Source of the DNA: Nguyenibacter vanlangensis
GTDB lineage: Bacteria; Pseudomonadota; Alphaproteobacteria; Acetobacterales; Acetobacteraceae
Assembly: GCF_038719015.1 (NCBI RefSeq)
Contig: NZ_CP152276.1
Location: 1,312,001-1,376,000, forward strand
Length of the DNA: 64,000 bases
Direction: 5' to 3'
Position 1 is the first letter of the stretch, and every line of letters begins with the position of its first letter. The notes below the pieces were generated by a model. It was given only the letters and a program-made list of their open reading frames with translations. It did not search any database and was not told where the DNA came from. Both the position numbers and the translations under genes were made by a program. Below, in pieces: positions 1 to 64,000 of this stretch.

Positions 1-233
1 GGCTGACGACGCTGTTCGTCACCCATTCGCTGTACGAGGCGGCGTTCCTGTCGTCGCGGGTGATCGTGATGGCGGCCAATCCGGGCCGGGTCTTCGCCGA
101 ATATGCCATCGAACCCGGGATCGCGCGGGACGGCGCGTTTCGGCTGAGCGCGCGCTTCGCCACCATCTGCCGCGATCTGACGGCGCTGCTGGCCGAGGCA
201 TCCGCGTCCAGCCGGCTGGACGAGGAGTCCTGA
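1..233 (+). CDS. ABC transporter ATP-binding protein, C-terminal fragment
   Basis: The window opens inside this gene; about 76 C-terminal codons remain and end in TGA at 231-233. The fragment starts with the switch-histidine region of an ABC ATPase (LFVTHSLYEA) followed by a typical VIVM beta strand and the closing helical tail. It belongs with the SsuB/TauB-type importers that pair with the permease starting 3 bp downstream, so it should energise uptake of a small organic solute at the inner membrane. The Walker motifs and the substrate-binding protein lie outside the window, so the substrate cannot be deduced. Confidence 0.88.
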   Translation, partial: LTTLFVTHSLYEAAFLSSRVIVMAANPGRVFAEYAIEPGIARDGAFRLSARFATICRDLTALLAEASASSRLDEES

Positions 234-235
234 CG

Positions 236-1018
236 ATGGGGGAAACGACGAGGGCGCGCCTCGCCGCGGTCGCGGCGCCGACGCTGGTGGGGGTGGCCGT
301 CCTGCTGGCGTGGCAGGCGGGATGCCGGCTGTGGCACATCCCGCCCTATCTGATGCCCGCGCCCGGCGATATCGGCGCGGCGCTGGTGCAGAACGGATGG
401 GCGCTGCTGCATGCGCTGCGCAGCACGCTGCTGGTCACCATGATCGCGCTGGGCCTGTCGGCGGTCCTGGGGGTGCTGGTGGCGTTTCTGCTGGTGCAGA
501 GCCGGATGATCGAGCGCAGCCTGATGCCGTACGTGATCGTCATGCAGGTCACGCCGATCGTGGCGGTGGCGCCGCTGATCATCATCCTGGTCAAGACGAC
601 GCTGCCGGCGCTGGTCATCTGCGCCACCCTGATCGCGATCTTTCCGATCATTTCGAACACGCTGCAGGGGCTGCGCAGCGTGGACCCGGGGCTGGCGGCG
701 TTCTTTCGGATGCACAAGGCCACGCGGGTCCAGACCTTGCTGCGGCTGCAGGTCCCCAGCGCGGTGCCGATGTTCATGGCGGGGTTGCGGATTTCCAGCG
801 GCCTGGCGCTGGTGGGGGCGGTGGTGGCCGAGTTCGTCGCCGGCACGGGCGGCAACAGCGCCGGACTGGCCTACGAAATCCTGCAATCGGGCTTTCAGAT
901 GGACATTCCCCGCATGTTCGCCGCCCTGGCCCTGATCACGCTGGCCGGGCTGGTGCTGTACGGAGTGATGGCGGGGTTGCAGCAATGGGTGCTGCGGCGC
1001 TGGCACGAGCATGGCTGA
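236..1018 (+). CDS. ABC transporter permease (SsuC/TauC type)
   Basis: This 260-residue protein is the membrane subunit of a binding-protein-dependent importer. It has an N-terminal membrane segment, then about five more hydrophobic segments, and the cytoplasmic coupling-loop region around residues 155-175 (FFRMHKATRVQTLLRLQVPS) in the place of the EAA loop. It starts 2 bp after the ATPase stop codon, so the two subunits are translated together. Length and layout match permeases for sulfonates, taurine, nitrate or thiamine precursors. Because the genes that follow encode amide hydrolases, a nitrogen-containing substrate is more likely than a sulfonate, but that is inference. Confidence 0.88.
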   Translation: MGETTRARLAAVAAPTLVGVAVLLAWQAGCRLWHIPPYLMPAPGDIGAALVQNGWALLHALRSTLLVTMIALGLSAVLGVLVAFLLVQSRMIERSLMPYVIVMQVTPIVAVAPLIIILVKTTLPALVICATLIAIFPIISNTLQGLRSVDPGLAAFFRMHKATRVQTLLRLQVPSAVPMFMAGLRISSGLALVGAVVAEFVAGTGGNSAGLAYEILQSGFQMDIPRMFAALALITLAGLVLYGVMAGLQQWVLRRWHEHG

Positions 1019-1056
1019 GACGAACATGGTTGAGACCGCCCTGCGCGAAGCCCGCC

Positions 1057-2334
1057 ATGTTTGAGATGTCCGGATCGCGCCACGTGCTGCGCCGCGCCCG
1101 GATTCCGGCGGCGCTGACGCCCTGGCGCGCCCCCGGCGGCGGGGGCGGCGAGTGGGTGGAATGCGACATCGTGATCGCGGACGGCCGGATCGCGGCGCTG
1201 GAGCGCCTGCCGCCCGAGAGCGGGATGCCCGAGACGGACCTGGCGGGCGGGATGGTCTGGCCGGCTTTCGCCGATATCCATACCCATCTGGACAAGGCCT
1301 TTATCTGGGACCGCGCGCCCAATCCGGACGGCACGTTCGCCGGCGCCGTCCAGGCGGTGACCGCGGACCGCGAGCGGCACTGGACGGAGCAGGACGTGCG
1401 CCGGCGGATGGAATTCGCGCTGGCCAGCGCCCATACGCACGGCACGCGGGCGATCCGCACCCATCTGGACATCGCGGGCGCGCATGGGCGAAGGGTATGG
1501 CCGCTGATCCGTGCGCTGCAGGCTGAATGGGCCGGACGGGTGGCGTTGCAGGCCGTGGCCCTGGTGATGCCCGAAGCCTATGACGGGGCGCAGGGAGCAG
1601 AGATCGCCCGCGCCGCCGCCGGCACGCCGGGCGGGATGCTGGGCGCGGTGCTGATGGGGCACAATACCGGCGAGGCCGTGCTGGACCGGCTGTTCGGGCT
1701 GGCGCGGGACCATGGGCTGGACCTGGACCTGCACGTGGATGAGAACGGCGAGGCCGGGGAGACGGCGCTGGAGCAGGTCGCCGCCGCTTCGGCGCGGCAC
1801 CGGTTCGCCGGGCGGGTGGTGTGCGGCCATTGCTGCAGCCTGTCGGTGCAGCAGGCGGCGCGCGCCCGCGACATCGCCGCGCGGGTCGCCGATGCCGGGA
1901 TCGGCGTCGTCAGCCTGCCGCAATGCAACCTGTATCTGCAGGACCGCGCGGCGGGCGCCACGCCGCGCTGGCGCGGGATCACGCTGGTGCATGAGCTGGC
2001 CGACGCTGGCGCGGATGTGATGTTCGCGTCGGACAATGTGCGCGATCCGTTCCATGCCTATGGCGATTTCGACATGATGACGGTGTTCGGCGCGGCGGTG
2101 CGGATCGCGCATCTGGACCATCCGTTCGGCGCGTGGCCCGCCGCGGTGACCGGCACGCCGATGCGGCGGATGGGCCTGGGGGACGGCATGATCCGCCCGG
2201 GGGCGCCGGCCGACCTGGTGCTGTTCGAGGCGCGGACGATGAACGAATTGCTGAGCCGGCCGGACCGGCGCGCGGTGGTGCGGGGCGGCCGGGCGATCGC
2301 CGAGCGGCCGCCATCCTATCGGGAGCTGGCGTGA
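1057..2334 (+). CDS. Cytosine deaminase-like metal-dependent amidohydrolase
   Basis: This 425-residue protein has the amidohydrolase superfamily fold. The metal-binding HTHLDK motif is at residues 75-80, followed by a metal-ligand histidine in LDLHVDE, a GHCCSL motif and a catalytic Asp in FASDN near the C terminus. This arrangement resembles cytosine deaminase and N-isopropylammelide amidohydrolase (AtzC), which hydrolyse C-N bonds of N-heterocycles. The start ATG at 1057 lies 39 bp after the permease; ATG 1069 is an alternative. The stop overlaps the next start by one base. The exact substrate is unknown; the transporter and the following hydrolases suggest a step in breakdown of an imported nitrogen compound. 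Confidence 0.82.
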   Translation: MFEMSGSRHVLRRARIPAALTPWRAPGGGGGEWVECDIVIADGRIAALERLPPESGMPETDLAGGMVWPAFADIHTHLDKAFIWDRAPNPDGTFAGAVQAVTADRERHWTEQDVRRRMEFALASAHTHGTRAIRTHLDIAGAHGRRVWPLIRALQAEWAGRVALQAVALVMPEAYDGAQGAEIARAAAGTPGGMLGAVLMGHNTGEAVLDRLFGLARDHGLDLDLHVDENGEAGETALEQVAAASARHRFAGRVVCGHCCSLSVQQAARARDIAARVADAGIGVVSLPQCNLYLQDRAAGATPRWRGITLVHELADAGADVMFASDNVRDPFHAYGDFDMMTVFGAAVRIAHLDHPFGAWPAAVTGTPMRRMGLGDGMIRPGAPADLVLFEARTMNELLSRPDRRAVVRGGRAIAERPPSYRELA

Positions 2335-4013
2335 TGACCCCCCTGCCCGTCCGGCCGAAGCGGACCGAAGCGATGGCGACGCGGGACGGCACGCGCCTGG
2401 TCGCCGATATCTGGCAGCCCGAGGGGCCGGGCCCCTGGCCGGTGCTGATGATGCGCCAGGCCTATGGGCGGCGGATCGGCACGTCGCTGTGCTATGCGCC
2501 GCCGGAATGGTACGCGGCGCGCGGCTATATCGTCGTGATGCAGGATGTGCGCGGGCGGGGCGAGTCCGGCGGCGGGTTCGCGCTGTTCGAACATGAGGCC
2601 GCGGACGGGGCCGACAGCGTCGCCTGGGCCGCCGCCCTGCCCGGGAGCAACGGGCGGGTGGGGATGTTCGGCTTCTCGTTCCAGGGCAGCAACCAGCTTC
2701 TGGCCGCGGGCGAGCCCTGTCCGGCGCTGAAGGCCATCGCCCCGGCCATGATCGGCTGGGACATCAGGCGCGACTGGGCGTATGAGAACGGGGCGTTCGC
2801 GCTGCGCGCCAATATCGGCTGGGCGACGCAGCTTGCGGCCGAGACCGCGCGGCTGGCGGGCGACCGCGAGGCCCAGGCCCGGCTGTATGCGGCCAGCCGG
2901 ACCGCGTCCTTCGCCGATGCGATGCCGGCCTGGCCGGAGCATGACGCGCTGTTGCAGCGTTACAGCCATTATGCCGTGTGGCGCGACACACCGCTGGACG
3001 ATCCGTACTGGGACGCGATCTCGCCCGCCGCGCGGCGGGCGCGGATCGTGGCCAACGGGCCGGCGACGCTGCTGATCGGCGGTTGGTACGACAGCCACCT
3101 GCCGGGCACGCTGGCCGCGTTCCGCGCGCTGGCGCCGCATCTGCCGGCGCGGCTGATCGTCGGGCCGTGGGCGCATTTTCCCTGGGACCGGCGGGTCGGG
3201 GCGCTGGATTTCGGCGAGGATGCCATTACCGATATCGACCAGCAGCAGATCGCCTGGTTCGATCGCTGGCTGAAGGACGCTCCAGGGGATGGACCGGGGG
3301 ATGGACCGGGGGATGGGCCGGCCGTGCGGCTGTTCGACATGGGCGCGCGGTGCTGGCGCGATTTCGCGGCCTGGCCGGAAGGCGATGCGGCACCGGGCGC
3401 GACGCCGGAACAGGCGCGGCTGGGGCTGGACGGATCGGGACGGGCGGCCATCGACATGCGCGACGGGCGCCTGCTGGAGGCGGGCGCCGGCGCGCCGGGA
3501 TGGGAATCGCTGACCCTGGATCCCTGGCGGCCGGCGGCGCCCTGTGGCGGCAGCTTCGGCTGGCCGCCCGGGCCGGTGGACCGGGCGGGGGCGGATGCGC
3601 GGGCGGATACGCTGACCTTTACCGGCGCGCCGGCCACGGAGCGCATGCTGATCGCGGGCGATGTGCGGCTGAGCGCGCGGATCGAGAGCGCGCATGCGTC
3701 GTTCGACCTGCATGCCGTGCTGTCGCGCGTGGCGGCGGACGGGCGCAGCTTTCCGCTGGCCGAGGGCTATGCCACGCTGGAGCCCGGGGCGGTTTCGGTG
3801 CCGATGCGCGCGACCTGCTGCACCCTGCAACCCGGCGAGCGGCTGCGGCTGTCGCTGGCGCTGGCCTGTTTTCCGTCCTTTCCGGTCAATCCCGGCACCG
3901 GCCGGCCGCCGTGGGAGGCCGGGATCTTCGACCACCAGGTCGTCACCGTGCGGCTGCGGCGCGACAAATCGATCCTGCATGTGCCGCTGCGCGCGGCGGA
4001 GGAACAGGCATGA
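2334..4013 (+). CDS. CocE/NonD family hydrolase
   Basis: This 559-residue protein is an alpha/beta hydrolase of the cocaine esterase / X-Pro dipeptidyl-peptidase S15 family. The nucleophile elbow GFSFQG puts the serine near residue 115; the acid is likely in GGWYDSH and the histidine in PWAHFPW. The C-terminal third is the beta-rich jelly-roll domain usual in this family. Such enzymes cleave esters or amides. The ATG overlaps the preceding stop by one base, so translation is coupled. Residues around 318-329 consist of a GDGP tetrapeptide repeated three times, from a 12-bp tandem duplication in the linker before the C-terminal domain. Confidence 0.85.
   Translation: MTPLPVRPKRTEAMATRDGTRLVADIWQPEGPGPWPVLMMRQAYGRRIGTSLCYAPPEWYAARGYIVVMQDVRGRGESGGGFALFEHEAADGADSVAWAAALPGSNGRVGMFGFSFQGSNQLLAAGEPCPALKAIAPAMIGWDIRRDWAYENGAFALRANIGWATQLAAETARLAGDREAQARLYAASRTASFADAMPAWPEHDALLQRYSHYAVWRDTPLDDPYWDAISPAARRARIVANGPATLLIGGWYDSHLPGTLAAFRALAPHLPARLIVGPWAHFPWDRRVGALDFGEDAITDIDQQQIAWFDRWLKDAPGDGPGDGPGDGPAVRLFDMGARCWRDFAAWPEGDAAPGATPEQARLGLDGSGRAAIDMRDGRLLEAGAGAPGWESLTLDPWRPAAPCGGSFGWPPGPVDRAGADARADTLTFTGAPATERMLIAGDVRLSARIESAHASFDLHAVLSRVAADGRSFPLAEGYATLEPGAVSVPMRATCCTLQPGERLRLSLALACFPSFPVNPGTGRPPWEAGIFDHQVVTVRLRRDKSILHVPLRAAEEQA
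3285..3320 (+). repeat. 12-bp tandem repeat, three copies, in frame
   Basis: Units at 3285-3296, 3297-3308 and 3309-3320 read GGGGATGGACCG, the third with one change. The repeat adds Gly-Asp-Gly-Pro blocks to the CocE-like hydrolase without changing the frame. Confidence 0.95.
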
Positions 4014-4426
4014 GCTTTCTCAAGCGGTCGATCGGCCAGATCGAGGCCTTTCGCATATCGCCGGCCGACAGCAATTATTTCGCGATCCTGTTCGACGCGC
4101 GGGCCGGGGGGACGCGATCGGTCGCCGTCGTCGAGATCTTTGCCGTCGGCGGGCGCACGCCGCCCAACACGCATCGCGCGGCGGACGAGATGTTCGTCGT
4201 GCTGAGCGGGGAAGGACGGGCGATCTGCGACGGGCAGAGTACCACCCTGCGCAAGGGCGACGCGCTGCTGGTGCGGCCCGGTGCGGAGCATGTCGTCGAG
4301 AATACCGGGACGTCGAAGCTCTATACGCTGACGGTCATGATTCCGGATGAGGAATTCGGCGCGCTGATCCGCAGTGGCGAGCGGGTCGCGCTGGACGAGG
4401 AGGACCTGCGGGTGTTGTGCGGATGA
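4010..4426 (+). CDS. Cupin domain protein
   Basis: This 138-residue protein is a single cupin beta barrel. Metal-ligand positions typical of cupins appear as NTHRAADEMFVVLSG in the first motif and PGAEHVV in the second. It starts in an ATGA overlap with the CocE-like gene and ends in an ATGA overlap with the next gene, so it is embedded in the same coupled operon. Small cupins in catabolic operons act as isomerases, dioxygenases or ligand sensors; nothing in the sequence decides which applies here. Confidence 0.8.
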   Translation: MSFLKRSIGQIEAFRISPADSNYFAILFDARAGGTRSVAVVEIFAVGGRTPPNTHRAADEMFVVLSGEGRAICDGQSTTLRKGDALLVRPGAEHVVENTGTSKLYTLTVMIPDEEFGALIRSGERVALDEEDLRVLCG

Positions 4427-5211
4427 AGCAGATCGGATCGTCCTCGGCCAATCGGTGGCGGGTTTCGCGCGACGCGGTCAGCCTGCTGCGGCCGCCGCGG
4501 CCGGCGCGGCCCGTCACGATCGACGCCCTGCCGCAGCAGGTGACGCTGGACCTGGCCCGCACGGCGATGATCGTCATCGACATGCAGAACGATTTCTGCC
4601 ACCCCGATGGCTGGCTGGCCAGCATCGGCGTGGATATCGCCCCGGCACGGACGCCGATCGCGCCGCTGGCGGCGATTTTGCCGGTGCTGCGCGGCCGGGA
4701 CGTGCCGGTGATCTGGGTCAATTGGGGCAACCGGCCCGACCGGCTGAATCTGAGCCCGTCTCTGCTGCATGTCTATGACCCGGACGGCGAGGGAGTGGGC
4801 CTGGGCGGCCGCCTGCCCGGCCAGGCGGGCGGCGTGCTGGAACTGGGGAGCTGGAACGCCGCCATCGTCGATGAGCTGGCGCCCGAGACGGGTGACATCC
4901 ATGTCGCCAAATACCGGATGAGCGGGTTCTGGGACACGCCGCTGGACGCCATCCTGCGCAATCTGCGGGTCGATACGCTGCTGTTCGGCGGGGTCAACCT
5001 GGACCAGTGCGTGATGACGACGCTGCAGGATGCCGGCTGCCTGGGTTATGACTGCATCCTGCTGGAGGATTGCGCGGCCACGACCTCGCCCGGCTTCTGC
5101 ACCGACGCCACGCTGTACAATGTCCGCCAGTGCTTCGGCTTTACGGCCGTGGGCGGCGTTCTGCGGGCGGCGCTGGGCGAGATTCCGGAGACAACCGCGC
5201 CATCGCCGTGA
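4423..5211 (+). CDS. Isochorismatase-like cysteine amidohydrolase
   Basis: This 262-residue protein has the complete catalytic triad of the cysteine-hydrolase branch of the isochorismatase family: Asp53 in VIDMQND, Lys163 in AKYRMSGF and Cys196 in DQCVMTT. Family members include ureidoacrylate hydrolase RutB, biuret hydrolase, N-carbamoylsarcosine amidohydrolase and nicotinamidase, which release ammonia from amides or ureides. The start ATG at 4423 overlaps the cupin stop; a GTG six bases upstream is less likely. It is the last gene of the operon and would suit the final deamidation step. An N-terminal extension of about 45 residues precedes the core, as in RutB-like proteins. Confidence 0.85.
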   Translation: MKQIGSSSANRWRVSRDAVSLLRPPRPARPVTIDALPQQVTLDLARTAMIVIDMQNDFCHPDGWLASIGVDIAPARTPIAPLAAILPVLRGRDVPVIWVNWGNRPDRLNLSPSLLHVYDPDGEGVGLGGRLPGQAGGVLELGSWNAAIVDELAPETGDIHVAKYRMSGFWDTPLDAILRNLRVDTLLFGGVNLDQCVMTTLQDAGCLGYDCILLEDCAATTSPGFCTDATLYNVRQCFGFTAVGGVLRAALGEIPETTAPSP

Positions 5212-5235
5212 CCGCGCGGAACGGCATGAGGAGGA

Positions 5236-5251
5236 TGGCAAAGGCTTGCCA
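5236..5251. promoter_or_regulatory. LacI-type operator upstream of the GPH symporter
   Basis: TGGCAAAGGCTTGCCA has perfect six-base arms TGGCAA/TTGCCA around four bases. Its GGCAA-N4-TTGCC core is shared with the palindrome at 8010-8023 in front of the TonB receptor. It lies about 60 bp before the symporter start. LacI-family operators commonly have this length and dyad symmetry. The assignment to the LacI regulator at 6699-7751 is inference. Confidence 0.6.
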
Positions 5252-5308
5252 TGACACTTTGTTTGTTGCACTCTGGCATCGTTACGCAATCGCGGGCCAG
5301 GGGAAAAC

Positions 5309-6676
5309 ATGTCCAGCGGGATCGACCCCGGCGCGACGACGCGCCAGATCGCCATGCCCGGCGACGGTCCGGGCTTTCTTGAAAACCTGGCCTACGGGGC
5401 GGGTGATCTTTCTTCCAACCTGTTGTGGGGTATTTCGGGATCTTTCCTGATGTACTACTACACGGACGTCTACCGGCTGCCCGTGGGCGCCGTTGCGACA
5501 TTGCTGCTGGCGGTGCGCGTGCTGGACGCACTGGTCGATCCGCTGGTGGGCTATGCGATCGACGCGTCCCATGGACGACTGGTCCGCCCGCTGATCCGCT
5601 GGCTGGCAATTCCGTTCGGAGGCGTGGCCTTTCTTGCCTTTCTGCCCCTGCCCGGCAGTGATGCGGTGAAACTGGGCTGGGCGGCGGCGACCTATCTGGT
5701 CTTTGGCTGGGTCTATGCCGGGATCAACACGTCCTATGGCGCCCTGGGCAATATGACGGCGACGACGCCGCAGGACCGGGTGGTTCAGGGGGCATTCCGG
5801 ATGATCGGCTGCCAGAGCGGGCAATTGCTGATCGCGGTCCTGACCATACCGCTGGTACACCGGCTGGGCCATGGCGACACGCCGAACGCCGAACTGGCGG
5901 GATTTCCACGTTATATGGCGCTGGTGGGGGCTGTCGGGGCCGGCCTGTGGCTGCTGACCTGCCGCCTCTGCCGGATCCGGATCCCGCCGCCGCCCGCACC
6001 GCGTTCGCCGGGCACGATCCTGGCGGCGCTGATCCGCAATCGTCCGTGGGTCGTCTGCAACCTGGGCAATGCCCTGAATTTCACCAATATCTGCGCCTAT
6101 GCGTCGTTTGCCATCTATTACGCGCGCGACGTCCTGCATCGCGGTACGGCATTTGGCGGCACCTTGCTGGGCATCACCACCGTCACGGGCATCGTGGGCG
6201 CGATGCTGACATCGCCGGTGGCGGCGCGATACGGCCGCAAACGCACGCTGATCCTGTCGCTGGGCGTCGAGGCCTGCGCCCTGTGCGTCGTGGCGAGCCG
6301 TCCGGGAAGCCTGCCGGTCGCATTGACCGGCCTGGCAGTCGCAGGACTGGCGTCGGGGCTGCGCTCGCCCTTCTATTTTTCCATGATCTCGGACGCCATC
6401 GATTACGGGACAGCGCGAACCGGGGTGCGCTGCGCCGGAATGGCCTATGCGATCAACAGCATGGTCACCAAAATCGCCTTTGCCGCCACAGGCACGCTGC
6501 TGGCGTTGTTTCTGGCCTGGGGGCAGTACGATCCGGCACGGCATACGCAATCGGCGGCGCTGGGGTGGTGGGTGAATGCGGGGTATGTCTTGCTGCCTGC
6601 CCTGTCATCAAGCCTGGCGATCGCCGTGATGCTGTTCTATCCCCCGGACCGCGCAATCGAGATAGCCCGCCATTGA
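5309..6676 (+). CDS. GPH-family sugar/glycoside:cation symporter (MFS)
   Basis: This 455-residue inner-membrane protein resembles the glycoside-pentoside-hexuronide:cation symporters (MelB, XynB/UidB group). The family-typical N-terminal pattern is visible: ENLAYGAGDLSSNLLW, then a long MYYYTDVY segment and RVLDALVDPLVGYAIDAS. About twelve hydrophobic segments follow. A purine-rich AGGGGA precedes the ATG. It stands 97 bp after the hydrolase operon, with a LacI-type operator between. With the neighbouring regulator, TonB receptor and sugar enzymes it should carry a sugar, glycoside or uronide across the inner membrane. The substrate is not defined by sequence. Confidence 0.82.
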   Translation: MSSGIDPGATTRQIAMPGDGPGFLENLAYGAGDLSSNLLWGISGSFLMYYYTDVYRLPVGAVATLLLAVRVLDALVDPLVGYAIDASHGRLVRPLIRWLAIPFGGVAFLAFLPLPGSDAVKLGWAAATYLVFGWVYAGINTSYGALGNMTATTPQDRVVQGAFRMIGCQSGQLLIAVLTIPLVHRLGHGDTPNAELAGFPRYMALVGAVGAGLWLLTCRLCRIRIPPPPAPRSPGTILAALIRNRPWVVCNLGNALNFTNICAYASFAIYYARDVLHRGTAFGGTLLGITTVTGIVGAMLTSPVAARYGRKRTLILSLGVEACALCVVASRPGSLPVALTGLAVAGLASGLRSPFYFSMISDAIDYGTARTGVRCAGMAYAINSMVTKIAFAATGTLLALFLAWGQYDPARHTQSAALGWWVNAGYVLLPALSSSLAIAVMLFYPPDRAIEIARH

Positions 6677-6698
6677 TGACGGGGTTGGAATGGGCCGG

Positions 6699-7751
6699 TC
6701 AGGCCGATTCTCGTTCGGCCAGCATCGTGCCGAGCGCCACGAGTTGCGGCGGCGTGGCCTGGTGCTGCTGGCAGCGGTCGATCAGCAGGCGGGTCGCCAG
6801 CCGGCCGATTTCGGCCGATGGCTGGATGAGGGTCGTGAGCGTGGGCGTGGAATATTCGCCCTGTTCCAGCCCGTCATAACCACTGACCGCGACATCCTGG
6901 GGAATCCGCAGCCCGGCCTTGAGCGCCCCCCGGATGAAGCCGAGGGCCAGGGCGTCGCTGCAGCAGATCACCGCGGTGGGACGATTTTCGAGGGACAGGA
7001 AATGCGGCACCGCCTTTAGGCCGGATTCCATGTCGAAGGCCCCGCCCGGCAACAGGTCGCAGGCATCGGCCATTCCCTCTTCGGCCAGGCGCTGCATGAC
7101 GCCTTCGAAGCGCAGCTTTTCATGCGTGGTGTCCACCAGCCCGCTGAGAAAGGCGAAATGGCGATGGCCCTTGCGCAGCAGATAGTCGGTGAGGCCGTAG
7201 AACCCGGCCTGCTCGAGCGCCACCACGCTGGAGATCCCGCCCGCGACCATGTCGTGCATCACCGAGACGACCGGAATATGCGCCGGCGGCCGGATGCGGC
7301 GCACCGTGCGCGCGCTGCGCGCCGGAGCGAGCATCAATACGCCGTCCACCATGCCGTTCAGCGCCAGATCCATCAGTTCCTCAACCGCGAGTTCCGCATA
7401 TTCGACGCGCTTGATGATGACGCCGTATCCCCGTTGCGCGGCCTCGTCGAAGACGCCCCGCAGGGCTTCGGTCAGGACGGGTGAAATGGGTTGGCCCGGA
7501 AAGTTGGACAGAACGACCATAAACATATCCGCCCGGCCGCGACTGAGGCTGCGGGCGGCTAGATTGGTCGCATAGCCCAGTTGCTCGGCCGCGCGCCGAA
7601 CCAGCTTGCGTGTCTCGGCGCTGACCCGTTCGGGCTTCGACAATGCCCGGCTGACGGTCGAGATGTTCAAGCCGGTGCGTGCGGCGAGATCAGCCAGGGT
7701 GATCTTGCCCCCGGTGGTCGCCGCGTCTGCCGGGCGGAACACGGTGCTCAT
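6699..7751 (-). CDS. LacI-family transcriptional regulator
   Basis: This 350-residue protein has the N-terminal LacI helix-turn-helix (ITLADLAARTGLNISTVSRA, about residues 17-36) and hinge (LAARSLSRGR), followed by a periplasmic-binding-protein-like effector domain ending with an EQGEYSTPTLTTL-type segment. It sits between the converging GPH symporter and the divergently transcribed TonB receptor. GGAG precedes the ATG. Matching dyads upstream of both neighbours suggest that it represses uptake genes until a sugar or its derivative binds. The effector is unknown. Confidence 0.88.
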   Translation of the reverse strand: MSTVFRPADAATTGGKITLADLAARTGLNISTVSRALSKPERVSAETRKLVRRAAEQLGYATNLAARSLSRGRADMFMVVLSNFPGQPISPVLTEALRGVFDEAAQRGYGVIIKRVEYAELAVEELMDLALNGMVDGVLMLAPARSARTVRRIRPPAHIPVVSVMHDMVAGGISSVVALEQAGFYGLTDYLLRKGHRHFAFLSGLVDTTHEKLRFEGVMQRLAEEGMADACDLLPGGAFDMESGLKAVPHFLSLENRPTAVICCSDALALGFIRGALKAGLRIPQDVAVSGYDGLEQGEYSTPTLTTLIQPSAEIGRLATRLLIDRCQQHQATPPQLVALGTMLAERESA

Positions 7752-8062
7752 GACTCCGCTCCCTTCTCAACGGACTGTTTTCCTTTCCCCTCTCTGTCAC
7801 GGGACGGAAGGGGCGTCAAAGTCGCAGCCCCGGAAGGATATCGATTGCCGTCGCAAAATCATTCATTCAGGCCTCTTGAAACGGAGCGCGTGGGAATATT
7901 CTCAATATAACATATTGTTATAATTCATTATATTTTTCAAACGACAGATTCCGCATCCAGAAATGAAGAATCCATTTCCTAACATATTCGGAATGATATA
8001 TGAATTTATGGCAATCGATTGCCAAAACCTTGTCCCACTCCCCCGCATCCAAGGAATTCCCC
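7752..8062. promoter_or_regulatory. Divergent lacI / TonB receptor control region
   Basis: This 311-bp gap is conspicuously A+T-rich from about 7900. It holds a weak operator-like dyad GGATATC/GATTGCC at 7836-7849, a perfect inverted repeat TATAACA-TAT-TGTTATA at 7906-7922 that merges into a TATAAT at 7919-7924, and the strong palindrome at 8010-8023. No well-placed -35 box could be assigned with confidence. Confidence 0.5.
8010..8023. promoter_or_regulatory. LacI-type operator upstream of the TonB receptor
   Basis: GGCAATCGATTGCC is a perfect 14-bp palindrome with the central AANCGNTT core usual for LacI/GalR operators. It lies 39 bp before the receptor ATG, where bound repressor would block initiation or early elongation. 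A related, imperfect dyad at 7836-7849 has its centre 174 bp away, a spacing compatible with looping. Confidence 0.68.
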
Positions 8063-10423
8063 ATGCGCCCTACCCAATGTCTGCGCGACCAGGCGATCCA
8101 TCGGCCCACATCGGCCATGCGCCCCCGGACGCGTCCGACCTGTCGAACCATGCTGCTGCTTGGCATTTCCTTGCTGGCTGCATGTCCGGATCGCGAGGTC
8201 CACGCGGCCACCGACGCCACGAAGGGCCGCCCCAAGTCCCATGCCGGCGCGACGCATCGCAAGACGACCGCAGGAGCGACACCCGGATCGCCGGCCGCCA
8301 CGATGACTCGGCAGGCAGGAGCGCCCGGCGGCGGGATCGAGCAGATTACCGTCACGTCACAGAAACGCGTGTCCACGGCGCAAAAGACGCCGATTTCCAT
8401 GAGCGTATGGACCGGCAAGGCACTACAGAGCTATGGGATCAACTCGATCAGCGGGTTGTCCGCTATAGCGCCGGATGTCAATCTCCTGGAGACCGGAGGG
8501 GAGGCCGTGATCACCATCCGCGGCATTTCCAGCCATGACACCAGCGAGGTCGGCGACCCCGCGGTGGCGATTTCGACCGATGGCGTCTATACGAATCGCG
8601 GCTACTCGTTCAATTCGACATTCTATGACCTGGACCGTGTCGAGGTAGAGCGCGGCCCCCAGGGAACCTTGAGCGGACGCAATGCCGTCGGCGGGGCAAT
8701 CAATGTCATTACCGCCAAACCGACCATGGAACGCGCGGCGAGCGCGAAGCTGGAATTCGGGAATTATGATGCCGTCAGTTCCTGGGCCATGATCAATCAG
8801 CCGATCAGCGACAAGGTCCAGGTGCGCCTGGCCTTCAATTCCGGCTACCATGACGGGTACCGCGACCTTGGCGCATCGGGCCGCGGCGACGGCGCCAATT
8901 CGATTTCGGGCCGGGCGACGGTCGCGTTCCAGCCGTTCAGCCATTTCAAGGGACTGTTGACCTATCAGGGCACGCATATGGGCGGGGCGGGACAGGCTGT
9001 CTATAACGTGCCATACCAGTTCGACGCTGGCGGGAACCTGATCCACGACATGCCGGTCCTGCCCGAAGGCAATCCATCGCATCTTGCCATTCCGACGACA
9101 CCCCGGCAGAACATGTCCGAGCAGGCGGTGCGCTGGAATTTCGACTATGAACTGCCCTATGTCACCCTGACCTATCTTGGGGGTTATGATTCCATCCATT
9201 TCGTCGCGGTCAACGATAACAGCTCGGATGTTTCGTATTCGCACCAGATCGAATCCTTTAACGCCCATGAGAATCCCAAGACACAGAACCAGGAATTCCG
9301 CATCTCGTCCGACAGCCACTACCGGTTCTTCTGGACGACGGGTTTCTACTATTTCCGTGAGGATAACGACCTGCAGAGCTTCGATTCGATCCCGCTGCCC
9401 CAGAACCCTGCCGCGCGCCCCCTGATCTTCAACTATACGACACTGGCCCGGTCGATGGCCTGGTATGCACATGGCACGTTCAAGATCCTGCCGACGCTGC
9501 GCCTGACGGGCGGCATCCGCTATAACTGGGACCACAAGGTCCGGGCGGGGAATATCATGTTCCCCGCCAATCGGGCCAGCTATCCCTATGAATACGTCAC
9601 CATACCGAATTACGGCCAGGGATCGTGGGACCAGCCGACCTGGCATGCCGGGATCGAATACGACATCACGCCGCGCAACATGGCCTATTTCAAGGTCGAT
9701 ACCGGCTACAAGCCGGGCGGCTTTACGGACCTGAACCAGTACAATCCCGAAAACGTCCGGGCCTATGAACTGGGTCTGAAGAACCGGTTCTGGCATAACC
9801 ATGTGCAGTTCAACATTTCGGGATTCTATGAGAATTACACAGGCCAGCAAGTGGCGCAGATCATCAAGAACTATGGCGGCGGGGGGCAGATCATCGACAA
9901 TGCGGGATCGAGCACCATTTACGGCGTGGATCCGAATCTGATCCTGTCGGTGCCACGGATCGGGCAGTTCGACGTGGATTTCGAGTGGCTGCATGCGCGC
10001 TTCGACAATTTCGACGTCGCGGTGGACAATCCTCTGGCGAACGGGTCCTCAACCACGGTCATGCAGCAATTCGCCGGCAATACGCTGCCGCAGGCCCCTG
10101 CCCTGTCGATCGGTGCCGGATTCAGCCGGTACTGGACGGTACCGACCGGGCGAGTCCGCACGGACATCCGGACCAAATTCCAGAGCAGCAGCTATTTCTA
10201 CTTTACCAATTCCGCCGATACAAAGCAGAAGAGCTATACGAACACGACGGCGTTTGCGGAATATGTTCCGGACCGGGGCCACTGGCGCGCGCAGGTCTTC
10301 ATCCGCAACATCGAGAATGCACGGATTTTCGTGAACGCCGCCGAAAACGGCTATGCCGACGCCTACAGCTATTCCTTCGCGCCGCCGCGCACCTTCGGCG
10401 GGTCGGTTTCCGTCGATTTCTGA
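8063..10423 (+). CDS. TonB-dependent outer-membrane receptor
   Basis: This 786-residue protein has a long signal region (hydrophobic TMLLLGISLLAAC near residues 29-41), a TonB box (IEQITVTSQK), a plug domain with VERGPQGTLSGRNAVGGAIN, and a large beta barrel closing with SVDF. Plug and barrel are typical of the FecA/CirA-type receptors found in sugar-utilisation loci. ATG 8063 is chosen because AAGGA at 8051-8055 is well spaced; an in-frame upstream ATG at 8000 would place the operator inside the gene. The protein should take up a large glycoside or oligosaccharide using TonB energy. Confidence 0.88.
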   Translation: MRPTQCLRDQAIHRPTSAMRPRTRPTCRTMLLLGISLLAACPDREVHAATDATKGRPKSHAGATHRKTTAGATPGSPAATMTRQAGAPGGGIEQITVTSQKRVSTAQKTPISMSVWTGKALQSYGINSISGLSAIAPDVNLLETGGEAVITIRGISSHDTSEVGDPAVAISTDGVYTNRGYSFNSTFYDLDRVEVERGPQGTLSGRNAVGGAINVITAKPTMERAASAKLEFGNYDAVSSWAMINQPISDKVQVRLAFNSGYHDGYRDLGASGRGDGANSISGRATVAFQPFSHFKGLLTYQGTHMGGAGQAVYNVPYQFDAGGNLIHDMPVLPEGNPSHLAIPTTPRQNMSEQAVRWNFDYELPYVTLTYLGGYDSIHFVAVNDNSSDVSYSHQIESFNAHENPKTQNQEFRISSDSHYRFFWTTGFYYFREDNDLQSFDSIPLPQNPAARPLIFNYTTLARSMAWYAHGTFKILPTLRLTGGIRYNWDHKVRAGNIMFPANRASYPYEYVTIPNYGQGSWDQPTWHAGIEYDITPRNMAYFKVDTGYKPGGFTDLNQYNPENVRAYELGLKNRFWHNHVQFNISGFYENYTGQQVAQIIKNYGGGGQIIDNAGSSTIYGVDPNLILSVPRIGQFDVDFEWLHARFDNFDVAVDNPLANGSSTTVMQQFAGNTLPQAPALSIGAGFSRYWTVPTGRVRTDIRTKFQSSSYFYFTNSADTKQKSYTNTTAFAEYVPDRGHWRAQVFIRNIENARIFVNAAENGYADAYSYSFAPPRTFGGSVSVDF

Positions 10424-10436
10424 AGAGGACCTGATC

Positions 10437-12149
10437 GTGGACCATGCCGATCCGGGCAACCGGCCGCCCATGCCATTCAGCCCCGACAAGGACTATGACG
10501 TGCTGGTCGTCGGTTCGGGCGCGGCCGGAAGCTTTGCCGCGAAGGAACTGACAGAACGCGGGCTGAGCGTCGTACTGCTGGAAGCAGGCCCGGAGATCAC
10601 CACGGCGCATTTTCCGCCCATGGGCGAAACGGCGCCGCGAAAGGACATCAATATATGGGAACGGGCCAGGGCGACGCTGAAGGGACAGTCGGTCCAGGCG
10701 CGCGCCGCTTTTTTTAGCGAACAATTCGCATCCTTCTTCGTCAATGACAGGATGAATCCCTATACGACGCCGCGCGACGCCCCCTTTCTGTGGATTCGCG
10801 GCCGCCAGAGCGGCGGCCGGCTGCACAGTTTCGGGCGCGTCCTGCTGCGCTGGACAGACGACGATTTCAAAGGGGCGAGCCGGACCGGCGTGGGCGAGGA
10901 TTGGCCGCTATCCTATGCCGACCTGGAGCCTTATTATGATTTTGTCGAGACTTATCTCGGCGTTTACGGCAATGCAGACCAGGTGCCGAACCTGCCTGAC
11001 GGAAAGTTCGCGGCCCCGGCCGCCCTGACCCCGGCGGAAGAGGCGTTCAGGCATCGGCTGGAGCACGACTGGCCGGGCTGGCGCGCGACGTCATGGCGGT
11101 ACGTGGCGCCGGATATCCTGCGGGTGCCGAAGCCGCTGCGCGCGGCGCTGGCGACCGGCCGCCTGGCACTGCGAGCCGATGCGATCGTCCGCCGAGTGAT
11201 GACCGATCCGGTCTCGGGCCTGGCGACGGGGGCGGTTTTCACGGATCGGCTGACCCGCCAGGACGTCGTCGTGCGTGCCGGCGCCGTGATGCTGTGCGCC
11301 TCGCCGATCGAGAGCATCCGGCTGCTGCTGAATTCGGCCTGCGCGCGCCATCCACAGGGTGTCGGCAATGCCTCGGGGATACTGGGCCGGTATTTCATGG
11401 ACCAGCTTCCGTGCCTGGCCTTCGGCGCCTATCCGGCGGCGCGCGGCTGGGTACTGGACCGCTCGGCGCCCGCCGATCCGTTCTATGCTCCGTCGGGCGG
11501 ACTCTATATCCCGCGGGCGGAGGAACGCACCGGCGCCGCCCGGCCTTTTTCCGGAGGCTTCACATATCAGGGGACGATCGGCCGTTCGCAAGTCGCGGAC
11601 GACGTGGCCAGCCGCCTGTCCTTCTTCGGTTTCGGGCAGATGCAGCCCTATGCGGATAATCGCGTGACGCTGGATGTGCGCCGCAAGGACGCCTGGGGCA
11701 TTCCGGTGCCACATATTCGCTGCGTACCGCATGCCAACGAGATCGCATTGCTGCAGGCGCAGGAGGACACGATGCTGGAGATGATCCGGGCGATGGGCGG
11801 CGAGACGGAATTCATCGGCTCGCCCCTGGGGTTGCGGGAATTCGGGCGCGGCGCGTTTCCCGATGCCGATCCGCTCAGCCGGTTCATGTTCCGCCGGTGG
11901 TTCGGCCGTACGATGTGCATGGGGGCAGCCATCCATGAAAGCGGCGGCGCCCGCATGGGCACCGCCCCCGGGCGTTCCGTGCTGAACGCCCATAACCAGT
12001 GCTGGGACGTGCCGAATCTGTATGTAACGGACGCCAGCGCGTTTCCGACCGGGGGCAGCGTGGGCACCACCTTGACCGTCATGGCGCTGACCGTCCGCGC
12101 CTGTGCCCATCTGGCCGACGGCCATCCCTTCCGCGCGCAGCGCGCTTGA
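10437..12149 (+). CDS. GMC-family FAD oxidoreductase
   Basis: This 570-residue flavoprotein has an N-terminal dinucleotide fold (VLVVGSGAAGSFAAKEL) and the GMC C-terminal domain. The first catalytic histidine is in IHESGGARMG. The second catalytic position, normally Asn or His in an NPTLT context, reads SVGTTLT, so the expected Asn is Gly. GMC enzymes oxidise sugar or alcohol hydroxyls and reduce a quinone, cytochrome or oxygen. The GTG start at 10437 follows AAGAGG; ATG 10470 is an alternative. No small gamma subunit or cytochrome gene is adjacent. Its pairing with a TIM-barrel isomerase resembles C-glycoside or 3-keto-glycoside pathways. Confidence 0.82.
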   Translation: MDHADPGNRPPMPFSPDKDYDVLVVGSGAAGSFAAKELTERGLSVVLLEAGPEITTAHFPPMGETAPRKDINIWERARATLKGQSVQARAAFFSEQFASFFVNDRMNPYTTPRDAPFLWIRGRQSGGRLHSFGRVLLRWTDDDFKGASRTGVGEDWPLSYADLEPYYDFVETYLGVYGNADQVPNLPDGKFAAPAALTPAEEAFRHRLEHDWPGWRATSWRYVAPDILRVPKPLRAALATGRLALRADAIVRRVMTDPVSGLATGAVFTDRLTRQDVVVRAGAVMLCASPIESIRLLLNSACARHPQGVGNASGILGRYFMDQLPCLAFGAYPAARGWVLDRSAPADPFYAPSGGLYIPRAEERTGAARPFSGGFTYQGTIGRSQVADDVASRLSFFGFGQMQPYADNRVTLDVRRKDAWGIPVPHIRCVPHANEIALLQAQEDTMLEMIRAMGGETEFIGSPLGLREFGRGAFPDADPLSRFMFRRWFGRTMCMGAAIHESGGARMGTAPGRSVLNAHNQCWDVPNLYVTDASAFPTGGSVGTTLTVMALTVRACAHLADGHPFRAQRA

Positions 12150-12170
12150 TCCACGCAGGAGCATCCAGCC

Positions 12171-13094
12171 ATGGCATTCGGTGTCGACCTGGTGACATTC
12201 TACCATCCGTCGTTCTGGGGTGTTTCGGATTATGCCCAGATCGCCGCACTGGCAGGCCGGGACCTGCCGGCCTTTTGGAACAAGCTTTTCGATGCAGTCC
12301 GCGACTCGGGGGTACGCGGTGTGGAGACAACCTTTTCCCCGTTTCACTGGCGCGACGCGGTCGCCGCGTTCGGTTCGGCCGAGGCGGTCGCGACGGCGCT
12401 GACGGCGCGCGGATTGACCCTGGCCAGCGGCTTCCTGGTCGATCTGGATCGCGAGGCCGACCTGGCATCGGCGGCTGCCCAGGCACGCATTCTGGCCGAG
12501 GCGCGCGACTATGCCCGGTTTATCCGTGCGTGCGGCGGCGGCGTGATGGTCGTCGGCATGCCCTGCCGCCGCACCTTCCTGTTGGAACCGGTCAGGGTCG
12601 TGGACCTGGCCATGGCGGCGCCCCTGGCGGATTTCATCAATCGCCTGGGCATCGAGACCGCACGCGAAGGCGTACGGCTGGCGCTGCATACCGAAGCGCA
12701 CAGCGTGTTCTGCGCGCCGCGCGACATAGACCTGTTCATGCTGCTAACCGATCCGCGCTATGTCCATTTCTGCCCCGATTCCGCACATATCGCCCTGGAG
12801 GGCGGCGATCCGGTTGCCGTCGCGGCGCGGCATCAGGAGCGGATCTGCATCGCGCACTGGAAGGACGCGACGGCCGGCATGCCGATCGATACCGTGATTA
12901 ACGCCGGTATTCATGATCGCCACAAACCGTTTTTCTGCCCGATGGGAGAGGGTATAGTCGCCTGGGATCGCTGGGCCGACCTGATCCGGGCGCGCGGTGA
13001 CGCGATGTGGTCGATCCTGGAACTGGACGCAGCGCCCGATCCGGTCGCGGCGATCCGTGCCGGCCACGCTTATGCCGGTTCACTGACCTGCTAA
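12171..13094 (+). CDS. Sugar phosphate isomerase/epimerase-like TIM-barrel protein
   Basis: This 307-residue protein belongs to the xylose-isomerase-like / AP-endonuclease-2 TIM-barrel superfamily. Likely metal ligands are in GVETTFSPFHW (Glu), LALHTEAHS, FCPDSAHIAL (Asp, His), IAHWKD and the C-terminal SILELD (Glu). It starts 21 bp after the GMC gene and is probably cotranscribed. Family members isomerise or epimerise sugars or act on keto-sugars; CarB/DgpB-type C-glycoside deglycosidases share the fold. The link to keto-sugar chemistry here is inferred from the neighbouring oxidoreductase. Confidence 0.75.
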   Translation: MAFGVDLVTFYHPSFWGVSDYAQIAALAGRDLPAFWNKLFDAVRDSGVRGVETTFSPFHWRDAVAAFGSAEAVATALTARGLTLASGFLVDLDREADLASAAAQARILAEARDYARFIRACGGGVMVVGMPCRRTFLLEPVRVVDLAMAAPLADFINRLGIETAREGVRLALHTEAHSVFCAPRDIDLFMLLTDPRYVHFCPDSAHIALEGGDPVAVAARHQERICIAHWKDATAGMPIDTVINAGIHDRHKPFFCPMGEGIVAWDRWADLIRARGDAMWSILELDAAPDPVAAIRAGHAYAGSLTC

Positions 13095-13112
13095 CCCGCG
13101 CCGTTGCGCGGG
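13095..13112 (+). terminator. Stem-loop directly after the isomerase gene
   Basis: CCCGCGC-CGTT-GCGCGGG forms a perfect seven-base-pair stem immediately after the stop codon. It lacks a T-tract, so it may stabilise the 3' end or act with Rho instead of terminating alone. Confidence 0.4.
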
Positions 13113-13271
13113 GTCCGGCGCGTGGTGACGGATATCATGCCGATTTGTTTGACAGCATGATCGTTATTGATCGTTTTAACATATTTTTTGCTTGCGAACG
13201 ATTTCTTTCCCAGGGCATGTCGTCTGCCGGCATGATAGGCGGGCCGGTGCGGCCGCGATGGGAGGGATGGC

Positions 13272-14060
13272 ATGAAGATCATGGTGCGGGCGGATGACGG
13301 GCAGGTCGCGTCGGTCGCGGCGCGGCTGATCGCCGAGCAGGTCAAGGCGCGGCCCGGCAGCGTGCTGGGGCTGGCCACCGGGCGGACGATGGAGCGGGTC
13401 TATGCCGAGCTGGTCGCCATCGCGCGGGCCGAGGCGATCGATTTTTCCCGCTGCCGCAGCTTCAACCTGGATGAATATGTGGGCCTGCCGGCCGGCAGCG
13501 TGCATTCCTATCGCGCCTATATGGAGGCGCATCTGTTCCGCCACATCGATATCCGGCCGGAGAACACCATGCTGCCGGACGGAATGGCCGCCGACCTGGA
13601 GAGCGAGGCGGCGCGGTACGACGCGGCGATCCGGGAGGCCGGCGGGATCGACCTGCAACTGGCCGGGATCGGCGAGACCGGCCATATCGGCTTCAACGAG
13701 CCGCTGTCGCCGCTGGCGTCGCGCACGCGGGCGATCACCCTGGCGCCGGGCACGCGGCGGCAGAATGCCGGCCTGTTCGGCGGCGACGTCGATGCCGTGC
13801 CCCGCCGCGCGCTGACCATGGGGGTGGGGGTGATCCTGGAAGCGCGGCAGGTGGTGCTGGTGGCGACCGGCGCGGCCAAGGCCGCCATCCTGGCCCGGGC
13901 GGTCGAGGGGCCGGTCACGTCGATGATCAGCGCCAGCGCCCTGCAATTCCATGCCAACTGCCTGGTGATCGCCGACGAACCGGCCGCCGCCCAACTGCAG
14001 CACCGCGATTACTACGACAGCATGGTCGCGACCGATCCGGAATTCGCGCCCTTTCGCTGA
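13272..14060 (+). CDS. nagB: Glucosamine-6-phosphate deaminase
   Basis: This 262-residue protein converts glucosamine-6-phosphate to fructose-6-phosphate and ammonia in the cytoplasm. Family motifs are LGLATGRTMERVY, the catalytic SFNLDEYVGL, and GIGETGHIGFNEP with the active-site His and Glu, then PLASRTRAITL. The general-base region differs: E. coli has GNDGH with Asp141, Bacillus-type enzymes have Asn there, and this protein has Thr (GETGH). GGAGG stands 6 bp before the ATG and a TTGACA hexamer occurs at 13149-13154. No nagA or PTS gene is nearby; it may serve the glycoside locus. Confidence 0.85.
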   Translation: MKIMVRADDGQVASVAARLIAEQVKARPGSVLGLATGRTMERVYAELVAIARAEAIDFSRCRSFNLDEYVGLPAGSVHSYRAYMEAHLFRHIDIRPENTMLPDGMAADLESEAARYDAAIREAGGIDLQLAGIGETGHIGFNEPLSPLASRTRAITLAPGTRRQNAGLFGGDVDAVPRRALTMGVGVILEARQVVLVATGAAKAAILARAVEGPVTSMISASALQFHANCLVIADEPAAAQLQHRDYYDSMVATDPEFAPFR

Positions 14061-14072
14061 GCGGCGCGGCCG

Positions 14073-14504
14073 TCAGTCCTGCCGGGCGTCGAAGGTGCGC
14101 TGCGCGACCTCGATCGTATCGGTGTGGGCCAGTGCCCAGTCGCCCAGCGCCTGCACCGGCGCGCGCAGGGAATGACCCAGTTCGGTCAAGTTATATTCCA
14201 CGCGCGGCGGGATGGTCGGGTAGATGGTGCGCGTCACCAGACCGTCGCGTTCGAGCCCGCGCAGGGTCAGGGTGAGCATACGCTGGGAAATTCCGCCGAC
14301 CATGCGCCGGATTTCGTTGAAGCGCCGCGGCCCGCCGCCCAGCATCATGACGATCAGGACGCTCCATTTGTCGCCCACCCGGGCCAGCACGCGGCTGACC
14401 TTGCGGCAATCGCCGCCCATCGGGTCGTGGAGCGGCGCCGCGTCCGGGGATGCCGCGTCCGGGGATGGGGGTGGGGTAGTCACATCGCTGTTCCCGCGTA
14501 TCAA
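14073..14504 (-). CDS. HxlR-family transcriptional regulator
   Basis: This 143-residue winged-helix protein has the HxlR signature: a Cys-containing N terminus (GGDCRKVSRVLARVGDKWSV), then GGGPRRFNEIRRMVGGIS and the wing segment. The start is a TTG at 14504, supported by a perfect AAGGAGG seven bases upstream. The first residues include SPDAA twice, from a 15-bp tandem duplication. It is divergent from the azoreductase gene with an 85-bp shared control region. HxlR proteins commonly sense quinones, electrophiles or aldehydes through the conserved cysteine and regulate adjacent azoreductases, so that role is likely. Confidence 0.85.
   Translation of the reverse strand: MIRGNSDVTTPPPSPDAASPDAAPLHDPMGGDCRKVSRVLARVGDKWSVLIVMMLGGGPRRFNEIRRMVGGISQRMLTLTLRGLERDGLVTRTIYPTIPPRVEYNLTELGHSLRAPVQALGDWALAHTDTIEVAQRTFDARQD
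14437..14466 (-). repeat. 15-bp tandem duplication, in frame
   Basis: GCCGCGTCCGGGGAT is present at 14437-14451 and again at 14452-14466. It duplicates the pentapeptide SPDAA in the N-terminal tail of the HxlR regulator. Confidence 0.95.
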
Positions 14505-14511
14505 AAATGTG

Positions 14512-14518
14512 CCTCCTT
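14512..14518 (-). promoter_or_regulatory. Ribosome-binding site that fixes a TTG start
   Basis: On the minus strand AAGGAGG occupies 14518-14512 and is followed after seven bases by TTG at 14504-14502. No ATG is available at a suitable distance, so this site decides the start of the HxlR regulator. Confidence 0.75.
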
Positions 14519-14549
14519 GCGCGTCCGACGGACAGTAGCAAACATAGCC

Positions 14550-14570
14550 CCGGTTACAAACCTATACCGG
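14550..14570. promoter_or_regulatory. Candidate HxlR operator
   Basis: CCGGT at 14550-14554 and ACCGG at 14566-14570 form an inverted repeat with an 11-base spacer, 20 bp before the azoreductase ATG. It is the only clear dyad in the divergent promoter. Assignment to the adjacent regulator is inference. Confidence 0.4.
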
Positions 14571-14589
14571 AACATGCCGAGGAGATATC

Positions 14590-15198
14590 ATGACGAACCT
14601 GCTTCATCTCGATGCGAGCATCCTGCCGGCGGACAGTTCGGTCAGCCGTACGATCTCGGCCGCCGTGGTGGCGCGGCTGTCGGGGCTGAACCCCGCGCTG
14701 AAAATCGTGCGGCGCGACCTGGTCGCCGATCCGCTGGCCCATATGACGCTGGCCAGCCTGCCGCCCGCCCATCCGGCGTCCGTTCCCGGCGGTGAGGCCG
14801 CGCGTGCCGCCAGCGCCGCGGTGCTGGAGGAATTCCTGGCGGCGGACATCGTGGTGATCGGCGCGCCGATGTATAATTTCACCATTCCGACCCAGTTGAA
14901 GGCGTGGATCGACCGGATCCTGGTGCCGGGGCAGACCTTTCGCTACGGGCCGGACGGGGTGGCCGGGCTGGCCGCCGGCAAGCGGGTGATCGCCGTTCTG
15001 TCGCATGGCGGTTTCTACGGCGAGGACACGCCCTATGCCGCGGCGGAACATACCGGCAGCTATCTGCGTGCCGTGCTGGGCTTTATCGGCATCGCCGCCC
15101 CCGAATTCATCCTGGCCGAGGGGATCGCCCGGGGCGAGGCGCAGCGGGCCGCATCGCTGGAAGCCGCGCACGGGGCGGTCGCGGCGCTGACGCTGTAA
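14590..15198 (+). CDS. azoR: FMN-dependent NADH-azoreductase
   Basis: This 202-residue flavodoxin-fold enzyme reduces azo bonds and quinones with NADH and FMN. Visible motifs are LHLDASI at the N terminus, the FMN-binding [18 protein letters not shown] around residue 95, and SHGGFYG. Length matches E. coli AzoR (about 200 residues). GAGGAG precedes the ATG. It is divergent from the HxlR regulator, a common arrangement for quinone or electrophile defence. The last 97 bp of the gene region recur 3 kb downstream (18117-18212). Confidence 0.9.
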
Positions 15199-15214
15199 GC
15201 GCCGGCCGCGGGCG
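15118..15214 (+). repeat. azoR 3' end, copy 1 of a 97-bp direct repeat
   Basis: This stretch covers the last 27 codons of azoR and 16 bp beyond the stop. A near-identical copy, with a one-base deletion and a few substitutions, is at 18117-18212. The repeat ends exactly where the AraC gene's stop codon begins (15215). Confidence 0.9.
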
Positions 15215-16150
15215 TCATAGCGCACGACGGAAGGCCGTCGGCGTCACGCCAATCTGCTTGCGAAAACGCGTGGCAAAGGCTGAGGGCGTTTCATAACCCA
15301 CCGCCAGCGCCACGTCGGTGATGGACAATTCCGGGCCAGCGAGCAACTGGCACGCACGTTCGATCCGTAGCGTGACAAGCCATTCGTGTGGTGTTCTGCC
15401 CGTCGCCTGCCGAAACGCGGTGCAGAAATGAAACCGGCTGAGGCCCACCAGACCGGCGAGACGATCGAGGCCGATCGACTCGTCGAGGTGCGCGCGCATG
15501 TAATCCGTGACCTTGCGCACCTGCCAGTCGGCCAGGCCACGGCGGTCGACCGCGGGTTCGAGGGCCTTGAACGAGGAATGCCCCCGCATAAGCTGGGTAC
15601 ACAGCAAATCGGTGGCCTGCTCCACGAACAGCCGCGCCGAGGGATCGGCTGCCGCGGCTTCGCGGCCCAGCATCTCCATCACGCGGGCCGCCACAGGATC
15701 GTCGAAACTCACTCGAGCCAGCAATTCTACCGATTTTCCACCAGCCAGTTGGTCGGCACAATCCTGCAATCGCGCGCGGGTCAGGAAAACGTGACTGACA
15801 TTGATCGGCCCAGCGATGTCCCATCGCCCGTCATGTCCCTCGGGGATGATGGTGATCGTGCCCGCCCGTGTCGCTCCCGCCAGGCGCTGCTGCCCGACGC
15901 GCCACACGATGTCCTGCGGATCACCGTAGTACGTGATGACGACATGACCTTCCATGCCGGGCAGACGGTCGTGCAAGGCCCCATGGCCCCACCGGCCGGT
16001 CAACCGGGTTTCCCCCCGCAACGCATCACCCATTATCGGCGGTGCCCGGTCGAGGATGCGGGCCAGTTCCTCCGGTGCCTTTCCGAACCGCATCGCGGCA
16101 TCCGTCATGTCACGCATTCCCCGCCGGCGATCCCGACCGGCGATCACCAT
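15215..16150 (-). CDS. AraC-family transcriptional regulator
   Basis: This 311-residue protein has an N-terminal cupin-like sensor domain (GHGALHDRLPGMEGHVVITY region) and a C-terminal double helix-turn-helix: DESIGLDRLAGLVGLSRFHF, then SITDVALAVGYETPSAFATR and the RFRKQIGVTPTAFRRAL end. ATG 16150 lacks a good ribosome site; ATG 16108, with GGGGA upstream, is a possible shorter start. It lies 94 bp downstream of the SDR gene on the same strand and may regulate it. The effector is unknown. Confidence 0.82.
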   Translation of the reverse strand: MVIAGRDRRRGMRDMTDAAMRFGKAPEELARILDRAPPIMGDALRGETRLTGRWGHGALHDRLPGMEGHVVITYYGDPQDIVWRVGQQRLAGATRAGTITIIPEGHDGRWDIAGPINVSHVFLTRARLQDCADQLAGGKSVELLARVSFDDPVAARVMEMLGREAAAADPSARLFVEQATDLLCTQLMRGHSSFKALEPAVDRRGLADWQVRKVTDYMRAHLDESIGLDRLAGLVGLSRFHFCTAFRQATGRTPHEWLVTLRIERACQLLAGPELSITDVALAVGYETPSAFATRFRKQIGVTPTAFRRAL

Positions 16151-16244
16151 GTTGACGGGGTCTTAGCGTGAAACGGCATCACACACCATCTGTCCGGACC
16201 GGCAGGCCATGCCTGGCAGATCGGTTCGGCGTGACGACGAACGG

Positions 16245-17123
16245 TCAGGCGACGGCAAAATCGGTGGACACGGATACCGACCGCCATTCGGCCAGGATGG
16301 CCGCATCGGAGACATGCTTGGCCTCGATCGCCGCGACGGTATCGCTGCCGAGCGGCAGGCGAACCGGCGGATTCGGCGCATCGGCGAATGCGACCAGCAC
16401 CCTGGCAAGCTTGTCGGGATCGCCCGGCTGGCCATGATTGAGGCTGGCCGCGTGCGTGCGCACCGCACCTGCCGTATCGTTATAATCGTCGATCCGGGAC
16501 GGGCTGACCGACAGCGAGGACGAGTCAAGGAAATCGGTCCGGAAATAGCCGGGCTCGACGACAGTCACGTGGATACCCAGCGGCGTCAGTTCATGATGAA
16601 GCGCCTCCGAAAGTCCTTCGACCGCGAATTTGGTCGAGGAATAGACGCCGAAGCCGGGCCCGGCACGATAGCCGCCAATCGACGAAATATTCAGAATGCG
16701 ACCGGAGCGCCGCGCACGCATGGACGGCAACACCGCCCGCGTGACCGCCAGCAGACCGAAGACATTGATGCGGTAGAGACGCTCCACTTCTTCCGCACCG
16801 GCTTCCTCCACCGCGCCCAGCAGCCCGAAGCCGGCATTATTGACCAGCACGTCGATTTGGCCGAAGCGCTCGATCGCAGCGGCCACGGCCGCGCGCACCT
16901 GTGCCTCGTGCGTTACGTCCACGGGCAGGGCCAGCAGATTGGCGCGATCGCCCAGCTTTTCCGTGCCCAACTTTTCTGTGCCCAACTTTTCTGTGCCCAA
17001 CTTTTCTGTGATCGACATAGCGTTGCGCGCCGTGGCGACGACATTGTCGCCCTGCGCCAGCGCCAGGGCCGCGATCCGCGCGCCAAAACCGCGTGAGGCG
17101 CCGGTGATGAACCATGTTTTCAT
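16245..17123 (-). CDS. Short-chain dehydrogenase/reductase
   Basis: This 292-residue Rossmann-fold oxidoreductase has the classical SDR elements: TGASRGFG for nucleotide binding, DVT, NNAG, a serine in ISSIGG and YSSTK with the catalytic Tyr and Lys. GGAG lies 7 bp before the ATG. It is most like the oxidoreductases of about 280 residues that begin WFITGAS and act on unknown carbonyl or alcohol substrates with NADP(H). Four consecutive TEKLG pentapeptides around residues 38-57 come from a 15-bp tandem repeat inserted after the second beta strand; the family normally has one such segment. Confidence 0.85.
   Translation of the reverse strand: MKTWFITGASRGFGARIAALALAQGDNVVATARNAMSITEKLGTEKLGTEKLGTEKLGDRANLLALPVDVTHEAQVRAAVAAAIERFGQIDVLVNNAGFGLLGAVEEAGAEEVERLYRINVFGLLAVTRAVLPSMRARRSGRILNISSIGGYRAGPGFGVYSSTKFAVEGLSEALHHELTPLGIHVTVVEPGYFRTDFLDSSSLSVSPSRIDDYNDTAGAVRTHAASLNHGQPGDPDKLARVLVAFADAPNPPVRLPLGSDTVAAIEAKHVSDAAILAEWRSVSVSTDFAVA
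16951..17010 (-). repeat. 15-bp tandem repeat, four copies, in frame
   Basis: Three identical units CCCAACTTTTCTGTG occupy 16966-17010, and a diverged unit precedes them at 16951-16965. The array encodes TEKLG four times in the SDR protein. Copy number is likely to vary between strains. Confidence 0.95.
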
Positions 17124-17275
17124 AGCAAGTCTCCATTATCTGTCGGTTTCGACAAATACAGGAGATAGCCTCGACGCCTTCTGGCCGCTTTCGTGCGATT
17201 GCGGCGATTGTCGCGATCTTGCGATGCCGGTCTGGCGATCATCGGCCGGGGCACTATATTTTTTCAGGAGCCACC

Positions 17276-17686
17276 ATGAACGGGTACTGGGCGTCTCTCT
17301 GCGGCGGCATGCTGATCGGCTTGTCGGCCGCGGCGTTCCTGCTTCTGGATGGCAGGATAGCAGGGATCAGCGGCATTGTCGGGCGATTGCTGCTGGGGCA
17401 GGACCGTAGTCTCAACGGTGCGTTCGTTCTGGGACTTCTGCTCGGGCCCGTGGCCTATCTGGGAGCATTTGGCGACTGGCCCGTCGTCAGAATCGCGGTT
17501 CCCTTACCGCTGGTCATTCTGGCCGGGTTCCTCGTCGGGTTTGGGACACGCATGGGTTCGGGCTGCACGAGCGGGCATGGCGTCATGGGACTCGCACGTC
17601 TGTCGCCGCGCTCGATGGCTGCGGTCGCTACCTTCATGGCGACCGGCATCCTGACCGTAACGCTCATGAGGATTGCCGGATTATGA
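17276..17686 (+). CDS. YeeE/YedE family sulfur-compound transporter, first half
   Basis: This 136-residue membrane protein is the N-terminal half-type of the YeeE/YedE thiosulfate transporter family. Four hydrophobic segments are seen, with the signature [13 protein letters not shown] near residues 92-104 carrying the conserved cysteine. CAGGAG precedes the ATG at 17276. It ends in an ATGA overlap with the second half. Such pairs move thiosulfate or related sulfur species across the inner membrane and often belong to sulfide-stress operons; no BigR or persulfide dioxygenase gene is present here. Confidence 0.85.
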
Positions 17687-18114
17687 ACAACCGAGCCGCC
17701 CGGGTCGCCTTGGCATTGATATGCGGGGCCGTATTTGGCTTCGGCCTGTCGTTGTCAGGCATGATGAACCCGATCCGCGTCAGGGGGTTTCTGGATATCT
17801 TTGGCGCCTGGGATCCGAGCTTGGCGTTTGTCATGGCCGGTGCGGTCGGGGTTGCGACGGTCGGTGTCCGCATCATGCGGCATCTGTCCCGCCCCGTTCT
17901 GGACACGGAATTCCACCTGCCGGCCGCAAGGCGGATTGACGGTCGCCTGATCGGAGGGACGGCCCTGTTCGGGATCGGTTGGGGAATGGCGGGCTTCTGT
18001 CCCGGACCGGCTCTCGCCTCTCTCCCGCTCGGCCTGCCGGCCGTGGCCGCCTTTGTTGTGACCATGGCGCTCGGCATGACCGTGCATGATCGCCTTGTCG
18101 TCCGATCCAAGTGA
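17683..18114 (+). CDS. YeeE/YedE family sulfur-compound transporter, second half (DUF6691 type)
   Basis: This 143-residue membrane protein complements the preceding gene. It has four hydrophobic segments, the motif [20 protein letters not shown] near the N terminus and the conserved cysteine in GFCPGPAL near residue 108. The ATG overlaps the previous stop, so the halves are made in equal amounts and probably form one transporter. The gene ends 2 bp before the displaced copy of the azoR 3' end, at a rearrangement boundary. Confidence 0.85.
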
Positions 18115-18116
18115 AC

Positions 18117-18212
18117 GAGGGGATCGCCCGGAGGTGGCGCAGCGGGCCGCGTCGCTGGAAGCCGCGCAGGGGGCGGTCGCGGCGCTGACGCTGTAAGCGC
18201 CGGCCGCGGGCG
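18117..18212 (+). repeat. azoR 3' end, copy 2 (displaced fragment)
   Basis: This stretch repeats the last codons, the stop and 16 bp of downstream sequence of azoR (15118-15214). One base is missing near 18132 and several substitutions are present. It has no start codon and no upstream azoR sequence, so it is a remnant. The two copies flank the AraC, SDR and YeeE/YedE genes as direct repeats. Confidence 0.9.
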
Positions 18213-18456
18213 GCCGGACCGTGGGTATGAATGATTGCCCGACGCAGGCCGCTCTGCTAGTTGAACGGCGTCGGAAAAGGCAGCCTTGGTTTGGTAAGCC
18301 CAAGGTCTTTCGGTAACGAAAGCTCTGGTCTTTGGCCTCGTGCTTGAGATCCCCGCGACGGACGTCGGCCACCATGCAGGTGGTCATATGTTCGTCGGTG
18401 CGGGTCTCGACAACGGGAAACGCTCCGGTCGAACATCGACAATGGAGCTGTTTCCT
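18213..18456. other. Non-coding stretch between rearrangement scars
   Basis: No credible gene is seen in these 244 bp. The segment lies between the azoR fragment and an SDR-like remnant and is probably rearrangement debris or the old promoter region of the tetA-like gene. Confidence 0.4.
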
Positions 18457-18600
18457 ATGCAGGCCCCTCACCCGAATACTGCGCTTGTCACCGGAGCAAG
18501 TCGCCCTCATCTCGATGTGCGGGCCGCCACGCCGGGCCCCGATGGCACATCGGGCGGTTTCTTTCGGGATGGCGAGCCGTTGCTGGAGGCGGCGCTGTGA
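18457..18600 (+). pseudogene. Internally deleted SDR remnant
   Basis: The 47-codon frame starts as a classical short-chain dehydrogenase (MQAPHPNTALVTGAS) and then jumps to what looks like an SDR C terminus (DGTSGGFFRDGEP). The roughly 200 residues that should lie between are absent. The frame ends in a TGA overlapping the GTG start of the tetA-like gene, and its GGAGG provides the ribosome site for that gene. The reading as a deleted SDR rests on the two short motifs only. Confidence 0.5.
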
Positions 18601-19792
18601 CCCGGCCGCTTCTCGTCATCTTCGCCGCGATCGCCCTCGATGCGATGGGCATCGGCCTGATCTTTCCGATTCTTCCGCGTCTGATCGAGGACGTGACGCA
18701 CGCCCGGGACGTGGCATCGACCATCGGAATCCTCACGGCACTCTATGCGGCCATGCAGTTTGTCTTCGCGCCCGTGCTCGGCGCGCTGAGCGACCGGCTC
18801 GGCCGGCGCCCCGTCCTGCTGATCTCGCTCGGCGGCGCGGCGCTCGACTATGTGCTGATGGCGCTTGCGCCATCGCTGGCGCTGCTGGTGATCGGGCGGG
18901 CTGTCGCCGGATTGACCAGCGCCAACATCCCGGTCGCGACCGCCTACATCACCGACATTTCCCCGGAAGAGACCCGGGCAAGGCGGTTCGGCATTTTCAA
19001 TGCCATGTTCGCATCGGGTTCGTCCTTGGTCCGGTATCAGGCGGCGTCCTTGGCGATTATTGGCTCCGACTGCCCTTCTTCGCCGCCGCCAAGCTGAACG
19101 CCGCCAACCTGCTGCTCGCTTGGTTCGTTCTTCCGGAATCGCGCACGCCAGGGCACCAGACGATCGACCGCGCGGCGCTCAACCCGCTGCGGCCGCTACG
19201 CTGGGCGCTTTCGATGCGGTCCCTGTTGCCCGTTATCGCGATCTTCTTCGTATTGAGCGCGACGGGCGAGGTCTATGGCGTCTGCTGGGCGCTGTGGGGT
19301 CATGACGTGTTCGGATGGAATGGGCTCTGGATCGGTCTTTCGCTCGGGACCTTCGGCGTGTGCCAATCGCTGGCGCAGGCCATCCTGCCCGGCCCGGCCG
19401 TGCGGCTGCTGGGCGAGCGCGGAACGGTCTTGACGGGGATCGCGGGGGCGTGTGTGGCACTGACCGTGATGGCCTTCACCACGCGCCCCTGGATCGTGTT
19501 CGCGATCATGCCGGTGGTCGCCCTTGCCGGGATCGGCACGCCGGCGTTGCAGGCGCTGGCCACCCGCCTGGTCGATGATGAGCGACAGGGCCGGTTCCAG
19601 GGGGTGTTGGCATCCGCCATGAGCCTGGCGTCCATCGTCGGGCCGCTGCTCTTTTCGACAATCTATTTCGCCGTTCGCGATCACTGGCCGGGTGCCATCT
19701 GGCTGTCGGCTCTGGCGGTCAATGCAATGGCCGTACCCCTGGTGATAGGTCTGCGGTTTCAGTCAGCGGCCTTCGCCGACGCGCGGCAATGA
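18597..19792 (+). pseudogene. tetA-like MFS efflux pump, frameshifted
   Basis: The translated sequence resembles the Tet(A)-class tetracycline/H+ antiporters: PLLVIFAAIALDAMGIGLIF at the start, then GALSDRLGRRPVLL and about twelve hydrophobic segments. The first frame runs from GTG 18597 to 19097; homology leaves it at about residue 140 and continues in another frame to 19792. A single missing T near 19018-19021 (GGGTTCG for an expected GGGTTTCG) explains the shift, because restoring it gives the continuous GFVLGPVSGGVLGDYW. GGAGG precedes the GTG. As written the pump is truncated; a sequencing error is the main alternative. No TetR gene is adjacent. Confidence 0.8.
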
Positions 19793-20212
19793 CGTCGTGA
19801 CGCAAGCCGGCCGCAAACCTTGATGGGAATCGTGTGACTTGATGGGAGTCAGCGTTGCAACTTCAATGAAGTAGCCCCCTTTTGCTCTGAAATAGAATGT
19901 CCAGGCACCGTGGAAATCTCGCGGGGCCTGGACTGCCCACCCGTCAGCAATCAGGCGGGCGTGGACGTTATCAACAGCCTCTCGGGAATCCTGGATGAAG
20001 CCGATATGCAGAATATCCAGCTCTCTGGGATATTCGAAGCCATCGAGCTTGCTATCGAAATGGTTGACGATCAGTACGAGGCCGTCATCGTCCTGCATCA
20101 CCGCCATCTTTTCTCCGCGGACGACCAGGGTTCGTAGACCGAAATAGCGCGCGAACATGGCCCGATCGGCCGATACGTCGTGGCTATAAAGATTGACGTG
20201 ATTGAGTTTCAT
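19763..20212 (-). CDS. VOC-family (glyoxalase/dioxygenase-like) protein
   Basis: This 149-residue protein has the vicinal-oxygen-chelate pattern: MKLNHVNLYS with a metal histidine, ILHIGF with a second histidine, and YFIEVATL with the glutamate. GGAAAGG is well placed before ATG 20212. Members include glyoxalases, antibiotic-binding proteins and ring-cleaving dioxygenases; no specific activity can be assigned. Its last ten codons overlap the end of the tetA-like pseudogene on the opposite strand, and the C-terminal 25 residues beyond the core look like a read-through extension. Confidence 0.75.
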   Translation of the reverse strand: MKLNHVNLYSHDVSADRAMFARYFGLRTLVVRGEKMAVMQDDDGLVLIVNHFDSKLDGFEYPRELDILHIGFIQDSREAVDNVHARLIADGWAVQAPRDFHGAWTFYFRAKGGYFIEVATLTPIKSHDSHQGLRPACVTTSLPRVGEGR

Positions 20213-20630
20213 AATCGTGCCTTTCCGCCGTATGTGAAACGGACATGGATCGGCAGCGGAGACGTGTAGCCACCCACAACCGACCACACGCGAAGGAGAA
20301 AACCCTCACGGTGTCCGGCCATGGCCAAGAGCGGGCTTTCCCGCTCAAGCGTGACTGTCTCGCAGACGTGACTGTCTCGCAGAGACCGCAGGTTATCACC
20401 ATACCTGCATCGCTGTCTTTTTAGGCAATCATGACTTTGCTGGCAGCGGGGGCACCTGGTCAAGCTTCATCTCATGCATGTCCGCTTCCGGGACAAGCGG
20501 CCCTTTTCCACGGCGAGGGCACGGCCCGTGATGACGATTTCGAACCCGTAATATAATGCCGGTCCGCGCGAAACGCGGGGCGGGCCCGGCCGTTATGACG
20601 ATACTGCGTGCGTGACGCGGAGTATCGGCC
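20213..20630. other. 418-bp intergenic region with a tandem repeat
   Basis: No gene is supported here. The region contains the promoters of the divergent VOC and antiporter genes and a 17-bp tandem duplication at 20350-20383. GGAG at 20621-20624 serves the antiporter start. Confidence 0.5.
20350..20383. repeat. 17-bp tandem duplication
   Basis: CGTGACTGTCTCGCAGA is repeated exactly at 20350-20366 and 20367-20383 in non-coding DNA. Confidence 0.95.
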
Positions 20631-22412
20631 ATGCCCCATGCCAGTCCCCTGATCACCATCCTGGTCATCGGCCTGACGCTGGCCTTTCTGCTGGGGGTGG
20701 CGGCCGGCCGGCTGGGGATTTCGGTGCTGGTCGGGTATCTGCTGGCCGGGGTGGCGGTGGGGCCGCTGGTGCCGGATGCCGATCATGGCGTGGCCCTGCA
20801 ACTGGCTGATATCGGCGTGATCCTGCTGATGTTCGGGGTGGGGCTGCATTTTTCCGTCAGGGACCTGATGGCGGTGCGGGCGATCGCGCTGCCCGGCACG
20901 CTGGCGCAGGTCGTGCTGTCGGGCGCGCTGGGCATGGCCCTGGCGCTGCTGCTGGGCTGGAGCGGGCGGGCGGCCCTGGTGTTCGGCCTGGCGCTGAGCG
21001 TGGCCAGTACCGTGGTGCTGACGCGCGCGCTGGACGAGCAGCGCCTGACCGATACGCGGCGCGGGCATCTGGCGATGGGCTGGCTGGTGATCCAGGACCT
21101 GGTGACCGTGCTGGCGCTGGTGCTGCTGCCGGCGGTGGCGCCGCTGTTGCGGGACGGCGCAAGCCATGCGCCGCACTGGCCCCTGCTGGCGGGCACCCTG
21201 GCGGTGACGCTGGGCAAGGTCGCGGCCTTTGTCGGGCTGATGCTGGTGGTGGGGCGGCGCGTCATTCCCGCCGCCCTGCATGCGGTGGCGCGGATGGGGT
21301 CGCGCGAATTGTTCCGCCTGGCGCTGCTGGCGGTGGCGCTGGGCGTGGCCTATGTGGCGTCGGAACTGTTCGGCGTGTCGCTGGCGCTGGGGGCGTTCGT
21401 GGCGGGAATGGTGCTGAGCGAATCCGAACTGAGCCAGCATGCCGCCGAGGAGACGCTGCCGCTGCGCGACGCGTTCGCGGTTTTGTTCTTCATCTCGGTC
21501 GGGATGCTGTTCGAGCCGGCGACCGTGGCGCGGCATCCGGCCGGGCTGGCCGGGGCGCTGCTGGCCGTGTTCGTCGGCACGCCGATGATCGTCTTTTCCG
21601 TCCTGCTGCTGCTGCGCCAGGGGATGCAGACCGCCCTGACCATGGCGGCCGGCCTGTCGCAGATCGGCGAATTTTCGTTCATCCTGGCGACGCTGGGCGT
21701 CGATCTGGGCCTGCTGGATGCCCCGGCGCGCAGCCTGATCCTGGCGGTGTCGATCCTGACGATCCTGCTGAACCCGCTGGCCTTTCTGATCGCCGGGCGG
21801 CTGTCGCCCTGGGCGGCGCGCCATGACGCGCGGCGTGCCGCGCCGCCCGGGGCGGCAGGCGCGGGCGGTCCCGTCCGGCAGGGCCATGCGGTGGTCGTCG
21901 GCTATGGCCGGGTCGGCGCGCTGGTGGTGGAGGGATTGCTGCGCCAGGGCTGGCCGCTGGTGGTCGTCGAAACCGGGGACGCGCTGGTCCGGCCGCTGCG
22001 CGAGCGCGGGATCGAGGTCGTGGTGGGCAATGCCGCCGATCCGTCGGTGCTGGCCGAAGCCCATGTCCAGACCGCGCGGCTGCTGGTGGTGGCCATTCCC
22101 GAACCGTTCGAGGCCGGGCAGGCCGTGGAGCAGGCCCGTGCCGTCAATCCGGCCATCACCATCATCGCGCGGGCGCATTTCGATAGCGCGGTCATCCATC
22201 TGCGGCAGTTGGGCGCGGATATCGTGATCATGGGCGAGCGCGAGATCGCCCGCGCCATGCTGGATGATGCGGCGCATGGCGCACCGCGAGGGAGCGCCCC
22301 CGGAGGAGGAGGAGTGGCGGCCAGGATGGCCGAGCACGCCCTGCCCCATCGCCCGCGCCCGTCCGGCCCGGCCGCGCCGAACGGGCGCAGAACCGAGCGG
22401 CACCAAGCCTGA
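20631..22412 (+). CDS. ybaL: Cation:proton antiporter with TrkA-N domain (YbaL/KefB type)
   Basis: This 593-residue inner-membrane protein combines a CPA2 antiporter domain of about twelve hydrophobic segments (residues 1-395) with a cytoplasmic Rossmann-type RCK/TrkA-N domain starting at HAVVVGYGRVGALV (about residue 420). The transport core shows GVGLHFSVRDL and the QDLVTVLAL segment typical of KefB/KefC and YbaL. It should exchange K+ or Na+ for H+ under nucleotide or redox control. It lacks the C-terminal extension of KefC and matches YbaL in length. No ancillary KefF/KefG gene is adjacent. Confidence 0.86.
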   Translation: MPHASPLITILVIGLTLAFLLGVAAGRLGISVLVGYLLAGVAVGPLVPDADHGVALQLADIGVILLMFGVGLHFSVRDLMAVRAIALPGTLAQVVLSGALGMALALLLGWSGRAALVFGLALSVASTVVLTRALDEQRLTDTRRGHLAMGWLVIQDLVTVLALVLLPAVAPLLRDGASHAPHWPLLAGTLAVTLGKVAAFVGLMLVVGRRVIPAALHAVARMGSRELFRLALLAVALGVAYVASELFGVSLALGAFVAGMVLSESELSQHAAEETLPLRDAFAVLFFISVGMLFEPATVARHPAGLAGALLAVFVGTPMIVFSVLLLLRQGMQTALTMAAGLSQIGEFSFILATLGVDLGLLDAPARSLILAVSILTILLNPLAFLIAGRLSPWAARHDARRAAPPGAAGAGGPVRQGHAVVVGYGRVGALVVEGLLRQGWPLVVVETGDALVRPLRERGIEVVVGNAADPSVLAEAHVQTARLLVVAIPEPFEAGQAVEQARAVNPAITIIARAHFDSAVIHLRQLGADIVIMGEREIARAMLDDAAHGAPRGSAPGGGGVAARMAEHALPHRPRPSGPAAPNGRRTERHQA

Positions 22413-22678
22413 CGCGGGTCCGGGGAGCCGCCCACGGTGGAAGCGGCGCCGGCACCGATGCGGCAATCCATGGATGCACCCCATGGATGCACCCCATGGA
22501 TGTATCGAGAGTCATGTCCGTGAAATCCGGACGATATTTCTTTATTATGCGGAAAATAATAAAAATTCAACCCTTGAACGAGAAAAAATAATTAGTATGT
22601 ATATATTAAAGATACCGCATGGAAATTCCGACATTTTCGCGGAAATTGATCTATTTTTGCAAAAGAGGATGGATATTT
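22413..22678. other. Intergenic region with tandem repeat and A+T-rich block
   Basis: The first part holds a 13-bp tandem repeat (22468-22503). From about 22520 to 22720 the sequence becomes strikingly A+T-rich for this window, which could be a strong promoter region or foreign DNA. No gene is supported. Confidence 0.5.
22468..22503. repeat. 13-bp tandem repeat, nearly three copies
   Basis: CCATGGATGCACC occurs at 22468-22480 and 22481-22493 and is followed by a partial third copy to 22503. Confidence 0.93.
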
Positions 22679-23404
22679 TTGTCTGTTTTAAAAAACTATA
22701 CTGAAATTACACCTTCCGCCATTCGTGTCGACGGTCAATTGCGCATGGTCATTTTCGATTGCGACGGTGTCCTTGTGGATGGAGAGCGTATGTCCACGGC
22801 GCTGATGGCCCAGGAGGCGCGGAAATATGGCTGGGCCATTACGGATGCCGAGGCGCACAGGATCTTCACCGGCGGCGAACTCGCGAAGATCAGGGACATG
22901 ATCGCCCGGGAGTCCGGAGAGGATCTTCCGGAAGAGTGGGATATGATGATGCAGGATCGCATTGTCAGGATGATGAGGACCGATGCGGAAACCGTCGACG
23001 GCGCGGAGGACATGCTGAAGTCGGTCACCGACCTTGGCCTGCCGATCCGGGTCGGGTCGAATTCCTCGATCGCCGAGATGGATGCCAAGTTCCAGAGCAC
23101 GGGCCTGAACAGGATTCTGGAAAAGGACCGGATTCATTCCGGCCGCGATCTCGACATGCCCAAGCCGCGGCCGGATATTTATCTCCATGCCGCCGGGGAG
23201 GAGGGCATTCCTCCGGAAAATTGCATCGTTCTGGAGGATTCCGATCCTGGTGTGGAAGCGGCCCGTCGCGCGGGGATGGCATGCGTCCTGCTGCGCGACC
23301 GGGACGAGCCCTCGGCGGAATGGCCCGGCCTGGTGCGGATTTCCCATCTGTCGGAGTTTGCGCCGCTTCTGGCGCATATCATGGAAAGCCAGAAGGCAGC
23401 CTGA
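22679..23404 (+). CDS. HAD-superfamily phosphatase (beta-phosphoglucomutase-like)
   Basis: This protein carries the four HAD motifs: FDCDGVLVDGE (nucleophile and acid Asp), RVGSNSS, MPKPRPDIYL (Lys) and VLEDSDPGVEAA. A helical cap lies between motifs I and II, so it belongs to subfamily IA with sugar-phosphate phosphatases and phosphoglucomutases. Length is 241 residues from a TTG at 22679 preceded by AAGAGGA. In-frame ATG 22745 (closest to the motif) and ATG 22619 are alternatives; the segment before 22745 lies in A+T-rich sequence and may not be translated. The substrate is not known. Confidence 0.8.
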   Translation: MSVLKNYTEITPSAIRVDGQLRMVIFDCDGVLVDGERMSTALMAQEARKYGWAITDAEAHRIFTGGELAKIRDMIARESGEDLPEEWDMMMQDRIVRMMRTDAETVDGAEDMLKSVTDLGLPIRVGSNSSIAEMDAKFQSTGLNRILEKDRIHSGRDLDMPKPRPDIYLHAAGEEGIPPENCIVLEDSDPGVEAARRAGMACVLLRDRDEPSAEWPGLVRISHLSEFAPLLAHIMESQKAA

Positions 23405-23464
23405 TTCTTCCGTCCTCGGTCCACATCCGCCGCATGGGCCCGGGACGTTAAAATGCCCAGGACG

Positions 23465-23695
23465 TTAAAACGCGAAAAGGGTCGCCGTCGCGTCGGCCAG
23501 GCTGTTCAGGCCCATTCGGCCGGTCCAGGCCAGATGGGCCAGCCAGCATGCGGCGGCAAGGCAGGCGGCGATCCCTGCCCGGTCCATCCAGCGGATGGGA
23601 GAAAGGACGGCCGTCCGCCGGCCGGTCCAAGCCGGCGGACGCACGGCCGCCGCGCGCGCCGGGAGGCAGTGTGCCCGGGGGCAATGTTCGGTCAT
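23465..23695 (-). CDS. Small putative membrane protein
   Basis: The 76-residue frame has an Arg/Pro-rich N terminus and a hydrophobic stretch near residues 40-58 (AGIAACLAAACWLAHLAW) that could span the membrane once. It starts in an ATGA overlap with the small upstream gene on the same strand, which is the main support for it being real. No family was recognised. Confidence 0.4.
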   Translation of the reverse strand: MTEHCPRAHCLPARAAAVRPPAWTGRRTAVLSPIRWMDRAGIAACLAAACWLAHLAWTGRMGLNSLADATATLFAF

Positions 23696-23895
23696 GACGC
23701 CGCCCGATCCGCGCGGCTGCCGTGGAATTGCCGGGCCACAAGATGCGTCAGCGCGGTCAGGTCCGGCCGGATTTCGTTATGCAGCGCCCGCACGCTGTCA
23801 TGCGCGGCGTAGAAACGCCGGGCGCCGGGTCCGTCCAGCAGGATGGCCGCGCCGAGAAAGATTCCGTCGATTTCGATGATCGTGGAATTGAGCAT
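23692..23895 (-). CDS. Small conserved-looking protein of unknown function
   Basis: This 67-residue protein starts MLNSTIIEIDGIFLGAAILL and continues with RRFYAAHDSVRALHNEI. The opening resembles short acetic-acid-bacterial proteins of the pattern IEIDGxFLGAA, recalled from general knowledge and not checked. The start at 23895 avoids a longer frame without support. It overlaps the next small gene by ATGA, so the two form a unit transcribed toward the HAD gene. No catalytic motif is visible. Confidence 0.5.
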   Translation of the reverse strand: MLNSTIIEIDGIFLGAAILLDGPGARRFYAAHDSVRALHNEIRPDLTALTHLVARQFHGSRADRAAS

Positions 23896-24364
23896 GATGA
23901 TCCACCCTGGGGGAGCTGTACCGGGATGTCCGGCGCCAGGAGGCACCGTAGTCAGGACGTGGCGTCTGGCCCGCCATGCTGGCCGCAGCGCCGCGCGCTA
24001 CATCGTTGCCAGGTCCACATTCGCGTCATCATCATGGCCTTTACGGTCGCAATCGTGCATGGCCGGGCGCACGTGTCCCATACCCCGATCAATCGGGGGA
24101 CAATGCGCATCATACGAGCGGATTTCATAAGGTCAATCATAAATAACTTAGAAAATATGTTATTTTGCGCCGCAAACGATAATTATCACATATAATATTG
24201 TTTTTATTGGGTTTTTTGAATTTTCGCGCGGATTTTCGATGCTGTCCGGCGTGGCTTGTCGGGATCTCCCACGTTATATTCACTATAAAAATTCGTATTT
24301 ATCGTGGATGGATTTTTACGCGCGCCGCGCCCATCCTGGCGGGATGACCGCAGAAGGATGGACC
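23896..24364. other. 469-bp region upstream of the Dcp gene
   Basis: No gene is supported. From 24120 to 24305 the DNA is A+T-rich and includes a perfect TATAAT at 24191-24196, though no convincing -35 box stands in front. It probably carries the promoters for the peptidase and for the small divergent genes. Confidence 0.45.
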
Positions 24365-26518
24365 ATGACCCGCACCCTTTGGCTTCGGACACTTGCCGCG
24401 ACCTGCCTGACGGGGTGGGCTTGCGTGTCCGGGGCGACCCCGCCAGCCCATGCCGCGGGGGCCAGCGCCGCCGGCAACCCGTTTCTGACGGCCAGCACGC
24501 TGCCGTTTCAGGCCCCGCGTTTCGACCTGATCCATGACGGCGACTACCGGCCGGCCTTCGAGCAGGGCATGGCGCAGCAACTGGCGGAGATCCGGGCCAT
24601 TGCGGACAATCCCGCGCCCCCGACCTTCGACAACACGATCGTGGCGATGGAGCGGTCGGGCCGGGTGCTGGACCGGGTGTCGGAGACGTTCGACGGGGTG
24701 TACCAGGCCAATACCGACCCGGCCCTGGATGCGGTGCAGACCGCCGTTTCGCCCGAACTGGCGCAGCACCAGGATGCGATCTATCTGAACCCTGCCCTGT
24801 TCGCCCGGGTGCGCACGCTGTACGAGGCGCGGGCCGGGCTGCATCTGACAGGCGAGCAGATGCAGTTGCTGACGGTCTATTACCAGCAATTCATCCATGC
24901 CGGGGCGCAGCTTTCGGACCCGGACAAGGCGGCGTTGCGGCAGTTGAATACGCGCCTGTCGCAGTTGGAGACCGATTTCCAGCAGACATTGCTGGCGGCG
25001 ACCAAGCAGGGGGCGCTGGTCGTGCCGCACGCGGCGGCGCTGGCCGGGCTGGACCCGGCGGCGCTGCAGCAGGCGGCGCTGAGCGGGCATGAGCGCGGGC
25101 TGGCCGGGCAATGGGTGCTGCCGCTGCAGAACACGACGCAGCAGCCGGACCTGTCGGCCCTGACCGATCGCGACACGCGCCAGGCGCTGTTCACCAGGAG
25201 CTGGACGCGCGCCGAGCGCGGCGATACGGGCGACACGCGGGCCGCGATCGCGGAACTGGCGCAGTTGCGCGCGCGCAAGGCGGCGCTGCTGGGCTATCCG
25301 GATTATGCGTCCTATGTCCTGTATGACCAGATGGCCCGCACGCCCCAGGCGGTGCAGCATTTCATCGCGCAACTGGTGCCCGCGACGCTGGCGGAGCAGA
25401 AGCGCGAGGTCGCGGACATCGCCGCCGCCATCAGTCAGGACGGGCAACATTTCCAGCCGCGTCCGTGGGACTGGGCCCATTATGCCGAGCAGGTGCGCAA
25501 GGCGCGGTACGACCTGGACGCGGCCCAGGTCCGGCCCTATTTCGAGCTGGACCGGGTGCTGCGCGACGGCGTGTTCTTTGCCGCCAACCGGCTGTACGGC
25601 ATCAGCTTCAAGGAACGCAGGGACATCCCGGTCTATAACCCCGACGTGCGGGTGTTCGAGGTGACGGACAGGGACGGGTCGCCGCTGGCGCTGGTCTATT
25701 TCGATTATTTCAAGCGCGACAATAAGAATGGCGGCGCCTGGATGTCGAACTTCGTCGGGCAGTCGCATCTGCTGGGAACGAAGCCGGTGATCTACAACGT
25801 CGCCAATTTCGCCAAGCCCGCGCCGGGCCAGCCGGCGCTGATCAGTTTCGAGGACGTGACCACGATGTTCCACGAATTCGGTCACGCGCTGCACGGCATG
25901 TTTGCCGACCAGGTCTATCCCACCCTGTCGGGCACCGCGGTGGCGCGCGATTTCGTGGAATTTCCATCGCAGTTCAACGAACATTGGGCGCTGGACCCGG
26001 TCGTGTTCGCCCATTACGCGCGGCACTACCAGACCGGTGCCGCGATGCCGCAGGCCCTGGTGGACAAGATCAAGAAGGCCGCGCGCTTCGACCAGGGTTA
26101 TGCGCTGGGCGAACTGATCGCCGCGGCGAAGCTGGACATGGACTGGCACATGCTGCCGGCGCGCGCGCCGCGCCAGGATGTCGACCGGTTCGAGGCGGCA
26201 TCGCTGGCGCGTTCGGGCCTGGATACGCGCGACGTGCCGCCGCGCTATCGGTCCAGCTATTTCCTGCATATCTGGTCGAACGGCTATGCCGCCGGCTATT
26301 ATGCCTATCTGTGGACCGAGATGCTGGACGATGCCGCCTATTCCTGGTTCCGCGCCCATGGCGGGCTGACCCGCGCGAACGGGCAGCGTTTCCGCGACAT
26401 GATCCTGTCGCGCGGCCATACGATGGATTACGGCCCGATGTTCCGCGCCTTCTACGGACGGGACCCGGACATCGTGCCGATGCTGCGCCATCGCGGCCTG
26501 GTTCCGGGCGAGGAATGA
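24365..26518 (+). CDS. dcp: M3-family dipeptidyl carboxypeptidase (Dcp)
   Basis: This 717-residue zinc peptidase has the gluzincin motif MFHEFGHALHG near residue 502 and the downstream third-ligand region (DFVEFPSQFNEHW). Length and the RSSYFLHIWSNGYAAGYYAY segment match Dcp and oligopeptidase A. A signal peptide (TLWLRTLAATCLTGWACVSG, then AHA) predicts export, so it should trim dipeptides from peptide C termini in the periplasm. ATG 24365 is chosen because AAGGA lies six bases upstream and it gives the signal peptide; an in-frame ATG at 24239 would bury it. Confidence 0.9.
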   Translation: MTRTLWLRTLAATCLTGWACVSGATPPAHAAGASAAGNPFLTASTLPFQAPRFDLIHDGDYRPAFEQGMAQQLAEIRAIADNPAPPTFDNTIVAMERSGRVLDRVSETFDGVYQANTDPALDAVQTAVSPELAQHQDAIYLNPALFARVRTLYEARAGLHLTGEQMQLLTVYYQQFIHAGAQLSDPDKAALRQLNTRLSQLETDFQQTLLAATKQGALVVPHAAALAGLDPAALQQAALSGHERGLAGQWVLPLQNTTQQPDLSALTDRDTRQALFTRSWTRAERGDTGDTRAAIAELAQLRARKAALLGYPDYASYVLYDQMARTPQAVQHFIAQLVPATLAEQKREVADIAAAISQDGQHFQPRPWDWAHYAEQVRKARYDLDAAQVRPYFELDRVLRDGVFFAANRLYGISFKERRDIPVYNPDVRVFEVTDRDGSPLALVYFDYFKRDNKNGGAWMSNFVGQSHLLGTKPVIYNVANFAKPAPGQPALISFEDVTTMFHEFGHALHGMFADQVYPTLSGTAVARDFVEFPSQFNEHWALDPVVFAHYARHYQTGAAMPQALVDKIKKAARFDQGYALGELIAAAKLDMDWHMLPARAPRQDVDRFEAASLARSGLDTRDVPPRYRSSYFLHIWSNGYAAGYYAYLWTEMLDDAAYSWFRAHGGLTRANGQRFRDMILSRGHTMDYGPMFRAFYGRDPDIVPMLRHRGLVPGEE

Positions 26519-27105
26519 TGGCGGCGCCCCCCGCCCCCGTTCGGGCCCCTGACCCTGCCCAAGACCCTGCCCAAGTCCGGGGCCCCGCCCACGGCCATGC
26601 CTATACCGCCCTGCTGCGGGCCGTGAATGTCGGGGGGAGCGGCGCGCTGCCGATGGCCGAGCTGGCGGCGATCTGCCGCCAGGCCCGGCTGGACGCTGTA
26701 CGGACCTATATCGCCAGCGGCAACGTGGTCTTTCACTCGGCGCAGCCGCGGGCGGCGATCCGCGCCGCGCTGGAAGGAAGGCTGGCGGAGCGGATGGGCG
26801 CGCCCATGCCCGTCATGCTGCGCGATGCCGCCGAAATGCGGCGGATCGTCGCGCGCAACCCCTTCGCCGGCCGGCCGGGGAATCGGGTCGGCGTCCATTT
26901 CCTGGACCGTCCCGTGACGGAAGCGATGCTGGCCGAATGCCCCGGCAAGGCCGGAGACGAGGAGATATCGCCGGGGGAATGCGAATTCTACGTTCATTAC
27001 GGCCATGGCATGGGGCGCACGAAGCTGCGCTTTCCCGCCGTCGGCGCCTGCACCGTGCGCAACATGAACACGGTGGAGACACTGGCGGACATGCTGGAAT
27101 CCTGA
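26515..27105 (+). CDS. DUF1697 domain protein
   Basis: This 196-residue protein has the DUF1697 pattern: YTALLRAVNVGGSGALPMAE near residue 30, RTYIASGNVVF, and the closing GRTKLRFP and TVRNMNTV. Function of the family is unknown. The ATG at 26515 overlaps the Dcp stop; a second ATG follows at once (26518). A 12-bp duplication (26551-26574) gives DPAQ twice in the proline-rich leader, which homologues generally lack. Confidence 0.85.
   Translation: MMAAPPAPVRAPDPAQDPAQVRGPAHGHAYTALLRAVNVGGSGALPMAELAAICRQARLDAVRTYIASGNVVFHSAQPRAAIRAALEGRLAERMGAPMPVMLRDAAEMRRIVARNPFAGRPGNRVGVHFLDRPVTEAMLAECPGKAGDEEISPGECEFYVHYGHGMGRTKLRFPAVGACTVRNMNTVETLADMLES
26551..26574 (+). repeat. 12-bp tandem duplication, in frame
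   Basis: GACCCTGCCCAA is present twice in a row and encodes DPAQDPAQ in the N-terminal leader of the DUF1697 protein. Confidence 0.95.
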
Positions 27106-27121
27106 CCGCCGCGAACGGGTC

Positions 27122-27153
27122 GGCGGGCGGTGCGCCAAGGCGCGCCGCCCGCC
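27122..27153. terminator. Strong hairpin between converging genes
   Basis: GGCGGGCGGTGCGCC and GGCGCGCCGCCCGCC form a 15-pair stem, with one G-T pair, around two bases. It lies between the ends of the DUF1697 gene and the TonB receptor gene and could stop transcription from both sides. There is no T-tract. Confidence 0.55.
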
Positions 27154-27181
27154 TGCCGCGAGGCCCCGTTTCGGATACGCG

Positions 27182-29929
27182 TCAGAACTTCGCGTTGAGG
27201 CCGAACAGGTAGGACGAGCCGTAATATTGCAGCTCGACCATGTTCTTCGAACTGCTGCCCTGGGTGGCGTTCTGCATCGTGTTGGTGATGTTCCGCCCCT
27301 GGAAATAGAGCTGAAAATTCCGGGTGATGGCGTAGCGCGCGCCGACGTCGAAATTCAGGTAGGGCTGCACAAAGCTGTCCTGGTTGGGGACCGAGCCCAG
27401 CCCCGTCATGGTCAGGCCCTGATAGTTGCCGTCGAACTGCAGGGTCAGCGGGCCGTGGATGTAGAAGACCTCGAAATTATAGATATGCGAGGCGGTGTTG
27501 GGCAGCGTTTCGAACACGCCGTTGCGGCTGCGGCCGCGCGAGTCGACGAAGGTCATGTTGCCGCCGATGCCGAAGCCCTTCCAGAAGCCGGGCAGGACGG
27601 TGAATTGCTGACGGTAGTTCAGTTCGAACCCGCGGGCCGAGGCGAACGGGATGTTGGCGTAGGTCGAGACCGTGGCCAGGCCGGGGATGCCGGGATAGCC
27701 CGAGACGTAATTCGTGTAGTTGACGACGTAGTTCTTGAATTCCTTGTCGAAGGCGCCGGCCGACAGGATGCCGCCCTTGGGCAGGTAATATTCGAGGTCG
27801 ACGTCGAAATTAGTGCCCGTCGTCGGCTTGAGGTTCGGGTTGCCCTGGCTGATCGAGGCGTTCTGGTAATTGATCGTCTGCGAGGCGGTGACGGCGTTGA
27901 AGCCGGGACGGCCGATGGCCGTCGACCAGTTGGCGCGGGCGATCAGGTTGTCGGTAAAATTGTAGCGCAACTGGATGCTGGGGAACAGATTGGCATATTC
28001 CTGGCCCACGGCGCGCGGTGCGAGCTGGGTCTTGCCGTTGACGACCGAGGTGGCGATGCCGCGATAGACGCCGTCGGTCTTCTCGTAGCGCACGCCGGCC
28101 AGGACGCCGAAACGCCGCCAGGTGGCCTGGTACTGCAGGTAGAGGTTATAGATGTTCTCGTTGTCGTCGATGAAGGATTGCCGCGTGGTGATGGCGTCGG
28201 CCGCCACGTTTTCCTTGAGGCCCGGATAGGGGTTGCTGAGGATCTGGCGGACATATTGGGTGCCCGGCGGGGTGCCCAGATTATACATGCCGTTGAAGAG
28301 GGTGTAGGTCTGGTTGCCCGCCCACGCGCCGGCATTGGCAGACGGCACGCCGCCATAGGTATATTGCGGGTCGTTGTGGGTGACATGTTCCATGCGCAGG
28401 CCGCCGCCGAAGCTGAGCAGGCCCTTGACGTCGAGGACATCCAGCCTGGTCGACGCGCCGACATGGCCGGCCCACTCGCCGTCGAAATCGTTCTGGTGCG
28501 CGTTGGACAGGCTGGAGAGCGTGTAGCTGTTATAGTTCGCCAGGTTGGTCATCGCGGATGCGGTCGGACGCAGCGCGTTGGTGATGTTGTTGTAATAGAC
28601 GGGGACCGTGTTGGCGTTGTTGAACGAGGCGCTGTAGGAATAGGGCGTGTAGAGGAAATTGCTGGCCCACGCGCCCCAGTAATCGAGCTTGAAGCGGCCG
28701 ACGTCGCTGAGGCCGCCGAACTTGTAGACGCGTTCCTCGTTATGGACCCACACGTCGTTCATGCTGAGGCTGGTCGACGAGTTGGACGTATAGGCGCCGG
28801 GCAGCGTGGGGTCCATCGTGATCGTCTTGCCGGGCTTGAAGGTCAGGTCATACTTGATGACCGGGGCCTCGATGCCGGAATCGAACATCTTCAGATAGAC
28901 CTTGGTATGTTTGTCGACATCCCAGCCCAGTGTGCCGCCGTAGCCCCAGCGGACCTTGTGGCCCGAATACATGAGCTGGTCGGCCTGCTTGACGGGAATG
29001 CCCTGCCCCGGGGTCCCGGCCCATTTCTGCTGCAGATCGTCCAGCATCAGCCAGTCCGACAGGGCGGTGGCGAAGAAGCTGACGCTGAAGGGCTTGTTGC
29101 CGCCGCCGTGCTTGTCGAACGGGTTGCTGTCGAAGCCGAAGCGCATGCCGCCCGCGATCGTGCCGTCGAAGAGGCGCGTGGGGTGCGGGTCGCGGATGCC
29201 GCCGGCGGCCGAGATGTTCAGGAACGGCTGGTCGTTCGGCCCGATATCGCGCGAGAGGATGTTGAGCTGGCCGCCCAGGGCGAACGCGTCCTGGTCGGGA
29301 CGGTTGGTCTTGATCAGTTCCAGGCCGCCGGCCAGCGGGGCGGGAATCGCGTCCAGCGGCACCGCGCGGCCGCTGCCGTTGATCGAGCCGGCGGGCAGGA
29401 TGACGTCCTCGAACGTGACGCCGTTCAGGTTGGGGTCGAGGCCGCGGATCTGGATCGAGCGGGATTCGCCGCTCTTGTTGATGACGGAGGCGCCGGGCAG
29501 GCGGCGCGCCGCGTCACCCAGCACGTAGTTGGGGACCTTCTCGATTTCGGATTGCGGCATCACGTTGATGAGGTTGGGCGCGTTCATCTGCAGCACGCGC
29601 GCCTGCTCGATCGATCCGATGCCGCTGGCCTGCGCGCTGCTGCGCGCGCCCACGACTTCCAGATTTTCCGGGACCGAGGCATGCTCGGCCTTCTTCTTGT
29701 GCCTGGGGCGCGGCGCGGCTTGCGCGACCTGGGCACCGGGCGTGGCCGTCGCCGCGTCGCCCCTGGCATGGGCTGCATGCTTGCCGTGATGGCGCGGCTT
29801 ATGCTGGTGCCGGCCGGGGGCGGGCTGCAGGTCCTGCGCGTGCAGGAGCGGCGCGCCGATCGGGGCAAGGGCGGTGGCGAGACACAGAACGGCACGACGG
29901 TAAACAGGCGTGAAGGCGCGCGTGCGCAT
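27182..29929 (-). CDS. TonB-dependent outer-membrane receptor with His-rich leader
   Basis: This 915-residue protein has a signal peptide (AVLCLATALAPIGAPLLHAQ), a basic and histidine-rich leader of about 60 residues (HQHKPRHHGKHAAHARG), a plug domain (SIQIRGLDPNLNGVTFEDV) and a large beta barrel ending in LNAKF. The plug subtype resembles receptors used for carbohydrates or oligopeptides rather than classical siderophore receptors. The histidine-rich leader before the TonB region is unusual and might bind metal. TGGAG precedes the ATG by about ten bases. No linked transporter reveals the substrate. Confidence 0.87.
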   Translation of the reverse strand: MRTRAFTPVYRRAVLCLATALAPIGAPLLHAQDLQPAPGRHQHKPRHHGKHAAHARGDAATATPGAQVAQAAPRPRHKKKAEHASVPENLEVVGARSSAQASGIGSIEQARVLQMNAPNLINVMPQSEIEKVPNYVLGDAARRLPGASVINKSGESRSIQIRGLDPNLNGVTFEDVILPAGSINGSGRAVPLDAIPAPLAGGLELIKTNRPDQDAFALGGQLNILSRDIGPNDQPFLNISAAGGIRDPHPTRLFDGTIAGGMRFGFDSNPFDKHGGGNKPFSVSFFATALSDWLMLDDLQQKWAGTPGQGIPVKQADQLMYSGHKVRWGYGGTLGWDVDKHTKVYLKMFDSGIEAPVIKYDLTFKPGKTITMDPTLPGAYTSNSSTSLSMNDVWVHNEERVYKFGGLSDVGRFKLDYWGAWASNFLYTPYSYSASFNNANTVPVYYNNITNALRPTASAMTNLANYNSYTLSSLSNAHQNDFDGEWAGHVGASTRLDVLDVKGLLSFGGGLRMEHVTHNDPQYTYGGVPSANAGAWAGNQTYTLFNGMYNLGTPPGTQYVRQILSNPYPGLKENVAADAITTRQSFIDDNENIYNLYLQYQATWRRFGVLAGVRYEKTDGVYRGIATSVVNGKTQLAPRAVGQEYANLFPSIQLRYNFTDNLIARANWSTAIGRPGFNAVTASQTINYQNASISQGNPNLKPTTGTNFDVDLEYYLPKGGILSAGAFDKEFKNYVVNYTNYVSGYPGIPGLATVSTYANIPFASARGFELNYRQQFTVLPGFWKGFGIGGNMTFVDSRGRSRNGVFETLPNTASHIYNFEVFYIHGPLTLQFDGNYQGLTMTGLGSVPNQDSFVQPYLNFDVGARYAITRNFQLYFQGRNITNTMQNATQGSSSKNMVELQYYGSSYLFGLNAKF

Positions 29930-31024
29930 TTACGTCAACTCCATACGAGAGATAAAATGAGGCCGTATTACTTTATTTCGCCTGATTTTTATTTCGGGCG
30001 CCGTATCTTGTTTTGCGACGCACCGACCGACTTCGCAGGATCGGGAGGCGGCCTGAACGTCATGTCTTCAGGACCACACTGTCACGCCGGACAGGCAGGC
30101 CGAACACGGCAAGCGAACACAGGCGAGCGGGGCGATTTCACCCCGGGGCGGCAGGCAGGCGTCAGGCGACATGGCAGTCCTTCCGTGCTCCGCGCCCCTC
30201 CACGCAACATGCGTTATTTGGGTCACAGATACGTGACAGTCATGTAATCCCGACACACCGGCTTGTGCGTGAAAATTCGGCAGCAGATGTATGGCGGTTT
30301 TTTTACATCCTTGACGGCGTTTTAGGTTTTTGGGAACCGGGGCGCGCACGCCGCCGCCGCGCATGGGGGAATATGCGAAATTTCAATAAAATAGCCCGAT
30401 TGCGGCGGCAAACGATGTTGCGCGACGCCAGCTCACGCCGCCGCCAGTCGGCAGGTCATGGCGCGGGGCGGCGCGGGGGATTCCGGTCCTGATGACTGTG
30501 ACCATTATGCATCAGCAGTGTAGAAACATGTCAATCATCCCCTATGCGGGAACTTTTCCTATTGATTAGCCATAATCAATGCGTGTGCTGCTTTTCATAC
30601 GTCATTGGCCGTGCGTCCATTGAGACGATCGATGGCCGGATTATCGCGATGCATGTTGTGGTCACTAAAACGTGCGGAGATATTTGGAAGGCCCCTCCGC
30701 CAATAGCGAAACCAGTTCCTTGATCGGGGGTTATTTTTGTCGTAAGCGTAGAGTGTAAGAACAAATCTTACGTCTTCTATAAGCAAGAAAAATATGATGA
30801 AGACAATTTTTCCCGGTTCCGGGCCGGAGGGCCGATCAGGATTCCGGCCAGCGTCCGAAAAATCCGTCCTTCGCGGATGTCCGCCTCGAAGACGCGGAGC
30901 GGGCTCCGCCGTTCGTTCCGATGGGGTAGCGTATCGACCCTGACCTTCGTCGTGCAAAACCCGGCGCGCCGGCCGGCACGTCCAGTCCGGACGGCGTGCT
31001 TTAACAAAAAGAACAAAAACAACG
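29930..31024. other. 1.1-kb intergenic region
   Basis: This is the longest gap in the window. It carries the promoter of the TonB receptor on one side and that of the OprB porin on the other. A perfect inverted repeat is present at 30561-30580. Several open frames exist but have Arg/Ala-rich or mixed composition without recognisable motifs. The 30500-30800 part is more A+T-rich than its surroundings. No RNA gene was recognised. Confidence 0.45.
30561..30580. promoter_or_regulatory. Inverted repeat, possible operator
   Basis: ATTGATTA-GCCA-TAATCAAT has perfect eight-base arms. It lies in A+T-rich DNA about 445 bp before the porin gene. It could be an operator or a small stem-loop; nothing nearby assigns it. 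Confidence 0.4.
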
Positions 31025-32500
31025 ATGAAAAAGCAAATTTCCCCGGCCGAGACTTTTATGGCCCGTGCGGTGTCGCGCGGCACCTTGCTTGGCGCCTGCA
31101 CCGGCATTGCGCTGTGCGTCGCCGGCGGCGCGGTCGCGCAGACCTCCCTCAACCCCAGCATCCGGGTCGCGACGCCGTTGAACCAGACCCCGTTCGCCCC
31201 CGGATCGTCGGTGCCGCCCCTGCCGCAGCCCGAGGCGCTGTGGCCCGACCCGTTCGGGTGGAATACGTGGCTGCGCGACCGCGGCGTTGCCATCCTGCTG
31301 GACAATACCAACGAATTTACGGGCAATATCGGATCGGTCACCCCCGGGTACGGGCTGCGCATGGGCAGTTCCAACGCCGGCCAGTACGGGCTGGAAAACG
31401 ATATCGACTGGGAGAAGCTGGCGGGCTGGACCGGGTTTTCCACCCATGCCGTGGCCGTCGGCCGCTACGGCATTCCGGCCAGCCGCATGTTCGGCGACAA
31501 CATGGACCCGAGTTCGGAAATCTATGGCGGCGGCGGCAACGTGTTCTTCCACTTCGTCTATGGCTATGGCGAGGAGACGCTGTGGAAGGGCCGGTTCGAC
31601 GTGGCGGCCGGGCGCATACCGTTCCTGAACGATTTTTCGTCCAACCCGCTCTACTGCAATTTCATGAACAATGCCTTCTGCGGCAACCCCAAGGCGTCTT
31701 CGGACAATACCGCGCATTCGTCCTATCCCGATTCGAACTGGGCGCTGCGGCTGCGGTTCCGGCCGACGACGACGACCTATATCCAGACCGGCGTCTATTT
31801 CGACCAGGCCGGCATCTATGGCGTGCAGCAATATCGCACCGGCCTGAAATTCAACGGCGCCGACATCAACGGCGAGACGGTGCCGGTCGAAATCGGCTGG
31901 GAGCCGACTTTCGGCCACGGGACGCTGCCGGGCCACTACAAGATCGGCTATGCGCGGGACACCGTGGACCACAAGGATGTCTATTACGACGGTTTCGGCA
32001 ATGCCTGGGCGCTGACGGGCCTGCCGCCGCGCCAGGACCATGGCGCGAATGCGGCGTGGTTCCTGGTCGACCAGATGCTGCATCATTTCAAGGGAGGTGC
32101 CTCGGATGCCGGCGTGACCTTCCTGGGCGGCTTCTACTACAATACCGAGAAGATCTCGATGCGTTCGGAACAGTACGAGGCGGGCTTCCTGGCGCGGGGA
32201 TTCTGGGCCGCGCGGCCGCATGATGCGATCGGCGTCAATTTCTCCTATATCCGTGTCTCGCCGCTGGCGTCGAAGACCCAGACGCTGCAGCTTCTGGAAG
32301 GCGTGGCCCCCGGATCGCTGCTGAACGGGGCCTATGGCCCGCAGAGCTATGGCATGAACCTGGAAGCCAATTACCAGATCCATGTCTATCGGGGCATCAC
32401 CTTCGCCCCGGATTTCCAGTATTACTTCAACCCCGGCGGCCAGCGCGTGCTGCACGACACCGCGATGCTGGGCTTCAAGAGCCATATCGAACTGTTCTGA
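31025..32500 (+). CDS. OprB-family carbohydrate-selective porin
   Basis: This 491-residue outer-membrane protein has a signal peptide (TLLGACTGIALCVAGGAVAQ) and the OprB pattern of a beta barrel: GLENDIDWEKLAGWTGFSTH, RFDVAAGRIPFLNDFSSN, then a terminal segment closing with a phenylalanine. OprB porins admit glucose and other sugars. The leader before the ATG is A-rich with no Shine-Dalgarno sequence; ATG 31058 is an alternative start that would shorten the signal. A strong terminator follows. It stands alone, with no linked sugar enzymes. Confidence 0.87.
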   Translation: MKKQISPAETFMARAVSRGTLLGACTGIALCVAGGAVAQTSLNPSIRVATPLNQTPFAPGSSVPPLPQPEALWPDPFGWNTWLRDRGVAILLDNTNEFTGNIGSVTPGYGLRMGSSNAGQYGLENDIDWEKLAGWTGFSTHAVAVGRYGIPASRMFGDNMDPSSEIYGGGGNVFFHFVYGYGEETLWKGRFDVAAGRIPFLNDFSSNPLYCNFMNNAFCGNPKASSDNTAHSSYPDSNWALRLRFRPTTTTYIQTGVYFDQAGIYGVQQYRTGLKFNGADINGETVPVEIGWEPTFGHGTLPGHYKIGYARDTVDHKDVYYDGFGNAWALTGLPPRQDHGANAAWFLVDQMLHHFKGGASDAGVTFLGGFYYNTEKISMRSEQYEAGFLARGFWAARPHDAIGVNFSYIRVSPLASKTQTLQLLEGVAPGSLLNGAYGPQSYGMNLEANYQIHVYRGITFAPDFQYYFNPGGQRVLHDTAMLGFKSHIELF

Positions 32501-32534
32501 ACGATCTTTCCCTGGCGTTTCGACCCGATCGATC

Positions 32535-32563
32535 GGGGGGCCGGTTTCCGGCCCCCCTTTTTT
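32535..32563 (+). terminator. Rho-independent terminator of the porin gene
   Basis: GGGGGGCCGG-TTT-CCGGCCCCCC forms a perfect ten-pair stem followed directly by six T residues. It lies 35 bp after the porin stop and just before the end of the converging TetR gene, which it may also serve in part. Confidence 0.9.
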
Positions 32564-32565
32564 CG

Positions 32566-33264
32566 TCAGGGGGCCGTCCGATCCGCCGTCAGGGCGGCGG
32601 CCGCGTAGAGCCGGGCGGCGCTGCGCAATTCCGCCAAGAGCGGCGCGCCGGTCCGCCGCTCTTCCTCCGCCAGGACGGGAACCGCCTTGAGGAATTGCAG
32701 CATCATCGTCGCCACCGCCGCCCCGCGCCCGGGCGGCAAAGCGGGGGCGATCCGGTGCAGCAGCGCGCCGATCCGTCCGCGCATCATGTCCCGCAGCGTC
32801 GCGCGCTGGTAGGGGCCGTCCCGGCGCGCATCGATCAGGATCACGGCCGCCGCCCGCTCGTCCCGCAAATCGAACGCCATGTCGAGCAGGGCGTCGGCGA
32901 AGGCGGCGGGCCCCAGCGTCGCCGGGCGCGTGGCGATGTCGTCCAGCCTGGCCTGCAGACAGGCCAGGTAATGGCCCAGCAGGGCGTCGGCCAGGCTCTC
33001 CTTGGTCGGGAAGAAGCGGTAGAGAGACCCGATGGCGGTGTCCGAGCGCGCCGCGATTTCGGTCATCGTCGCGCCGTCGAAGCCCTTTTCGAAAAACAGG
33101 TCGGATGCCGCCGCCAGGATCGCCGCTACGCGCTGGCGCCCGCGCTGGCGCTTGGGCGCGACGGGCGCGGCCGGAGCCGGAGCTGGAGCCGGAACTGGGG
33201 CCGGCCCCGACCTGGGGGCCGATCCAGGGGCATGCGCGGTGGGAGTTGATTTTTGCGAAGACAT
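32566..33264 (-). CDS. TetR-family transcriptional regulator
   Basis: This 232-residue protein has the TetR DNA-binding domain at about residues 43-90: VAAILAAASDLFFEKGFDGA, then MTEIAARSDTAIGSLYRFF. The C-terminal ligand domain is not assignable. The N terminus is an unusual Pro/Ala-rich tail (PAPVPAPAPAPAAP) of low complexity, coded by short G+C-rich repeats. It is divergent from an isochorismatase-like gene with a perfect 16-bp palindrome in between, so autoregulation and control of that gene are likely. Start ATG 33264 is chosen over a TTG two codons earlier. Confidence 0.85.
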   Translation of the reverse strand: MSSQKSTPTAHAPGSAPRSGPAPVPAPAPAPAAPVAPKRQRGRQRVAAILAAASDLFFEKGFDGATMTEIAARSDTAIGSLYRFFPTKESLADALLGHYLACLQARLDDIATRPATLGPAAFADALLDMAFDLRDERAAAVILIDARRDGPYQRATLRDMMRGRIGALLHRIAPALPPGRGAAVATMMLQFLKAVPVLAEEERRTGAPLLAELRSAARLYAAAALTADRTAP

Positions 33265-33281
33265 CCTCAATTATCCGTTTT

Positions 33282-33297
33282 GCGAGGAATTCCTCGC
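33282..33297. promoter_or_regulatory. TetR operator candidate
   Basis: GCGAGGAATTCCTCGC is a perfect 16-bp palindrome between the divergent TetR and isochorismatase-like genes, 17 bp before the regulator start and 38 bp before the other start. Length and place are typical for a TetR autoregulatory site. Confidence 0.72.
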
Positions 33298-33335
33298 CTA
33301 TCATATTCTGCTCAACCTGCCATGGACATACGCCA

Positions 33336-33908
33336 ATGACCGTACTCGATCCGCGTCATACCGCCCTTGTTCTGATCGATCTACAGAACGGCATCGTCGG
33401 CATGGAGCTGGCCCCGCGCACCGGGCCGGCGGTGCTGGAGACCGGACGGCGCCTGGCCGAAACATTCCGCGCCGCCGGGGCGCCGGTGGTTCTGGTCCGT
33501 GTTTCGTTTTCCGCCGATGGGGGCGACCTGCCGCCGACCAACGTGGACGCGCCGACCCGGATACCGCCGGGGGGCTTTCCGCCGGGATGGGACCAACTGG
33601 CCGAAGGGCTGGAGCAGCCGGGGGACATCGTCGTCACCAAACGCCAATGGGGCGCGTTCCACGGCACCGAGCTGGACCTGCAATTGCGCCGGCGCGGCGT
33701 CAGGACCATCGTTCTGGCCGGAATCTCGACCAATATCGGGGTCGAATCTACGCTGCGCCATGCCTGGGAACTGGGGTACGACGTCATCGTGGCGCAAGAC
33801 GGGTGCAGTGCCGGGACCGCCGAGCAGCACGATTTCGCGCTGCGCCACATCTTTCCGCGCCTGTCGCGCGTGACCGATGCCGCGTCCATCACGCTGGCCC
33901 CCGTCTGA
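33336..33908 (+). CDS. Isochorismatase-family hydrolase without the catalytic cysteine
   Basis: This 190-residue protein has the family Asp in LVLIDLQNG and the Lys in VTKRQWGAF. Where cysteine hydrolases have the nucleophile, it reads AGISTNIGVEST, with Gly in place of Cys. That pattern occurs in true isochorismatases and in a large uncharacterised group, so it probably is not a nicotinamidase-type amidase. Its gene is divergent from a TetR regulator across a palindromic operator and is followed after 35 bp by an AbrB-type membrane protein, so hydrolase and transporter may act on one compound. Confidence 0.82.
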   Translation: MTVLDPRHTALVLIDLQNGIVGMELAPRTGPAVLETGRRLAETFRAAGAPVVLVRVSFSADGGDLPPTNVDAPTRIPPGGFPPGWDQLAEGLEQPGDIVVTKRQWGAFHGTELDLQLRRRGVRTIVLAGISTNIGVESTLRHAWELGYDVIVAQDGCSAGTAEQHDFALRHIFPRLSRVTDAASITLAPV

Positions 33909-33943
33909 CCCCAGTTTCCCGATCCTGCTCCGGGCTGTCCGCC

Positions 33944-35023
33944 ATGACGCATCGTCCGCCGTTCTTCCCTGGTTCATACGCCGCTGGGCCGGCATGGATG
34001 CAGTGGACAATGCTGGGCGCGCTGACGGTGGCGGTGGTTTGTTTGCTGATGATGCTGCATCTGCCCGCGGCGCTGCTGATGGGGGCCATCGGCGCGGGGA
34101 TCCTGCAGGCGCTGCTGGAGGGGTCGGTCCGCGTCGCCCCCCTGCCCTTCGCCCTGGCCCAGGGGATCGTGGGCTGCATGATCGGGCGCGGCCTGCGGCC
34201 GTCGATCCTGCATGAGGTGGCGCGGAACTGGCCGCTGTTCCTGGGCGGCGTCCTGTTCGCCATCGTGGCCGGCATCGTGCTGGGCTGGATGCTGATGCGC
34301 CTGCGGGTGCTGCCGGGCACGACCGCCCTGTGGGGGATCTCGCCCGGGGCGGCCACCGCCATGGTCCTGATGGCCGACGCGTTCGGCGCGGACAGCCGGC
34401 TGGTCGCCTTCATGCAATATATGCGCGTGCTGTGCGTCGCGCTGACGGCGTCGATCGTGGCGCGATGGTGGGGGGTGGATATGGGACACCGCCCGCCCGT
34501 GATCTGGTTTCCGCCGCTGCCGGTCCCGCAATTCGCCGCAACGCTGGGCCTGATCGGCGGCGGCGTGGTCCTGGCGCGCCGGCTGGCGGTGCCGGCCGGG
34601 GCGCTGCTGCTGCCGCTGGTCCTGGGGGTGGCGGCACAGGATGGCGGGGGGCTTGCGATCATCCTGCCGCCCTGGCTGCTGGCGGTGGCCTATGTGCTGG
34701 TGGGATGGAGCATAGGGCTGCGGTTCACGCGTCCGATCCTGCGCCATGCGGCGCGCGCGGCCCCCCGGGTCCTGGCCGCGATCGCGGCTTTGATCGTGCT
34801 GTGCGGGGGCATGGGATGGGTGCTGGCGCGACTGGCGGGGATCGATCCTCTGACGGCCTATCTGGCCACGTCGCCCGGCGGCGCGGACTCGGTGGCCATC
34901 ATCGCGGCGTCCAGCCCTGTCGACCTGGCATTCGTCATGGCGATGCAACTGGTGCGTTTCGTCGTCGTGGTGGCGGTCACCCCCGCGCTGACCCGTTTCC
35001 TGGCGCGGCGCGCGGCGGCCTGA
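33944..35023 (+). CDS. AbrB-family putative transporter
   Basis: This 359-residue membrane protein contains two AbrB repeats: an N-terminal one with GIVGCMIGRGL and LPGTTALWGISPGAATAMVL, and a C-terminal one with LVGWSIGLRFTRP and YLATSPGGADSVAIIAASS. The duplicated pattern with a conserved SPGGA core marks the AbrB (formerly ammonia-monooxygenase-like) family of inner-membrane proteins, thought to be transporters or regulators. It follows the isochorismatase-like gene by 35 bp and is likely in the same TetR-controlled unit. The substrate is unknown. Confidence 0.85.
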   Translation: MTHRPPFFPGSYAAGPAWMQWTMLGALTVAVVCLLMMLHLPAALLMGAIGAGILQALLEGSVRVAPLPFALAQGIVGCMIGRGLRPSILHEVARNWPLFLGGVLFAIVAGIVLGWMLMRLRVLPGTTALWGISPGAATAMVLMADAFGADSRLVAFMQYMRVLCVALTASIVARWWGVDMGHRPPVIWFPPLPVPQFAATLGLIGGGVVLARRLAVPAGALLLPLVLGVAAQDGGGLAIILPPWLLAVAYVLVGWSIGLRFTRPILRHAARAAPRVLAAIAALIVLCGGMGWVLARLAGIDPLTAYLATSPGGADSVAIIAASSPVDLAFVMAMQLVRFVVVVAVTPALTRFLARRAAA

Positions 35024-35072
35024 CGGGGGCGCGTTCCCATTCCGGAAAAAAAGGGGAGCGGAACGGAGAGTC

Positions 35073-35594
35073 TCAGCGATTATCCGGCCAGTATTCGAGC
35101 GAATCGCCCTCGCGCCCGACGAAGGTGAAGGTGCGCGGCGCCCCCTGGGCGTCGGTCGCCATGTCCGACAGCACGCCGAACTTGCCGCTATCGGGATATT
35201 CGGCGATTTCCGGACTGATCCTGGTGCTGACAGCCAGGTAACGCAGTTCCTCGGTGCCGGTATTGATGATCTGATGCGCGGTGGCCGGGCCGCCCGGCGG
35301 GCAAGCGATGACGTCGTTCGGCCTGACCGGATAGCGCGCGTCACCGATGCGGATTTCGCCGTGGCCCGACAGGATCAGGAACATTTCCTCATTCGCCTGG
35401 TGGCTGTGGAAGGGAAAGGCGCGCTTGCCAGGCGGCACGGCGGTCACGTTGTAGCCGAGCTTGCGCGCGCCCAGCCGGGCCGAAATCATGCCCATCCGGG
35501 CATCGAACAAGGCGGCTTCGGGGCCCTGGGGCGCGAATTTCGCGGGACGGGGCCGCAATTCGACATCGGCGAGGTTGACGATGGGTCCTGTCAT
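35073..35594 (-). CDS. Cupin domain protein
   Basis: This 173-residue protein has one cupin barrel. The first motif is PFHSHQANEEMFLILSGHGE with two histidines and a glutamate as metal ligands, and the second is PATAHQIINTG. The C-terminal 35 residues (SGKFGVLSDMATDAQG, then FVGREGDSLEYW) are typical of a widespread cupin group of unknown role. AAGGGACAG precedes the ATG at 35594. It is transcribed alone, converging on the AbrB gene. Confidence 0.83.
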   Translation of the reverse strand: MTGPIVNLADVELRPRPAKFAPQGPEAALFDARMGMISARLGARKLGYNVTAVPPGKRAFPFHSHQANEEMFLILSGHGEIRIGDARYPVRPNDVIACPPGGPATAHQIINTGTEELRYLAVSTRISPEIAEYPDSGKFGVLSDMATDAQGAPRTFTFVGREGDSLEYWPDNR

Positions 35595-35827
35595 GATCTG
35601 TCCCTTCGGAATGGCGCCCCCGCGCGGACACCCTGTCGCGACAATGCGGGCTTCCGGCCTTTGAAAACGGAAGTTGGGGGGAATGCCGGCCAATATGAAA
35701 TAAAATTTACAGCAGATCGCCGTCGCGTGTTCCGCGAATCGCACCGGCCCTCTATGATGAGGTTAGACAATTTTCACGCCTGGCTGCTACCGTTGCGCCG
35801 TCGATAACTATTGGGACACGCTCCTCC

Positions 35828-36097
35828 ATGAGCAAGGCTTTTATCGCCGCCGTTCTTCAGGATTCTCTTTCCTGCACGGGCGTTGCCGCCGGCAAGGCGG
35901 CCGACGACCTGATCCACGCCATCGTGGAGACGCTGAAGGACGAAGGCGGCTTTACCCTGCCGTCCTTTGGGACCTTCACGGTGCACAAGACCAAGGCGCG
36001 CAAGGCACTGAACCCCCGCACGGGCGAACCCGTGAAGGTCAAGGCCGGCAAGACCGTCCGGTTCAAGGCCAGTCCCAACCTGAAAAAGACCGTCTGA
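35828..36097 (+). CDS. HU-family DNA-binding protein
   Basis: This 89-residue protein shows the HU fold: an alpha-helical start (AFIAAVLQDSLSCTGVAAGK), the GGFTLPSFGTFTVHKTKARK core and the DNA-binding arm with ALNPRTGEPVKVKAGKTVRF. HU compacts and bends nucleoid DNA as a dimer. The arm keeps the conserved RTGEP. It has no clear Shine-Dalgarno sequence before the ATG. Two back-to-back tandem duplications follow within 40 bp of its stop. Confidence 0.92.
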   Translation: MSKAFIAAVLQDSLSCTGVAAGKAADDLIHAIVETLKDEGGFTLPSFGTFTVHKTKARKALNPRTGEPVKVKAGKTVRFKASPNLKKTV

Positions 36098-36109
36098 CGG
36101 CCGGTCGCG

Positions 36110-36167
36110 CCAGGTAGCTGGGCCAGGTAGCTGGGCACTGGCACTTTTTGAGCCCAGGCACTTTTTG
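36110..36167. repeat. Two adjacent tandem duplications (13 bp and 17 bp)
   Basis: CCAGGTAGCTGGG is repeated at 36110-36122 and 36123-36135. Right after it GGCACTTTTTG occurs at 36140-36150 and 36157-36167 with a 17-bp period. Both lie just after the HU gene in non-coding DNA. Confidence 0.93.
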
Positions 36168-36227
36168 GGCGATATGTGCCTGCCCGGGCGCCCGGCGGAA
36201 GACGGTCCAGCGGAAGGATGACGGATC

Positions 36228-36509
36228 ATGGCTGGTTCCGGCCCGCGCGTTGCCATCCGTTATTGCACCGCCTGCAACTGGCTGCTGCGCGCGGCCTGGA
36301 TGGCGCAGGAGATCCTTGCGACGTTCGGCGACGCGATCGGCGAGGTGGCGCTGGTTCCGGATACCGGCGGGCGGTTCGAGATCACGGTGGGCGACACGGT
36401 GATCTGGGAGCGCAAGCGGGATGGCGGCTTTCCCGGTCCCAAAGCATTGAAGCAACGGGTGCGGGACGTCATCGCCCCCGAGCATGATCTGGGGCATGTC
36501 GATCGCTGA
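36228..36509 (+). CDS. SelT/SelW/SelH (Rdx) family protein
   Basis: This 93-residue protein has the Rdx thioredoxin-like fold: RVAIRYCTACNWLLRAAWMA with a CxxC pair at residues 13 and 16 in place of the Cys-x-x-Sec of selenoproteins, then VALVPDTGGRFEITV and a C-terminal GGFPGPKALKQRVRD. Members are thought to act in thiol redox control. AAGGA precedes the ATG. It is between the HU gene and a palindromic element and shows no operon partner. Confidence 0.88.
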   Translation: MAGSGPRVAIRYCTACNWLLRAAWMAQEILATFGDAIGEVALVPDTGGRFEITVGDTVIWERKRDGGFPGPKALKQRVRDVIAPEHDLGHVDR

Positions 36510-36560
36510 GGGCACTGAGCGATCCCGGGCGCTGAACGGTCCCACGGCGGCTTGTCCCGA

Positions 36561-36683
36561 CCTAGTGTCCTGCCCGAGAAATTCTTATGAGAATTTCTCG
36601 GACCAGCAGGCCACTAAAATATTGATTCTAGTGTCCTTTCGATTCCAAAATTCGCTTGCGAATTTCGGAATCAGGACACTAGG
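36561..36683. repeat. Double-hairpin palindromic element (REP/MITE-like)
   Basis: The 123-bp element is bounded by CCTAGTGTCCTG (36561-36572) and its exact inverse CAGGACACTAGG (36672-36683). Inside are two hairpins: CCGAGAAATTCT-TATG-AGAATTTCTCGG at 36574-36601, perfect, and arms of 15 bases with one mismatch at 36641-36655 and 36658-36672. CTAGTGTCCT also occurs directly at 36628-36637 before the second hairpin, so the element looks like two related units. It encodes nothing. Confidence 0.85.
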
Positions 36684-36777
36684 GAAGCGGGCATGACGGA
36701 GCGGGCATGATACGGGCCGCCGTCCGCGATCGCCGCACTCGGCGCGGCGCGTCCTCATACCCCGGAGGCTGTCATCC

Positions 36778-37287
36778 ATGAATACTCTTTCCGCCGCGCG
36801 CATCACGCCGGACGATCTGTTGTCCGGCATTGCCGGCGTCCTGGCCGGCGAGCATGACCTGGTGGCGAATTGCGCGAACGTCGCGGCCCTGATCTTCGAG
36901 GCGCTGCCGCGCGTCAATTGGGCCGGCTTCTATCTGCTGCGCGGGGATGAGCTGGTGCTGGGGCCGTTTCAGGGTCGCGTCGCCTGCACCCGCATCGCGC
37001 TGGGCGCGGGGGTCTGCGGCACGGCGGCGGCGCGGCGCAAGACGGTCGTCGTGCCGGACGTGCATGCGTTTCCCGGCCATATCGCCTGCGACGCGGCGTC
37101 GGAATCGGAAATCGTCATTCCCGTGCTGTCCGGCGACAGGTTGATCGGGGTCCTGGACATCGACAGCCCGGTCAAGGATCGTTTCACCCCGCAGGACCGA
37201 CACATGCTGGAAGAGGCGGTGGCGCTGCTGGTGCGTGCCCTGCCCGCCCCGCCATCCGCCCCGTCGTCCGCCCCTCTGCCGGCGTGA
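36778..37287 (+). CDS. msrC: Free methionine-(R)-sulfoxide reductase (GAF domain)
   Basis: This 169-residue GAF-domain enzyme reduces free methionine-R-sulfoxide, using cysteines for the chemistry. The family cysteines are present in QGRVACTRI, GAGVCGTAA and GHIACDAASESEIV. WAGFYLLRGDELVLGPFQG is also typical. GGAGG lies before the ATG. The C-terminal tail (PAPPSAPSSAPLPA) is a low-complexity extension. It is followed 31 bp downstream by a LysR gene on the same strand; cotranscription is possible. Confidence 0.88.
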   Translation: MNTLSAARITPDDLLSGIAGVLAGEHDLVANCANVAALIFEALPRVNWAGFYLLRGDELVLGPFQGRVACTRIALGAGVCGTAAARRKTVVVPDVHAFPGHIACDAASESEIVIPVLSGDRLIGVLDIDSPVKDRFTPQDRHMLEEAVALLVRALPAPPSAPSSAPLPA

Positions 37288-37318
37288 CCCCCGGTCCGCT
37301 TGATTTGAGCGGCGGCCG

Positions 37319-38215
37319 ATGACGCTGGAGCAGTTGCGGATCTTCGTCGCGGTGGCCGAGCGCCAGCACGTGACGGCGGCGGCGCGGGCGCTGAACCTGG
37401 CGCAATCGGCTGTCAGCCATGCCGTCGCGGTGCTGGAGGCCGAATTCGGGGCCCGACTGTTCGACCGGGTCGGGCGCCGCATCGAATTGACCGGGACGGG
37501 CCGGCTGTTCCTGGACGAAGCGCGCGCGGTGCTGAACCGTGCCGAGGCGGCGCGCCTGCTGATGGCCGATCTGGGCGCGCTGCGGCGCGGCGTGCTGCCG
37601 ATCCATGCCAGCCAGACGATCGCGGGCTATTGGCTGCCCGCCCGCCTGGTGGCGTTCCATGCCCGTTACCCGTCGATCGACATCCGGCTGTCGATCGGCA
37701 ACACCGCCCAGGTGGCGCGGGCCGTGCGCGACGGCGACGCCGCGCTGGGCTTTGTCGAAGGCGCGATCGAGGACGAGAGCCTGACGAGCCGCGTCGTCGC
37801 GCGCGACCAACTGGTCCTGGTCGTCCCGCCCGGGCATCCGTGGAGCGAAACCCCGCCCCGCACGGCGTCGGACCTGGCAGCGGGCACCTGGGTGCTGCGC
37901 GAGGCCGGATCGGGCACGCGCTCGGAATTCGCGTCCTTCCTGCTGGGGATGGGCCTGGCGCCGGAGGCGCTGGATATCGGGCTGGAACTGCCGTCGAACG
38001 AGGCGGTGCGGGCCGCTGCCGAGGCCGGCGCGGGGGCCGCCGTGCTGTCGGCCTCGGTCGTCGCGGCCAGCCTGGAGGCGGGATTGCTGCGGCAGGTGCC
38101 CTTTGCCCTGCCCGAGCGGCGTTTCCTGATGATCCGCCACCGGGCCCGCGATCCCGGCCGCAGCGCCGCGTCCTTCGCCGCGATGCTGGACCCGGCGGGC
38201 ACGGAGGCGGGCTGA
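37319..38215 (+). CDS. LysR-family transcriptional regulator
   Basis: This 298-residue protein has the LysR winged helix at the N terminus (MTLEQLRIFVAVAERQHVTA, then LNLAQSAVSHAVAVLE) and a co-inducer domain with LPSNEAVRAAAEAGAGAAVL. It resembles the CysB/CbbR-like group that senses small metabolites, but the ligand cannot be told. It lies between msrC and a convergent DUF202 gene, so its target is not evident from divergence. Confidence 0.88.
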   Translation: MTLEQLRIFVAVAERQHVTAAARALNLAQSAVSHAVAVLEAEFGARLFDRVGRRIELTGTGRLFLDEARAVLNRAEAARLLMADLGALRRGVLPIHASQTIAGYWLPARLVAFHARYPSIDIRLSIGNTAQVARAVRDGDAALGFVEGAIEDESLTSRVVARDQLVLVVPPGHPWSETPPRTASDLAAGTWVLREAGSGTRSEFASFLLGMGLAPEALDIGLELPSNEAVRAAAEAGAGAAVLSASVVAASLEAGLLRQVPFALPERRFLMIRHRARDPGRSAASFAAMLDPAGTEAG

Positions 38216-38232
38216 TCCGCGGGGGTCGGCTC

Positions 38233-38619
38233 TTAGACCGACGTCAGGACGTGGACCACCAGATAGAGGAACAGCGCGCCCCCCAGCAGGAGCAGCAGGC
38301 CCACCAGCACCAGGTCGCCCCGGCCGTGCTGCCCCGCCTGGAGGTCCGGCGAGTCGATCAGGGCCCGGTTGCGGCGATAGCGCAGCGTCGCCACCACCAT
38401 CATGACGCCGCCCAGCACCAGGAGAAGCAGGCCGATCAGGTCGCCGAACAACTGGCGACGGACCGAGATGGCATGTCCGCCCAGGGACGCGGCCGCGACC
38501 TGCAGGAACAGGTCAAACCGTTCGACCAAAAAGCCGAAGGCCATGACGGCCAGCGCGGTGCGGATCCAGGCCAGGAAGGTCCGTTCGTTGGCCGCGTGAT
38601 CGGTGAAATGCGCCAGCAT
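38233..38619 (-). CDS. DUF202 (YidH-type) membrane protein
   Basis: This 128-residue inner-membrane protein has the DUF202 signature NERTFLAWIRTALAVMAFGF at its N terminus and three hydrophobic segments. Function of the family is unknown. AGGGGGC stands before ATG 38619, which gives the usual family length; a longer reading frame to 38682 adds an unconserved leader. Confidence 0.85.
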   Translation of the reverse strand: MLAHFTDHAANERTFLAWIRTALAVMAFGFLVERFDLFLQVAAASLGGHAISVRRQLFGDLIGLLLLVLGGVMMVVATLRYRRNRALIDSPDLQAGQHGRGDLVLVGLLLLLGGALFLYLVVHVLTSV

Positions 38620-38760
38620 CGTGCCATGCCCCCTGTGGACCGCGAGGAAAAGAGTCTTCCTATTTTCAAGACGTAAGGACAAGATAGGTTCGGCAGCCGT
38701 CGCGCCGCGACCCTATGCATCGCCACCCGAGTCGGTTAGGCTGGCCGTCCGAAGAAGACT

Positions 38761-38784
38761 CTTCTTTTTCTGAAGAAAAAGAAG
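38761..38784. terminator. A/T-rich hairpin, possible bidirectional terminator
   Basis: CTTCTTTTTC-TGAA-GAAAAAGAAG forms a perfect ten-pair stem. It stands in an A+T-rich block upstream of both the DUF202 and kinase genes, so a repeat-element origin is as likely as a terminator role. Confidence 0.4.
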
Positions 38785-38996
38785 CAAAAAGACTTTTATT
38801 GTTTTTGGATTCATTTGATCCGAATTATCGCAGCCTGAAAATTCAAGAATTTTTTGGCTCTGTATTTCAAAAAAAACAAGAAGCCACGCGCCGAGGCACG
38901 GCATGCCTCGGGGCCTGCTCCGGACGATGAGCCCGGCCCTGCGGCATGCGTGGCGTGATGGTTGAAGCCGGCACGGCTTGTGCCGATTTCGGGATT

Positions 38997-39019
38997 GAAT
39001 GGACATATTTTGTCCATTC
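38997..39019. promoter_or_regulatory. Inverted repeat upstream of the HWE kinase
   Basis: GAATGGACA-TATTT-TGTCCATTC has perfect nine-base arms 66 bp before the kinase ATG. GGACATATTT recurs directly at 39023-39032, which suggests a cluster of half-sites for one regulator. Confidence 0.5.
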
Positions 39020-39084
39020 GAAGGACATATTTGGTTTGTTTCGTCTCATTTATGCAGAGAAACGGGAAATGGGAGGAAGTGTCG

Positions 39085-41025
39085 ATGGTCGGCCTGTTTT
39101 CCCGCCATGCGGGCGATCCGGCATCGGCCGGGCAGGCCAGGGGCCAGCCCGGGGATCCGCAACTGGCGGCGATCCTGGGCTTCGACTGGGCGGCGACGCC
39201 GGCGGGCGCCGTCGAGACCTGGCCGGACTGCCTGCGCTATGCGATCCGGCTGGCCGTCGCGTCGTCCTCGCCCATGGCGGTGCTGATCGGGCGGCAGGGG
39301 CTGCTGGTTCCGAACCGGGTCATGTGCGACATCGTCGGCCCGGATTACGCGGACGCGCTGGGCAGGCCAACGGCGAGCGTGTTTCCCCAGGCCGCCGATT
39401 TCTATCGCGAGGCGGTGGCGCGCACCTTCCTGGGCCAGCCATCCCATTTCCAGGACGTGCGGATGCGCATGCATCAGGACGGGGCGCTGGTCTCGCGCTG
39501 GTTCGACATCGATTTCACCCCGATCTTCGACCAGGACGGCGCCGTGCGGGGGGCGTTGCTGTCGGGTGGAGAGACCACCGAGCGGGTGCGGACGCGGCTG
39601 GACCTGCAGCACGCGAAGCACCGGCTGGACCTGGCGCTGCAGGCCGGCGGGCTGGTCGGCACGTGGGAGGTCGATTTCAACACCGAAATCGTCATCACCG
39701 ACGAACGTTTCGCACTGCTGCACGGGGTGGACCCGGCCGTCGCGGCCCGGGGCGCCGATCGTGCGCTCTTTATGGCCGGGATCCATCCCGATGACCGCGA
39801 ACGGGTCGTAAGCACGCTGAGCCGGGCCAGGGAGCGCGGGGAAAATTATCGCTGCGAGCATCGGGTGATCGGCGGCGGCCGGACCCGATGGGTGGTGACG
39901 TCGGCCCGGATGCTACCGGGCCCGGACGGCAGGCCGGCGCGCTGTTCGGGCGTCGCGGTCGACGTGACGCAGCAGGTCGAGACGTCGATGGCGCTGGCCG
40001 CCAGCGAACGGCAGTTCCGGACCTATACCGACACGTTGCCGCATATCGTCTTCGGCTGGGACGCAGACGGCAGGAACGATTACTGCAACCGGCGCTGGCA
40101 GGATTTCACCGGCCATGCGAATGCGCCGGGCGAACCCTGCCCGTGGCAGGATTTCCTGCATACCGACGATCGCGACCGCGTCACGGCCGCCTGGCGCGAC
40201 GCGGTCGCGACCGGTCAGCGGATGGATGTCCAGGGCCGGCTGCGCCATCATTCGGGCGAATATCGCTGGGGGCAGGTGATCGCCCTGCCGATCGCCGGCG
40301 AGGCGGGCGCAGCACCGCGCTGGATCGGCACGATGACCGACATTCACGAGGCCAAGTGCCTGGAAACCGAGCGCGCCCTGGTGGAGCGGGAACTGGATCA
40401 CCGGATCAAGAACCTGTTCGCCATCGTCTATGCCCTGATCAACCTGACGCTGGAGGATGGCCAGGACGCGGACGCGTTTGCCGAAAAGCTGCGCGCGCGG
40501 CTGCGCGCGCTGGCGCATACGCATGATTTCATCAGGGCGCGGACGGGCAACGAAACCGCCCAGCAGGCCGGATATTCGCTGCAGGAATTGCTGCGCCGCA
40601 TCCTGTCCCCGTACGGGGAGACGGCCCCTGCCGGGCGGCTGACGATCGACGGAGACGATGCCGCGATCGACGCCCGGACAGCGACGCCGCTGGCCCTGAT
40701 CTTCCATGAACTGGCCACCAATGCCGCGAAACACGGCGCATTGGGCAGGCCGCCGGGCCGGCTGGCCATCACGTGCCGGCGGTCGGACGCGCGGATCGGC
40801 ATCCTCTGGCACGAATGGGACGAACTGGCGCCGCCGACACCCGCCGATCCGGCCACCGGCCAGGCCGCCGAGCCGGGTTTCGGCTCGCGCCTGCTGACGA
40901 TGGTGATCGAGCGGCAATTGCGCGGCAGCTTTCGGCGGGAGCGGATGGAACGCGGTATCGCGATCCGGATCGACCTGCCGCTGGCCAGCCTGCGCGCCGC
41001 GACGGGCGCGCAGGGCGACGAGTGA
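39085..41025 (+). CDS. PAS-domain sensor histidine kinase, HWE family
   Basis: This 646-residue kinase has no clear membrane segment. An N-terminal PAS/GAF-like region is followed by a PAS domain from about residue 185 and another from about residue 310 (FRTYTDTLPHIVFGWDADGR). The HWE kinase core has the phospho-acceptor His439 in ELDHRIKNLFAIV and an N box FHELATNAAKHGAL; the WHE-type motif is seen as ILWHEWDE. HWE kinases are common in Alphaproteobacteria and often act in light, redox or general stress signalling. No response regulator is adjacent, so it is an orphan. The start follows GGGAGGAAG. Confidence 0.88.
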   Translation: MVGLFSRHAGDPASAGQARGQPGDPQLAAILGFDWAATPAGAVETWPDCLRYAIRLAVASSSPMAVLIGRQGLLVPNRVMCDIVGPDYADALGRPTASVFPQAADFYREAVARTFLGQPSHFQDVRMRMHQDGALVSRWFDIDFTPIFDQDGAVRGALLSGGETTERVRTRLDLQHAKHRLDLALQAGGLVGTWEVDFNTEIVITDERFALLHGVDPAVAARGADRALFMAGIHPDDRERVVSTLSRARERGENYRCEHRVIGGGRTRWVVTSARMLPGPDGRPARCSGVAVDVTQQVETSMALAASERQFRTYTDTLPHIVFGWDADGRNDYCNRRWQDFTGHANAPGEPCPWQDFLHTDDRDRVTAAWRDAVATGQRMDVQGRLRHHSGEYRWGQVIALPIAGEAGAAPRWIGTMTDIHEAKCLETERALVERELDHRIKNLFAIVYALINLTLEDGQDADAFAEKLRARLRALAHTHDFIRARTGNETAQQAGYSLQELLRRILSPYGETAPAGRLTIDGDDAAIDARTATPLALIFHELATNAAKHGALGRPPGRLAITCRRSDARIGILWHEWDELAPPTPADPATGQAAEPGFGSRLLTMVIERQLRGSFRRERMERGIAIRIDLPLASLRAATGAQGDE

Positions 41026-41055
41026 TCCGGGGTTACGCGGGTCCCGTGCGGTTGT

Positions 41056-41364
41056 TCAGGCGACCAGGTCGAGGAACACCACGTTCGACGCGCCGCCTTC
41101 GACCATCGTCCGGATCGCGGCGTTGAAGCGCCTGCCATGGTCCATGCCGATATGCGCCTCGAACGCCGCCTGGTCGCGATAGGTCTCCTCGACATGGAAG
41201 GCGGCCGGGTCGGACGCGAGGCGATAGACGACGAAGCGCAGGCATCCGGGTTCGGCCCGCACGTCGCGCGCCAGGTCGCGCAGCATGGCGGCCAGGGTTT
41301 CCTCGTGCCCGGGCAGCGCGCGCATCGTGGCGTATAATGTCTTTTCCTGTCCTGTCTGTTCCAT
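41056..41364 (-). CDS. Antibiotic biosynthesis monooxygenase-type (ABM) protein
   Basis: This 102-residue protein is a small ferredoxin-like ABM domain: TLYATMRALPGHEETLAAML, then EPGCLRFVVYRLASDP and FHVEETYRDQAAFEAHIG. Members such as YgiN act as quinol monooxygenases or bind small quinones or heme. ATG 41364 gives the standard family length; longer upstream frames are unlikely. It converges on the kinase gene and has no operon partner. Confidence 0.85.
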   Translation of the reverse strand: MEQTGQEKTLYATMRALPGHEETLAAMLRDLARDVRAEPGCLRFVVYRLASDPAAFHVEETYRDQAAFEAHIGMDHGRRFNAAIRTMVEGGASNVVFLDLVA

Positions 41365-41639
41365 GGGCGTCTCTCTGTTCGATCGATGATTTCGCGGGCG
41401 GCCGTCGGCGGCCGGGCCCCCGGGACAGTAGCAGCGCCCCCGAAAACCGCCAGCCGCCCCGCCGCCGCGCGCGACGGGGCGGGCCACACGATTTCGTCAC
41501 GGAGGCCGTTGGCCTGGACTTGAGCGGTCGATGATGCCTAAAACCGCCGCGCCGGCCGGTGCGGCCGGCATTGTTCCGCGCGTCGTTCCGTTCATGCGTG
41601 CATGCGCCCAACAGAGATGGCGCGGCCGGGAGACCGTTC

Positions 41640-42341
41640 ATGTTCGACCTGCCTGCCTTTCTGCATACGGCGGTCGCGCTGTCGGTTTCGTTCGTCCTGG
41701 GGGCCGTCATCGGCCTGGAGCGGCAATATCGCCAGCGCACCGCCGGGCTGCGCACCAACACGCTGGTGGCGGTGGGGGCCGCCGCGTTCGTCGATCTGGG
41801 CGTGCGGCTGTCGGGCCCCGACGGGTCGGTACGGGTGATCGCCTATGTCGTGTCGGGCATCGGGTTTCTGGGCGCGGGCGTCATCATGAAGGATGGCGGC
41901 CAGGTGCGGGGGCTGAACACGGCGGCGACCTTGTGGTCCACCGCGGCGGTGGGGGCGTTTTCCGGCGCCGGGCTGCCGGGCGAGGCGATCCTGGTCGCGC
42001 TGTTCGTGCTGGCGGGCAATACGCTGCTGCGCCCGCTGGTGGAATTCGTCGATCGCCGCCCGCTGAATCCGGATACGACCGAGGCCCTGTACCGGATGCA
42101 CGTGATCTGCCGGCCCGAGCATGTCTCGGCCGCGCGCGACCTGCTGGCGGACGAGCTGGAGCACCATCATTACCCGATCCGCGACATCGAGACCCTGTCC
42201 GAGAGCGACGAGCATGTGGAACTGGCCGCCCTGCTGGTGCCGACCTCGGCCGATCCGCAGGAGCTGGACATGATCAGCGACCATATCGCCCGCAGCCCCG
42301 ACGTGATCAGCGCGACCTGGAGCGTCAGCACCACCAACTGA
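41640..42341 (+). CDS. MgtC/SapB family membrane protein
   Basis: This 233-residue inner-membrane protein has the MgtC pattern: GAVIGLERQYRQRTAGLRTN near residue 22, then VSGIGFLGAGVIMKDGGQVR and about five hydrophobic segments. The C-terminal 85 residues form a soluble ACT-like domain. MgtC-type proteins are linked to growth at low Mg2+ and to control of the F-type ATPase. GGGAG precedes ATG 41640. No Mg2+-transport ATPase is adjacent. Confidence 0.87.
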   Translation: MFDLPAFLHTAVALSVSFVLGAVIGLERQYRQRTAGLRTNTLVAVGAAAFVDLGVRLSGPDGSVRVIAYVVSGIGFLGAGVIMKDGGQVRGLNTAATLWSTAAVGAFSGAGLPGEAILVALFVLAGNTLLRPLVEFVDRRPLNPDTTEALYRMHVICRPEHVSAARDLLADELEHHHYPIRDIETLSESDEHVELAALLVPTSADPQELDMISDHIARSPDVISATWSVSTTN

Positions 42342-42349
42342 ACGGGGTG

Positions 42350-42373
42350 CGCCCCGGAATCCGCCCCGGAATC
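42350..42373. repeat. 12-bp tandem duplication
   Basis: CGCCCCGGAATC is repeated at 42350-42361 and 42362-42373 in the gap between the mgtC-like and tag genes. Confidence 0.93.
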
Positions 42374-42390
42374 CGCTTCGGGATTTGTAT

Positions 42391-42969
42391 TCAGGGTATG
42401 TGGCGGAAGCAGGCGGGGTCGTGGTCGTCGACCATGCCGACGGCCTGCATCCAGGCATGGACGATCACCGGCCCGACGAATTTGAACCCCCTTGCCTTGA
42501 GCGCCCGGGACATGGCCTGCGACAGCGGTGATTGTGCCAGGATTTCACCGGTACGGTTGCGGACCGGCGCATCCGGCACCATGCCCCAGGCGAAGGCCGC
42601 GAAATCCTCGCCCCGGTCGCGCATAGCCAGATAGGCGCGCGCATTGCCGATCGTCGCCACGATCTTGGCGCGGGCGCGGATGATGCCGGAATCGCCCATC
42701 AGGCGTTCGACGTCCGCGCCGTCGAAACGGGCGACGATGTCCGGATCGAAACCGCGAAAGGCACGGCGGAAGCCGTCGCGCCGGCGCAGGACGGTCAGCC
42801 AGGACAATCCGGCCTGGAAGCCTTCGAGCATCAGCATTTCCCACAGGGCGCGGCTGTCATGGACCGGCATGCCCCATTCCTGGTCGTGATAGAGGCGCAG
42901 CAGCGGATCGGTCCGGGCCCAGGAGCAACGAGGTGGTTCGGCCGGCATGTCGCTGTCTCGGTCCGTCAT
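42391..42969 (-). CDS. tag: DNA-3-methyladenine glycosylase I
   Basis: This 192-residue enzyme removes 3-methyladenine from alkylated DNA. It shows CSWARTDPLLRLYHDQEWG at the start, with the Cys and His of the zinc snap; the other ligands are probably in DDHDPACF near the C terminus. The base-binding region (LEGFQAGLSWLTVLRRRDGF) and the GFKFVGP segment also match Tag. GGAGG eight bases before ATG 42969 fixes the start; longer frames run into the 28-bp repeat array upstream. Confidence 0.92.
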   Translation of the reverse strand: MTDRDSDMPAEPPRCSWARTDPLLRLYHDQEWGMPVHDSRALWEMLMLEGFQAGLSWLTVLRRRDGFRRAFRGFDPDIVARFDGADVERLMGDSGIIRARAKIVATIGNARAYLAMRDRGEDFAAFAWGMVPDAPVRNRTGEILAQSPLSQAMSRALKARGFKFVGPVIVHAWMQAVGMVDDHDPACFRHIP

Positions 42970-42989
42970 TCCCGTTGCCTCCATTTCCT

Positions 42990-43101
42990 GTCGACCGAGC
43001 AGGTCGCGCGCAGAGTTCGTCAACCGGCAGGTTGCACGCAGAGTTCGTCGACCGGCAGGTTGCACGTAGAGTTCGTCGACCGCAGGTCGCACGCAGAGTT
43101 C
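42990..43101. repeat. 28-bp tandem array, four copies
   Basis: Units of 27-29 bp occupy 42990-43018, 43019-43046, 43047-43074 and 43075-43101. Each starts GTCGACCG (one has GTCAACCG) and ends CGCAGAGTTC or CGTAGAGTTC. The two middle units are nearly identical; the outer ones have small indels. The array fills the gap between the divergent tag and nucleotidase genes and has no spacers, so it is not a CRISPR array. Confidence 0.93.
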
Positions 43102-43139
43102 ATTGTCCAAGCAGGCCGGGACTGGCAAGAGTGATCGTC

Positions 43140-43703
43140 ATGGAATACCGCCCTCGCCTCGCCGTCGATATGGACGAAGTCATCGCCGACGCCTTTAGCG
43201 CGCAATGGAACTGGTATCGGACCCGGCACGGCTATGATTGGACGGCCGACATGCTGCACGGCAGGCATTTCGCCGACCTGGCCGATCCCGCGCATGTGGT
43301 GATGATGGAAGACCTGCTGCATCAGGGCGAATTTTTCCGCACGCTGGACGTCATGCCCGGCGCCAGGGACGCGCTGCGGCATCTGGGCGCCCGTTTCGAC
43401 GTGTTCATCACCACGGCGGCGATGGAATATCCGGCGTCGTGCGCCGCCAAGTTCGCGTGGCTGCGGGAGCATTTTCCCTTCATTTCGCCGCTGAACATCG
43501 TGTTCTGCGGCGACAAGAGCATCCTGGCCGCGGATTTCCTGGTCGATGACAATGTCCGGCATTTCCGCCGCTTCAAGGGCCAGGGCGTCTTGTTCGACGC
43601 ACCGCACAACAGGACCGTCGACTGGACACCGCGCGTCCGGGGCTGGGACGAGGCCGTCACGTTTCTCGAACGGCAGGGCGAAAGGCTTATCCCACCAGGT
43701 TGA
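43140..43703 (+). CDS. 5'(3')-deoxyribonucleotidase-like HAD protein
   Basis: This 187-residue protein belongs to the NT5C/YorS group of HAD phosphatases. Motif I reads LAVDMDEVIAD with Asp10 and Asp12, motif II is FITTAAM, and the acidic motif is FLVDDNVRHF. The CGDKS segment carries the Lys. These enzymes dephosphorylate deoxynucleoside monophosphates. ATG 43140 is preferred; it lies directly downstream of the tandem array that must hold its promoter. Its 3' end overlaps the converging hydroxyacid dehydrogenase gene by 17 bp. Confidence 0.83.
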   Translation: MEYRPRLAVDMDEVIADAFSAQWNWYRTRHGYDWTADMLHGRHFADLADPAHVVMMEDLLHQGEFFRTLDVMPGARDALRHLGARFDVFITTAAMEYPASCAAKFAWLREHFPFISPLNIVFCGDKSILAADFLVDDNVRHFRRFKGQGVLFDAPHNRTVDWTPRVRGWDEAVTFLERQGERLIPPG

Positions 43704-44694
43704 TCGGGTTGCCTTCCGCGAAGGCCCGGATATTGGCGATCGTCGTCTCGACGATCCGGCGGAAGGCTTCTTGGGTGTTGTAGGCGTTGTGGGGGGTCAC
43801 GATGACGTTGGGCATGCTGGCCAGGGCGCGCGCGGCCAGGGCCGCGCGCAGTTGCGCGGCCGACGGGGCCTGGTCCGGGGCGAAGAATTTGTCGGGATGG
43901 CGCAGCAGGGTCTCGTCGGGCAGCACGTCGAGCCCCGCCGCCGCCAGGTGGCCGCATTCCAGCGCGCCGACCAGGGCGGCGTGATCGACGACCTGCCCCC
44001 GCGCGGTGTTGATCAGCACCGCGCCGCGTTTCATCCGGGCCAGTTCGGCAGCGCCGATCATGCCGTCGGTCTGCGGGGTGGCGGGGACGTGAAGGCTGAT
44101 GATGTCGGCTTCGGCCAGCAGGGCGTTGAACGTGACATAACGGATGTCGGGCCGGCCCTGCAGGTCCGGTGACGGCATGGCGTCATAGGCCAGCACGGTC
44201 ATGCCGAACCCCGATGCCATCTCGATGGCCCGGCGGCCGATATGGCCGGTCCCGACCACGCCGAACGCCTTGCCGCGCAATTCGAACCCCCGGTCCGGGC
44301 AGAAGGTGAAATCGCCGCGCCGCGTGGCCTCGGCGCAGGGCACGGTCCGGCGCGACAAGGCGAGCAGCAGGCCGAACGCATGTTCCGCCACCGTGCTGTC
44401 GCCGTAGGCCGGCACGTTGGACACCAGGATGCCGCGGGCACGGCAATAGGCGAGATCGACATTGTCGAAGCCGGTCGCGCGGACCGCGATGAAGCGCAGC
44501 CTGGGCAGGCGGGACAGGGTGGCGGCGCTGAAATCGCAGCCGGCGAAGCCGCTGACGATGTCGGCGTCTTCATGGGCGTCCACATTGCCGGCATCGAGCG
44601 GCGCCGTGACCGACAGAACGGCCAGGTCGCCGCCGAGCGCGGAAAACGCCGCTTCGTCCGCCGCTTCGCCGGCCGAAAACAGGACGATCTTCAT
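43687..44694 (-). CDS. D-2-hydroxyacid dehydrogenase
   Basis: This 335-residue NAD-dependent enzyme of the D-lactate dehydrogenase group has the nucleotide-binding GVVGTGHIGRRAIEMA motif near residue 148, the catalytic Arg in LINTARGQVVD, the Glu in LPDETLL and the His in VTPHNAYNT. It interconverts a 2-keto acid and a D-2-hydroxy acid; D-lactate is a probable substrate. It lies 119 bp downstream of surE on the same strand but need not be cotranscribed. Confidence 0.87.
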   Translation of the reverse strand: MKIVLFSAGEAADEAAFSALGGDLAVLSVTAPLDAGNVDAHEDADIVSGFAGCDFSAATLSRLPRLRFIAVRATGFDNVDLAYCRARGILVSNVPAYGDSTVAEHAFGLLLALSRRTVPCAEATRRGDFTFCPDRGFELRGKAFGVVGTGHIGRRAIEMASGFGMTVLAYDAMPSPDLQGRPDIRYVTFNALLAEADIISLHVPATPQTDGMIGAAELARMKRGAVLINTARGQVVDHAALVGALECGHLAAAGLDVLPDETLLRHPDKFFAPDQAPSAAQLRAALAARALASMPNVIVTPHNAYNTQEAFRRIVETTIANIRAFAEGNPINLVG

Positions 44695-44813
44695 GAAGCC
44701 TCCACCCGGGCCGAGGCGGCCCTGTCACGGAGCGGGTCGATAGTCCCGTTGCCCGGGGGTGTCCTTGATCTCGATCTAATGGCCCGGTTTTTTCGGCCCG
44801 GCCGGGCGGTGTT

Positions 44814-45617
44814 TCAGAGCCCGGCGCGCATGGCCGCCAGCGTGGAGTCGTGCGTGCGTTCGAAGCGGAGCGGCGTCGCGGTGACGTGGAAGGCGGCGAC
44901 GCCGGCCGCTTCGCTGCCGGCGTCATCCGCGAGGCGCGCGCGGGTCAGCGTCAGCCAGTGGTACGGCAGGCCCCTGGGGTCGGTCCCGGTGACGACGTCC
45001 ACGCCGTCCATCAATCCCAGGCCCTGGCTGGTCAGGAGCATCTTCCGCGCCTCGGACGGCGGGCAGGCCGGGAAATTGACGTTGAGGCAGGCCTCGGCCG
45101 CCCAGTCCATGGCGGCCAGTTGCCGGATGACCCCCGGGGCCAGGGTGCGCGCCGTGTCCCACGGCACGTCCTGCCCCGCCACGAAGACCTGGCTGAGCGC
45201 GATGGAGGGAATGCCCAACAGCATGCCGGTCATGGCCGCGCCCACCGTGCCGGAAAACACGGTCTCGACACCGAGATTGCCGCCGCGATTGACGCCCGAA
45301 AGGATCATGTCAGGGCGCCGTCCGGCCATCAGATGGCGCACGCCCATGACGACGCAATCGCCCGGCGTGCCGGGCACGGCGAAGCGGCGCGTCCCGGATG
45401 CCGCGCCGTGCGCCTCGCCTTGGGGGCTGACGCGCAGCGGGTCGTGCAGGCTGATGGAATGGGACGTGCCGCTCTGGTCATGCCGGGGCGCGACCACCCA
45501 GATTTCGGGCGCCAGTTGGGCCGCGACCTGTTCCAGCACCCGCAGACCCGGCGCGTCGATTCCGTCATCGTTCGTCAGCAGGATGCGTTCGCAGATGAAG
45601 TCGCGTGAGGTGGTCAT
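44814..45617 (-). CDS. surE: 5'/3'-nucleotidase SurE
   Basis: This 267-residue metal-dependent phosphatase has RILLTNDDGIDAPGL with the metal-binding Asp pair near residue 16, the PRHDQSGTSHSISL loop and SGVNRGGNLG. It dephosphorylates nucleoside monophosphates and possibly short polyphosphates. GGAGG stands before ATG 45617; a frame extending to 45689 has no support. It is not next to pcm or nlpD as in enterobacteria. A TetR gene diverges upstream. Confidence 0.9.
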   Translation of the reverse strand: MTTSRDFICERILLTNDDGIDAPGLRVLEQVAAQLAPEIWVVAPRHDQSGTSHSISLHDPLRVSPQGEAHGAASGTRRFAVPGTPGDCVVMGVRHLMAGRRPDMILSGVNRGGNLGVETVFSGTVGAAMTGMLLGIPSIALSQVFVAGQDVPWDTARTLAPGVIRQLAAMDWAAEACLNVNFPACPPSEARKMLLTSQGLGLMDGVDVVTGTDPRGLPYHWLTLTRARLADDAGSEAAGVAAFHVTATPLRFERTHDSTLAAMRAGL

Positions 45618-45698
45618 GCTGCCCTCCAGGCCGGTGAAGCCGCCATTGCGCCGATCAGACCCCGAGACGCCGGCGGCGGGAAATCGCAAACGCGCGAT

Positions 45699-45726
45699 TT
45701 GTTATTGAACCGATCGGATTAATAAT
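45699..45726 (+). promoter_or_regulatory. Candidate promoter with CCGATCGG dyad
   Basis: TTGTTA at 45699-45704 and AATAAT at 45721-45726 are 16 bp apart and precede the TetR gene by 14 bp. The spacer holds the palindrome CCGATCGG (45710-45717), a possible autoregulatory site. Confidence 0.45.
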
Positions 45727-45739
45727 GTAGCCAGACGCC

Positions 45740-46321
45740 ATGCCCAGACCGATCGATCCCGCGCTGCGCCCGCGCCTGCTGGACAAGATCATCGACTATG
45801 TCCGGCGGAACGGGGTGGCCGAATTCTCGCTGCGTCCGCTGGCGGCGTCCATCGGCACCAGCCACCGCACGATCCTGTATCATTTCGAATCGCGCGAGCA
45901 GTTGCTGTGCACGGTCTTCGACACGCTGCGCGAGACGGGACGCCGGGAGATGGATGAATGCCTGGCACGAGCGGCCGGGCCGCCGCGCGCCGTGTTCCGC
46001 GCGCTGTGGCTGTGGCTGGCCCGGCCGGAGATGCGACCGACGCTGTGCCTGTTTTACGAGATGTACGGCATTGCCACCCGCGATCCGGCCCGTTTCGGCG
46101 ATTATCCGCGCCGGGTCGCGCAATTCTGGCTGGACGGCATCGGCCGGCGGCTGCGTGACGAGGGGATCGCGCCCGCGCGGGCCGACCTGCTGGCCGGGAT
46201 GATCGTCGCCATGTTTCGCGGCGCGACGCTGGAACTGGCCGCGACCGGCGACGCGCCGCGCCTGACCCGGACGATCGAGGCGTTTCTGGATTTGTTGCCG
46301 TTCGGGGAGGCCGCGCCATGA
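45740..46321 (+). CDS. TetR-family transcriptional regulator
   Basis: This 193-residue protein has the TetR helix-turn-helix: LLDKIIDYVRRNGVAEFSLR, then LAASIGTSHRTILYHFESRE (about residues 34-53). The C-terminal domain has a hydrophobic ligand pocket of the usual length. It ends in an ATGA overlap with a membrane acyltransferase-like gene, so the regulator heads an operon with it. A promoter-like pair with a palindromic spacer is just upstream. Confidence 0.87.
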   Translation: MPRPIDPALRPRLLDKIIDYVRRNGVAEFSLRPLAASIGTSHRTILYHFESREQLLCTVFDTLRETGRREMDECLARAAGPPRAVFRALWLWLARPEMRPTLCLFYEMYGIATRDPARFGDYPRRVAQFWLDGIGRRLRDEGIAPARADLLAGMIVAMFRGATLELAATGDAPRLTRTIEAFLDLLPFGEAAP

Positions 46322-47484
46322 GCCGGGCGGCGGAACGGTTGGACGGGCTGGACGCGACGCGCGGCGCCATCATGCTGCTGATGGCGCTGGACCATGTCGG
46401 GGCGCTGGTGGTCCGGCGCCATTCGGTGGAATTCTGGGGCGGGGCCTGGACGCGTTATGCCGATACGGGACGCAATGTCACGCAACTGATCCTGCGCCTG
46501 GCCAGCGATTTGTGCGCGCCCGGATTCTTCTTCTGGATGGGGGCCGGGGCCGCGCTGCTGGCGCAGCGCCGTCCGGACTGGGGGACAGCGCAGTTCCGGC
46601 GCCACTGGCTGGCGCGCGGGGTGCTGTTGCTGGCGGTCAGCCAGATGATCGAGGTGCCGGCCTGGATCGTGGGCATTGCCGGCGACGGGACGGGCCAGCC
46701 GCCCCCCGCCTGGCCCGGGCATGGCGCGCCGGTCCGTCTGGCCTGGACCGTCCTGTCCTGCCTGGGCGGCTGCATGCTGGTACTGGGGGCGCTTCATCCC
46801 CTGTTGCGGCGGCCGGGCGCCGCGTACTTGCTGGCCCTGCCCTGCCTGGCGGCCACGCCGCTGTTTCTGCCGCCGCCGGATGCCGCCATGCGGGCGGAGA
46901 GCATCGCGGCACGGCTGCTGCTGGTCCCCGGCCAGACCGGGGGCGTATATGTCGAATATCCGCTGCTGCCCTGGCTGGCGTTCGTGCTTCTGGGCTTTGC
47001 TGCGGGGCGCCGGCTGGCCGTCGCCCCGGCGCGGGCCATACGGGCCGCATTGATCGCCGGGATGGCCTGCATCGGGGTTGCGCTGGCGCTGCGCTGGAGC
47101 GGCATCGGGTCGATCCGTCCGCCGCGCGACGCGTCGTGGCGGGAGTTCGTCAACCTGATCAAATATCCGCCGTCCCTGGTCTATATCCTGTCGATGCTTG
47201 GCGGAAATTTGTGTCTGTTTCACCTGTTTTCCCGACTGTCGGCGAGGCGGGATGCCGTTCTGCCGCGTGTGCTGCGCGTGTTCGGCCGGGCGCCGCTGGT
47301 CTTCTATGTCGTGCATCTGTGGCTGTTTGCGGTGATCGGGGCGCTGTTTTTCCGCCATGGCACGCATTACGCCGTGGGTCTGGGCGTCTGGCTGGCGGCA
47401 CTGCCGGTGCTGTACCGGATCTGCGCCCGGTTCGGCGCGTGGCGGCGCGCGGCGCCTGCCGCATCCTGGCTGCAACTGGTCTGA
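46318..47484 (+). CDS. DUF1624/HGSNAT-type membrane acyltransferase-like protein
   Basis: This 388-residue protein has about ten membrane segments and the family opening RLDGLDATRGAIMLLMALDH, plus FFFWMGAGAALLAQRR. It resembles heparan-alpha-glucosaminide N-acetyltransferase catalytic domains and YeiB-like proteins, which transfer acyl groups across membranes, but the bacterial substrate is not known. Its start overlaps the TetR stop. The gap to the next gene carries a 12-bp duplication. Confidence 0.8.
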   Translation: MSRAAERLDGLDATRGAIMLLMALDHVGALVVRRHSVEFWGGAWTRYADTGRNVTQLILRLASDLCAPGFFFWMGAGAALLAQRRPDWGTAQFRRHWLARGVLLLAVSQMIEVPAWIVGIAGDGTGQPPPAWPGHGAPVRLAWTVLSCLGGCMLVLGALHPLLRRPGAAYLLALPCLAATPLFLPPPDAAMRAESIAARLLLVPGQTGGVYVEYPLLPWLAFVLLGFAAGRRLAVAPARAIRAALIAGMACIGVALALRWSGIGSIRPPRDASWREFVNLIKYPPSLVYILSMLGGNLCLFHLFSRLSARRDAVLPRVLRVFGRAPLVFYVVHLWLFAVIGALFFRHGTHYAVGLGVWLAALPVLYRICARFGAWRRAAPAASWLQLV

Positions 47485-47498
47485 CCCCTGTCGGACGG

Positions 47499-47522
47499 CC
47501 CGTCAGAAGGCCCATCAGAAGG
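47499..47522. repeat. 12-bp tandem duplication
   Basis: CCCGTCAGAAGG and CCCATCAGAAGG follow each other at 47499-47510 and 47511-47522, just before the DUF2834 gene. They differ at one base. Confidence 0.9.
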
Positions 47523-47531
47523 ATCATCGTG

Positions 47532-47885
47532 ATGACGCCGCGCCATCTCTATCTTGCCCTGTGCATCGTGGGCCTGGTCCTGCCTTATGCGGCCTTCGTG
47601 CCGTGGCTGGGCGCGCATGGCCTGGCGCCGGCCCTGTTCGTCCGCGACATGGCGGCCAATCCGATCAGCCGGTTCTTCGTGCGCGACGTTGTGGTGTCCG
47701 CCGTCGCGTTTCTGCTGTTCGCGCGGCTGGAGGCCCGGCGGCTGGGAATGCGCGGGTGGTGGATCGTGCTGCCGGCCACGCTGGGGGTGGGCGTGTCGCT
47801 GGGGCTGCCGCTGTTTCTGTATCTGCGCCAGCGGATTCTGGACCGGCGGGTTCTGGACCGGCATGTGCTTGAATCGCGCGCCTGA
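47532..47885 (+). CDS. DUF2834 membrane protein
   Basis: This 117-residue protein has three hydrophobic segments and the DUF2834 pattern LYLALCIVGLVLPYAAFVPW, FFVRDVVVSAVAFLLFARLE and GLPLFLYLR. Function is unknown. It follows the acyltransferase-like gene by 47 bp and is likely in the same TetR-led operon. The C-terminal tail is made of a 15-bp repeat giving ILDRR, VLDRH and the diverged VLESR. Confidence 0.83.
   Translation: MTPRHLYLALCIVGLVLPYAAFVPWLGAHGLAPALFVRDMAANPISRFFVRDVVVSAVAFLLFARLEARRLGMRGWWIVLPATLGVGVSLGLPLFLYLRQRILDRRVLDRHVLESRA
47835..47864 (+). repeat. 15-bp tandem duplication, in frame
   Basis: Two near-identical 15-bp units, 47835-47849 and 47850-47864, encode ILDRR and VLDRH; 47865-47879 is a diverged third unit. 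The array forms the charged tail of the DUF2834 protein. Confidence 0.9.
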
Positions 47886-47935
47886 CCGGCGAACGCGCCT
47901 GGGGGAGTGGCGTTCCGGCCCTGGGAGGGTGAGCG

Positions 47936-49177
47936 ATGTCGGAGAATGCGCCGCGTTCGGGCTGGCATGCCGTTCCGCGCGGGGTCTGGACGCTGGGGAT
48001 CGTGTCGATGCTGATGGATGTCTCGTCCGAGATGATCCATGCGCTGTTGCCCGTCTATATGCTGAACGTCCTGGGCCTGTCCGGGCTGACGATCGGGCTG
48101 ATCGAAGGGGCCGGCGAGGCGACGGCGTCGCTGACCCGGATCGCCTCGGGCGTGTTGAGCGACCGGCTGGGACGGCGCAAGCTGCCGGCCGCGATCGGCT
48201 ATGGGCTGGCCGCGTGCAGCAAGCCGATCTTTCCGCTGGCCGGATCGGCCGGGTGGCTGGCAATGGCGCGCTGCATCGACCGGGTCGGCAAGGGGATTCG
48301 CGGCGCGCCGCGTGACGCGATGATCGCCGATATCGCCCCGCCGGCGGTGCGCGGCGCCAGTTTCGGGCTGCGGCAATCGCTGGACACGGTGGGCGCCTTT
48401 CTGGGGCCGGCGCTGGCGATCGGGCTGATGTGGGCGACGGCGGACCGGTTCCGCACGGTCTTCTGGTGCGCGGTCGTGCCGGCGTTCCTGTCGCTTGGCG
48501 TGATGATCGTAGGGGTGCGGGAGGTGGCGCGCCCTGCCCTGCCGCGCGTCGCGCCTGCCGGTGATGGCAAGGGCCGGTTGATCTGGCGCGAACTGCGCGG
48601 CCTGGAGCGCCCCTATTGGCGGGTGGTGATGATCGCGGCGCTGTTTACGCTGGCCCAGTTCAGCGACGCCTTTCTGGTGCTGCGCGCGCGCAGCACGGGA
48701 CTGGGGCCCGCGCTGGTGCCGCTGGTCCTGGTCGTGATGAACGTCGTGTATGCGCTGGCGGCCTATCCGGCCGGAATCCTGTCGGACCGAGTCCGGCGGC
48801 CGACGGTCCTGGCCGTCGGGCTGGGGCTGCTGATCGCCGCCGATCTGTGGCTGGCCCTGTCGCGCACGCTGGCCGGTGCCGCGCTGGGCGTCGCGCTGTG
48901 GGGCCTGCATCTGGGCTTTACCGAGGGCGTGATGACCGCGCTGGTCGCCGATACCGCGCCGCCCGAGCGGCGCGGCACGGCCTTCGGCCTGTTCGACATG
49001 GTGACGGGGCTGGCCTTGCTGGGTGCCAGCCTGATGGCGGGTGCCCTGTGGGACCGGACGGGATTTCGCGGCACCTTCATCGCCGGGGCGCTGGTCGCGG
49101 CGCTGACGCTGCTTGGCCTGCTGATGACGGGCCCCCTGATGACGGGCCCTTTGGCGCGGGATCGGCGGATATCGTGA
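47936..49177 (+). CDS. MFS transporter
   Basis: This 413-residue protein has about twelve membrane segments with the MFS loop motif GVLSDRLGRRKL after segment 2 and a family-specific DRVGKGIRGAPRDAMIAD near residue 112. It belongs to the group of MFS permeases that includes putative drug or metabolite exporters; the substrate is not known. GGAGG precedes the ATG. The C terminus includes LMTGP twice from a 15-bp duplication. It is the last gene of the run that starts with the TetR gene, 50 bp after the DUF2834 gene. Confidence 0.85.
   Translation: MSENAPRSGWHAVPRGVWTLGIVSMLMDVSSEMIHALLPVYMLNVLGLSGLTIGLIEGAGEATASLTRIASGVLSDRLGRRKLPAAIGYGLAACSKPIFPLAGSAGWLAMARCIDRVGKGIRGAPRDAMIADIAPPAVRGASFGLRQSLDTVGAFLGPALAIGLMWATADRFRTVFWCAVVPAFLSLGVMIVGVREVARPALPRVAPAGDGKGRLIWRELRGLERPYWRVVMIAALFTLAQFSDAFLVLRARSTGLGPALVPLVLVVMNVVYALAAYPAGILSDRVRRPTVLAVGLGLLIAADLWLALSRTLAGAALGVALWGLHLGFTEGVMTALVADTAPPERRGTAFGLFDMVTGLALLGASLMAGALWDRTGFRGTFIAGALVAALTLLGLLMTGPLMTGPLARDRRIS
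49121..49150 (+). repeat. 15-bp tandem duplication, in frame
   Basis: CTGATGACGGGCCCC at 49121-49135 is followed by the same unit with one change at 49136-49150. It encodes LMTGP twice at the C terminus of the MFS protein. Confidence 0.95.
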
Positions 49178-49279
49178 CGGAAACGGAGCTGCCGTGGCAG
49201 GTTACGGGATTATTATTCCACATCGGGGAGAATCCGGTCTAAAGCCTGAAAACCCTTTGGCGGATGATGGAAATTCCGA

Positions 49280-49780
49280 ATGGCGTCGTACAGGCTGGGC
49301 ATGATGGCGGGGATCCTGCTGTGGGGCGGGCTGGGGATGGCTCCCGCGCGGGCCGCGCCGTTGAGCGACATGGTCGGCACGCTGAATCGGGCCGGCGCGC
49401 ACTTCGCCCTGCGGGCCGCGATGGACAGCGCCACCCGCCTGCATGCGCCCTGCGCCATCGCGATCGTCGATCGCGGGGGCAGCCTGATGGCGTTCGACCG
49501 TTTCGACCATGTGCGGCCCGGCAGTCCGGACCTGGCGCTGGGCAAGGCGCGCACCGCTGCGTTGCTGCAACGCCCGTCGGAGGAAACCGAGGAGAATACC
49601 GACAACGGACGCGTGGCCTTCGTGACCGCAGGCTTCATGGTATTGCGCGGCGGTGTGCCGCTGAAGGTCGGCGAAGAGGTCGTCGGCGCGATCGGGGTGG
49701 CGGGGATGAAGAAGGAGAACGACGTGCGGATCGCGACCGAGGCGGCCGAGGCGTTCGCCAAGGAAGCCGCGGCGCATTAG
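49280..49780 (+). CDS. GlcG/HbpS heme-binding-like protein, exported
   Basis: This 166-residue protein has a signal peptide (MMAGILLWGGLGMAPARAA) and the GlcG/HbpS core: APCAIAIVDRGGSLMAFDR, LALGKARTAA, and GGVPLKVGEEVVGAIGVAG. HbpS-type proteins bind heme or small cofactors; others of this fold are linked to glycolate or propanediol operons. It is likely periplasmic. No operon partner lies beside it; the MerR gene converges from the other side. Confidence 0.85.
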   Translation: MASYRLGMMAGILLWGGLGMAPARAAPLSDMVGTLNRAGAHFALRAAMDSATRLHAPCAIAIVDRGGSLMAFDRFDHVRPGSPDLALGKARTAALLQRPSEETEENTDNGRVAFVTAGFMVLRGGVPLKVGEEVVGAIGVAGMKKENDVRIATEAAEAFAKEAAAH

Positions 49781-49802
49781 GGCAGGTCCCGTTCAACCTG
49801 GC

Positions 49803-50225
49803 TCAGGCGGCTTCTTCCCGGTCGAAGGATTCGATGATGGATTGCTGGATGTTTTCGAGGTCGGCCAGGGTGGTGGCGATGGCGGCGTTCATTTCGTGCA
49901 ATGTCCTGATGCGCTTCTGGATTTCCTTCAGCAGGGCGACCTTCTGCACCCGGTGCTGCGGATCGGCGTCGTAGAGGTCCAGCAGGTCCTTGATCTGTTT
50001 CAGGGTGAAGCCGAGCTGCTTGCCGCGGACCACCAGCTTGGCGCGCGCGCGGTCGCGCATCGAATAAATGCGCCGGGTTCCGGCCCTGGCCGGGGCGATC
50101 AGGCCCTTGTCTTCGTAAAAGCGCAGCGAGCGGGGCGTGATGCCGAGTTCCCGGCACAATTCGGCCAGCGAGAAGCAGCGTTGCCTGTCCATGGCCTCCA
50201 CGGGGGCCCCCATGGGATCGGTCAT
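49803..50225 (-). CDS. MerR-family regulator of acyl-CoA catabolism (LiuR-like)
   Basis: This 140-residue protein has the MerR helix-turn-helix (FSLAELCRELGITPRSLRFY and the wing KGLIAPARAGTRRIY) and a coiled-coil dimerisation helix. It lacks the metal-binding cysteines of CueR/ZntR and most resembles LiuR-type MerR proteins that control branched-chain and fatty acyl-CoA degradation in Proteobacteria. It is the last gene behind the acyl-CoA dehydrogenase in the same direction, with a gap of 125 bp. The TGACG-N4-CGTCA sites at 55724 and 55892 are plausible targets, by resemblance to known LiuR-type motifs. Confidence 0.82.
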   Translation of the reverse strand: MTDPMGAPVEAMDRQRCFSLAELCRELGITPRSLRFYEDKGLIAPARAGTRRIYSMRDRARAKLVVRGKQLGFTLKQIKDLLDLYDADPQHRVQKVALLKEIQKRIRTLHEMNAAIATTLADLENIQQSIIESFDREEAA

Positions 50226-50350
50226 GTCGCCCCCTGTCCAATGTCGTTGCCGTTCAATTCATCGTTCAAATCGTCATGCGATTCCGAACGTTAGACCAAT
50301 TCATCCTATGATGGAAACGGCGGATCCTTCCTGGCCGTTCGTCTTGTGGA

Positions 50351-52153
50351 TCAGAAGGCGGTTTCGGGCATGGCCATCATCGATGCCTTGCCGGACCTGA
50401 TCTTGAGATAGCAGGCGGTGGCATCGGGCAGGATGCGATCGAAGAAGAATTCGGCCGAGATGCGCTTGGCCGCGTAGAAAGTCTGGTCCGGCCCGGCCGC
50501 GCCGTGCCGCGCGATGGCGATCCGGGCCGCGCGGGCCCAGAGATAGGCCAGCGCGACCAGCCCCGTCAGCCGCAGATAGTCGCCGGCGGCCGCCCCGGCT
50601 TCCTCGGGGTCGGCCAGGCCCCGGGTCGCGATGTGGCGGGTGGCCAGTTGCAGGGTGCCGAAGGCGCGCTCGAGCCCGGCCGCGAATTTTTCCATGTCCG
50701 GATCGGCCCTGATATTTTCGATGAAATCCGCGATCGGATGGAACAGGCCGCGCAGGCTGCGCCCGGCATGGGCGGGCAGTTTGCGGCCGACCAGGTCCAG
50801 GGCCTGGATCCCGTTCGTGCCCTCATAGATCTGGGTGATGCGGGCGTCGCGCGCATATTGTTCGATCCCGTGGTCGCGGATATAGCCGTGGCCGCCATGG
50901 ACCTGCATCGCCAGATTGGCGGATTCGACCGCGAAATCGGTGAACATGGCCTTGACCACCGGGGTCATCAGCGCCACGAAATCCTCGGCGTCGCGGCGGG
51001 CGCGGGCGTCCGCCGCGTGTTCGGCGGCGTCGAGCCGGTTGGCGACCCAGACGCCCAGCGCGCGGCAACCCTCGGCATGGACGCGCATCGTCATCAGCAT
51101 GCGCCGCACGTCGGGATGCACGATGATCGGGTCGGCGGGCAGGTCCGGCCGCCGGGGGCCCGGCAGCGCGCGGCCCTGGAGCCGGTCGCGGGCGTAGCGG
51201 ACGGCGCTTTGATAGGCGGCTTCGATCAGGCCCAGCCCCTGGATACCCACGCCGAGCCGTTCGCTGTTCATCATGGTGAACATGCCGTGCATGCCCTTGT
51301 GCGGCGCGCCGACGAGCCAGCCCTGGGCATCGTCGAAGCTGAGCTGGCAGGTGGCCGAGCCCTTGATGCCCATCTTGTGCTCGAGCGCCGTGCAGGTGAC
51401 GCCGTTGCGCGCGCCGACACCGCCATCGGGGCCGCTATCGGTGCCGGGGAGGTATTTCGGCACCAGGAACAGGCTGACCCCCTTGATGCCCGGCGGCGCG
51501 CCGGGCAGCCGGGCGAGGACCATGTGGACGATGTTTTCCGTCAGATCGTGCTCGCCGGCCGAGACGAAGATCTTCGATCCGGTCAGGCGGTAGCTGCCGT
51601 CGCCGGCCGGCACCGCGCGGGTGCGCAGCAGGCCGAGATCGGTGCCGCAATGGGCCTCGGTCAGGCACATCGTGCCGGCCCAGATGCCCTGGGTCAGCTT
51701 GGGCAGGTAGAGCGCGCGAAGCGCGTCGGACGCGAATCTGTCAATCGCAATCGTGGCCCCCGCCGTGAGGCCGGGATAGAGCGAGAAGGACAGATTGGCG
51801 GCGCAGATCATTTCGGACACCAGCATGCCCACCGTTTGGGGCAGGCCCTGGCCGCCATAGGCCGGGTCGCCGGTGACCGCATTCCAGCCGCCGGCGCGAA
51901 AAGCGGCATAGGCCGCGCGAAAGCCGGGCGGGGTGCGCACCACCCCGTTTTCCAGCGTGCAGCCATGGGCGTCGCCGGGGGCGTTGAGCGGCAGCAGCAC
52001 TTCGGTGGCGAGCTTGCCGGCCGCTTCCAGGATGGTGGCGATGGCGTCGGCATCCAGGTCGGAGAAGGCCGGAAGCGCCGTCAGGGCCGCGACATCATGC
52101 AGTTCGGTCAGGGCGAAGCGCATGTCGCGCAGGGGGGCGGCATAGGTCTGCAT
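50351..52153 (-). CDS. Acyl-CoA dehydrogenase (FadE/DmdC type)
   Basis: This 600-residue flavoenzyme carries out the first dehydrogenation of beta-oxidation. It has MCLTEAHCGTDLGLL for FAD and substrate binding, YARDARITQIYEGTNGIQAL in the C-terminal catalytic domain, and the extra C-terminal domain that marks the 600-residue class seen in DmdC and related proteins. Preferred chain length is not evident. It follows the FadN-like gene by 16 bp, so thiolase, bifunctional enzyme and dehydrogenase form one operon. Confidence 0.9.
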   Translation of the reverse strand: MQTYAAPLRDMRFALTELHDVAALTALPAFSDLDADAIATILEAAGKLATEVLLPLNAPGDAHGCTLENGVVRTPPGFRAAYAAFRAGGWNAVTGDPAYGGQGLPQTVGMLVSEMICAANLSFSLYPGLTAGATIAIDRFASDALRALYLPKLTQGIWAGTMCLTEAHCGTDLGLLRTRAVPAGDGSYRLTGSKIFVSAGEHDLTENIVHMVLARLPGAPPGIKGVSLFLVPKYLPGTDSGPDGGVGARNGVTCTALEHKMGIKGSATCQLSFDDAQGWLVGAPHKGMHGMFTMMNSERLGVGIQGLGLIEAAYQSAVRYARDRLQGRALPGPRRPDLPADPIIVHPDVRRMLMTMRVHAEGCRALGVWVANRLDAAEHAADARARRDAEDFVALMTPVVKAMFTDFAVESANLAMQVHGGHGYIRDHGIEQYARDARITQIYEGTNGIQALDLVGRKLPAHAGRSLRGLFHPIADFIENIRADPDMEKFAAGLERAFGTLQLATRHIATRGLADPEEAGAAAGDYLRLTGLVALAYLWARAARIAIARHGAAGPDQTFYAAKRISAEFFFDRILPDATACYLKIRSGKASMMAMPETAF

Positions 52154-52169
52154 GGTCCGTGCCCTTTGG

Positions 52170-54530
52170 TCAGTTCCTGAGCGGTTTGCCGGTTTCCAGC
52201 ATGTGTTCGATCCGGTCGAGCGTGGGCGTGGCGCGGATCAGGCCGAGGAAGGCGTCGCGTTCGAGGTCCAGCAAGGCGGTCTCGGACAGGGTTTCGGCCG
52301 GGTCGTGGGCGCCGCCGGTCAGAACGCGCGCCAGCGCCGCCGAGACCGTGACGTCGTGGGGCGTGGCCGCGCCCTGGCGGCGCAGCGCCGCGACCGCCAT
52401 CGCGAAGCCGAGCTGCCCGGACGGGCCGGCCAGGTGAAATTCGGGCGGCGCCGGGGGGACGTAGTCCTGGACCAGGGCCAGCGCGCGGGCCTTGGCGTCG
52501 GCCAGGAGCCGGTCGCGGTTCATGGTGATCCGGTCGCCCGGGCGCAGGATATGCATCGCCCTGGCATCGGCGGCCGAAGTCGAGACGCGGGCGGTGCCGA
52601 CCATTTCGAACACCCCGCGGGCGGCGGGGACCGGCCCGCGGGGCGTGAGGGGGTCACGGGCCAGCCGGTCCAGCATCTGGCCGCAGCCGCCCCAGCCCGG
52701 CACCAGCCCCACCCCGCATTCGACCAGCCCGGCATAGAGTTCCGCATGGGCCTGGATCGCATCGCAATGCAGCAGGATTTCGCAGCCACCGCCCAGCGCC
52801 AGGCCGGCCGGGCCGGCGACGACGGGGAACGGGGCGTATTTCAGCTTCTGGAAAACGGCCTGGCCCGCGCGGATGAGTTTTTCGATCTGATCCCACGCGG
52901 CGATGTTGGCGGCGAACAGGGCCAGGCCCAGATCGGCGCCCGCCGAGAAATTCGGCGCGTCGGAATACAGCACCAGGCCGCGGAACGTTTCCCCGACGCT
53001 GTCCAGCGCCCGGTCGAGGGTGGCGATCACGCCGTCATCGAAGACATTCATCTTGGTGGTGATTTCGAAACACGCGATGCCGTCGCCGATGTCCCACAGG
53101 CTGGCCGAACCGGTGCGGAACACCGGGCGGGTACGGCGGCGGAGATCGTCCAGCAGCAGCACGCCCTCGGGCCGGACCAGGGGGTGGTACTGCCCGTCGA
53201 GGCCGAAGACGCGGCGCCCGTCCGCGGTGTCGCGATAGAAGCCGCCGGAGCCGACCCGTTCGACCAGAGCGGGCACGGGGATGGCCTCGCGGCGCAGCAA
53301 GGCCGCGAAGGCGGGGGCGCCGATCCGGTCGATCAGCGCGAAAGGACCCTGGGCCCAGCCGAAGCCCCGTTCCATGGCCAGGTCGACGGCCGCGACGTCG
53401 TCGCAGATTTCGGGCACCAGGCCGGCGGCATAGGCCAGGGTTTCGCCCATGACGCGGCGGGCGAACGCGCCCAGCCGGTCCGGCGCGGCCAGCAGGGCGG
53501 CGGGATCGGCGCGCAGGGCGGCGGGCAGCGTGACCCGTTCGGACGGGGCATAGGCGCCGGTGCGGAGATTAATCGATTGCTTGACCGGCGCGGCCCGGCT
53601 TCCGCCGGTCCGGTCCAGCCGGTAGAAGCCGCCCTTGCCCTTGCGGCCGGTATAGCCGCCGGCGACCATGGTTTCGATCAGTGCCACAGGCGCCAGTTCG
53701 GTGACGAACCGGTCGGCGGGCGGCAGGCGGGCCCGCATGCTGCGGTCGACCTGCGGCATCAGATCCAGCCCGACCAGGTCGGACAGGCCGAAGATCCCGG
53801 TCTTGGGAATGCCGAACGGCGCCGAGAGGACGGCATCGGCTTCCTCGACCGTCAGGCCAAGGGCGATCGCCGCCTGGATGCCGCATTGCACCCAGAAGGC
53901 GCCGATCCGGTTGGCGATGAAGCCCGGGCGGTCCTTGGCCATGACCACCGTCTTGCCCAGCACGCGATCCGCGAAGCCGGCGATGCGCGCGACGTGCGCG
54001 GGGTCGGTCCGCGGCCCATGGACGAGTTCCATCAGGCGCATATGGCGCGGCGGGTTGAAGAAATGGGTGATGAGGACATCGCGCTGGATATGTTCGGGCA
54101 GGTCCTGAAGCAGCGCGTCCAGCGGGATGGTCGAGGTATTCGAGCTGACCGGCGTGCCGGGGCGGCGTTCGGCGTCCAGGCGGCGATACAGGTTGCGCTT
54201 GGCCGCCGGGTCCTCGACGATCGCCTCGATGATCCAGTCGCAGGTTTCGATTGCGGCCAGGTCGTCCTCGATATTGCCGGTCGCGACCAGCCGGGCGGCG
54301 CCGGGCGACATGAAGGGCGGGGGATCGGATGCGCGCATCCGTTCGACCGCGCCGCGCGCCAGCGCGTCGCGGTCCGGACCCGCCACGCGGTCCAGCAGCA
54401 GGACCGGTACGCCGCCATTGGCCACCTGCGCGGCGATCCCCGACCCCATCACCCCCGCGCCGACGACGCAGACGCGGCGGATCGCGGTTTTGCCGTTCGG
54501 CGGGGCGCCGGTGGGTGCGTCGTGCCGCAT
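52170..54530 (-). CDS. 3-hydroxyacyl-CoA dehydrogenase/enoyl-CoA hydratase, FadN-like
   Basis: This 786-residue bifunctional enzyme carries out hydration and the second oxidation of beta-oxidation. The dehydrogenase domain comes first (RRVCVVGAGVMGSGIAAQVA at about residue 18, then the C-terminal dehydrogenase repeats), and the enoyl-CoA hydratase/isomerase domain comes last (NFSAGADLGL and GLALGGGCEILLHCD). This order is that of FadN of Bacillus, the reverse of E. coli FadB. It starts in an ATGA overlap with the thiolase, so the two are translationally coupled. Confidence 0.9.
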   Translation of the reverse strand: MRHDAPTGAPPNGKTAIRRVCVVGAGVMGSGIAAQVANGGVPVLLLDRVAGPDRDALARGAVERMRASDPPPFMSPGAARLVATGNIEDDLAAIETCDWIIEAIVEDPAAKRNLYRRLDAERRPGTPVSSNTSTIPLDALLQDLPEHIQRDVLITHFFNPPRHMRLMELVHGPRTDPAHVARIAGFADRVLGKTVVMAKDRPGFIANRIGAFWVQCGIQAAIALGLTVEEADAVLSAPFGIPKTGIFGLSDLVGLDLMPQVDRSMRARLPPADRFVTELAPVALIETMVAGGYTGRKGKGGFYRLDRTGGSRAAPVKQSINLRTGAYAPSERVTLPAALRADPAALLAAPDRLGAFARRVMGETLAYAAGLVPEICDDVAAVDLAMERGFGWAQGPFALIDRIGAPAFAALLRREAIPVPALVERVGSGGFYRDTADGRRVFGLDGQYHPLVRPEGVLLLDDLRRRTRPVFRTGSASLWDIGDGIACFEITTKMNVFDDGVIATLDRALDSVGETFRGLVLYSDAPNFSAGADLGLALFAANIAAWDQIEKLIRAGQAVFQKLKYAPFPVVAGPAGLALGGGCEILLHCDAIQAHAELYAGLVECGVGLVPGWGGCGQMLDRLARDPLTPRGPVPAARGVFEMVGTARVSTSAADARAMHILRPGDRITMNRDRLLADAKARALALVQDYVPPAPPEFHLAGPSGQLGFAMAVAALRRQGAATPHDVTVSAALARVLTGGAHDPAETLSETALLDLERDAFLGLIRATPTLDRIEHMLETGKPLRN

Positions 54531-55669
54531 CACGCCCGCTCCAGCACCGTGGCGATGCCCTGGCCGCCGCCGATACATTGGGTGGCCAGCCCGTAGCGGC
54601 CACCGGTGCGCGCCAGCAGGGACGCGGCCTTGCCCACGATCCGCGCGCCGGTGGCGCCCAGCGGATGGCCCAGCGCGATGGCGCCGCCGTCGATATTGAC
54701 CGTTTCCTCCCGCAGGCCGAGGTCGCGGATGCAGGCCAGGGACTGGCTGGCGAACGCCTCGTTCAGTTCCACCACGTCCAGGGCCTCGACGCCGATGCCG
54801 GCGCGCCGCAACGCCTTGCGCGTGGCCTGGACCGGGCCGATGCCCATGATTTCGGGCGCGCAGCCGGACACGGCCAGGGCGACGACGCGCGCCAGCACCC
54901 GCAGGCCGTGCGCGTCGGCATAATCCCGGGTGCAGACCAGCACGGCGGCGGCGCCGTCGGTCAGGGGCGAGGACGTGCCGGCCGTCACGCTGCCCTGGGC
55001 GTCGAAGGCCGGCTTCAGCGCCGCCAGCCCTTCGGCCGTGCTGTCGGGGCGCGGGCAGCCGTCATCGGCCACGACCTCGCCCTTGGGCGTGGTGACGGGG
55101 ATGATCTCGTCGGCCAGATGCCCCGCCTCGATCGCGGCGCGGGCGCGGGCCTGGCTGCGCAGGGCGAAAGCCTCCTGCTCGGCGCGGGAGATTTCGTATT
55201 TACGGGCCAGGGTTTCGGCCGTCGTTCCCATGTCGGCATAGGCGCCGGGATAAAGCCTGGCGAGCGCCGGATTGGGCAGCGGATTGAAGCCGCCGATGGG
55301 CACGCGGCTCATGCTCTCGACCCCGCCGCAGAGGAAGAGATCGCCCGCGCCCGCCAGGATGGCGCCGGCCGCCATGTGGATCGCCGACATGGATGAGCCA
55401 CAGAACCGGTTGATCGTCGCGCCCGCCACCGACAGGGGCAGGCCGGCCAGCAGGGCGGCGAGGCGGCCAAGATTCAACCCCTGCTCGCCCTCGGGCATGG
55501 CGCAGCCGACCAGGGCGTCCTCGATGTCGGCCGCGTCGATGCCACTCCGTTCGACCAGCCCGCGAAAGACCTGCGCCAGCAGGTCGTCCGGCCGCATCCC
55601 GGCCAGCGCGCCCCGGCGGGCGGGGTGGAAGGGCGAGCGCGCGAACCCGGCGACAACGACATTCTTCAT
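54530..55669 (-). CDS. fadA: Acetyl-CoA acyltransferase (thiolase)
   Basis: This 379-residue thiolase performs the final cleavage of beta-oxidation, releasing acetyl-CoA. The first catalytic Cys90 is in INRFCGSSM; the second site is near GGAIALGHPLGATGAR, and the closing CIGGGQGIA carries the other Cys. GGAGG eight bases before ATG 55669 supports this start over one five codons upstream. It is the first gene of the fad operon and diverges from fadL, with two palindromic sites between. Confidence 0.92.
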   Translation of the reverse strand: MKNVVVAGFARSPFHPARRGALAGMRPDDLLAQVFRGLVERSGIDAADIEDALVGCAMPEGEQGLNLGRLAALLAGLPLSVAGATINRFCGSSMSAIHMAAGAILAGAGDLFLCGGVESMSRVPIGGFNPLPNPALARLYPGAYADMGTTAETLARKYEISRAEQEAFALRSQARARAAIEAGHLADEIIPVTTPKGEVVADDGCPRPDSTAEGLAALKPAFDAQGSVTAGTSSPLTDGAAAVLVCTRDYADAHGLRVLARVVALAVSGCAPEIMGIGPVQATRKALRRAGIGVEALDVVELNEAFASQSLACIRDLGLREETVNIDGGAIALGHPLGATGARIVGKAASLLARTGGRYGLATQCIGGGQGIATVLERA

Positions 55670-55723
55670 CGGCCGGACCTCCATCGCGATCGGAGCGGAT
55701 CGACGCGATTTTGCGCAATATTT

Positions 55724-55737
55724 TGACGCTTACGTCA
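55724..55737. promoter_or_regulatory. fad operator candidate, site 1
   Basis: TGACGCTTACGTCA has perfect TGACG/CGTCA arms around four bases and lies 54 bp before the thiolase start. The same arms and spacing recur at site 2. Confidence 0.65.
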
Positions 55738-55891
55738 TGTGGAACGCCATCACCCGCGAACAATGCGCGGCCTGCTTCCCTGTCTCGTAACTTTTTCTTG
55801 TGTCCTGAAAAAGCTTCCATACAATAATTCTTGATCTCCATGCCCCCGTGGGGTCCTCCCTTGTGATGCACTGCCACCCGCGCCAACTGAT

Positions 55892-55907
55892 GTGACGTAA
55901 TCGTCAC
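55892..55907. promoter_or_regulatory. fad operator candidate, site 2
   Basis: GTGACGTAATCGTCAC has perfect six-base arms around TAAT and lies 76 bp before the fadL start. Its core matches site 1. It is a good candidate for the MerR regulator at the end of the operon. Confidence 0.68.
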
Positions 55908-55983
55908 TTGGTAAGGCCAGGGTGCCCCCCGCCTGCCGATGCGCTTCCGGGACGCGTCGCGGGTGGGAAAGGAAAAAACAAAC

Positions 55984-57354
55984 ATGACGATGAAACCGCC
56001 GAAAGCCGGCACATTTCTGCTCGCCCCCGCCTTGACTGCCCTGCGTCCCGTCATCCTGTCGCCCATCGCCTTGTCCATGCTGGCGCCCGGGGCGCATGCG
56101 GCGGGGCTGGCGCTGCGGGACGGCGATGCGACATCGACCGCCAATGCCTATGTCGGCGGCGTCAGCCGCGCCGGCGACGCCGCGACGGTCAGCCTGAATC
56201 CGGCCGGCCTGTCGCTGCTGCCGTCCAGCGAATTCTATGGCAATGTCTTCTATATCGACCCAACCGCGCGTTTTTCGGGCCGGAACCGGGGGGCGGACGG
56301 CCGGCCGACCCCGGGTTCGACCGGCGGCGGCAATATCGACCCCAGCGGCAGCGGCGGGTCATTCGGCGCATGGAAGGTCACGGACCGGCTGGCGATCGGG
56401 CTCGGCGTGACCGTGCCCTATGGGGTGCGGATGAATTATCCCACCGACTGGGTGGGCCGTTACCAGAGCCTGGTGACGCATGTCAGCGACTATGACCTGA
56501 CGCTGGCCGCGTCCTATCGCCTGACGCCGAAATTGTCGATCGGGCTGGGCCCGCGCATGGATTTCCTGACCGGGCGCTTTACCAGGGCCCTGAACCTGGC
56601 GTCGGTGAACCTGGCGTCGGTGAACCTGGCGTCGGGGCCGATCCCGGGCAACAGCGTGGCCGATATCAGCGGCAACGGCTTTGCCTTCGGCTATGTCGCG
56701 GGCATGCTCTATATGCCGGATTCCCGCACGCGGATCGGCGTTGCCTATCATTCGCGCATGGGGATTGCGCTGTCGGGCCGCACGCAACTGGCCGCGGCGC
56801 CCGTCCTGGCGCAGATCCCCTTCGTGCGCGCGGCATTCGCCGAAGCGGGCGGGCATGTTTCCGGCCAGATCACCCTGCCCGACAGCGTCGATTTCGGCGT
56901 GACCCGCGCCGTGACCGACCGGCTGTCGGTCAGCCTGCAGGGGGAATGGACGCATTGGTCGCTACTGTCCGAACTGAATTTCACCACCGACCATCCGGGC
57001 GGAGCATCGACGTCCTTTGCCGTCAACTGGCGCGACACCTGGTTCGGCGGCATTGCCGGAACCTATCGCCTGACCCCGGCCGTGACCCTGCGCGGCGGCT
57101 TCAGCTACGACCAGTCCGCCAGCGCCGACGCGGCGACGCGGATCACGCAGGCGCCGGACAGCGACCGCTATACCCTGTCGGGCGGCGTGGAGTACACGCC
57201 GCTGCCGCGCCTGTCGCTGGAACTGTCCTATGCCCATCTGTTCACGCCGGCGGCGCCGATCGACGCAACGTCGGCCCCGGAAGCCGGCACGCTGACCGGA
57301 ACCTATCACGACAGCGCCAATGTCGTCGCCCTGGGCAGCCATCTGAGGTTCTGA
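55984..57354 (+). CDS. fadL: FadL/OmpP1-family fatty-acid outer-membrane channel
   Basis: This 456-residue protein has a signal peptide (PIALSMLAPGAHA), the N-terminal hatch-type start (GLALRDGDATSTANAYVGGV, then AATVSLNPAGLSLLP with the family NPA motif) and a beta barrel ending in LGSHLRF. It should take up long-chain fatty acids or other hydrophobic compounds. It is divergent from the beta-oxidation operon and is followed by an acyl-CoA ligase, which fits fatty acid import. A 15-bp repeat adds NLASV blocks in an extracellular-type loop around residues 203-217. Confidence 0.88.
   Translation: MTMKPPKAGTFLLAPALTALRPVILSPIALSMLAPGAHAAGLALRDGDATSTANAYVGGVSRAGDAATVSLNPAGLSLLPSSEFYGNVFYIDPTARFSGRNRGADGRPTPGSTGGGNIDPSGSGGSFGAWKVTDRLAIGLGVTVPYGVRMNYPTDWVGRYQSLVTHVSDYDLTLAASYRLTPKLSIGLGPRMDFLTGRFTRALNLASVNLASVNLASGPIPGNSVADISGNGFAFGYVAGMLYMPDSRTRIGVAYHSRMGIALSGRTQLAAAPVLAQIPFVRAAFAEAGGHVSGQITLPDSVDFGVTRAVTDRLSVSLQGEWTHWSLLSELNFTTDHPGGASTSFAVNWRDTWFGGIAGTYRLTPAVTLRGGFSYDQSASADAATRITQAPDSDRYTLSGGVEYTPLPRLSLELSYAHLFTPAAPIDATSAPEAGTLTGTYHDSANVVALGSHLRF
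56590..56634 (+). repeat. 15-bp tandem repeat, three copies, in frame
   Basis: Units at 56590-56604, 56605-56619 and 56620-56634 read GTGAACCTGGCGTCG, the first starting with C. They encode LNLASVNLASVNLAS in the FadL-like protein. Confidence 0.95.
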
Positions 57355-57442
57355 GACACGACTTTAAAGACAAATACAGGAGGTTTTCCAAAAGTACGAA
57401 GACAAGCTGCGCTTCGACTTATGTTCTGGAAAGGTCTCGGCC

Positions 57443-59104
57443 ATGCAGAACGATCCCGTCCCCGCCGAACAGGACATGACGGTGTGGGACATCCTGGAGC
57501 GGTCCGCCCGGCGCGCCCCGGACGCGCCGGCGATCGATTTCCTGGGTGCGCGCCTGACCTATCGCGCAGTGTGGCGGCAGGCGGAGCGCGCGGCGGCGGG
57601 ATTGCTGGACCAGGGCGTGCGCAAGGGCGACCGGGTGGCGCTGTGCCTGCCCAACACGCCTTATTCCGTCATCATGTTTTTCGCGATCCTGCGGATCGGT
57701 GCCGTCGTGGTCAATGTCAATCCGCTTTATGCCGATGACGAGATGCGCCGGATCTTCGCCAATTCGGGCGCACGGATGGTGGTCACCGCCGATGTCAGGA
57801 TGATCTTCGACCATGTGCGGCACGGCGCCGGGGATACGGGGGTGGAGAAGATCGTCATCTGCCCGATCGACCAGGCGCTGCCGAAGCTGAAGGCCGCGTT
57901 GTACCGCGTCGCGAAGCGGCACGACATCGTGCCGCGCTGTGCCGGGCCGCGCCATGTCTATTACGGGACGCTGATCGAATCCCGCACGGTATTGCCCCGG
58001 GTGCCGATCGATCCGGCGCGGGACGTCGCGGTGCTGCAATATACCGGAGGCACCACCGGCCTGCCCAAGGGGGCGATGCTGTCGCACCGCAACATCGTGG
58101 CCAACGCGATCCAGATCGACCATCATCTGGGCGGGCAACTGCCCACGCCGCAGCGTTTCCTGGGCGTGCTGCCGCTGTTTCACGTCTTTGCGCTGCAGGC
58201 GGTCATGATGCTGCCGATCCTGCGGGGCGAGGCGATCTATCTGCAGCCGCGCTTCGATGCCGGGGCGGTGCTGAAATGCCTGCGCCGCGCGCGGATTACC
58301 GCCCTGCCCGCGGTGCCGAGCATCCTGACCGCGCTGCTGAAGGAAAACACCGTCCGGCGCGAGGATTTCGCCAGCCTGCGCCTGGTCTGCTCGGGCGGGG
58401 CGCCGCTGCCGCCGGCGCTGCGCGCGCGGTTCGAGCATTTTACCGGCAGCTCCGTGATCGAGGGGTACGGGCTGAGCGAGACGTCGCCCGTGCTGACCCT
58501 GACGCCGATCGGCGCGCCGCGCGACGGTTCGTGCGGCACGGTCCTGGAGGGCACCACGTTGCAGATCCGCGACCCGGAGGACAGCAGCAGAGTCCTGCCG
58601 CAAGGCATGGCGGGCGAGGTCTGCGTGCGCGGACCGCAGGTCATGCTGGGCTATTGGCCCAGCGAGGAGACGGCCGATCCGCTGACCGAGGATGGGTTTT
58701 TGCGCACCGGCGACGTCGGATACCTGGATCGGGACGGGTACCTGTTCCTGGTCGACCGGCTGAAGGACATGATCATCTGTGGCGGCTACAAGATCTATCC
58801 GCGCACGGTCGAGGACGCGCTGTATCTGCATCCGGCGGTGTCGGAGGTCATCGTGATCGGCGTTCCGGACGCCTATTGGGGACAGGTGCCGGTGGCCTAC
58901 GTGGCGCTGAAGCCGGGGGCGCAGGTCGATGAAGGGGCATTGCTTGCGCATCTGGAACGCCATCTGTCGAAGATCGAGCGCCCGCGGGAGATCCTGTTCC
59001 GCCCCACGCTGCCCAGGACGATGATCGGCAAATTGTCGAAGAAGGACCTGATCCGCCAGGAAGGGCTGGAAGCGAGCCTGTCGGCGTCGCGCGGCCCGGC
59101 CTGA
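57443..59104 (+). CDS. Long-chain acyl-CoA synthetase (AMP-forming ligase)
   Basis: This 553-residue protein of the ANL adenylating family activates fatty acids as acyl-CoA. Motifs visible are the phosphate-binding YTGGTTGLPKGAM at about residue 194, the acyl-AMP motif GYGLSETSPV, the hinge DRLKDMIICGGYKIYP and a C-terminal catalytic Lys in TMIGKLSKKDL. AAAGG is before ATG 57443. A perfect AGGAGG at 57378-57383 has no suitable start codon near it. With fadL and the divergent fad genes it gives import, activation and oxidation. Confidence 0.9.
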   Translation: MQNDPVPAEQDMTVWDILERSARRAPDAPAIDFLGARLTYRAVWRQAERAAAGLLDQGVRKGDRVALCLPNTPYSVIMFFAILRIGAVVVNVNPLYADDEMRRIFANSGARMVVTADVRMIFDHVRHGAGDTGVEKIVICPIDQALPKLKAALYRVAKRHDIVPRCAGPRHVYYGTLIESRTVLPRVPIDPARDVAVLQYTGGTTGLPKGAMLSHRNIVANAIQIDHHLGGQLPTPQRFLGVLPLFHVFALQAVMMLPILRGEAIYLQPRFDAGAVLKCLRRARITALPAVPSILTALLKENTVRREDFASLRLVCSGGAPLPPALRARFEHFTGSSVIEGYGLSETSPVLTLTPIGAPRDGSCGTVLEGTTLQIRDPEDSSRVLPQGMAGEVCVRGPQVMLGYWPSEETADPLTEDGFLRTGDVGYLDRDGYLFLVDRLKDMIICGGYKIYPRTVEDALYLHPAVSEVIVIGVPDAYWGQVPVAYVALKPGAQVDEGALLAHLERHLSKIERPREILFRPTLPRTMIGKLSKKDLIRQEGLEASLSASRGPA

Positions 59105-59537
59105 GAGCCCGCCATGCCTGCTGCCCGATGCATGGCGAACAAAGAAAGAACGGCGATCCGGGCCGTCCGGCCATCGGCATCATGACGACTGGCCCGATCA
59201 TCCGCCGCAGCTTCACCACGGTTTCGGTGTTATCCTCTTCCGACGCTCCCTTGCCGTTCGTCTTCCCTGCGAATCGGCCTGCGCCTGAGGCTCCTGCTCC
59301 AACCGTTCTGCGTACAGCATGATCTTAGCTGCGGCTCCGGCGGTTGTCACACTCGTTCTTATGCCCTCACCATGACCAGTGATCTCTTTGACCGCACAGG
59401 GTGGCAGACTTGGTCGGCCTGCGCCATAATAGCTATATGTGATTTCCATCGCCACAACATGAGGTCCTGTCATGCACCAGTTCTGAATACGCAACCCGGA
59501 TGATTCTTGTATCAATATTAAGTATTAATTTGGAAAA
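59105..59537. other. 433-bp region before the MarR gene
   Basis: The region begins in ordinary G+C-rich DNA and becomes A+T-rich toward 59500. A 100-codon frame on the minus strand (59213-59515) has no recognisable domain. The DNA near 59505-59535 probably holds the MarR promoter; AATATT and TATT half-sites there could be its autoregulatory site. Confidence 0.4.
59213..59515 (-). CDS. Possible small protein, unsupported by family
   Basis: The frame would encode 100 residues with a segment MEITYSYYGAGRPSLPP and a basic, Glu-rich tail. No domain is recognised and no clear ribosome site was found. It lies at the boundary to the A+T-rich tail of the window and may be a gene remnant or chance frame. 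Confidence 0.2.
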   Translation of the reverse strand: MIQESSGLRIQNWCMTGPHVVAMEITYSYYGAGRPSLPPCAVKEITGHGEGIRTSVTTAGAAAKIMLYAERLEQEPQAQADSQGRRTARERRKRITPKPW

Positions 59538-60113
59538 ATGAGCAAAAAACGAAATAACTCTCTAGCCTCTGTCAACGACATCATTGAAATGAAGGGCGAT
59601 CACCCTGCATCTCCGCTTACCGTGTCTCGTCCCGAACTCATGGTGAATGGTTCGGATCGCATTTTTCGTGAGATGTTACATCGTTTTCTGGCATTTTCGG
59701 CCCTTATTCAGTCGAACAGAGATCAACTGGGGCGTCATATCGGCCTCAGCGGCACGCAATACACGGCTCTGATCTCGATCGCCCATATGGAAAGCGACGC
59801 GATAGGGATAGCCCAACTGGCTGAACATCTGAACCTCAGCGGTGCCTTCGTGACGATAGCCGTCAACAAGCTCGCAGCCGCTGGACTGGTCAAAAAGCTG
59901 CCAAACAAAAACGACCGGCGACGCGTGATCCTTTCAGTGACCCCAAAGGCCAGGGACCTACTCGCGCAACTTGCCGAGGTACAGGTCCCGGTCAATGATA
60001 CGATATTCCGAAGCCTCTCCCGCGATCAGATGATGGAACTTACACGAGTAATGGCCCAGTTGATCTCTGGAGCACAGGCTTCGTTAATGCTCATGGATTT
60101 TTTGAACGAGTGA
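59538..60113 (+). CDS. MarR-family transcriptional regulator
   Basis: This 191-residue protein has the MarR winged helix: LGRHIGLSGTQYTALISIAH, IAQLAEHLNLSGAFVTIAVN and the wing NKNDRRRVILSVTPKARDLL. A 40-residue N-terminal extension is poorly structured. Codon use is visibly less G+C-rich than in the genes to its left. MarR proteins of this kind control degradation of aromatic compounds, and here it may control the converging amidase or the hydrolase and esterase genes. Confidence 0.86.
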   Translation: MSKKRNNSLASVNDIIEMKGDHPASPLTVSRPELMVNGSDRIFREMLHRFLAFSALIQSNRDQLGRHIGLSGTQYTALISIAHMESDAIGIAQLAEHLNLSGAFVTIAVNKLAAAGLVKKLPNKNDRRRVILSVTPKARDLLAQLAEVQVPVNDTIFRSLSRDQMMELTRVMAQLISGAQASLMLMDFLNE

Positions 60114-60167
60114 GCCGTCGCGGTCGATCGATCAAGGCGCGAACGAAGCATTCCCGCCCACTTCAAG

Positions 60168-61532
60168 TCAGATAACGAGCGCATGCTCGATCCCGGCCGC
60201 AATATGCAACAACGCCTGGTCGTCTCCATGGCGCCCCATGAGCGTCAGCCCTACGGGTGCTTCTCCCGGAGTGTGGCATGGAATGCTGACGGCACACCGG
60301 TCGAGGAAATTTACGACCGTCGGATTGCGCAGCAGCAGCATATTGATCGCCGCGTAGTGACCATCGTCAGTCAATTCGTCCTGACGGGGAGCCACAATCG
60401 GAACTGTCGGCATAATGACGGCATCATAGCAGTCCAGGCAATCCGCAGCACGCCGCATAATACGCTGCCGGCTCTCATGAAGAGCTATGTAATCGATGGC
60501 GCTCTGTTCCTGCCCACGCAGTATGCGACGCAGGACGAAGGGATCATAGTCGGCACGCCGTGTTTGCAGGAGTGGTGCATGCCAGGCCAACGATTCGGGA
60601 GCCGGAAATCCCCCCTTGCTATTGGCCACCGGAATATCACTCAACGCAGGGCAGCTTACGTCGATGAGAGATGCTCCGCGAACCGCAAGACGGCTCAGAC
60701 AAGCCTCCCATGTACGCCCGACCGTCTCGTCCATATCATTCAAGACATAGTTAGTCAGCACACCCAGTCTCAGCTGCGCTCCTCCCATACCTGCCGGCGC
60801 ATCCCGCAGGCTTGCGCCGCCCCCGGCCATCAGGCTGTCGGCCGCCCAACAACAGGCCACGCTGCGAGCAATGCTTCCAATCGAATCGAGCGTTGATGAG
60901 AGCGGGACCGTCCCGGCCCGAGGGACACGCGATGCCGTGGGCTTAAAACCGACCAGGCCCGTCAGCGCCGCCGGAATACGGCAGGATCCTCCCGTATCGC
61001 TGCCAATACCAACCAACGCCATTCCATCAGTAACCGATATGGCAGCTCCGGACGAAGACCCACCCGGCACCCGGCTCTCCGTACGCCGCCACGGATTGGC
61101 CGGGGTCCCGTAATGCGGGTTGATACCGACGCCGGAGAACGCGAATTCCGTCATCGTCGTCCGGCCAACGGAGATCATGCCGGCCGAGTTCAGCCGCGCG
61201 ATCGCGGGCGCGTCGCCGATGGCAGGGGCGCTGTCCTCCAGCACGCGCGAACCTGCGCGCGTGACGACACCGGCCTCGTCGAACAGATCCTTGACGGACA
61301 TCGGTAAGCCGGCAAATGCGGACGGAGCCCGCCCATCCTTCCGCAGGGCATCCATGTGATCGGCCCGCAGGCGCGCCGCATGCGCATGCACCGCCATGAA
61401 CGTCCGCGCGCCTTCACCATCGGGGTCGGCAATTCGGGCCAGCGCGTCCTCGACCAAGTCGCGGCTGGTTGTACGCCCTTCCGCGAGATCGCGCGCCGCA
61501 GACAGAAGGGTATGTCGGGGTATTTGCGTCAC
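60168..61532 (-). CDS. Amidase-signature enzyme
   Basis: This 454-residue enzyme has the Ser-cisSer-Lys triad of the amidase-signature family: Lys in LPMSVKDLFDEAG, the cis-Ser in VPGGSSSGAA and the nucleophile in GSDTGGSCRIPA. It hydrolyses a small amide, with release of ammonia or amine. It is not GatA (no gatB or gatC nearby) and could be a catabolic amidase such as an indoleacetamide, aryl or allophanate hydrolase. It converges on the MarR gene, with a gap of 54 bp. Confidence 0.87.
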   Translation of the reverse strand: MTQIPRHTLLSAARDLAEGRTTSRDLVEDALARIADPDGEGARTFMAVHAHAARLRADHMDALRKDGRAPSAFAGLPMSVKDLFDEAGVVTRAGSRVLEDSAPAIGDAPAIARLNSAGMISVGRTTMTEFAFSGVGINPHYGTPANPWRRTESRVPGGSSSGAAISVTDGMALVGIGSDTGGSCRIPAALTGLVGFKPTASRVPRAGTVPLSSTLDSIGSIARSVACCWAADSLMAGGGASLRDAPAGMGGAQLRLGVLTNYVLNDMDETVGRTWEACLSRLAVRGASLIDVSCPALSDIPVANSKGGFPAPESLAWHAPLLQTRRADYDPFVLRRILRGQEQSAIDYIALHESRQRIMRRAADCLDCYDAVIMPTVPIVAPRQDELTDDGHYAAINMLLLRNPTVVNFLDRCAVSIPCHTPGEAPVGLTLMGRHGDDQALLHIAAGIEHALVI

Positions 61533-61795
61533 GACGCGATGATCCTCTCTCTCCAGATCTTCAATTCCCGCCTATAATCGGTCCTACGCAACATTTATTG
61601 CGTCACCGGCCATCGCTTGCGTGCGGGAAAACCGCAAGCAATATGTTCTGATCCTGTCTTACAAACGTAGAAACTCTTATGCATGCGAGCGGCACGAGGC
61701 GATAAGATCCACTATCCCCAACGACGACCCACCGACTGAAGATTCAATTGCGCAACACGAAGGCCGCCTCGAAGCCCCCCCCCGGCGTAACGCGA

Positions 61796-62518
61796 TCAGT
61801 CGCGCCCCGCCTCGATAAATGCGCGTGCGGTCCGCTTGGGATGCGTGAGGAGAACCTCATGACTGCCACGGATGCCTGTCAAGCGGAAGACTCCCAACCT
61901 GTTTGAGAGACGCGGGTGACGTCCCCATTCTCCTTGAGAAAGGTCATTGTCTTCTGATGGTGCCAGAAAACTGAATTTTTGAGGCACATTTTCCCAACCG
62001 GCCATATCCGCCCTATCGGTAAACGTACGCCACGGCTGGGGTCTAAGTGCGGCGTAGATTTCCCTTGCATGCTCGATGGTTCCATCACCAAAGAAGCCGT
62101 CGCGCCATACAGAAAATGGCAGAACGATCGAACCGTCGCCCCGCTCCGACGCGTTCAGTTCAAGAGCGTTCCGCAGATATGGTGGAATTTCGTCCACAAG
62201 CGCTTGACCATGCTTCGGAACGAATGCCGCGAAATAGACGAGCCTGCGAAGACGCTCAGGCATTTCAATTGCAATACGCGAAATGAGATAGCCTCCCCAG
62301 CTATGGCCGACCAGCACATAATCCTTGAGGTCCGTCTCGCGGATATACCTGATAATCGGAGCAGCGGCACCGCGTAAATCGACATCCGGCCTGTCTCCAA
62401 CGCCCAAGCCGCCTGCTGTCGGCGTATGCACTTCGTGGCCAGCAGCTTCAAGGGCATCGCGGACCGGCTTCCATAACTCTCCATAATGCCAAGCACCATG
62501 AACAAGAACGAATCTCAT
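61796..62518 (-). CDS. Alpha/beta hydrolase (esterase)
   Basis: This 240-residue protein opens with MRFVLVHGAWHYGELW, has the nucleophile elbow LVGHSWGGYL, and a C-terminal His in GIRGSHEVLL. The pattern resembles the methylesterase/hydroxynitrile-lyase group, active on small esters such as methyl salicylate. GGAG stands eight bases before ATG 62518. It lies 67 bp downstream of the tannase-like gene on the same strand, so it is probably in its operon. Confidence 0.85.
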   Translation of the reverse strand: MRFVLVHGAWHYGELWKPVRDALEAAGHEVHTPTAGGLGVGDRPDVDLRGAAAPIIRYIRETDLKDYVLVGHSWGGYLISRIAIEMPERLRRLVYFAAFVPKHGQALVDEIPPYLRNALELNASERGDGSIVLPFSVWRDGFFGDGTIEHAREIYAALRPQPWRTFTDRADMAGWENVPQKFSFLAPSEDNDLSQGEWGRHPRLSNRLGVFRLTGIRGSHEVLLTHPKRTARAFIEAGRD

Positions 62519-62585
62519 CAGACCCACTCCATCTGCGTTTGCTTAGGTCAATGCCCCGATGCCGCCCTAGCGATAAAAGAGCGCC

Positions 62586-64000
62586 TTATGGACCCACCGA
62601 GCAGGTAAAAGTCGGTTTCGTACCATGAGCCGCAAGATGCGCGGGGTAAGGGCACCAAAAGCGATCCCCGACCTCCCCATCAAGGGTTGAGACATCAATG
62701 ACATCCGGGGCGACTCCAGCCTCGGTCCATTTCTCCAGGATCGGAAGAATTGCGTAATTGATGCCAAATCCATCATTCGCATTCCCGCCAGGCACAGGAG
62801 GATGGAGACCGGAGGCGCCACTACGTCCATGCCCCAATCCGGGCGCCAGAAAAAAACGATACCAGCTCTTTATGTTGTCGAAACCTCCGAAGGCATCCGA
62901 AACGCGTTCATAATAATTGACCGACCCCCCGACGGGAATCTGATTGTCGGCAAGACCATGCCAATGAATAATCTTGCCGCCTGCTTTATGGAACTCTCTC
63001 AGATCGACGCTATCTGTGCCGTTCATCGAACCGAATTGCTGCAACGAGCGGATAAAAACACTGACGAAAGACCTATCTCCCGTGTAATCCAATTGCTTCC
63101 AGCCATCACGGACAAGAGTTGAGCCGTTCTTCAGCGACTTGTCCGCAAGTGCCGGATCGTCGGCCGCGATCGCCAACCAATGCGCGCCGATAGTGAATGG
63201 CGTCACACCCGCCGGTCCGACTCCATAGGTCAACGGCGAGTTGAACAAGATCGCACCACGATTATATCCATACCAGAGGTGACCGAGGCGCAGCGACGGC
63301 TCGAATCCATTCGCAGAACCGGGAGAGATGGGCTTTCCGTCGATCGTCGGTCCATACCAGATCTTGTTGACGGCCACCGCCTCTTTCTGAGTCAGGCAGG
63401 AGTCACTGTGAGCCGCCGCTTCCGGGCAAAGAAGCTTTGTATCGCTCGTGGGATCATAGTGGCACGACGCCAAATCGCTGATGAAGCCGTCATGCTTTCC
63501 CGCAACAAGAGTATCGCATGCTGCAATCGCACGTCGCGTCACCAGATCGAGTTTTCCCGGCGATATCGGATGACCGAGATCGCGCTGCATTACGACCTGG
63601 GGCCACATGATGGACGGCACGAAACTCGGCCAGTTTATTGCCGGATAGGCGCTGATGATACCATTGTAATCACGAGGATATCGTTGCGCCAGCATGAGAC
63701 CCTCGCGACCACCGGTCGAGCCTCCGCTCCAATAGGAGAATTTCGGCTCGCGTCCATAGAAGCTGCGCGAGATGTCGCGGGCGGTCAGGACCATCATATG
63801 GAGGTTTCGATACGCCCAATCCTCGAGAAGCGGCCAGTTCAGCTTGCCATTGGGGCGAAACGCAAAACTTCCATCAGCCCCGCCGCCAACCGAATGGCCG
63901 TCGTCCGAATCGACAGTCAAGAAGCCGTCTTCCCCGGCACGGAGCGCCGAAATGCCGAGCGCACTCAGCTCGCCTGTATCCTGCACGCTGGGAATGCCGG
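62586..64000 (-). CDS. Tannase/feruloyl esterase-family protein, N terminus outside window
   Basis: At least 470 residues are present and the frame stays open to the window end. The tannase-family core is seen: YWSGGSTGGREGLMLAQRYP with the catalytic Ser, HGLADNQIPVGG with the Asp and LAPGLGHGRSG with the His. In well-studied members a disulfide joins the Cys before the Ser to the Cys after the His (CS-D-HC motif). Here both are Gly (GS and HG), so that disulfide is absent. Members hydrolyse gallate, ferulate or related aromatic esters; an export signal would be outside the window. Confidence 0.85.
   Translation of the reverse strand, partial: GIPSVQDTGELSALGISALRAGEDGFLTVDSDDGHSVGGGADGSFAFRPNGKLNWPLLEDWAYRNLHMMVLTARDISRSFYGREPKFSYWSGGSTGGREGLMLAQRYPRDYNGIISAYPAINWPSFVPSIMWPQVVMQRDLGHPISPGKLDLVTRRAIAACDTLVAGKHDGFISDLASCHYDPTSDTKLLCPEAAAHSDSCLTQKEAVAVNKIWYGPTIDGKPISPGSANGFEPSLRLGHLWYGYNRGAILFNSPLTYGVGPAGVTPFTIGAHWLAIAADDPALADKSLKNGSTLVRDGWKQLDYTGDRSFVSVFIRSLQQFGSMNGTDSVDLREFHKAGGKIIHWHGLADNQIPVGGSVNYYERVSDAFGGFDNIKSWYRFFLAPGLGHGRSGASGLHPPVPGGNANDGFGINYAILPILEKWTEAGVAPDVIDVSTLDGEVGDRFWCPYPAHLAAHGTKPTFTCSVGP

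What the first reader, a model, noticed from the sequence alone, without database searches (positions are those of the whole stretch)
3285..56634. Window-wide set of perfect short tandem duplications that keep the frame
About fourteen independent short tandem duplications are seen in 64 kb. Inside genes they are 12 bp (3285, 26551) or 15 bp (14437, 16951, 47835, 49121, 56590); between genes they can also be 13, 17 or about 28 bp (20350, 22468, 36110, 36140, 42350, 42990, 47499). Many copies are identical, so they are young. The length bias shows selection on the frame acting on a steady supply of microduplications, which suggests a slippage- or repair-related mutational habit in this lineage. 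Several would alter surface loops and could vary between strains.
Basis: partly seen in the sequence, partly recalled or inferred. Interest (0 to 1): 0.72.

Follow-up and report, generated by a model that had tools for sequence, protein, structure and literature searches.

The report
Species-specific 12-18 base tandem duplications
This bacterium keeps making short back-to-back copies of 12 to 18 DNA letters across its genome, in one narrow size range and far more often than its sampled sister species, which points to an unusual DNA-copying or break-repair process still at work in it.

Summary
It is genome-wide: 59 TDs of 12-18 bp in 1.26 Mb of this genome, against 1 in 479 kb from eight same-genus genomes, 0 in 167 kb of named Acetobacteraceae and 11 in 832 kb of other GC-rich loci. 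The size gate is sharp: periods 5-9 match the relatives, 10-11 show no excess over shuffles, 19-60 give none. In called genes 25 of 25 keep the frame, between genes 17 of 29. Two strains of the species differ by 12 TD-type indels per 4,750 SNPs; nine other pairs by 0 per 8,887. De novo sites show no microhomology beyond chance; boundaries favour C/G-run edges. polA, mutS, uvrC, recJ, xseA, ku and ligD are present; sampled sisters with ku and ligD lack the TDs. I read it as an ongoing, lineage-specific, size-gated duplication process. Staggered-break fill-in plus end joining is my leading, unproven mechanism. My paper searches listed no such bacterial signature.

The parts
3285..3316 (+). 12-bp TD, 2.7 copies, inside a called gene (2331-4013, +)
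14437..14467 (+). 15-bp TD, 2.1 copies, between called genes; same length in strain G060 with point differences
16950..17010 (+). 15-bp array (perfect part 16963-17010, 3.2 copies) inside a short-chain dehydrogenase gene (16245-17123, -); 30 bp shorter in strain G060
20350..20383 (+). 17-bp TD between genes; single copy in similar stretches of G004, G006 and G011; same length in G060
22468..22502 (+). 13-bp TD, 2.7 copies, between genes
26551..26575 (+). 12-bp TD in a called gene (26515-27105, +; DUF1697); three copies in strain G060
36109..36136 (+). 13-bp TD between genes
42350..42376 (+). 12-bp TD between genes; identical in G060
42990..43101 (+). imperfect 28-bp x4 array between genes; outside the 12-18 bp class
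47497..47522 (+). imperfect 12-bp repeat (92%) between genes
47831..47862 (+). 15-bp TD with one mismatch inside a called gene (47529-47885, +)
49121..49149 (+). 15-bp repeat, 14 of 15 bases, inside an MFS transporter gene (47936-49177, +)
56591..56635 (+). 15-bp TD x3 inside a FadL-type outer-membrane protein gene (55984-57354, +); one copy of the motif in 7 of 7 alignable genus relatives; identical in G060

Best explanation
This species carries an ongoing mutational process that duplicates stretches of 12-18 bp in tandem at scattered sites. SHOWN (on samples): the excess across the genome, its confinement to 12-18 bp, its near-absence in sampled relatives, polymorphism between two strains, filtering of frame-breaking sizes inside genes, and absence of microhomology beyond chance at sites without older copies. 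INFERRED: a first event begins with two nicks on opposite strands 12-18 bp apart, giving 5' overhangs that tend to begin with C; both overhangs are filled in and the blunt ends are joined by the species' Ku/LigD system, so the overhang appears twice. Further copies arise by ordinary homology-driven slippage. What sets the 12-18 bp stagger in this species is unknown. Confidence by part: a lineage-specific, size-gated process about 0.93; the staggered-break and end-joining route about 0.35. The figure below is for the whole statement.
For: 59 TDs of 12-18 bp in 1,263,600 bp of own sequence against 1 in 479,458 bp of eight genus relatives (p = 1.3e-7); at GC of 65.5% or more, 49 in 604 kb own against 0 in 340 kb of relatives. 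Periods 5-9 equal in own and relatives; 10-11 at shuffle level; none at 19-60. Strain pair: 12 TD-type indels of 12-18 bp per 4,750 SNPs; 0 per 8,887 in three genus pairs and six E. coli pairs (p = 3e-6). De novo sites: 17 of 27 with no matching base at the junction, 5 with one, 3 with two, 2 with four. First base of the unit a pyrimidine in 40 of 52 ends. A C-run of 3 or more starts exactly at the junction in 16 of 58 (2.7 expected, 4.7 given that a run is present). Two ku genes flank a LigD gene with phosphoesterase, ligase and primase-polymerase domains.
Against: Ku and LigD do not suffice: G004 and G012 have two ku and a full LigD yet no TD in 180 kb. The lower edge at 12 is not explained by opposed nicks. 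The junction signal is weaker at the 27 de novo sites (6 with a run edge at the junction; the simulated fraction 0.053 gives about 1.4) and the pyrimidine bias falls to 52 of 76 ends when one-mismatch TDs are added. Over all TDs microhomology is somewhat raised (mean extra 1.49 against 0.92). No break-making enzyme was identified. Ku dependence was not tested.
Confidence: 0.4

Rival explanations
1. Replication route: the nascent strand stops after copying a C-run (so ends in GGG) and restarts 12-18 nt back without needing homology, or an unremoved flap of that length is ligated in. The size gate would reflect polymerase, clamp or flap geometry altered in this species.
For: Duplication boundary at the edge of C/G runs; 24 of 29 intergenic units contain CCC or GGG, 32-38% expected; about a third of TDs sit in older degenerate arrays.
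Against: Slippage and flap ligation usually leave short direct repeats at the ends; the 27 de novo sites show them only at chance level. polA, including its nuclease part, is full length in G000. Periods 5-11 are not raised.
Confidence: 0.3
2. Primase-type fill-in of 3' overhangs followed by end joining, as described for Pol alpha-primase in mammalian cells, here by LigD or DnaG; the lower edge at 12 would be a primer-length limit.
For: Explains a minimum length; LigD has a primase-polymerase domain; the mammalian route ends in NHEJ (PMC8355091, abstract and passages).
Against: Priming with a purine opposite a pyrimidine at the 3' tip predicts a purine as first base of the unit; observed is a pyrimidine in 40 of 52 ends.
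Confidence: 0.1
3. Ordinary slippage in a GC-rich genome plus selection; nothing special about this species.
For: Other GC-rich loci also carry some such TDs, 11 in 832 kb; Sphingomonas locus L021 has three in 22 kb; TD density in the own genome follows GC.
Against: GC-matched relatives of the genus have 0 in 340 kb against 49 in 604 kb; shorter periods are equal; strain pairs elsewhere show none.
Confidence: 0.1
4. Footprints of a mobile element with a 12-18 bp target-site duplication that left.
For: Exact duplications without homology are what target-site duplications look like.
Against: Among 10 larger insertions between the two strains the direct overlaps were 5, 8, 3 and 8 bp at the IS-like or candidate ones, 21 at one, and 0-1 at the other five; none was 12-18. 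Lengths are too variable for one element.
Confidence: 0.04
5. Assembly or polishing artefact.
For: The sequencing method of G000 is not known to me.
Against: A second, fragmented assembly of the species carries 10 of 14 comparable TDs at the same length and has private ones; G004 and G012, in 2-3 contigs, have none in 180 kb.
Confidence: 0.02

Closest known systems
Small tandem duplications by fill-in of break ends plus NHEJ in mammalian cells (PMC8355091; abstract and found passages seen)
   Same: Duplication of the overhang between two opposed nicks, near-blunt joining, no homology needed.
   Different: There Pol alpha-primase starts opposite a pyrimidine at 3' tips and overhang size is set by the experiment (for example 43 bp); here natural events of 12-18 bp in a bacterium, with the first-base bias opposite to that prediction.
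rad27 (FEN1) mutant insertions in yeast (PMC5677150; found passages seen)
   Same: Short duplications across a genome, including 16-bp units that vary in copy number.
   Different: Those are mediated by short direct repeats and reach about 100 bp; here de novo sites lack such repeats and sizes stop at 18. polA is full length here.
Hypermutable tandem repeats in Acetobacter pasteurianus (recalled; the comparative paper PMC4686929 was seen only in a search listing)
   Same: Tandem arrays with copy-number change in an acetic acid bacterium.
   Different: As I recall, those are a few existing arrays that change copy number; here many scattered sites gain a first duplication.

Membership tests
Break fill-in plus NHEJ tandem duplications | junctions without microhomology beyond chance | tested here: met
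   27 de novo sites: extra matching bases 0:17, 1:5, 2:3, 4:2, near the simulated distribution
Break fill-in plus NHEJ tandem duplications | a working end-joining system | tested here: inconclusive
   two ku and a full-domain ligD present; activity unknown; sisters with the same genes lack TDs
Break fill-in plus NHEJ tandem duplications | dependence on Ku | not testable with these tools
   needs a gene removal
Primase-started fill-in variant (Pol alpha-type) | filled strand starts with a purine opposite a pyrimidine tip | tested here: not met
   unit starts with a pyrimidine in 40 of 52 ends
FEN1/rad27-type flap duplications | short direct repeats at the ends | tested here: not met
   chance level at de novo sites; raised only over all TDs
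FEN1/rad27-type flap duplications | defective flap nuclease | tested here: not met
   polA matches 1-890 of the family without stops in G000; activity not tested
Mismatch-repair mutator | mutS lost and transition excess | tested here: not met
   mutS matches 2-840 without stops in G000; transitions to transversions 3.0
Transposon target-site duplication footprints | resident elements with 12-18 bp target-site duplications | tested here: not met
   overlaps of 0-8 bp at 9 and 21 bp at 1 of 10 larger strain insertions; the whole genome was not searched

The most novel reading that the evidence does not exclude
This species has gained a break-making activity (a nuclease, a nickase pair or another enzyme with a built-in 12-18 bp stagger that cuts before C-runs) whose breaks are filled in and joined, turning it into a natural generator of short, often frame-keeping duplications that feed protein evolution.
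Probability: 0.2. Interest if true: 0.85.

Novelty: new variant of a known kind. Interest (0 to 1): 0.6.

Why it matters
Short tandem duplications supply new protein segments, but how the first copy arises without a pre-existing repeat is unsettled. A bacterium where this class is about twentyfold denser than in sampled sister species (one event in the relatives, so the ratio is uncertain), with a sharp size gate, a polymorphic strain pair and nearly TD-free sisters for contrast, would let the responsible enzyme be sought by mutation accumulation and gene removal.

Tried and rejected
Ku presence as the cause: not sufficient, since G004 and G012 have ku and ligD and no TD in the 180 kb sampled; the two sampled Ku-less genomes (G006, G011) have 1 in 220 kb. 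Loss of polA, mutS, uvrC, recJ or xseA: all match without stops in G000; in G060, in about 1,310 contigs and 87% complete, polA, mutS and xseA gave no match, which I take for assembly gaps but could not check. Mismatch-repair mutator: transitions to transversions 3.0. Hairpin protection of the unit: no end complementarity beyond shuffles, p = 0.73. IS footprints. A motif at the cut: -4 C, +1 C and +4 G have p = 0.0008-0.006 among 20 positions and weaken at +1 and +4 with one-mismatch TDs, so I claim none. Spaced repeats with gaps of 1-3 are raised (27.8 per Mb against 2.1 in relatives, run of 12 or more), but many are aged TDs with one mismatch, so this does not prove junction insertions. Indels of 12-18 bp that are not TD-type also exist: 9 of 21 in the own strain pair, 4 of 4 in the genus pairs, 2 of 2 in the E. 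coli pairs.

Papers: the searches listed no description of a 12-18 bp duplication class in bacteria (searches listed nothing); only open-licence papers are held and long result lists were cut.

Errors and limits: one search gave no alignments because of a bad BLAST setting; one search crashed; the PolA comparison was wrong, and the G010 MutS row is an antisense frame and was ignored. Gene calls are home-made. TDs of 10 bp (6 in the sample) are left out of the 12-18 counts. Of the 60 own stretches, 20 were chosen to match large G060 contigs and are poorer in TDs (11 in 400 kb against 23 and 16 in the two spaced sets), which lowers the own density. Junction statistics pool 59 own and 10 G060-only TDs (69); 11 with more than 6 extra bases were dropped; 11 of the remaining 58, with a flank match of 0.5 to under 0.6, belong to neither class. 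Two own stretches (L158, L221) were left out. The six E. coli pairs are two strains against K-12 at each of three regions, so not fully independent.
Full report
WHERE IT IS. The window is G000:C1:1312001-1376000 of a single-contig genome of 4,751,768 bases, GC 66%. The taxon is not given. The best named relative of its peptidyl-dipeptidase is in Gluconacetobacter tumulisoli (79%), followed by Gluconobacter species (about 70%), so I take it for a Gluconacetobacter-like acetic acid bacterium (inference). Fourteen genomes of its genus are held, itself included, one of them of the same species (G060, 98-99% identical in its best matches).

THE OBSERVATION. The other five are imperfect or not tandem. 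In the window plus 60 stretches of 20 kb from the same genome (union 1,263,600 bp), perfect TDs by period are 10:6, 11:0, 12:24, 13:7, 14:2, 15:18, 16:5, 17:2, 18:1, and none from 19 to 60. An order-5 Markov model predicts 7.3, 1.7, 0.3 and 0.7 for periods 10, 11, 12 and 13. So 59 TDs of 12-18 bp stand where about one is expected, and the neighbouring sizes are at background.

RELATIVES. Eight genomes of the genus gave 1 TD of 12-18 bp in 479,458 bp: 1 in 120 kb of G006; 0 in 100 kb of G011, 100 kb of G004, 80 kb of G012 and about 20 kb each of G003, G007, G010 and G002. Eight named Acetobacteraceae loci gave 0 in 167,392 bp, 44 other loci of GC 60% or more gave 11 in 831,571 bp, and 28 of lower GC gave 3 in 487,608 bp. 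Own against genus relatives p = 1.3e-7, own against other GC-rich loci p = 2e-5. For periods 5-9 own and genus densities are the same. Within the genus sample the excess belongs to one size class and one species. It is strongest in GC-rich stretches: 49 in 604 kb against 10 in 660 kb; relatives at the same GC have 0 in 340 kb. The GC effect may mean older residence of that DNA or a need for C/G runs; I could not separate the two.

STRAINS. Aligning this genome with G060 over 370 kb (1.3% divergence) gives 201 indels: sizes 1-6 dominate, 7-11 are rare (6), and a second hump of 21 lies at 12-18, of which 12 are TD-type (copies of L bases differing at no more than the larger of 1 and L/8 positions). 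Three genus pairs (122 kb, 3,625 SNPs) have 4 indels of 12-18 bp and six E. coli pairs (209 kb, 5,262 SNPs) have 2, none TD-type. Of 14 own TDs covered in both strains, 10 have the same length (5 identical, 5 with point differences) and 4 differ in copy number. The FadL-type protein has one copy of the repeated motif in 7 of 7 alignable genus relatives, and the 17-bp TD at 20350 is single in similar stretches of G004, G006 and G011, so at these sites copies were gained. One-mismatch TDs of 13-18 bp number 48 in own plus G060 sequence against 3 in the relatives' 479 kb. The process is long-running and still active.

SELECTION ON FRAME. With home-made gene calls covering 71% of the sample, all 25 TDs of period 12 or more inside genes are 12 or 15 bp. 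The 29 between genes are 12:10, 13:6, 14:2, 15:6, 16:3, 17:1, 18:1; 5 straddle a gene edge. Fisher p = 0.0002. The mutational size range is read best from the intergenic set: 12-18, mode 12-13.

ANATOMY OF THE EVENT. Two kinds must be kept apart. Of 58 TDs with at most 6 extra matching bases, 20 have a flank at least 60% like the unit (2.4 expected) and are re-expansions of older arrays. The 27 with no flank match of 50% or more have extra bases 0:17, 1:5, 2:3, 4:2, which is near chance. Intergenic units are rich in CCC/GGG (24 of 29, 32-38% expected; coding 17 of 25, 36-43% expected). A run of three or more C starts exactly at the junction in 16 of 58 (2.7 expected unconditionally, 4.7 given a run), and by a second count in 17 of 58, of which 6 are among the 27 de novo sites. 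The first base of the unit is a pyrimidine, counted from either strand, in 40 of 52 ends of perfect TDs without extra bases (p = 0.0001), and in 52 of 76 when one-mismatch TDs are added. There is no end complementarity.

MECHANISM. Junctions without homology, a narrow length and C-starting ends fit a staggered break of 12-18 nt that is filled in and joined end to end. The genome has the joining system: two ku genes around a LigD gene with all its domains. But sisters with the same genes lack the TDs, so the special ingredient would be the break. A replication route, in which the nascent strand ends in a G-run and restarts 12-18 nt back, is the main rival. Gene losses that might raise such events were sought and not found: polA, mutS, uvrC, recJ and xseA match without stops in G000. 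IS footprints are not supported. The lower edge at 12 remains unexplained under every reading.

KNOWN OR NEW. Small TDs from break fill-in are described in mammalian cells (PMC8355091, abstract and passages) and direct-repeat-mediated insertions in rad27 yeast (PMC5677150, passages). My searches listed no bacterial process with a 12-18 bp gate. I file it as a new variant of a known kind: a species-specific, size-gated small-tandem-duplication signature.

Noticed in passing
locus L160 8517-12730 (G000:C1:1463517-1467730): Two ku genes face each other around ligD, and a perfect 15-bp TD lies near the 3' end of ligD itself; a 12-bp array of about 3.8 copies lies upstream of the cluster.
   Followed up: partly
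locus L298 (G000:C1:749500-752300): MutS of this genome has a longer C-terminal linker than that of G004, with a repetitive look (GAKEAGAKDV), perhaps from aged duplications.
   Followed up: no
window 42990-43101: A 28-bp imperfect array of four copies between two genes; larger than the 12-18 bp class.
   Followed up: no
locus L021 (Sphingomonas sp. CROZ-RG-20F-R02-07): Three perfect TDs (12, 12 and 11 bp) in 22 kb, the most in any one of the named comparison loci; perhaps another lineage with the habit.
   Followed up: no
genus sample G006 and G011: Two same-genus genomes lack Ku entirely while the other ten unnamed sister species searched have two Ku matches each.
   Followed up: partly
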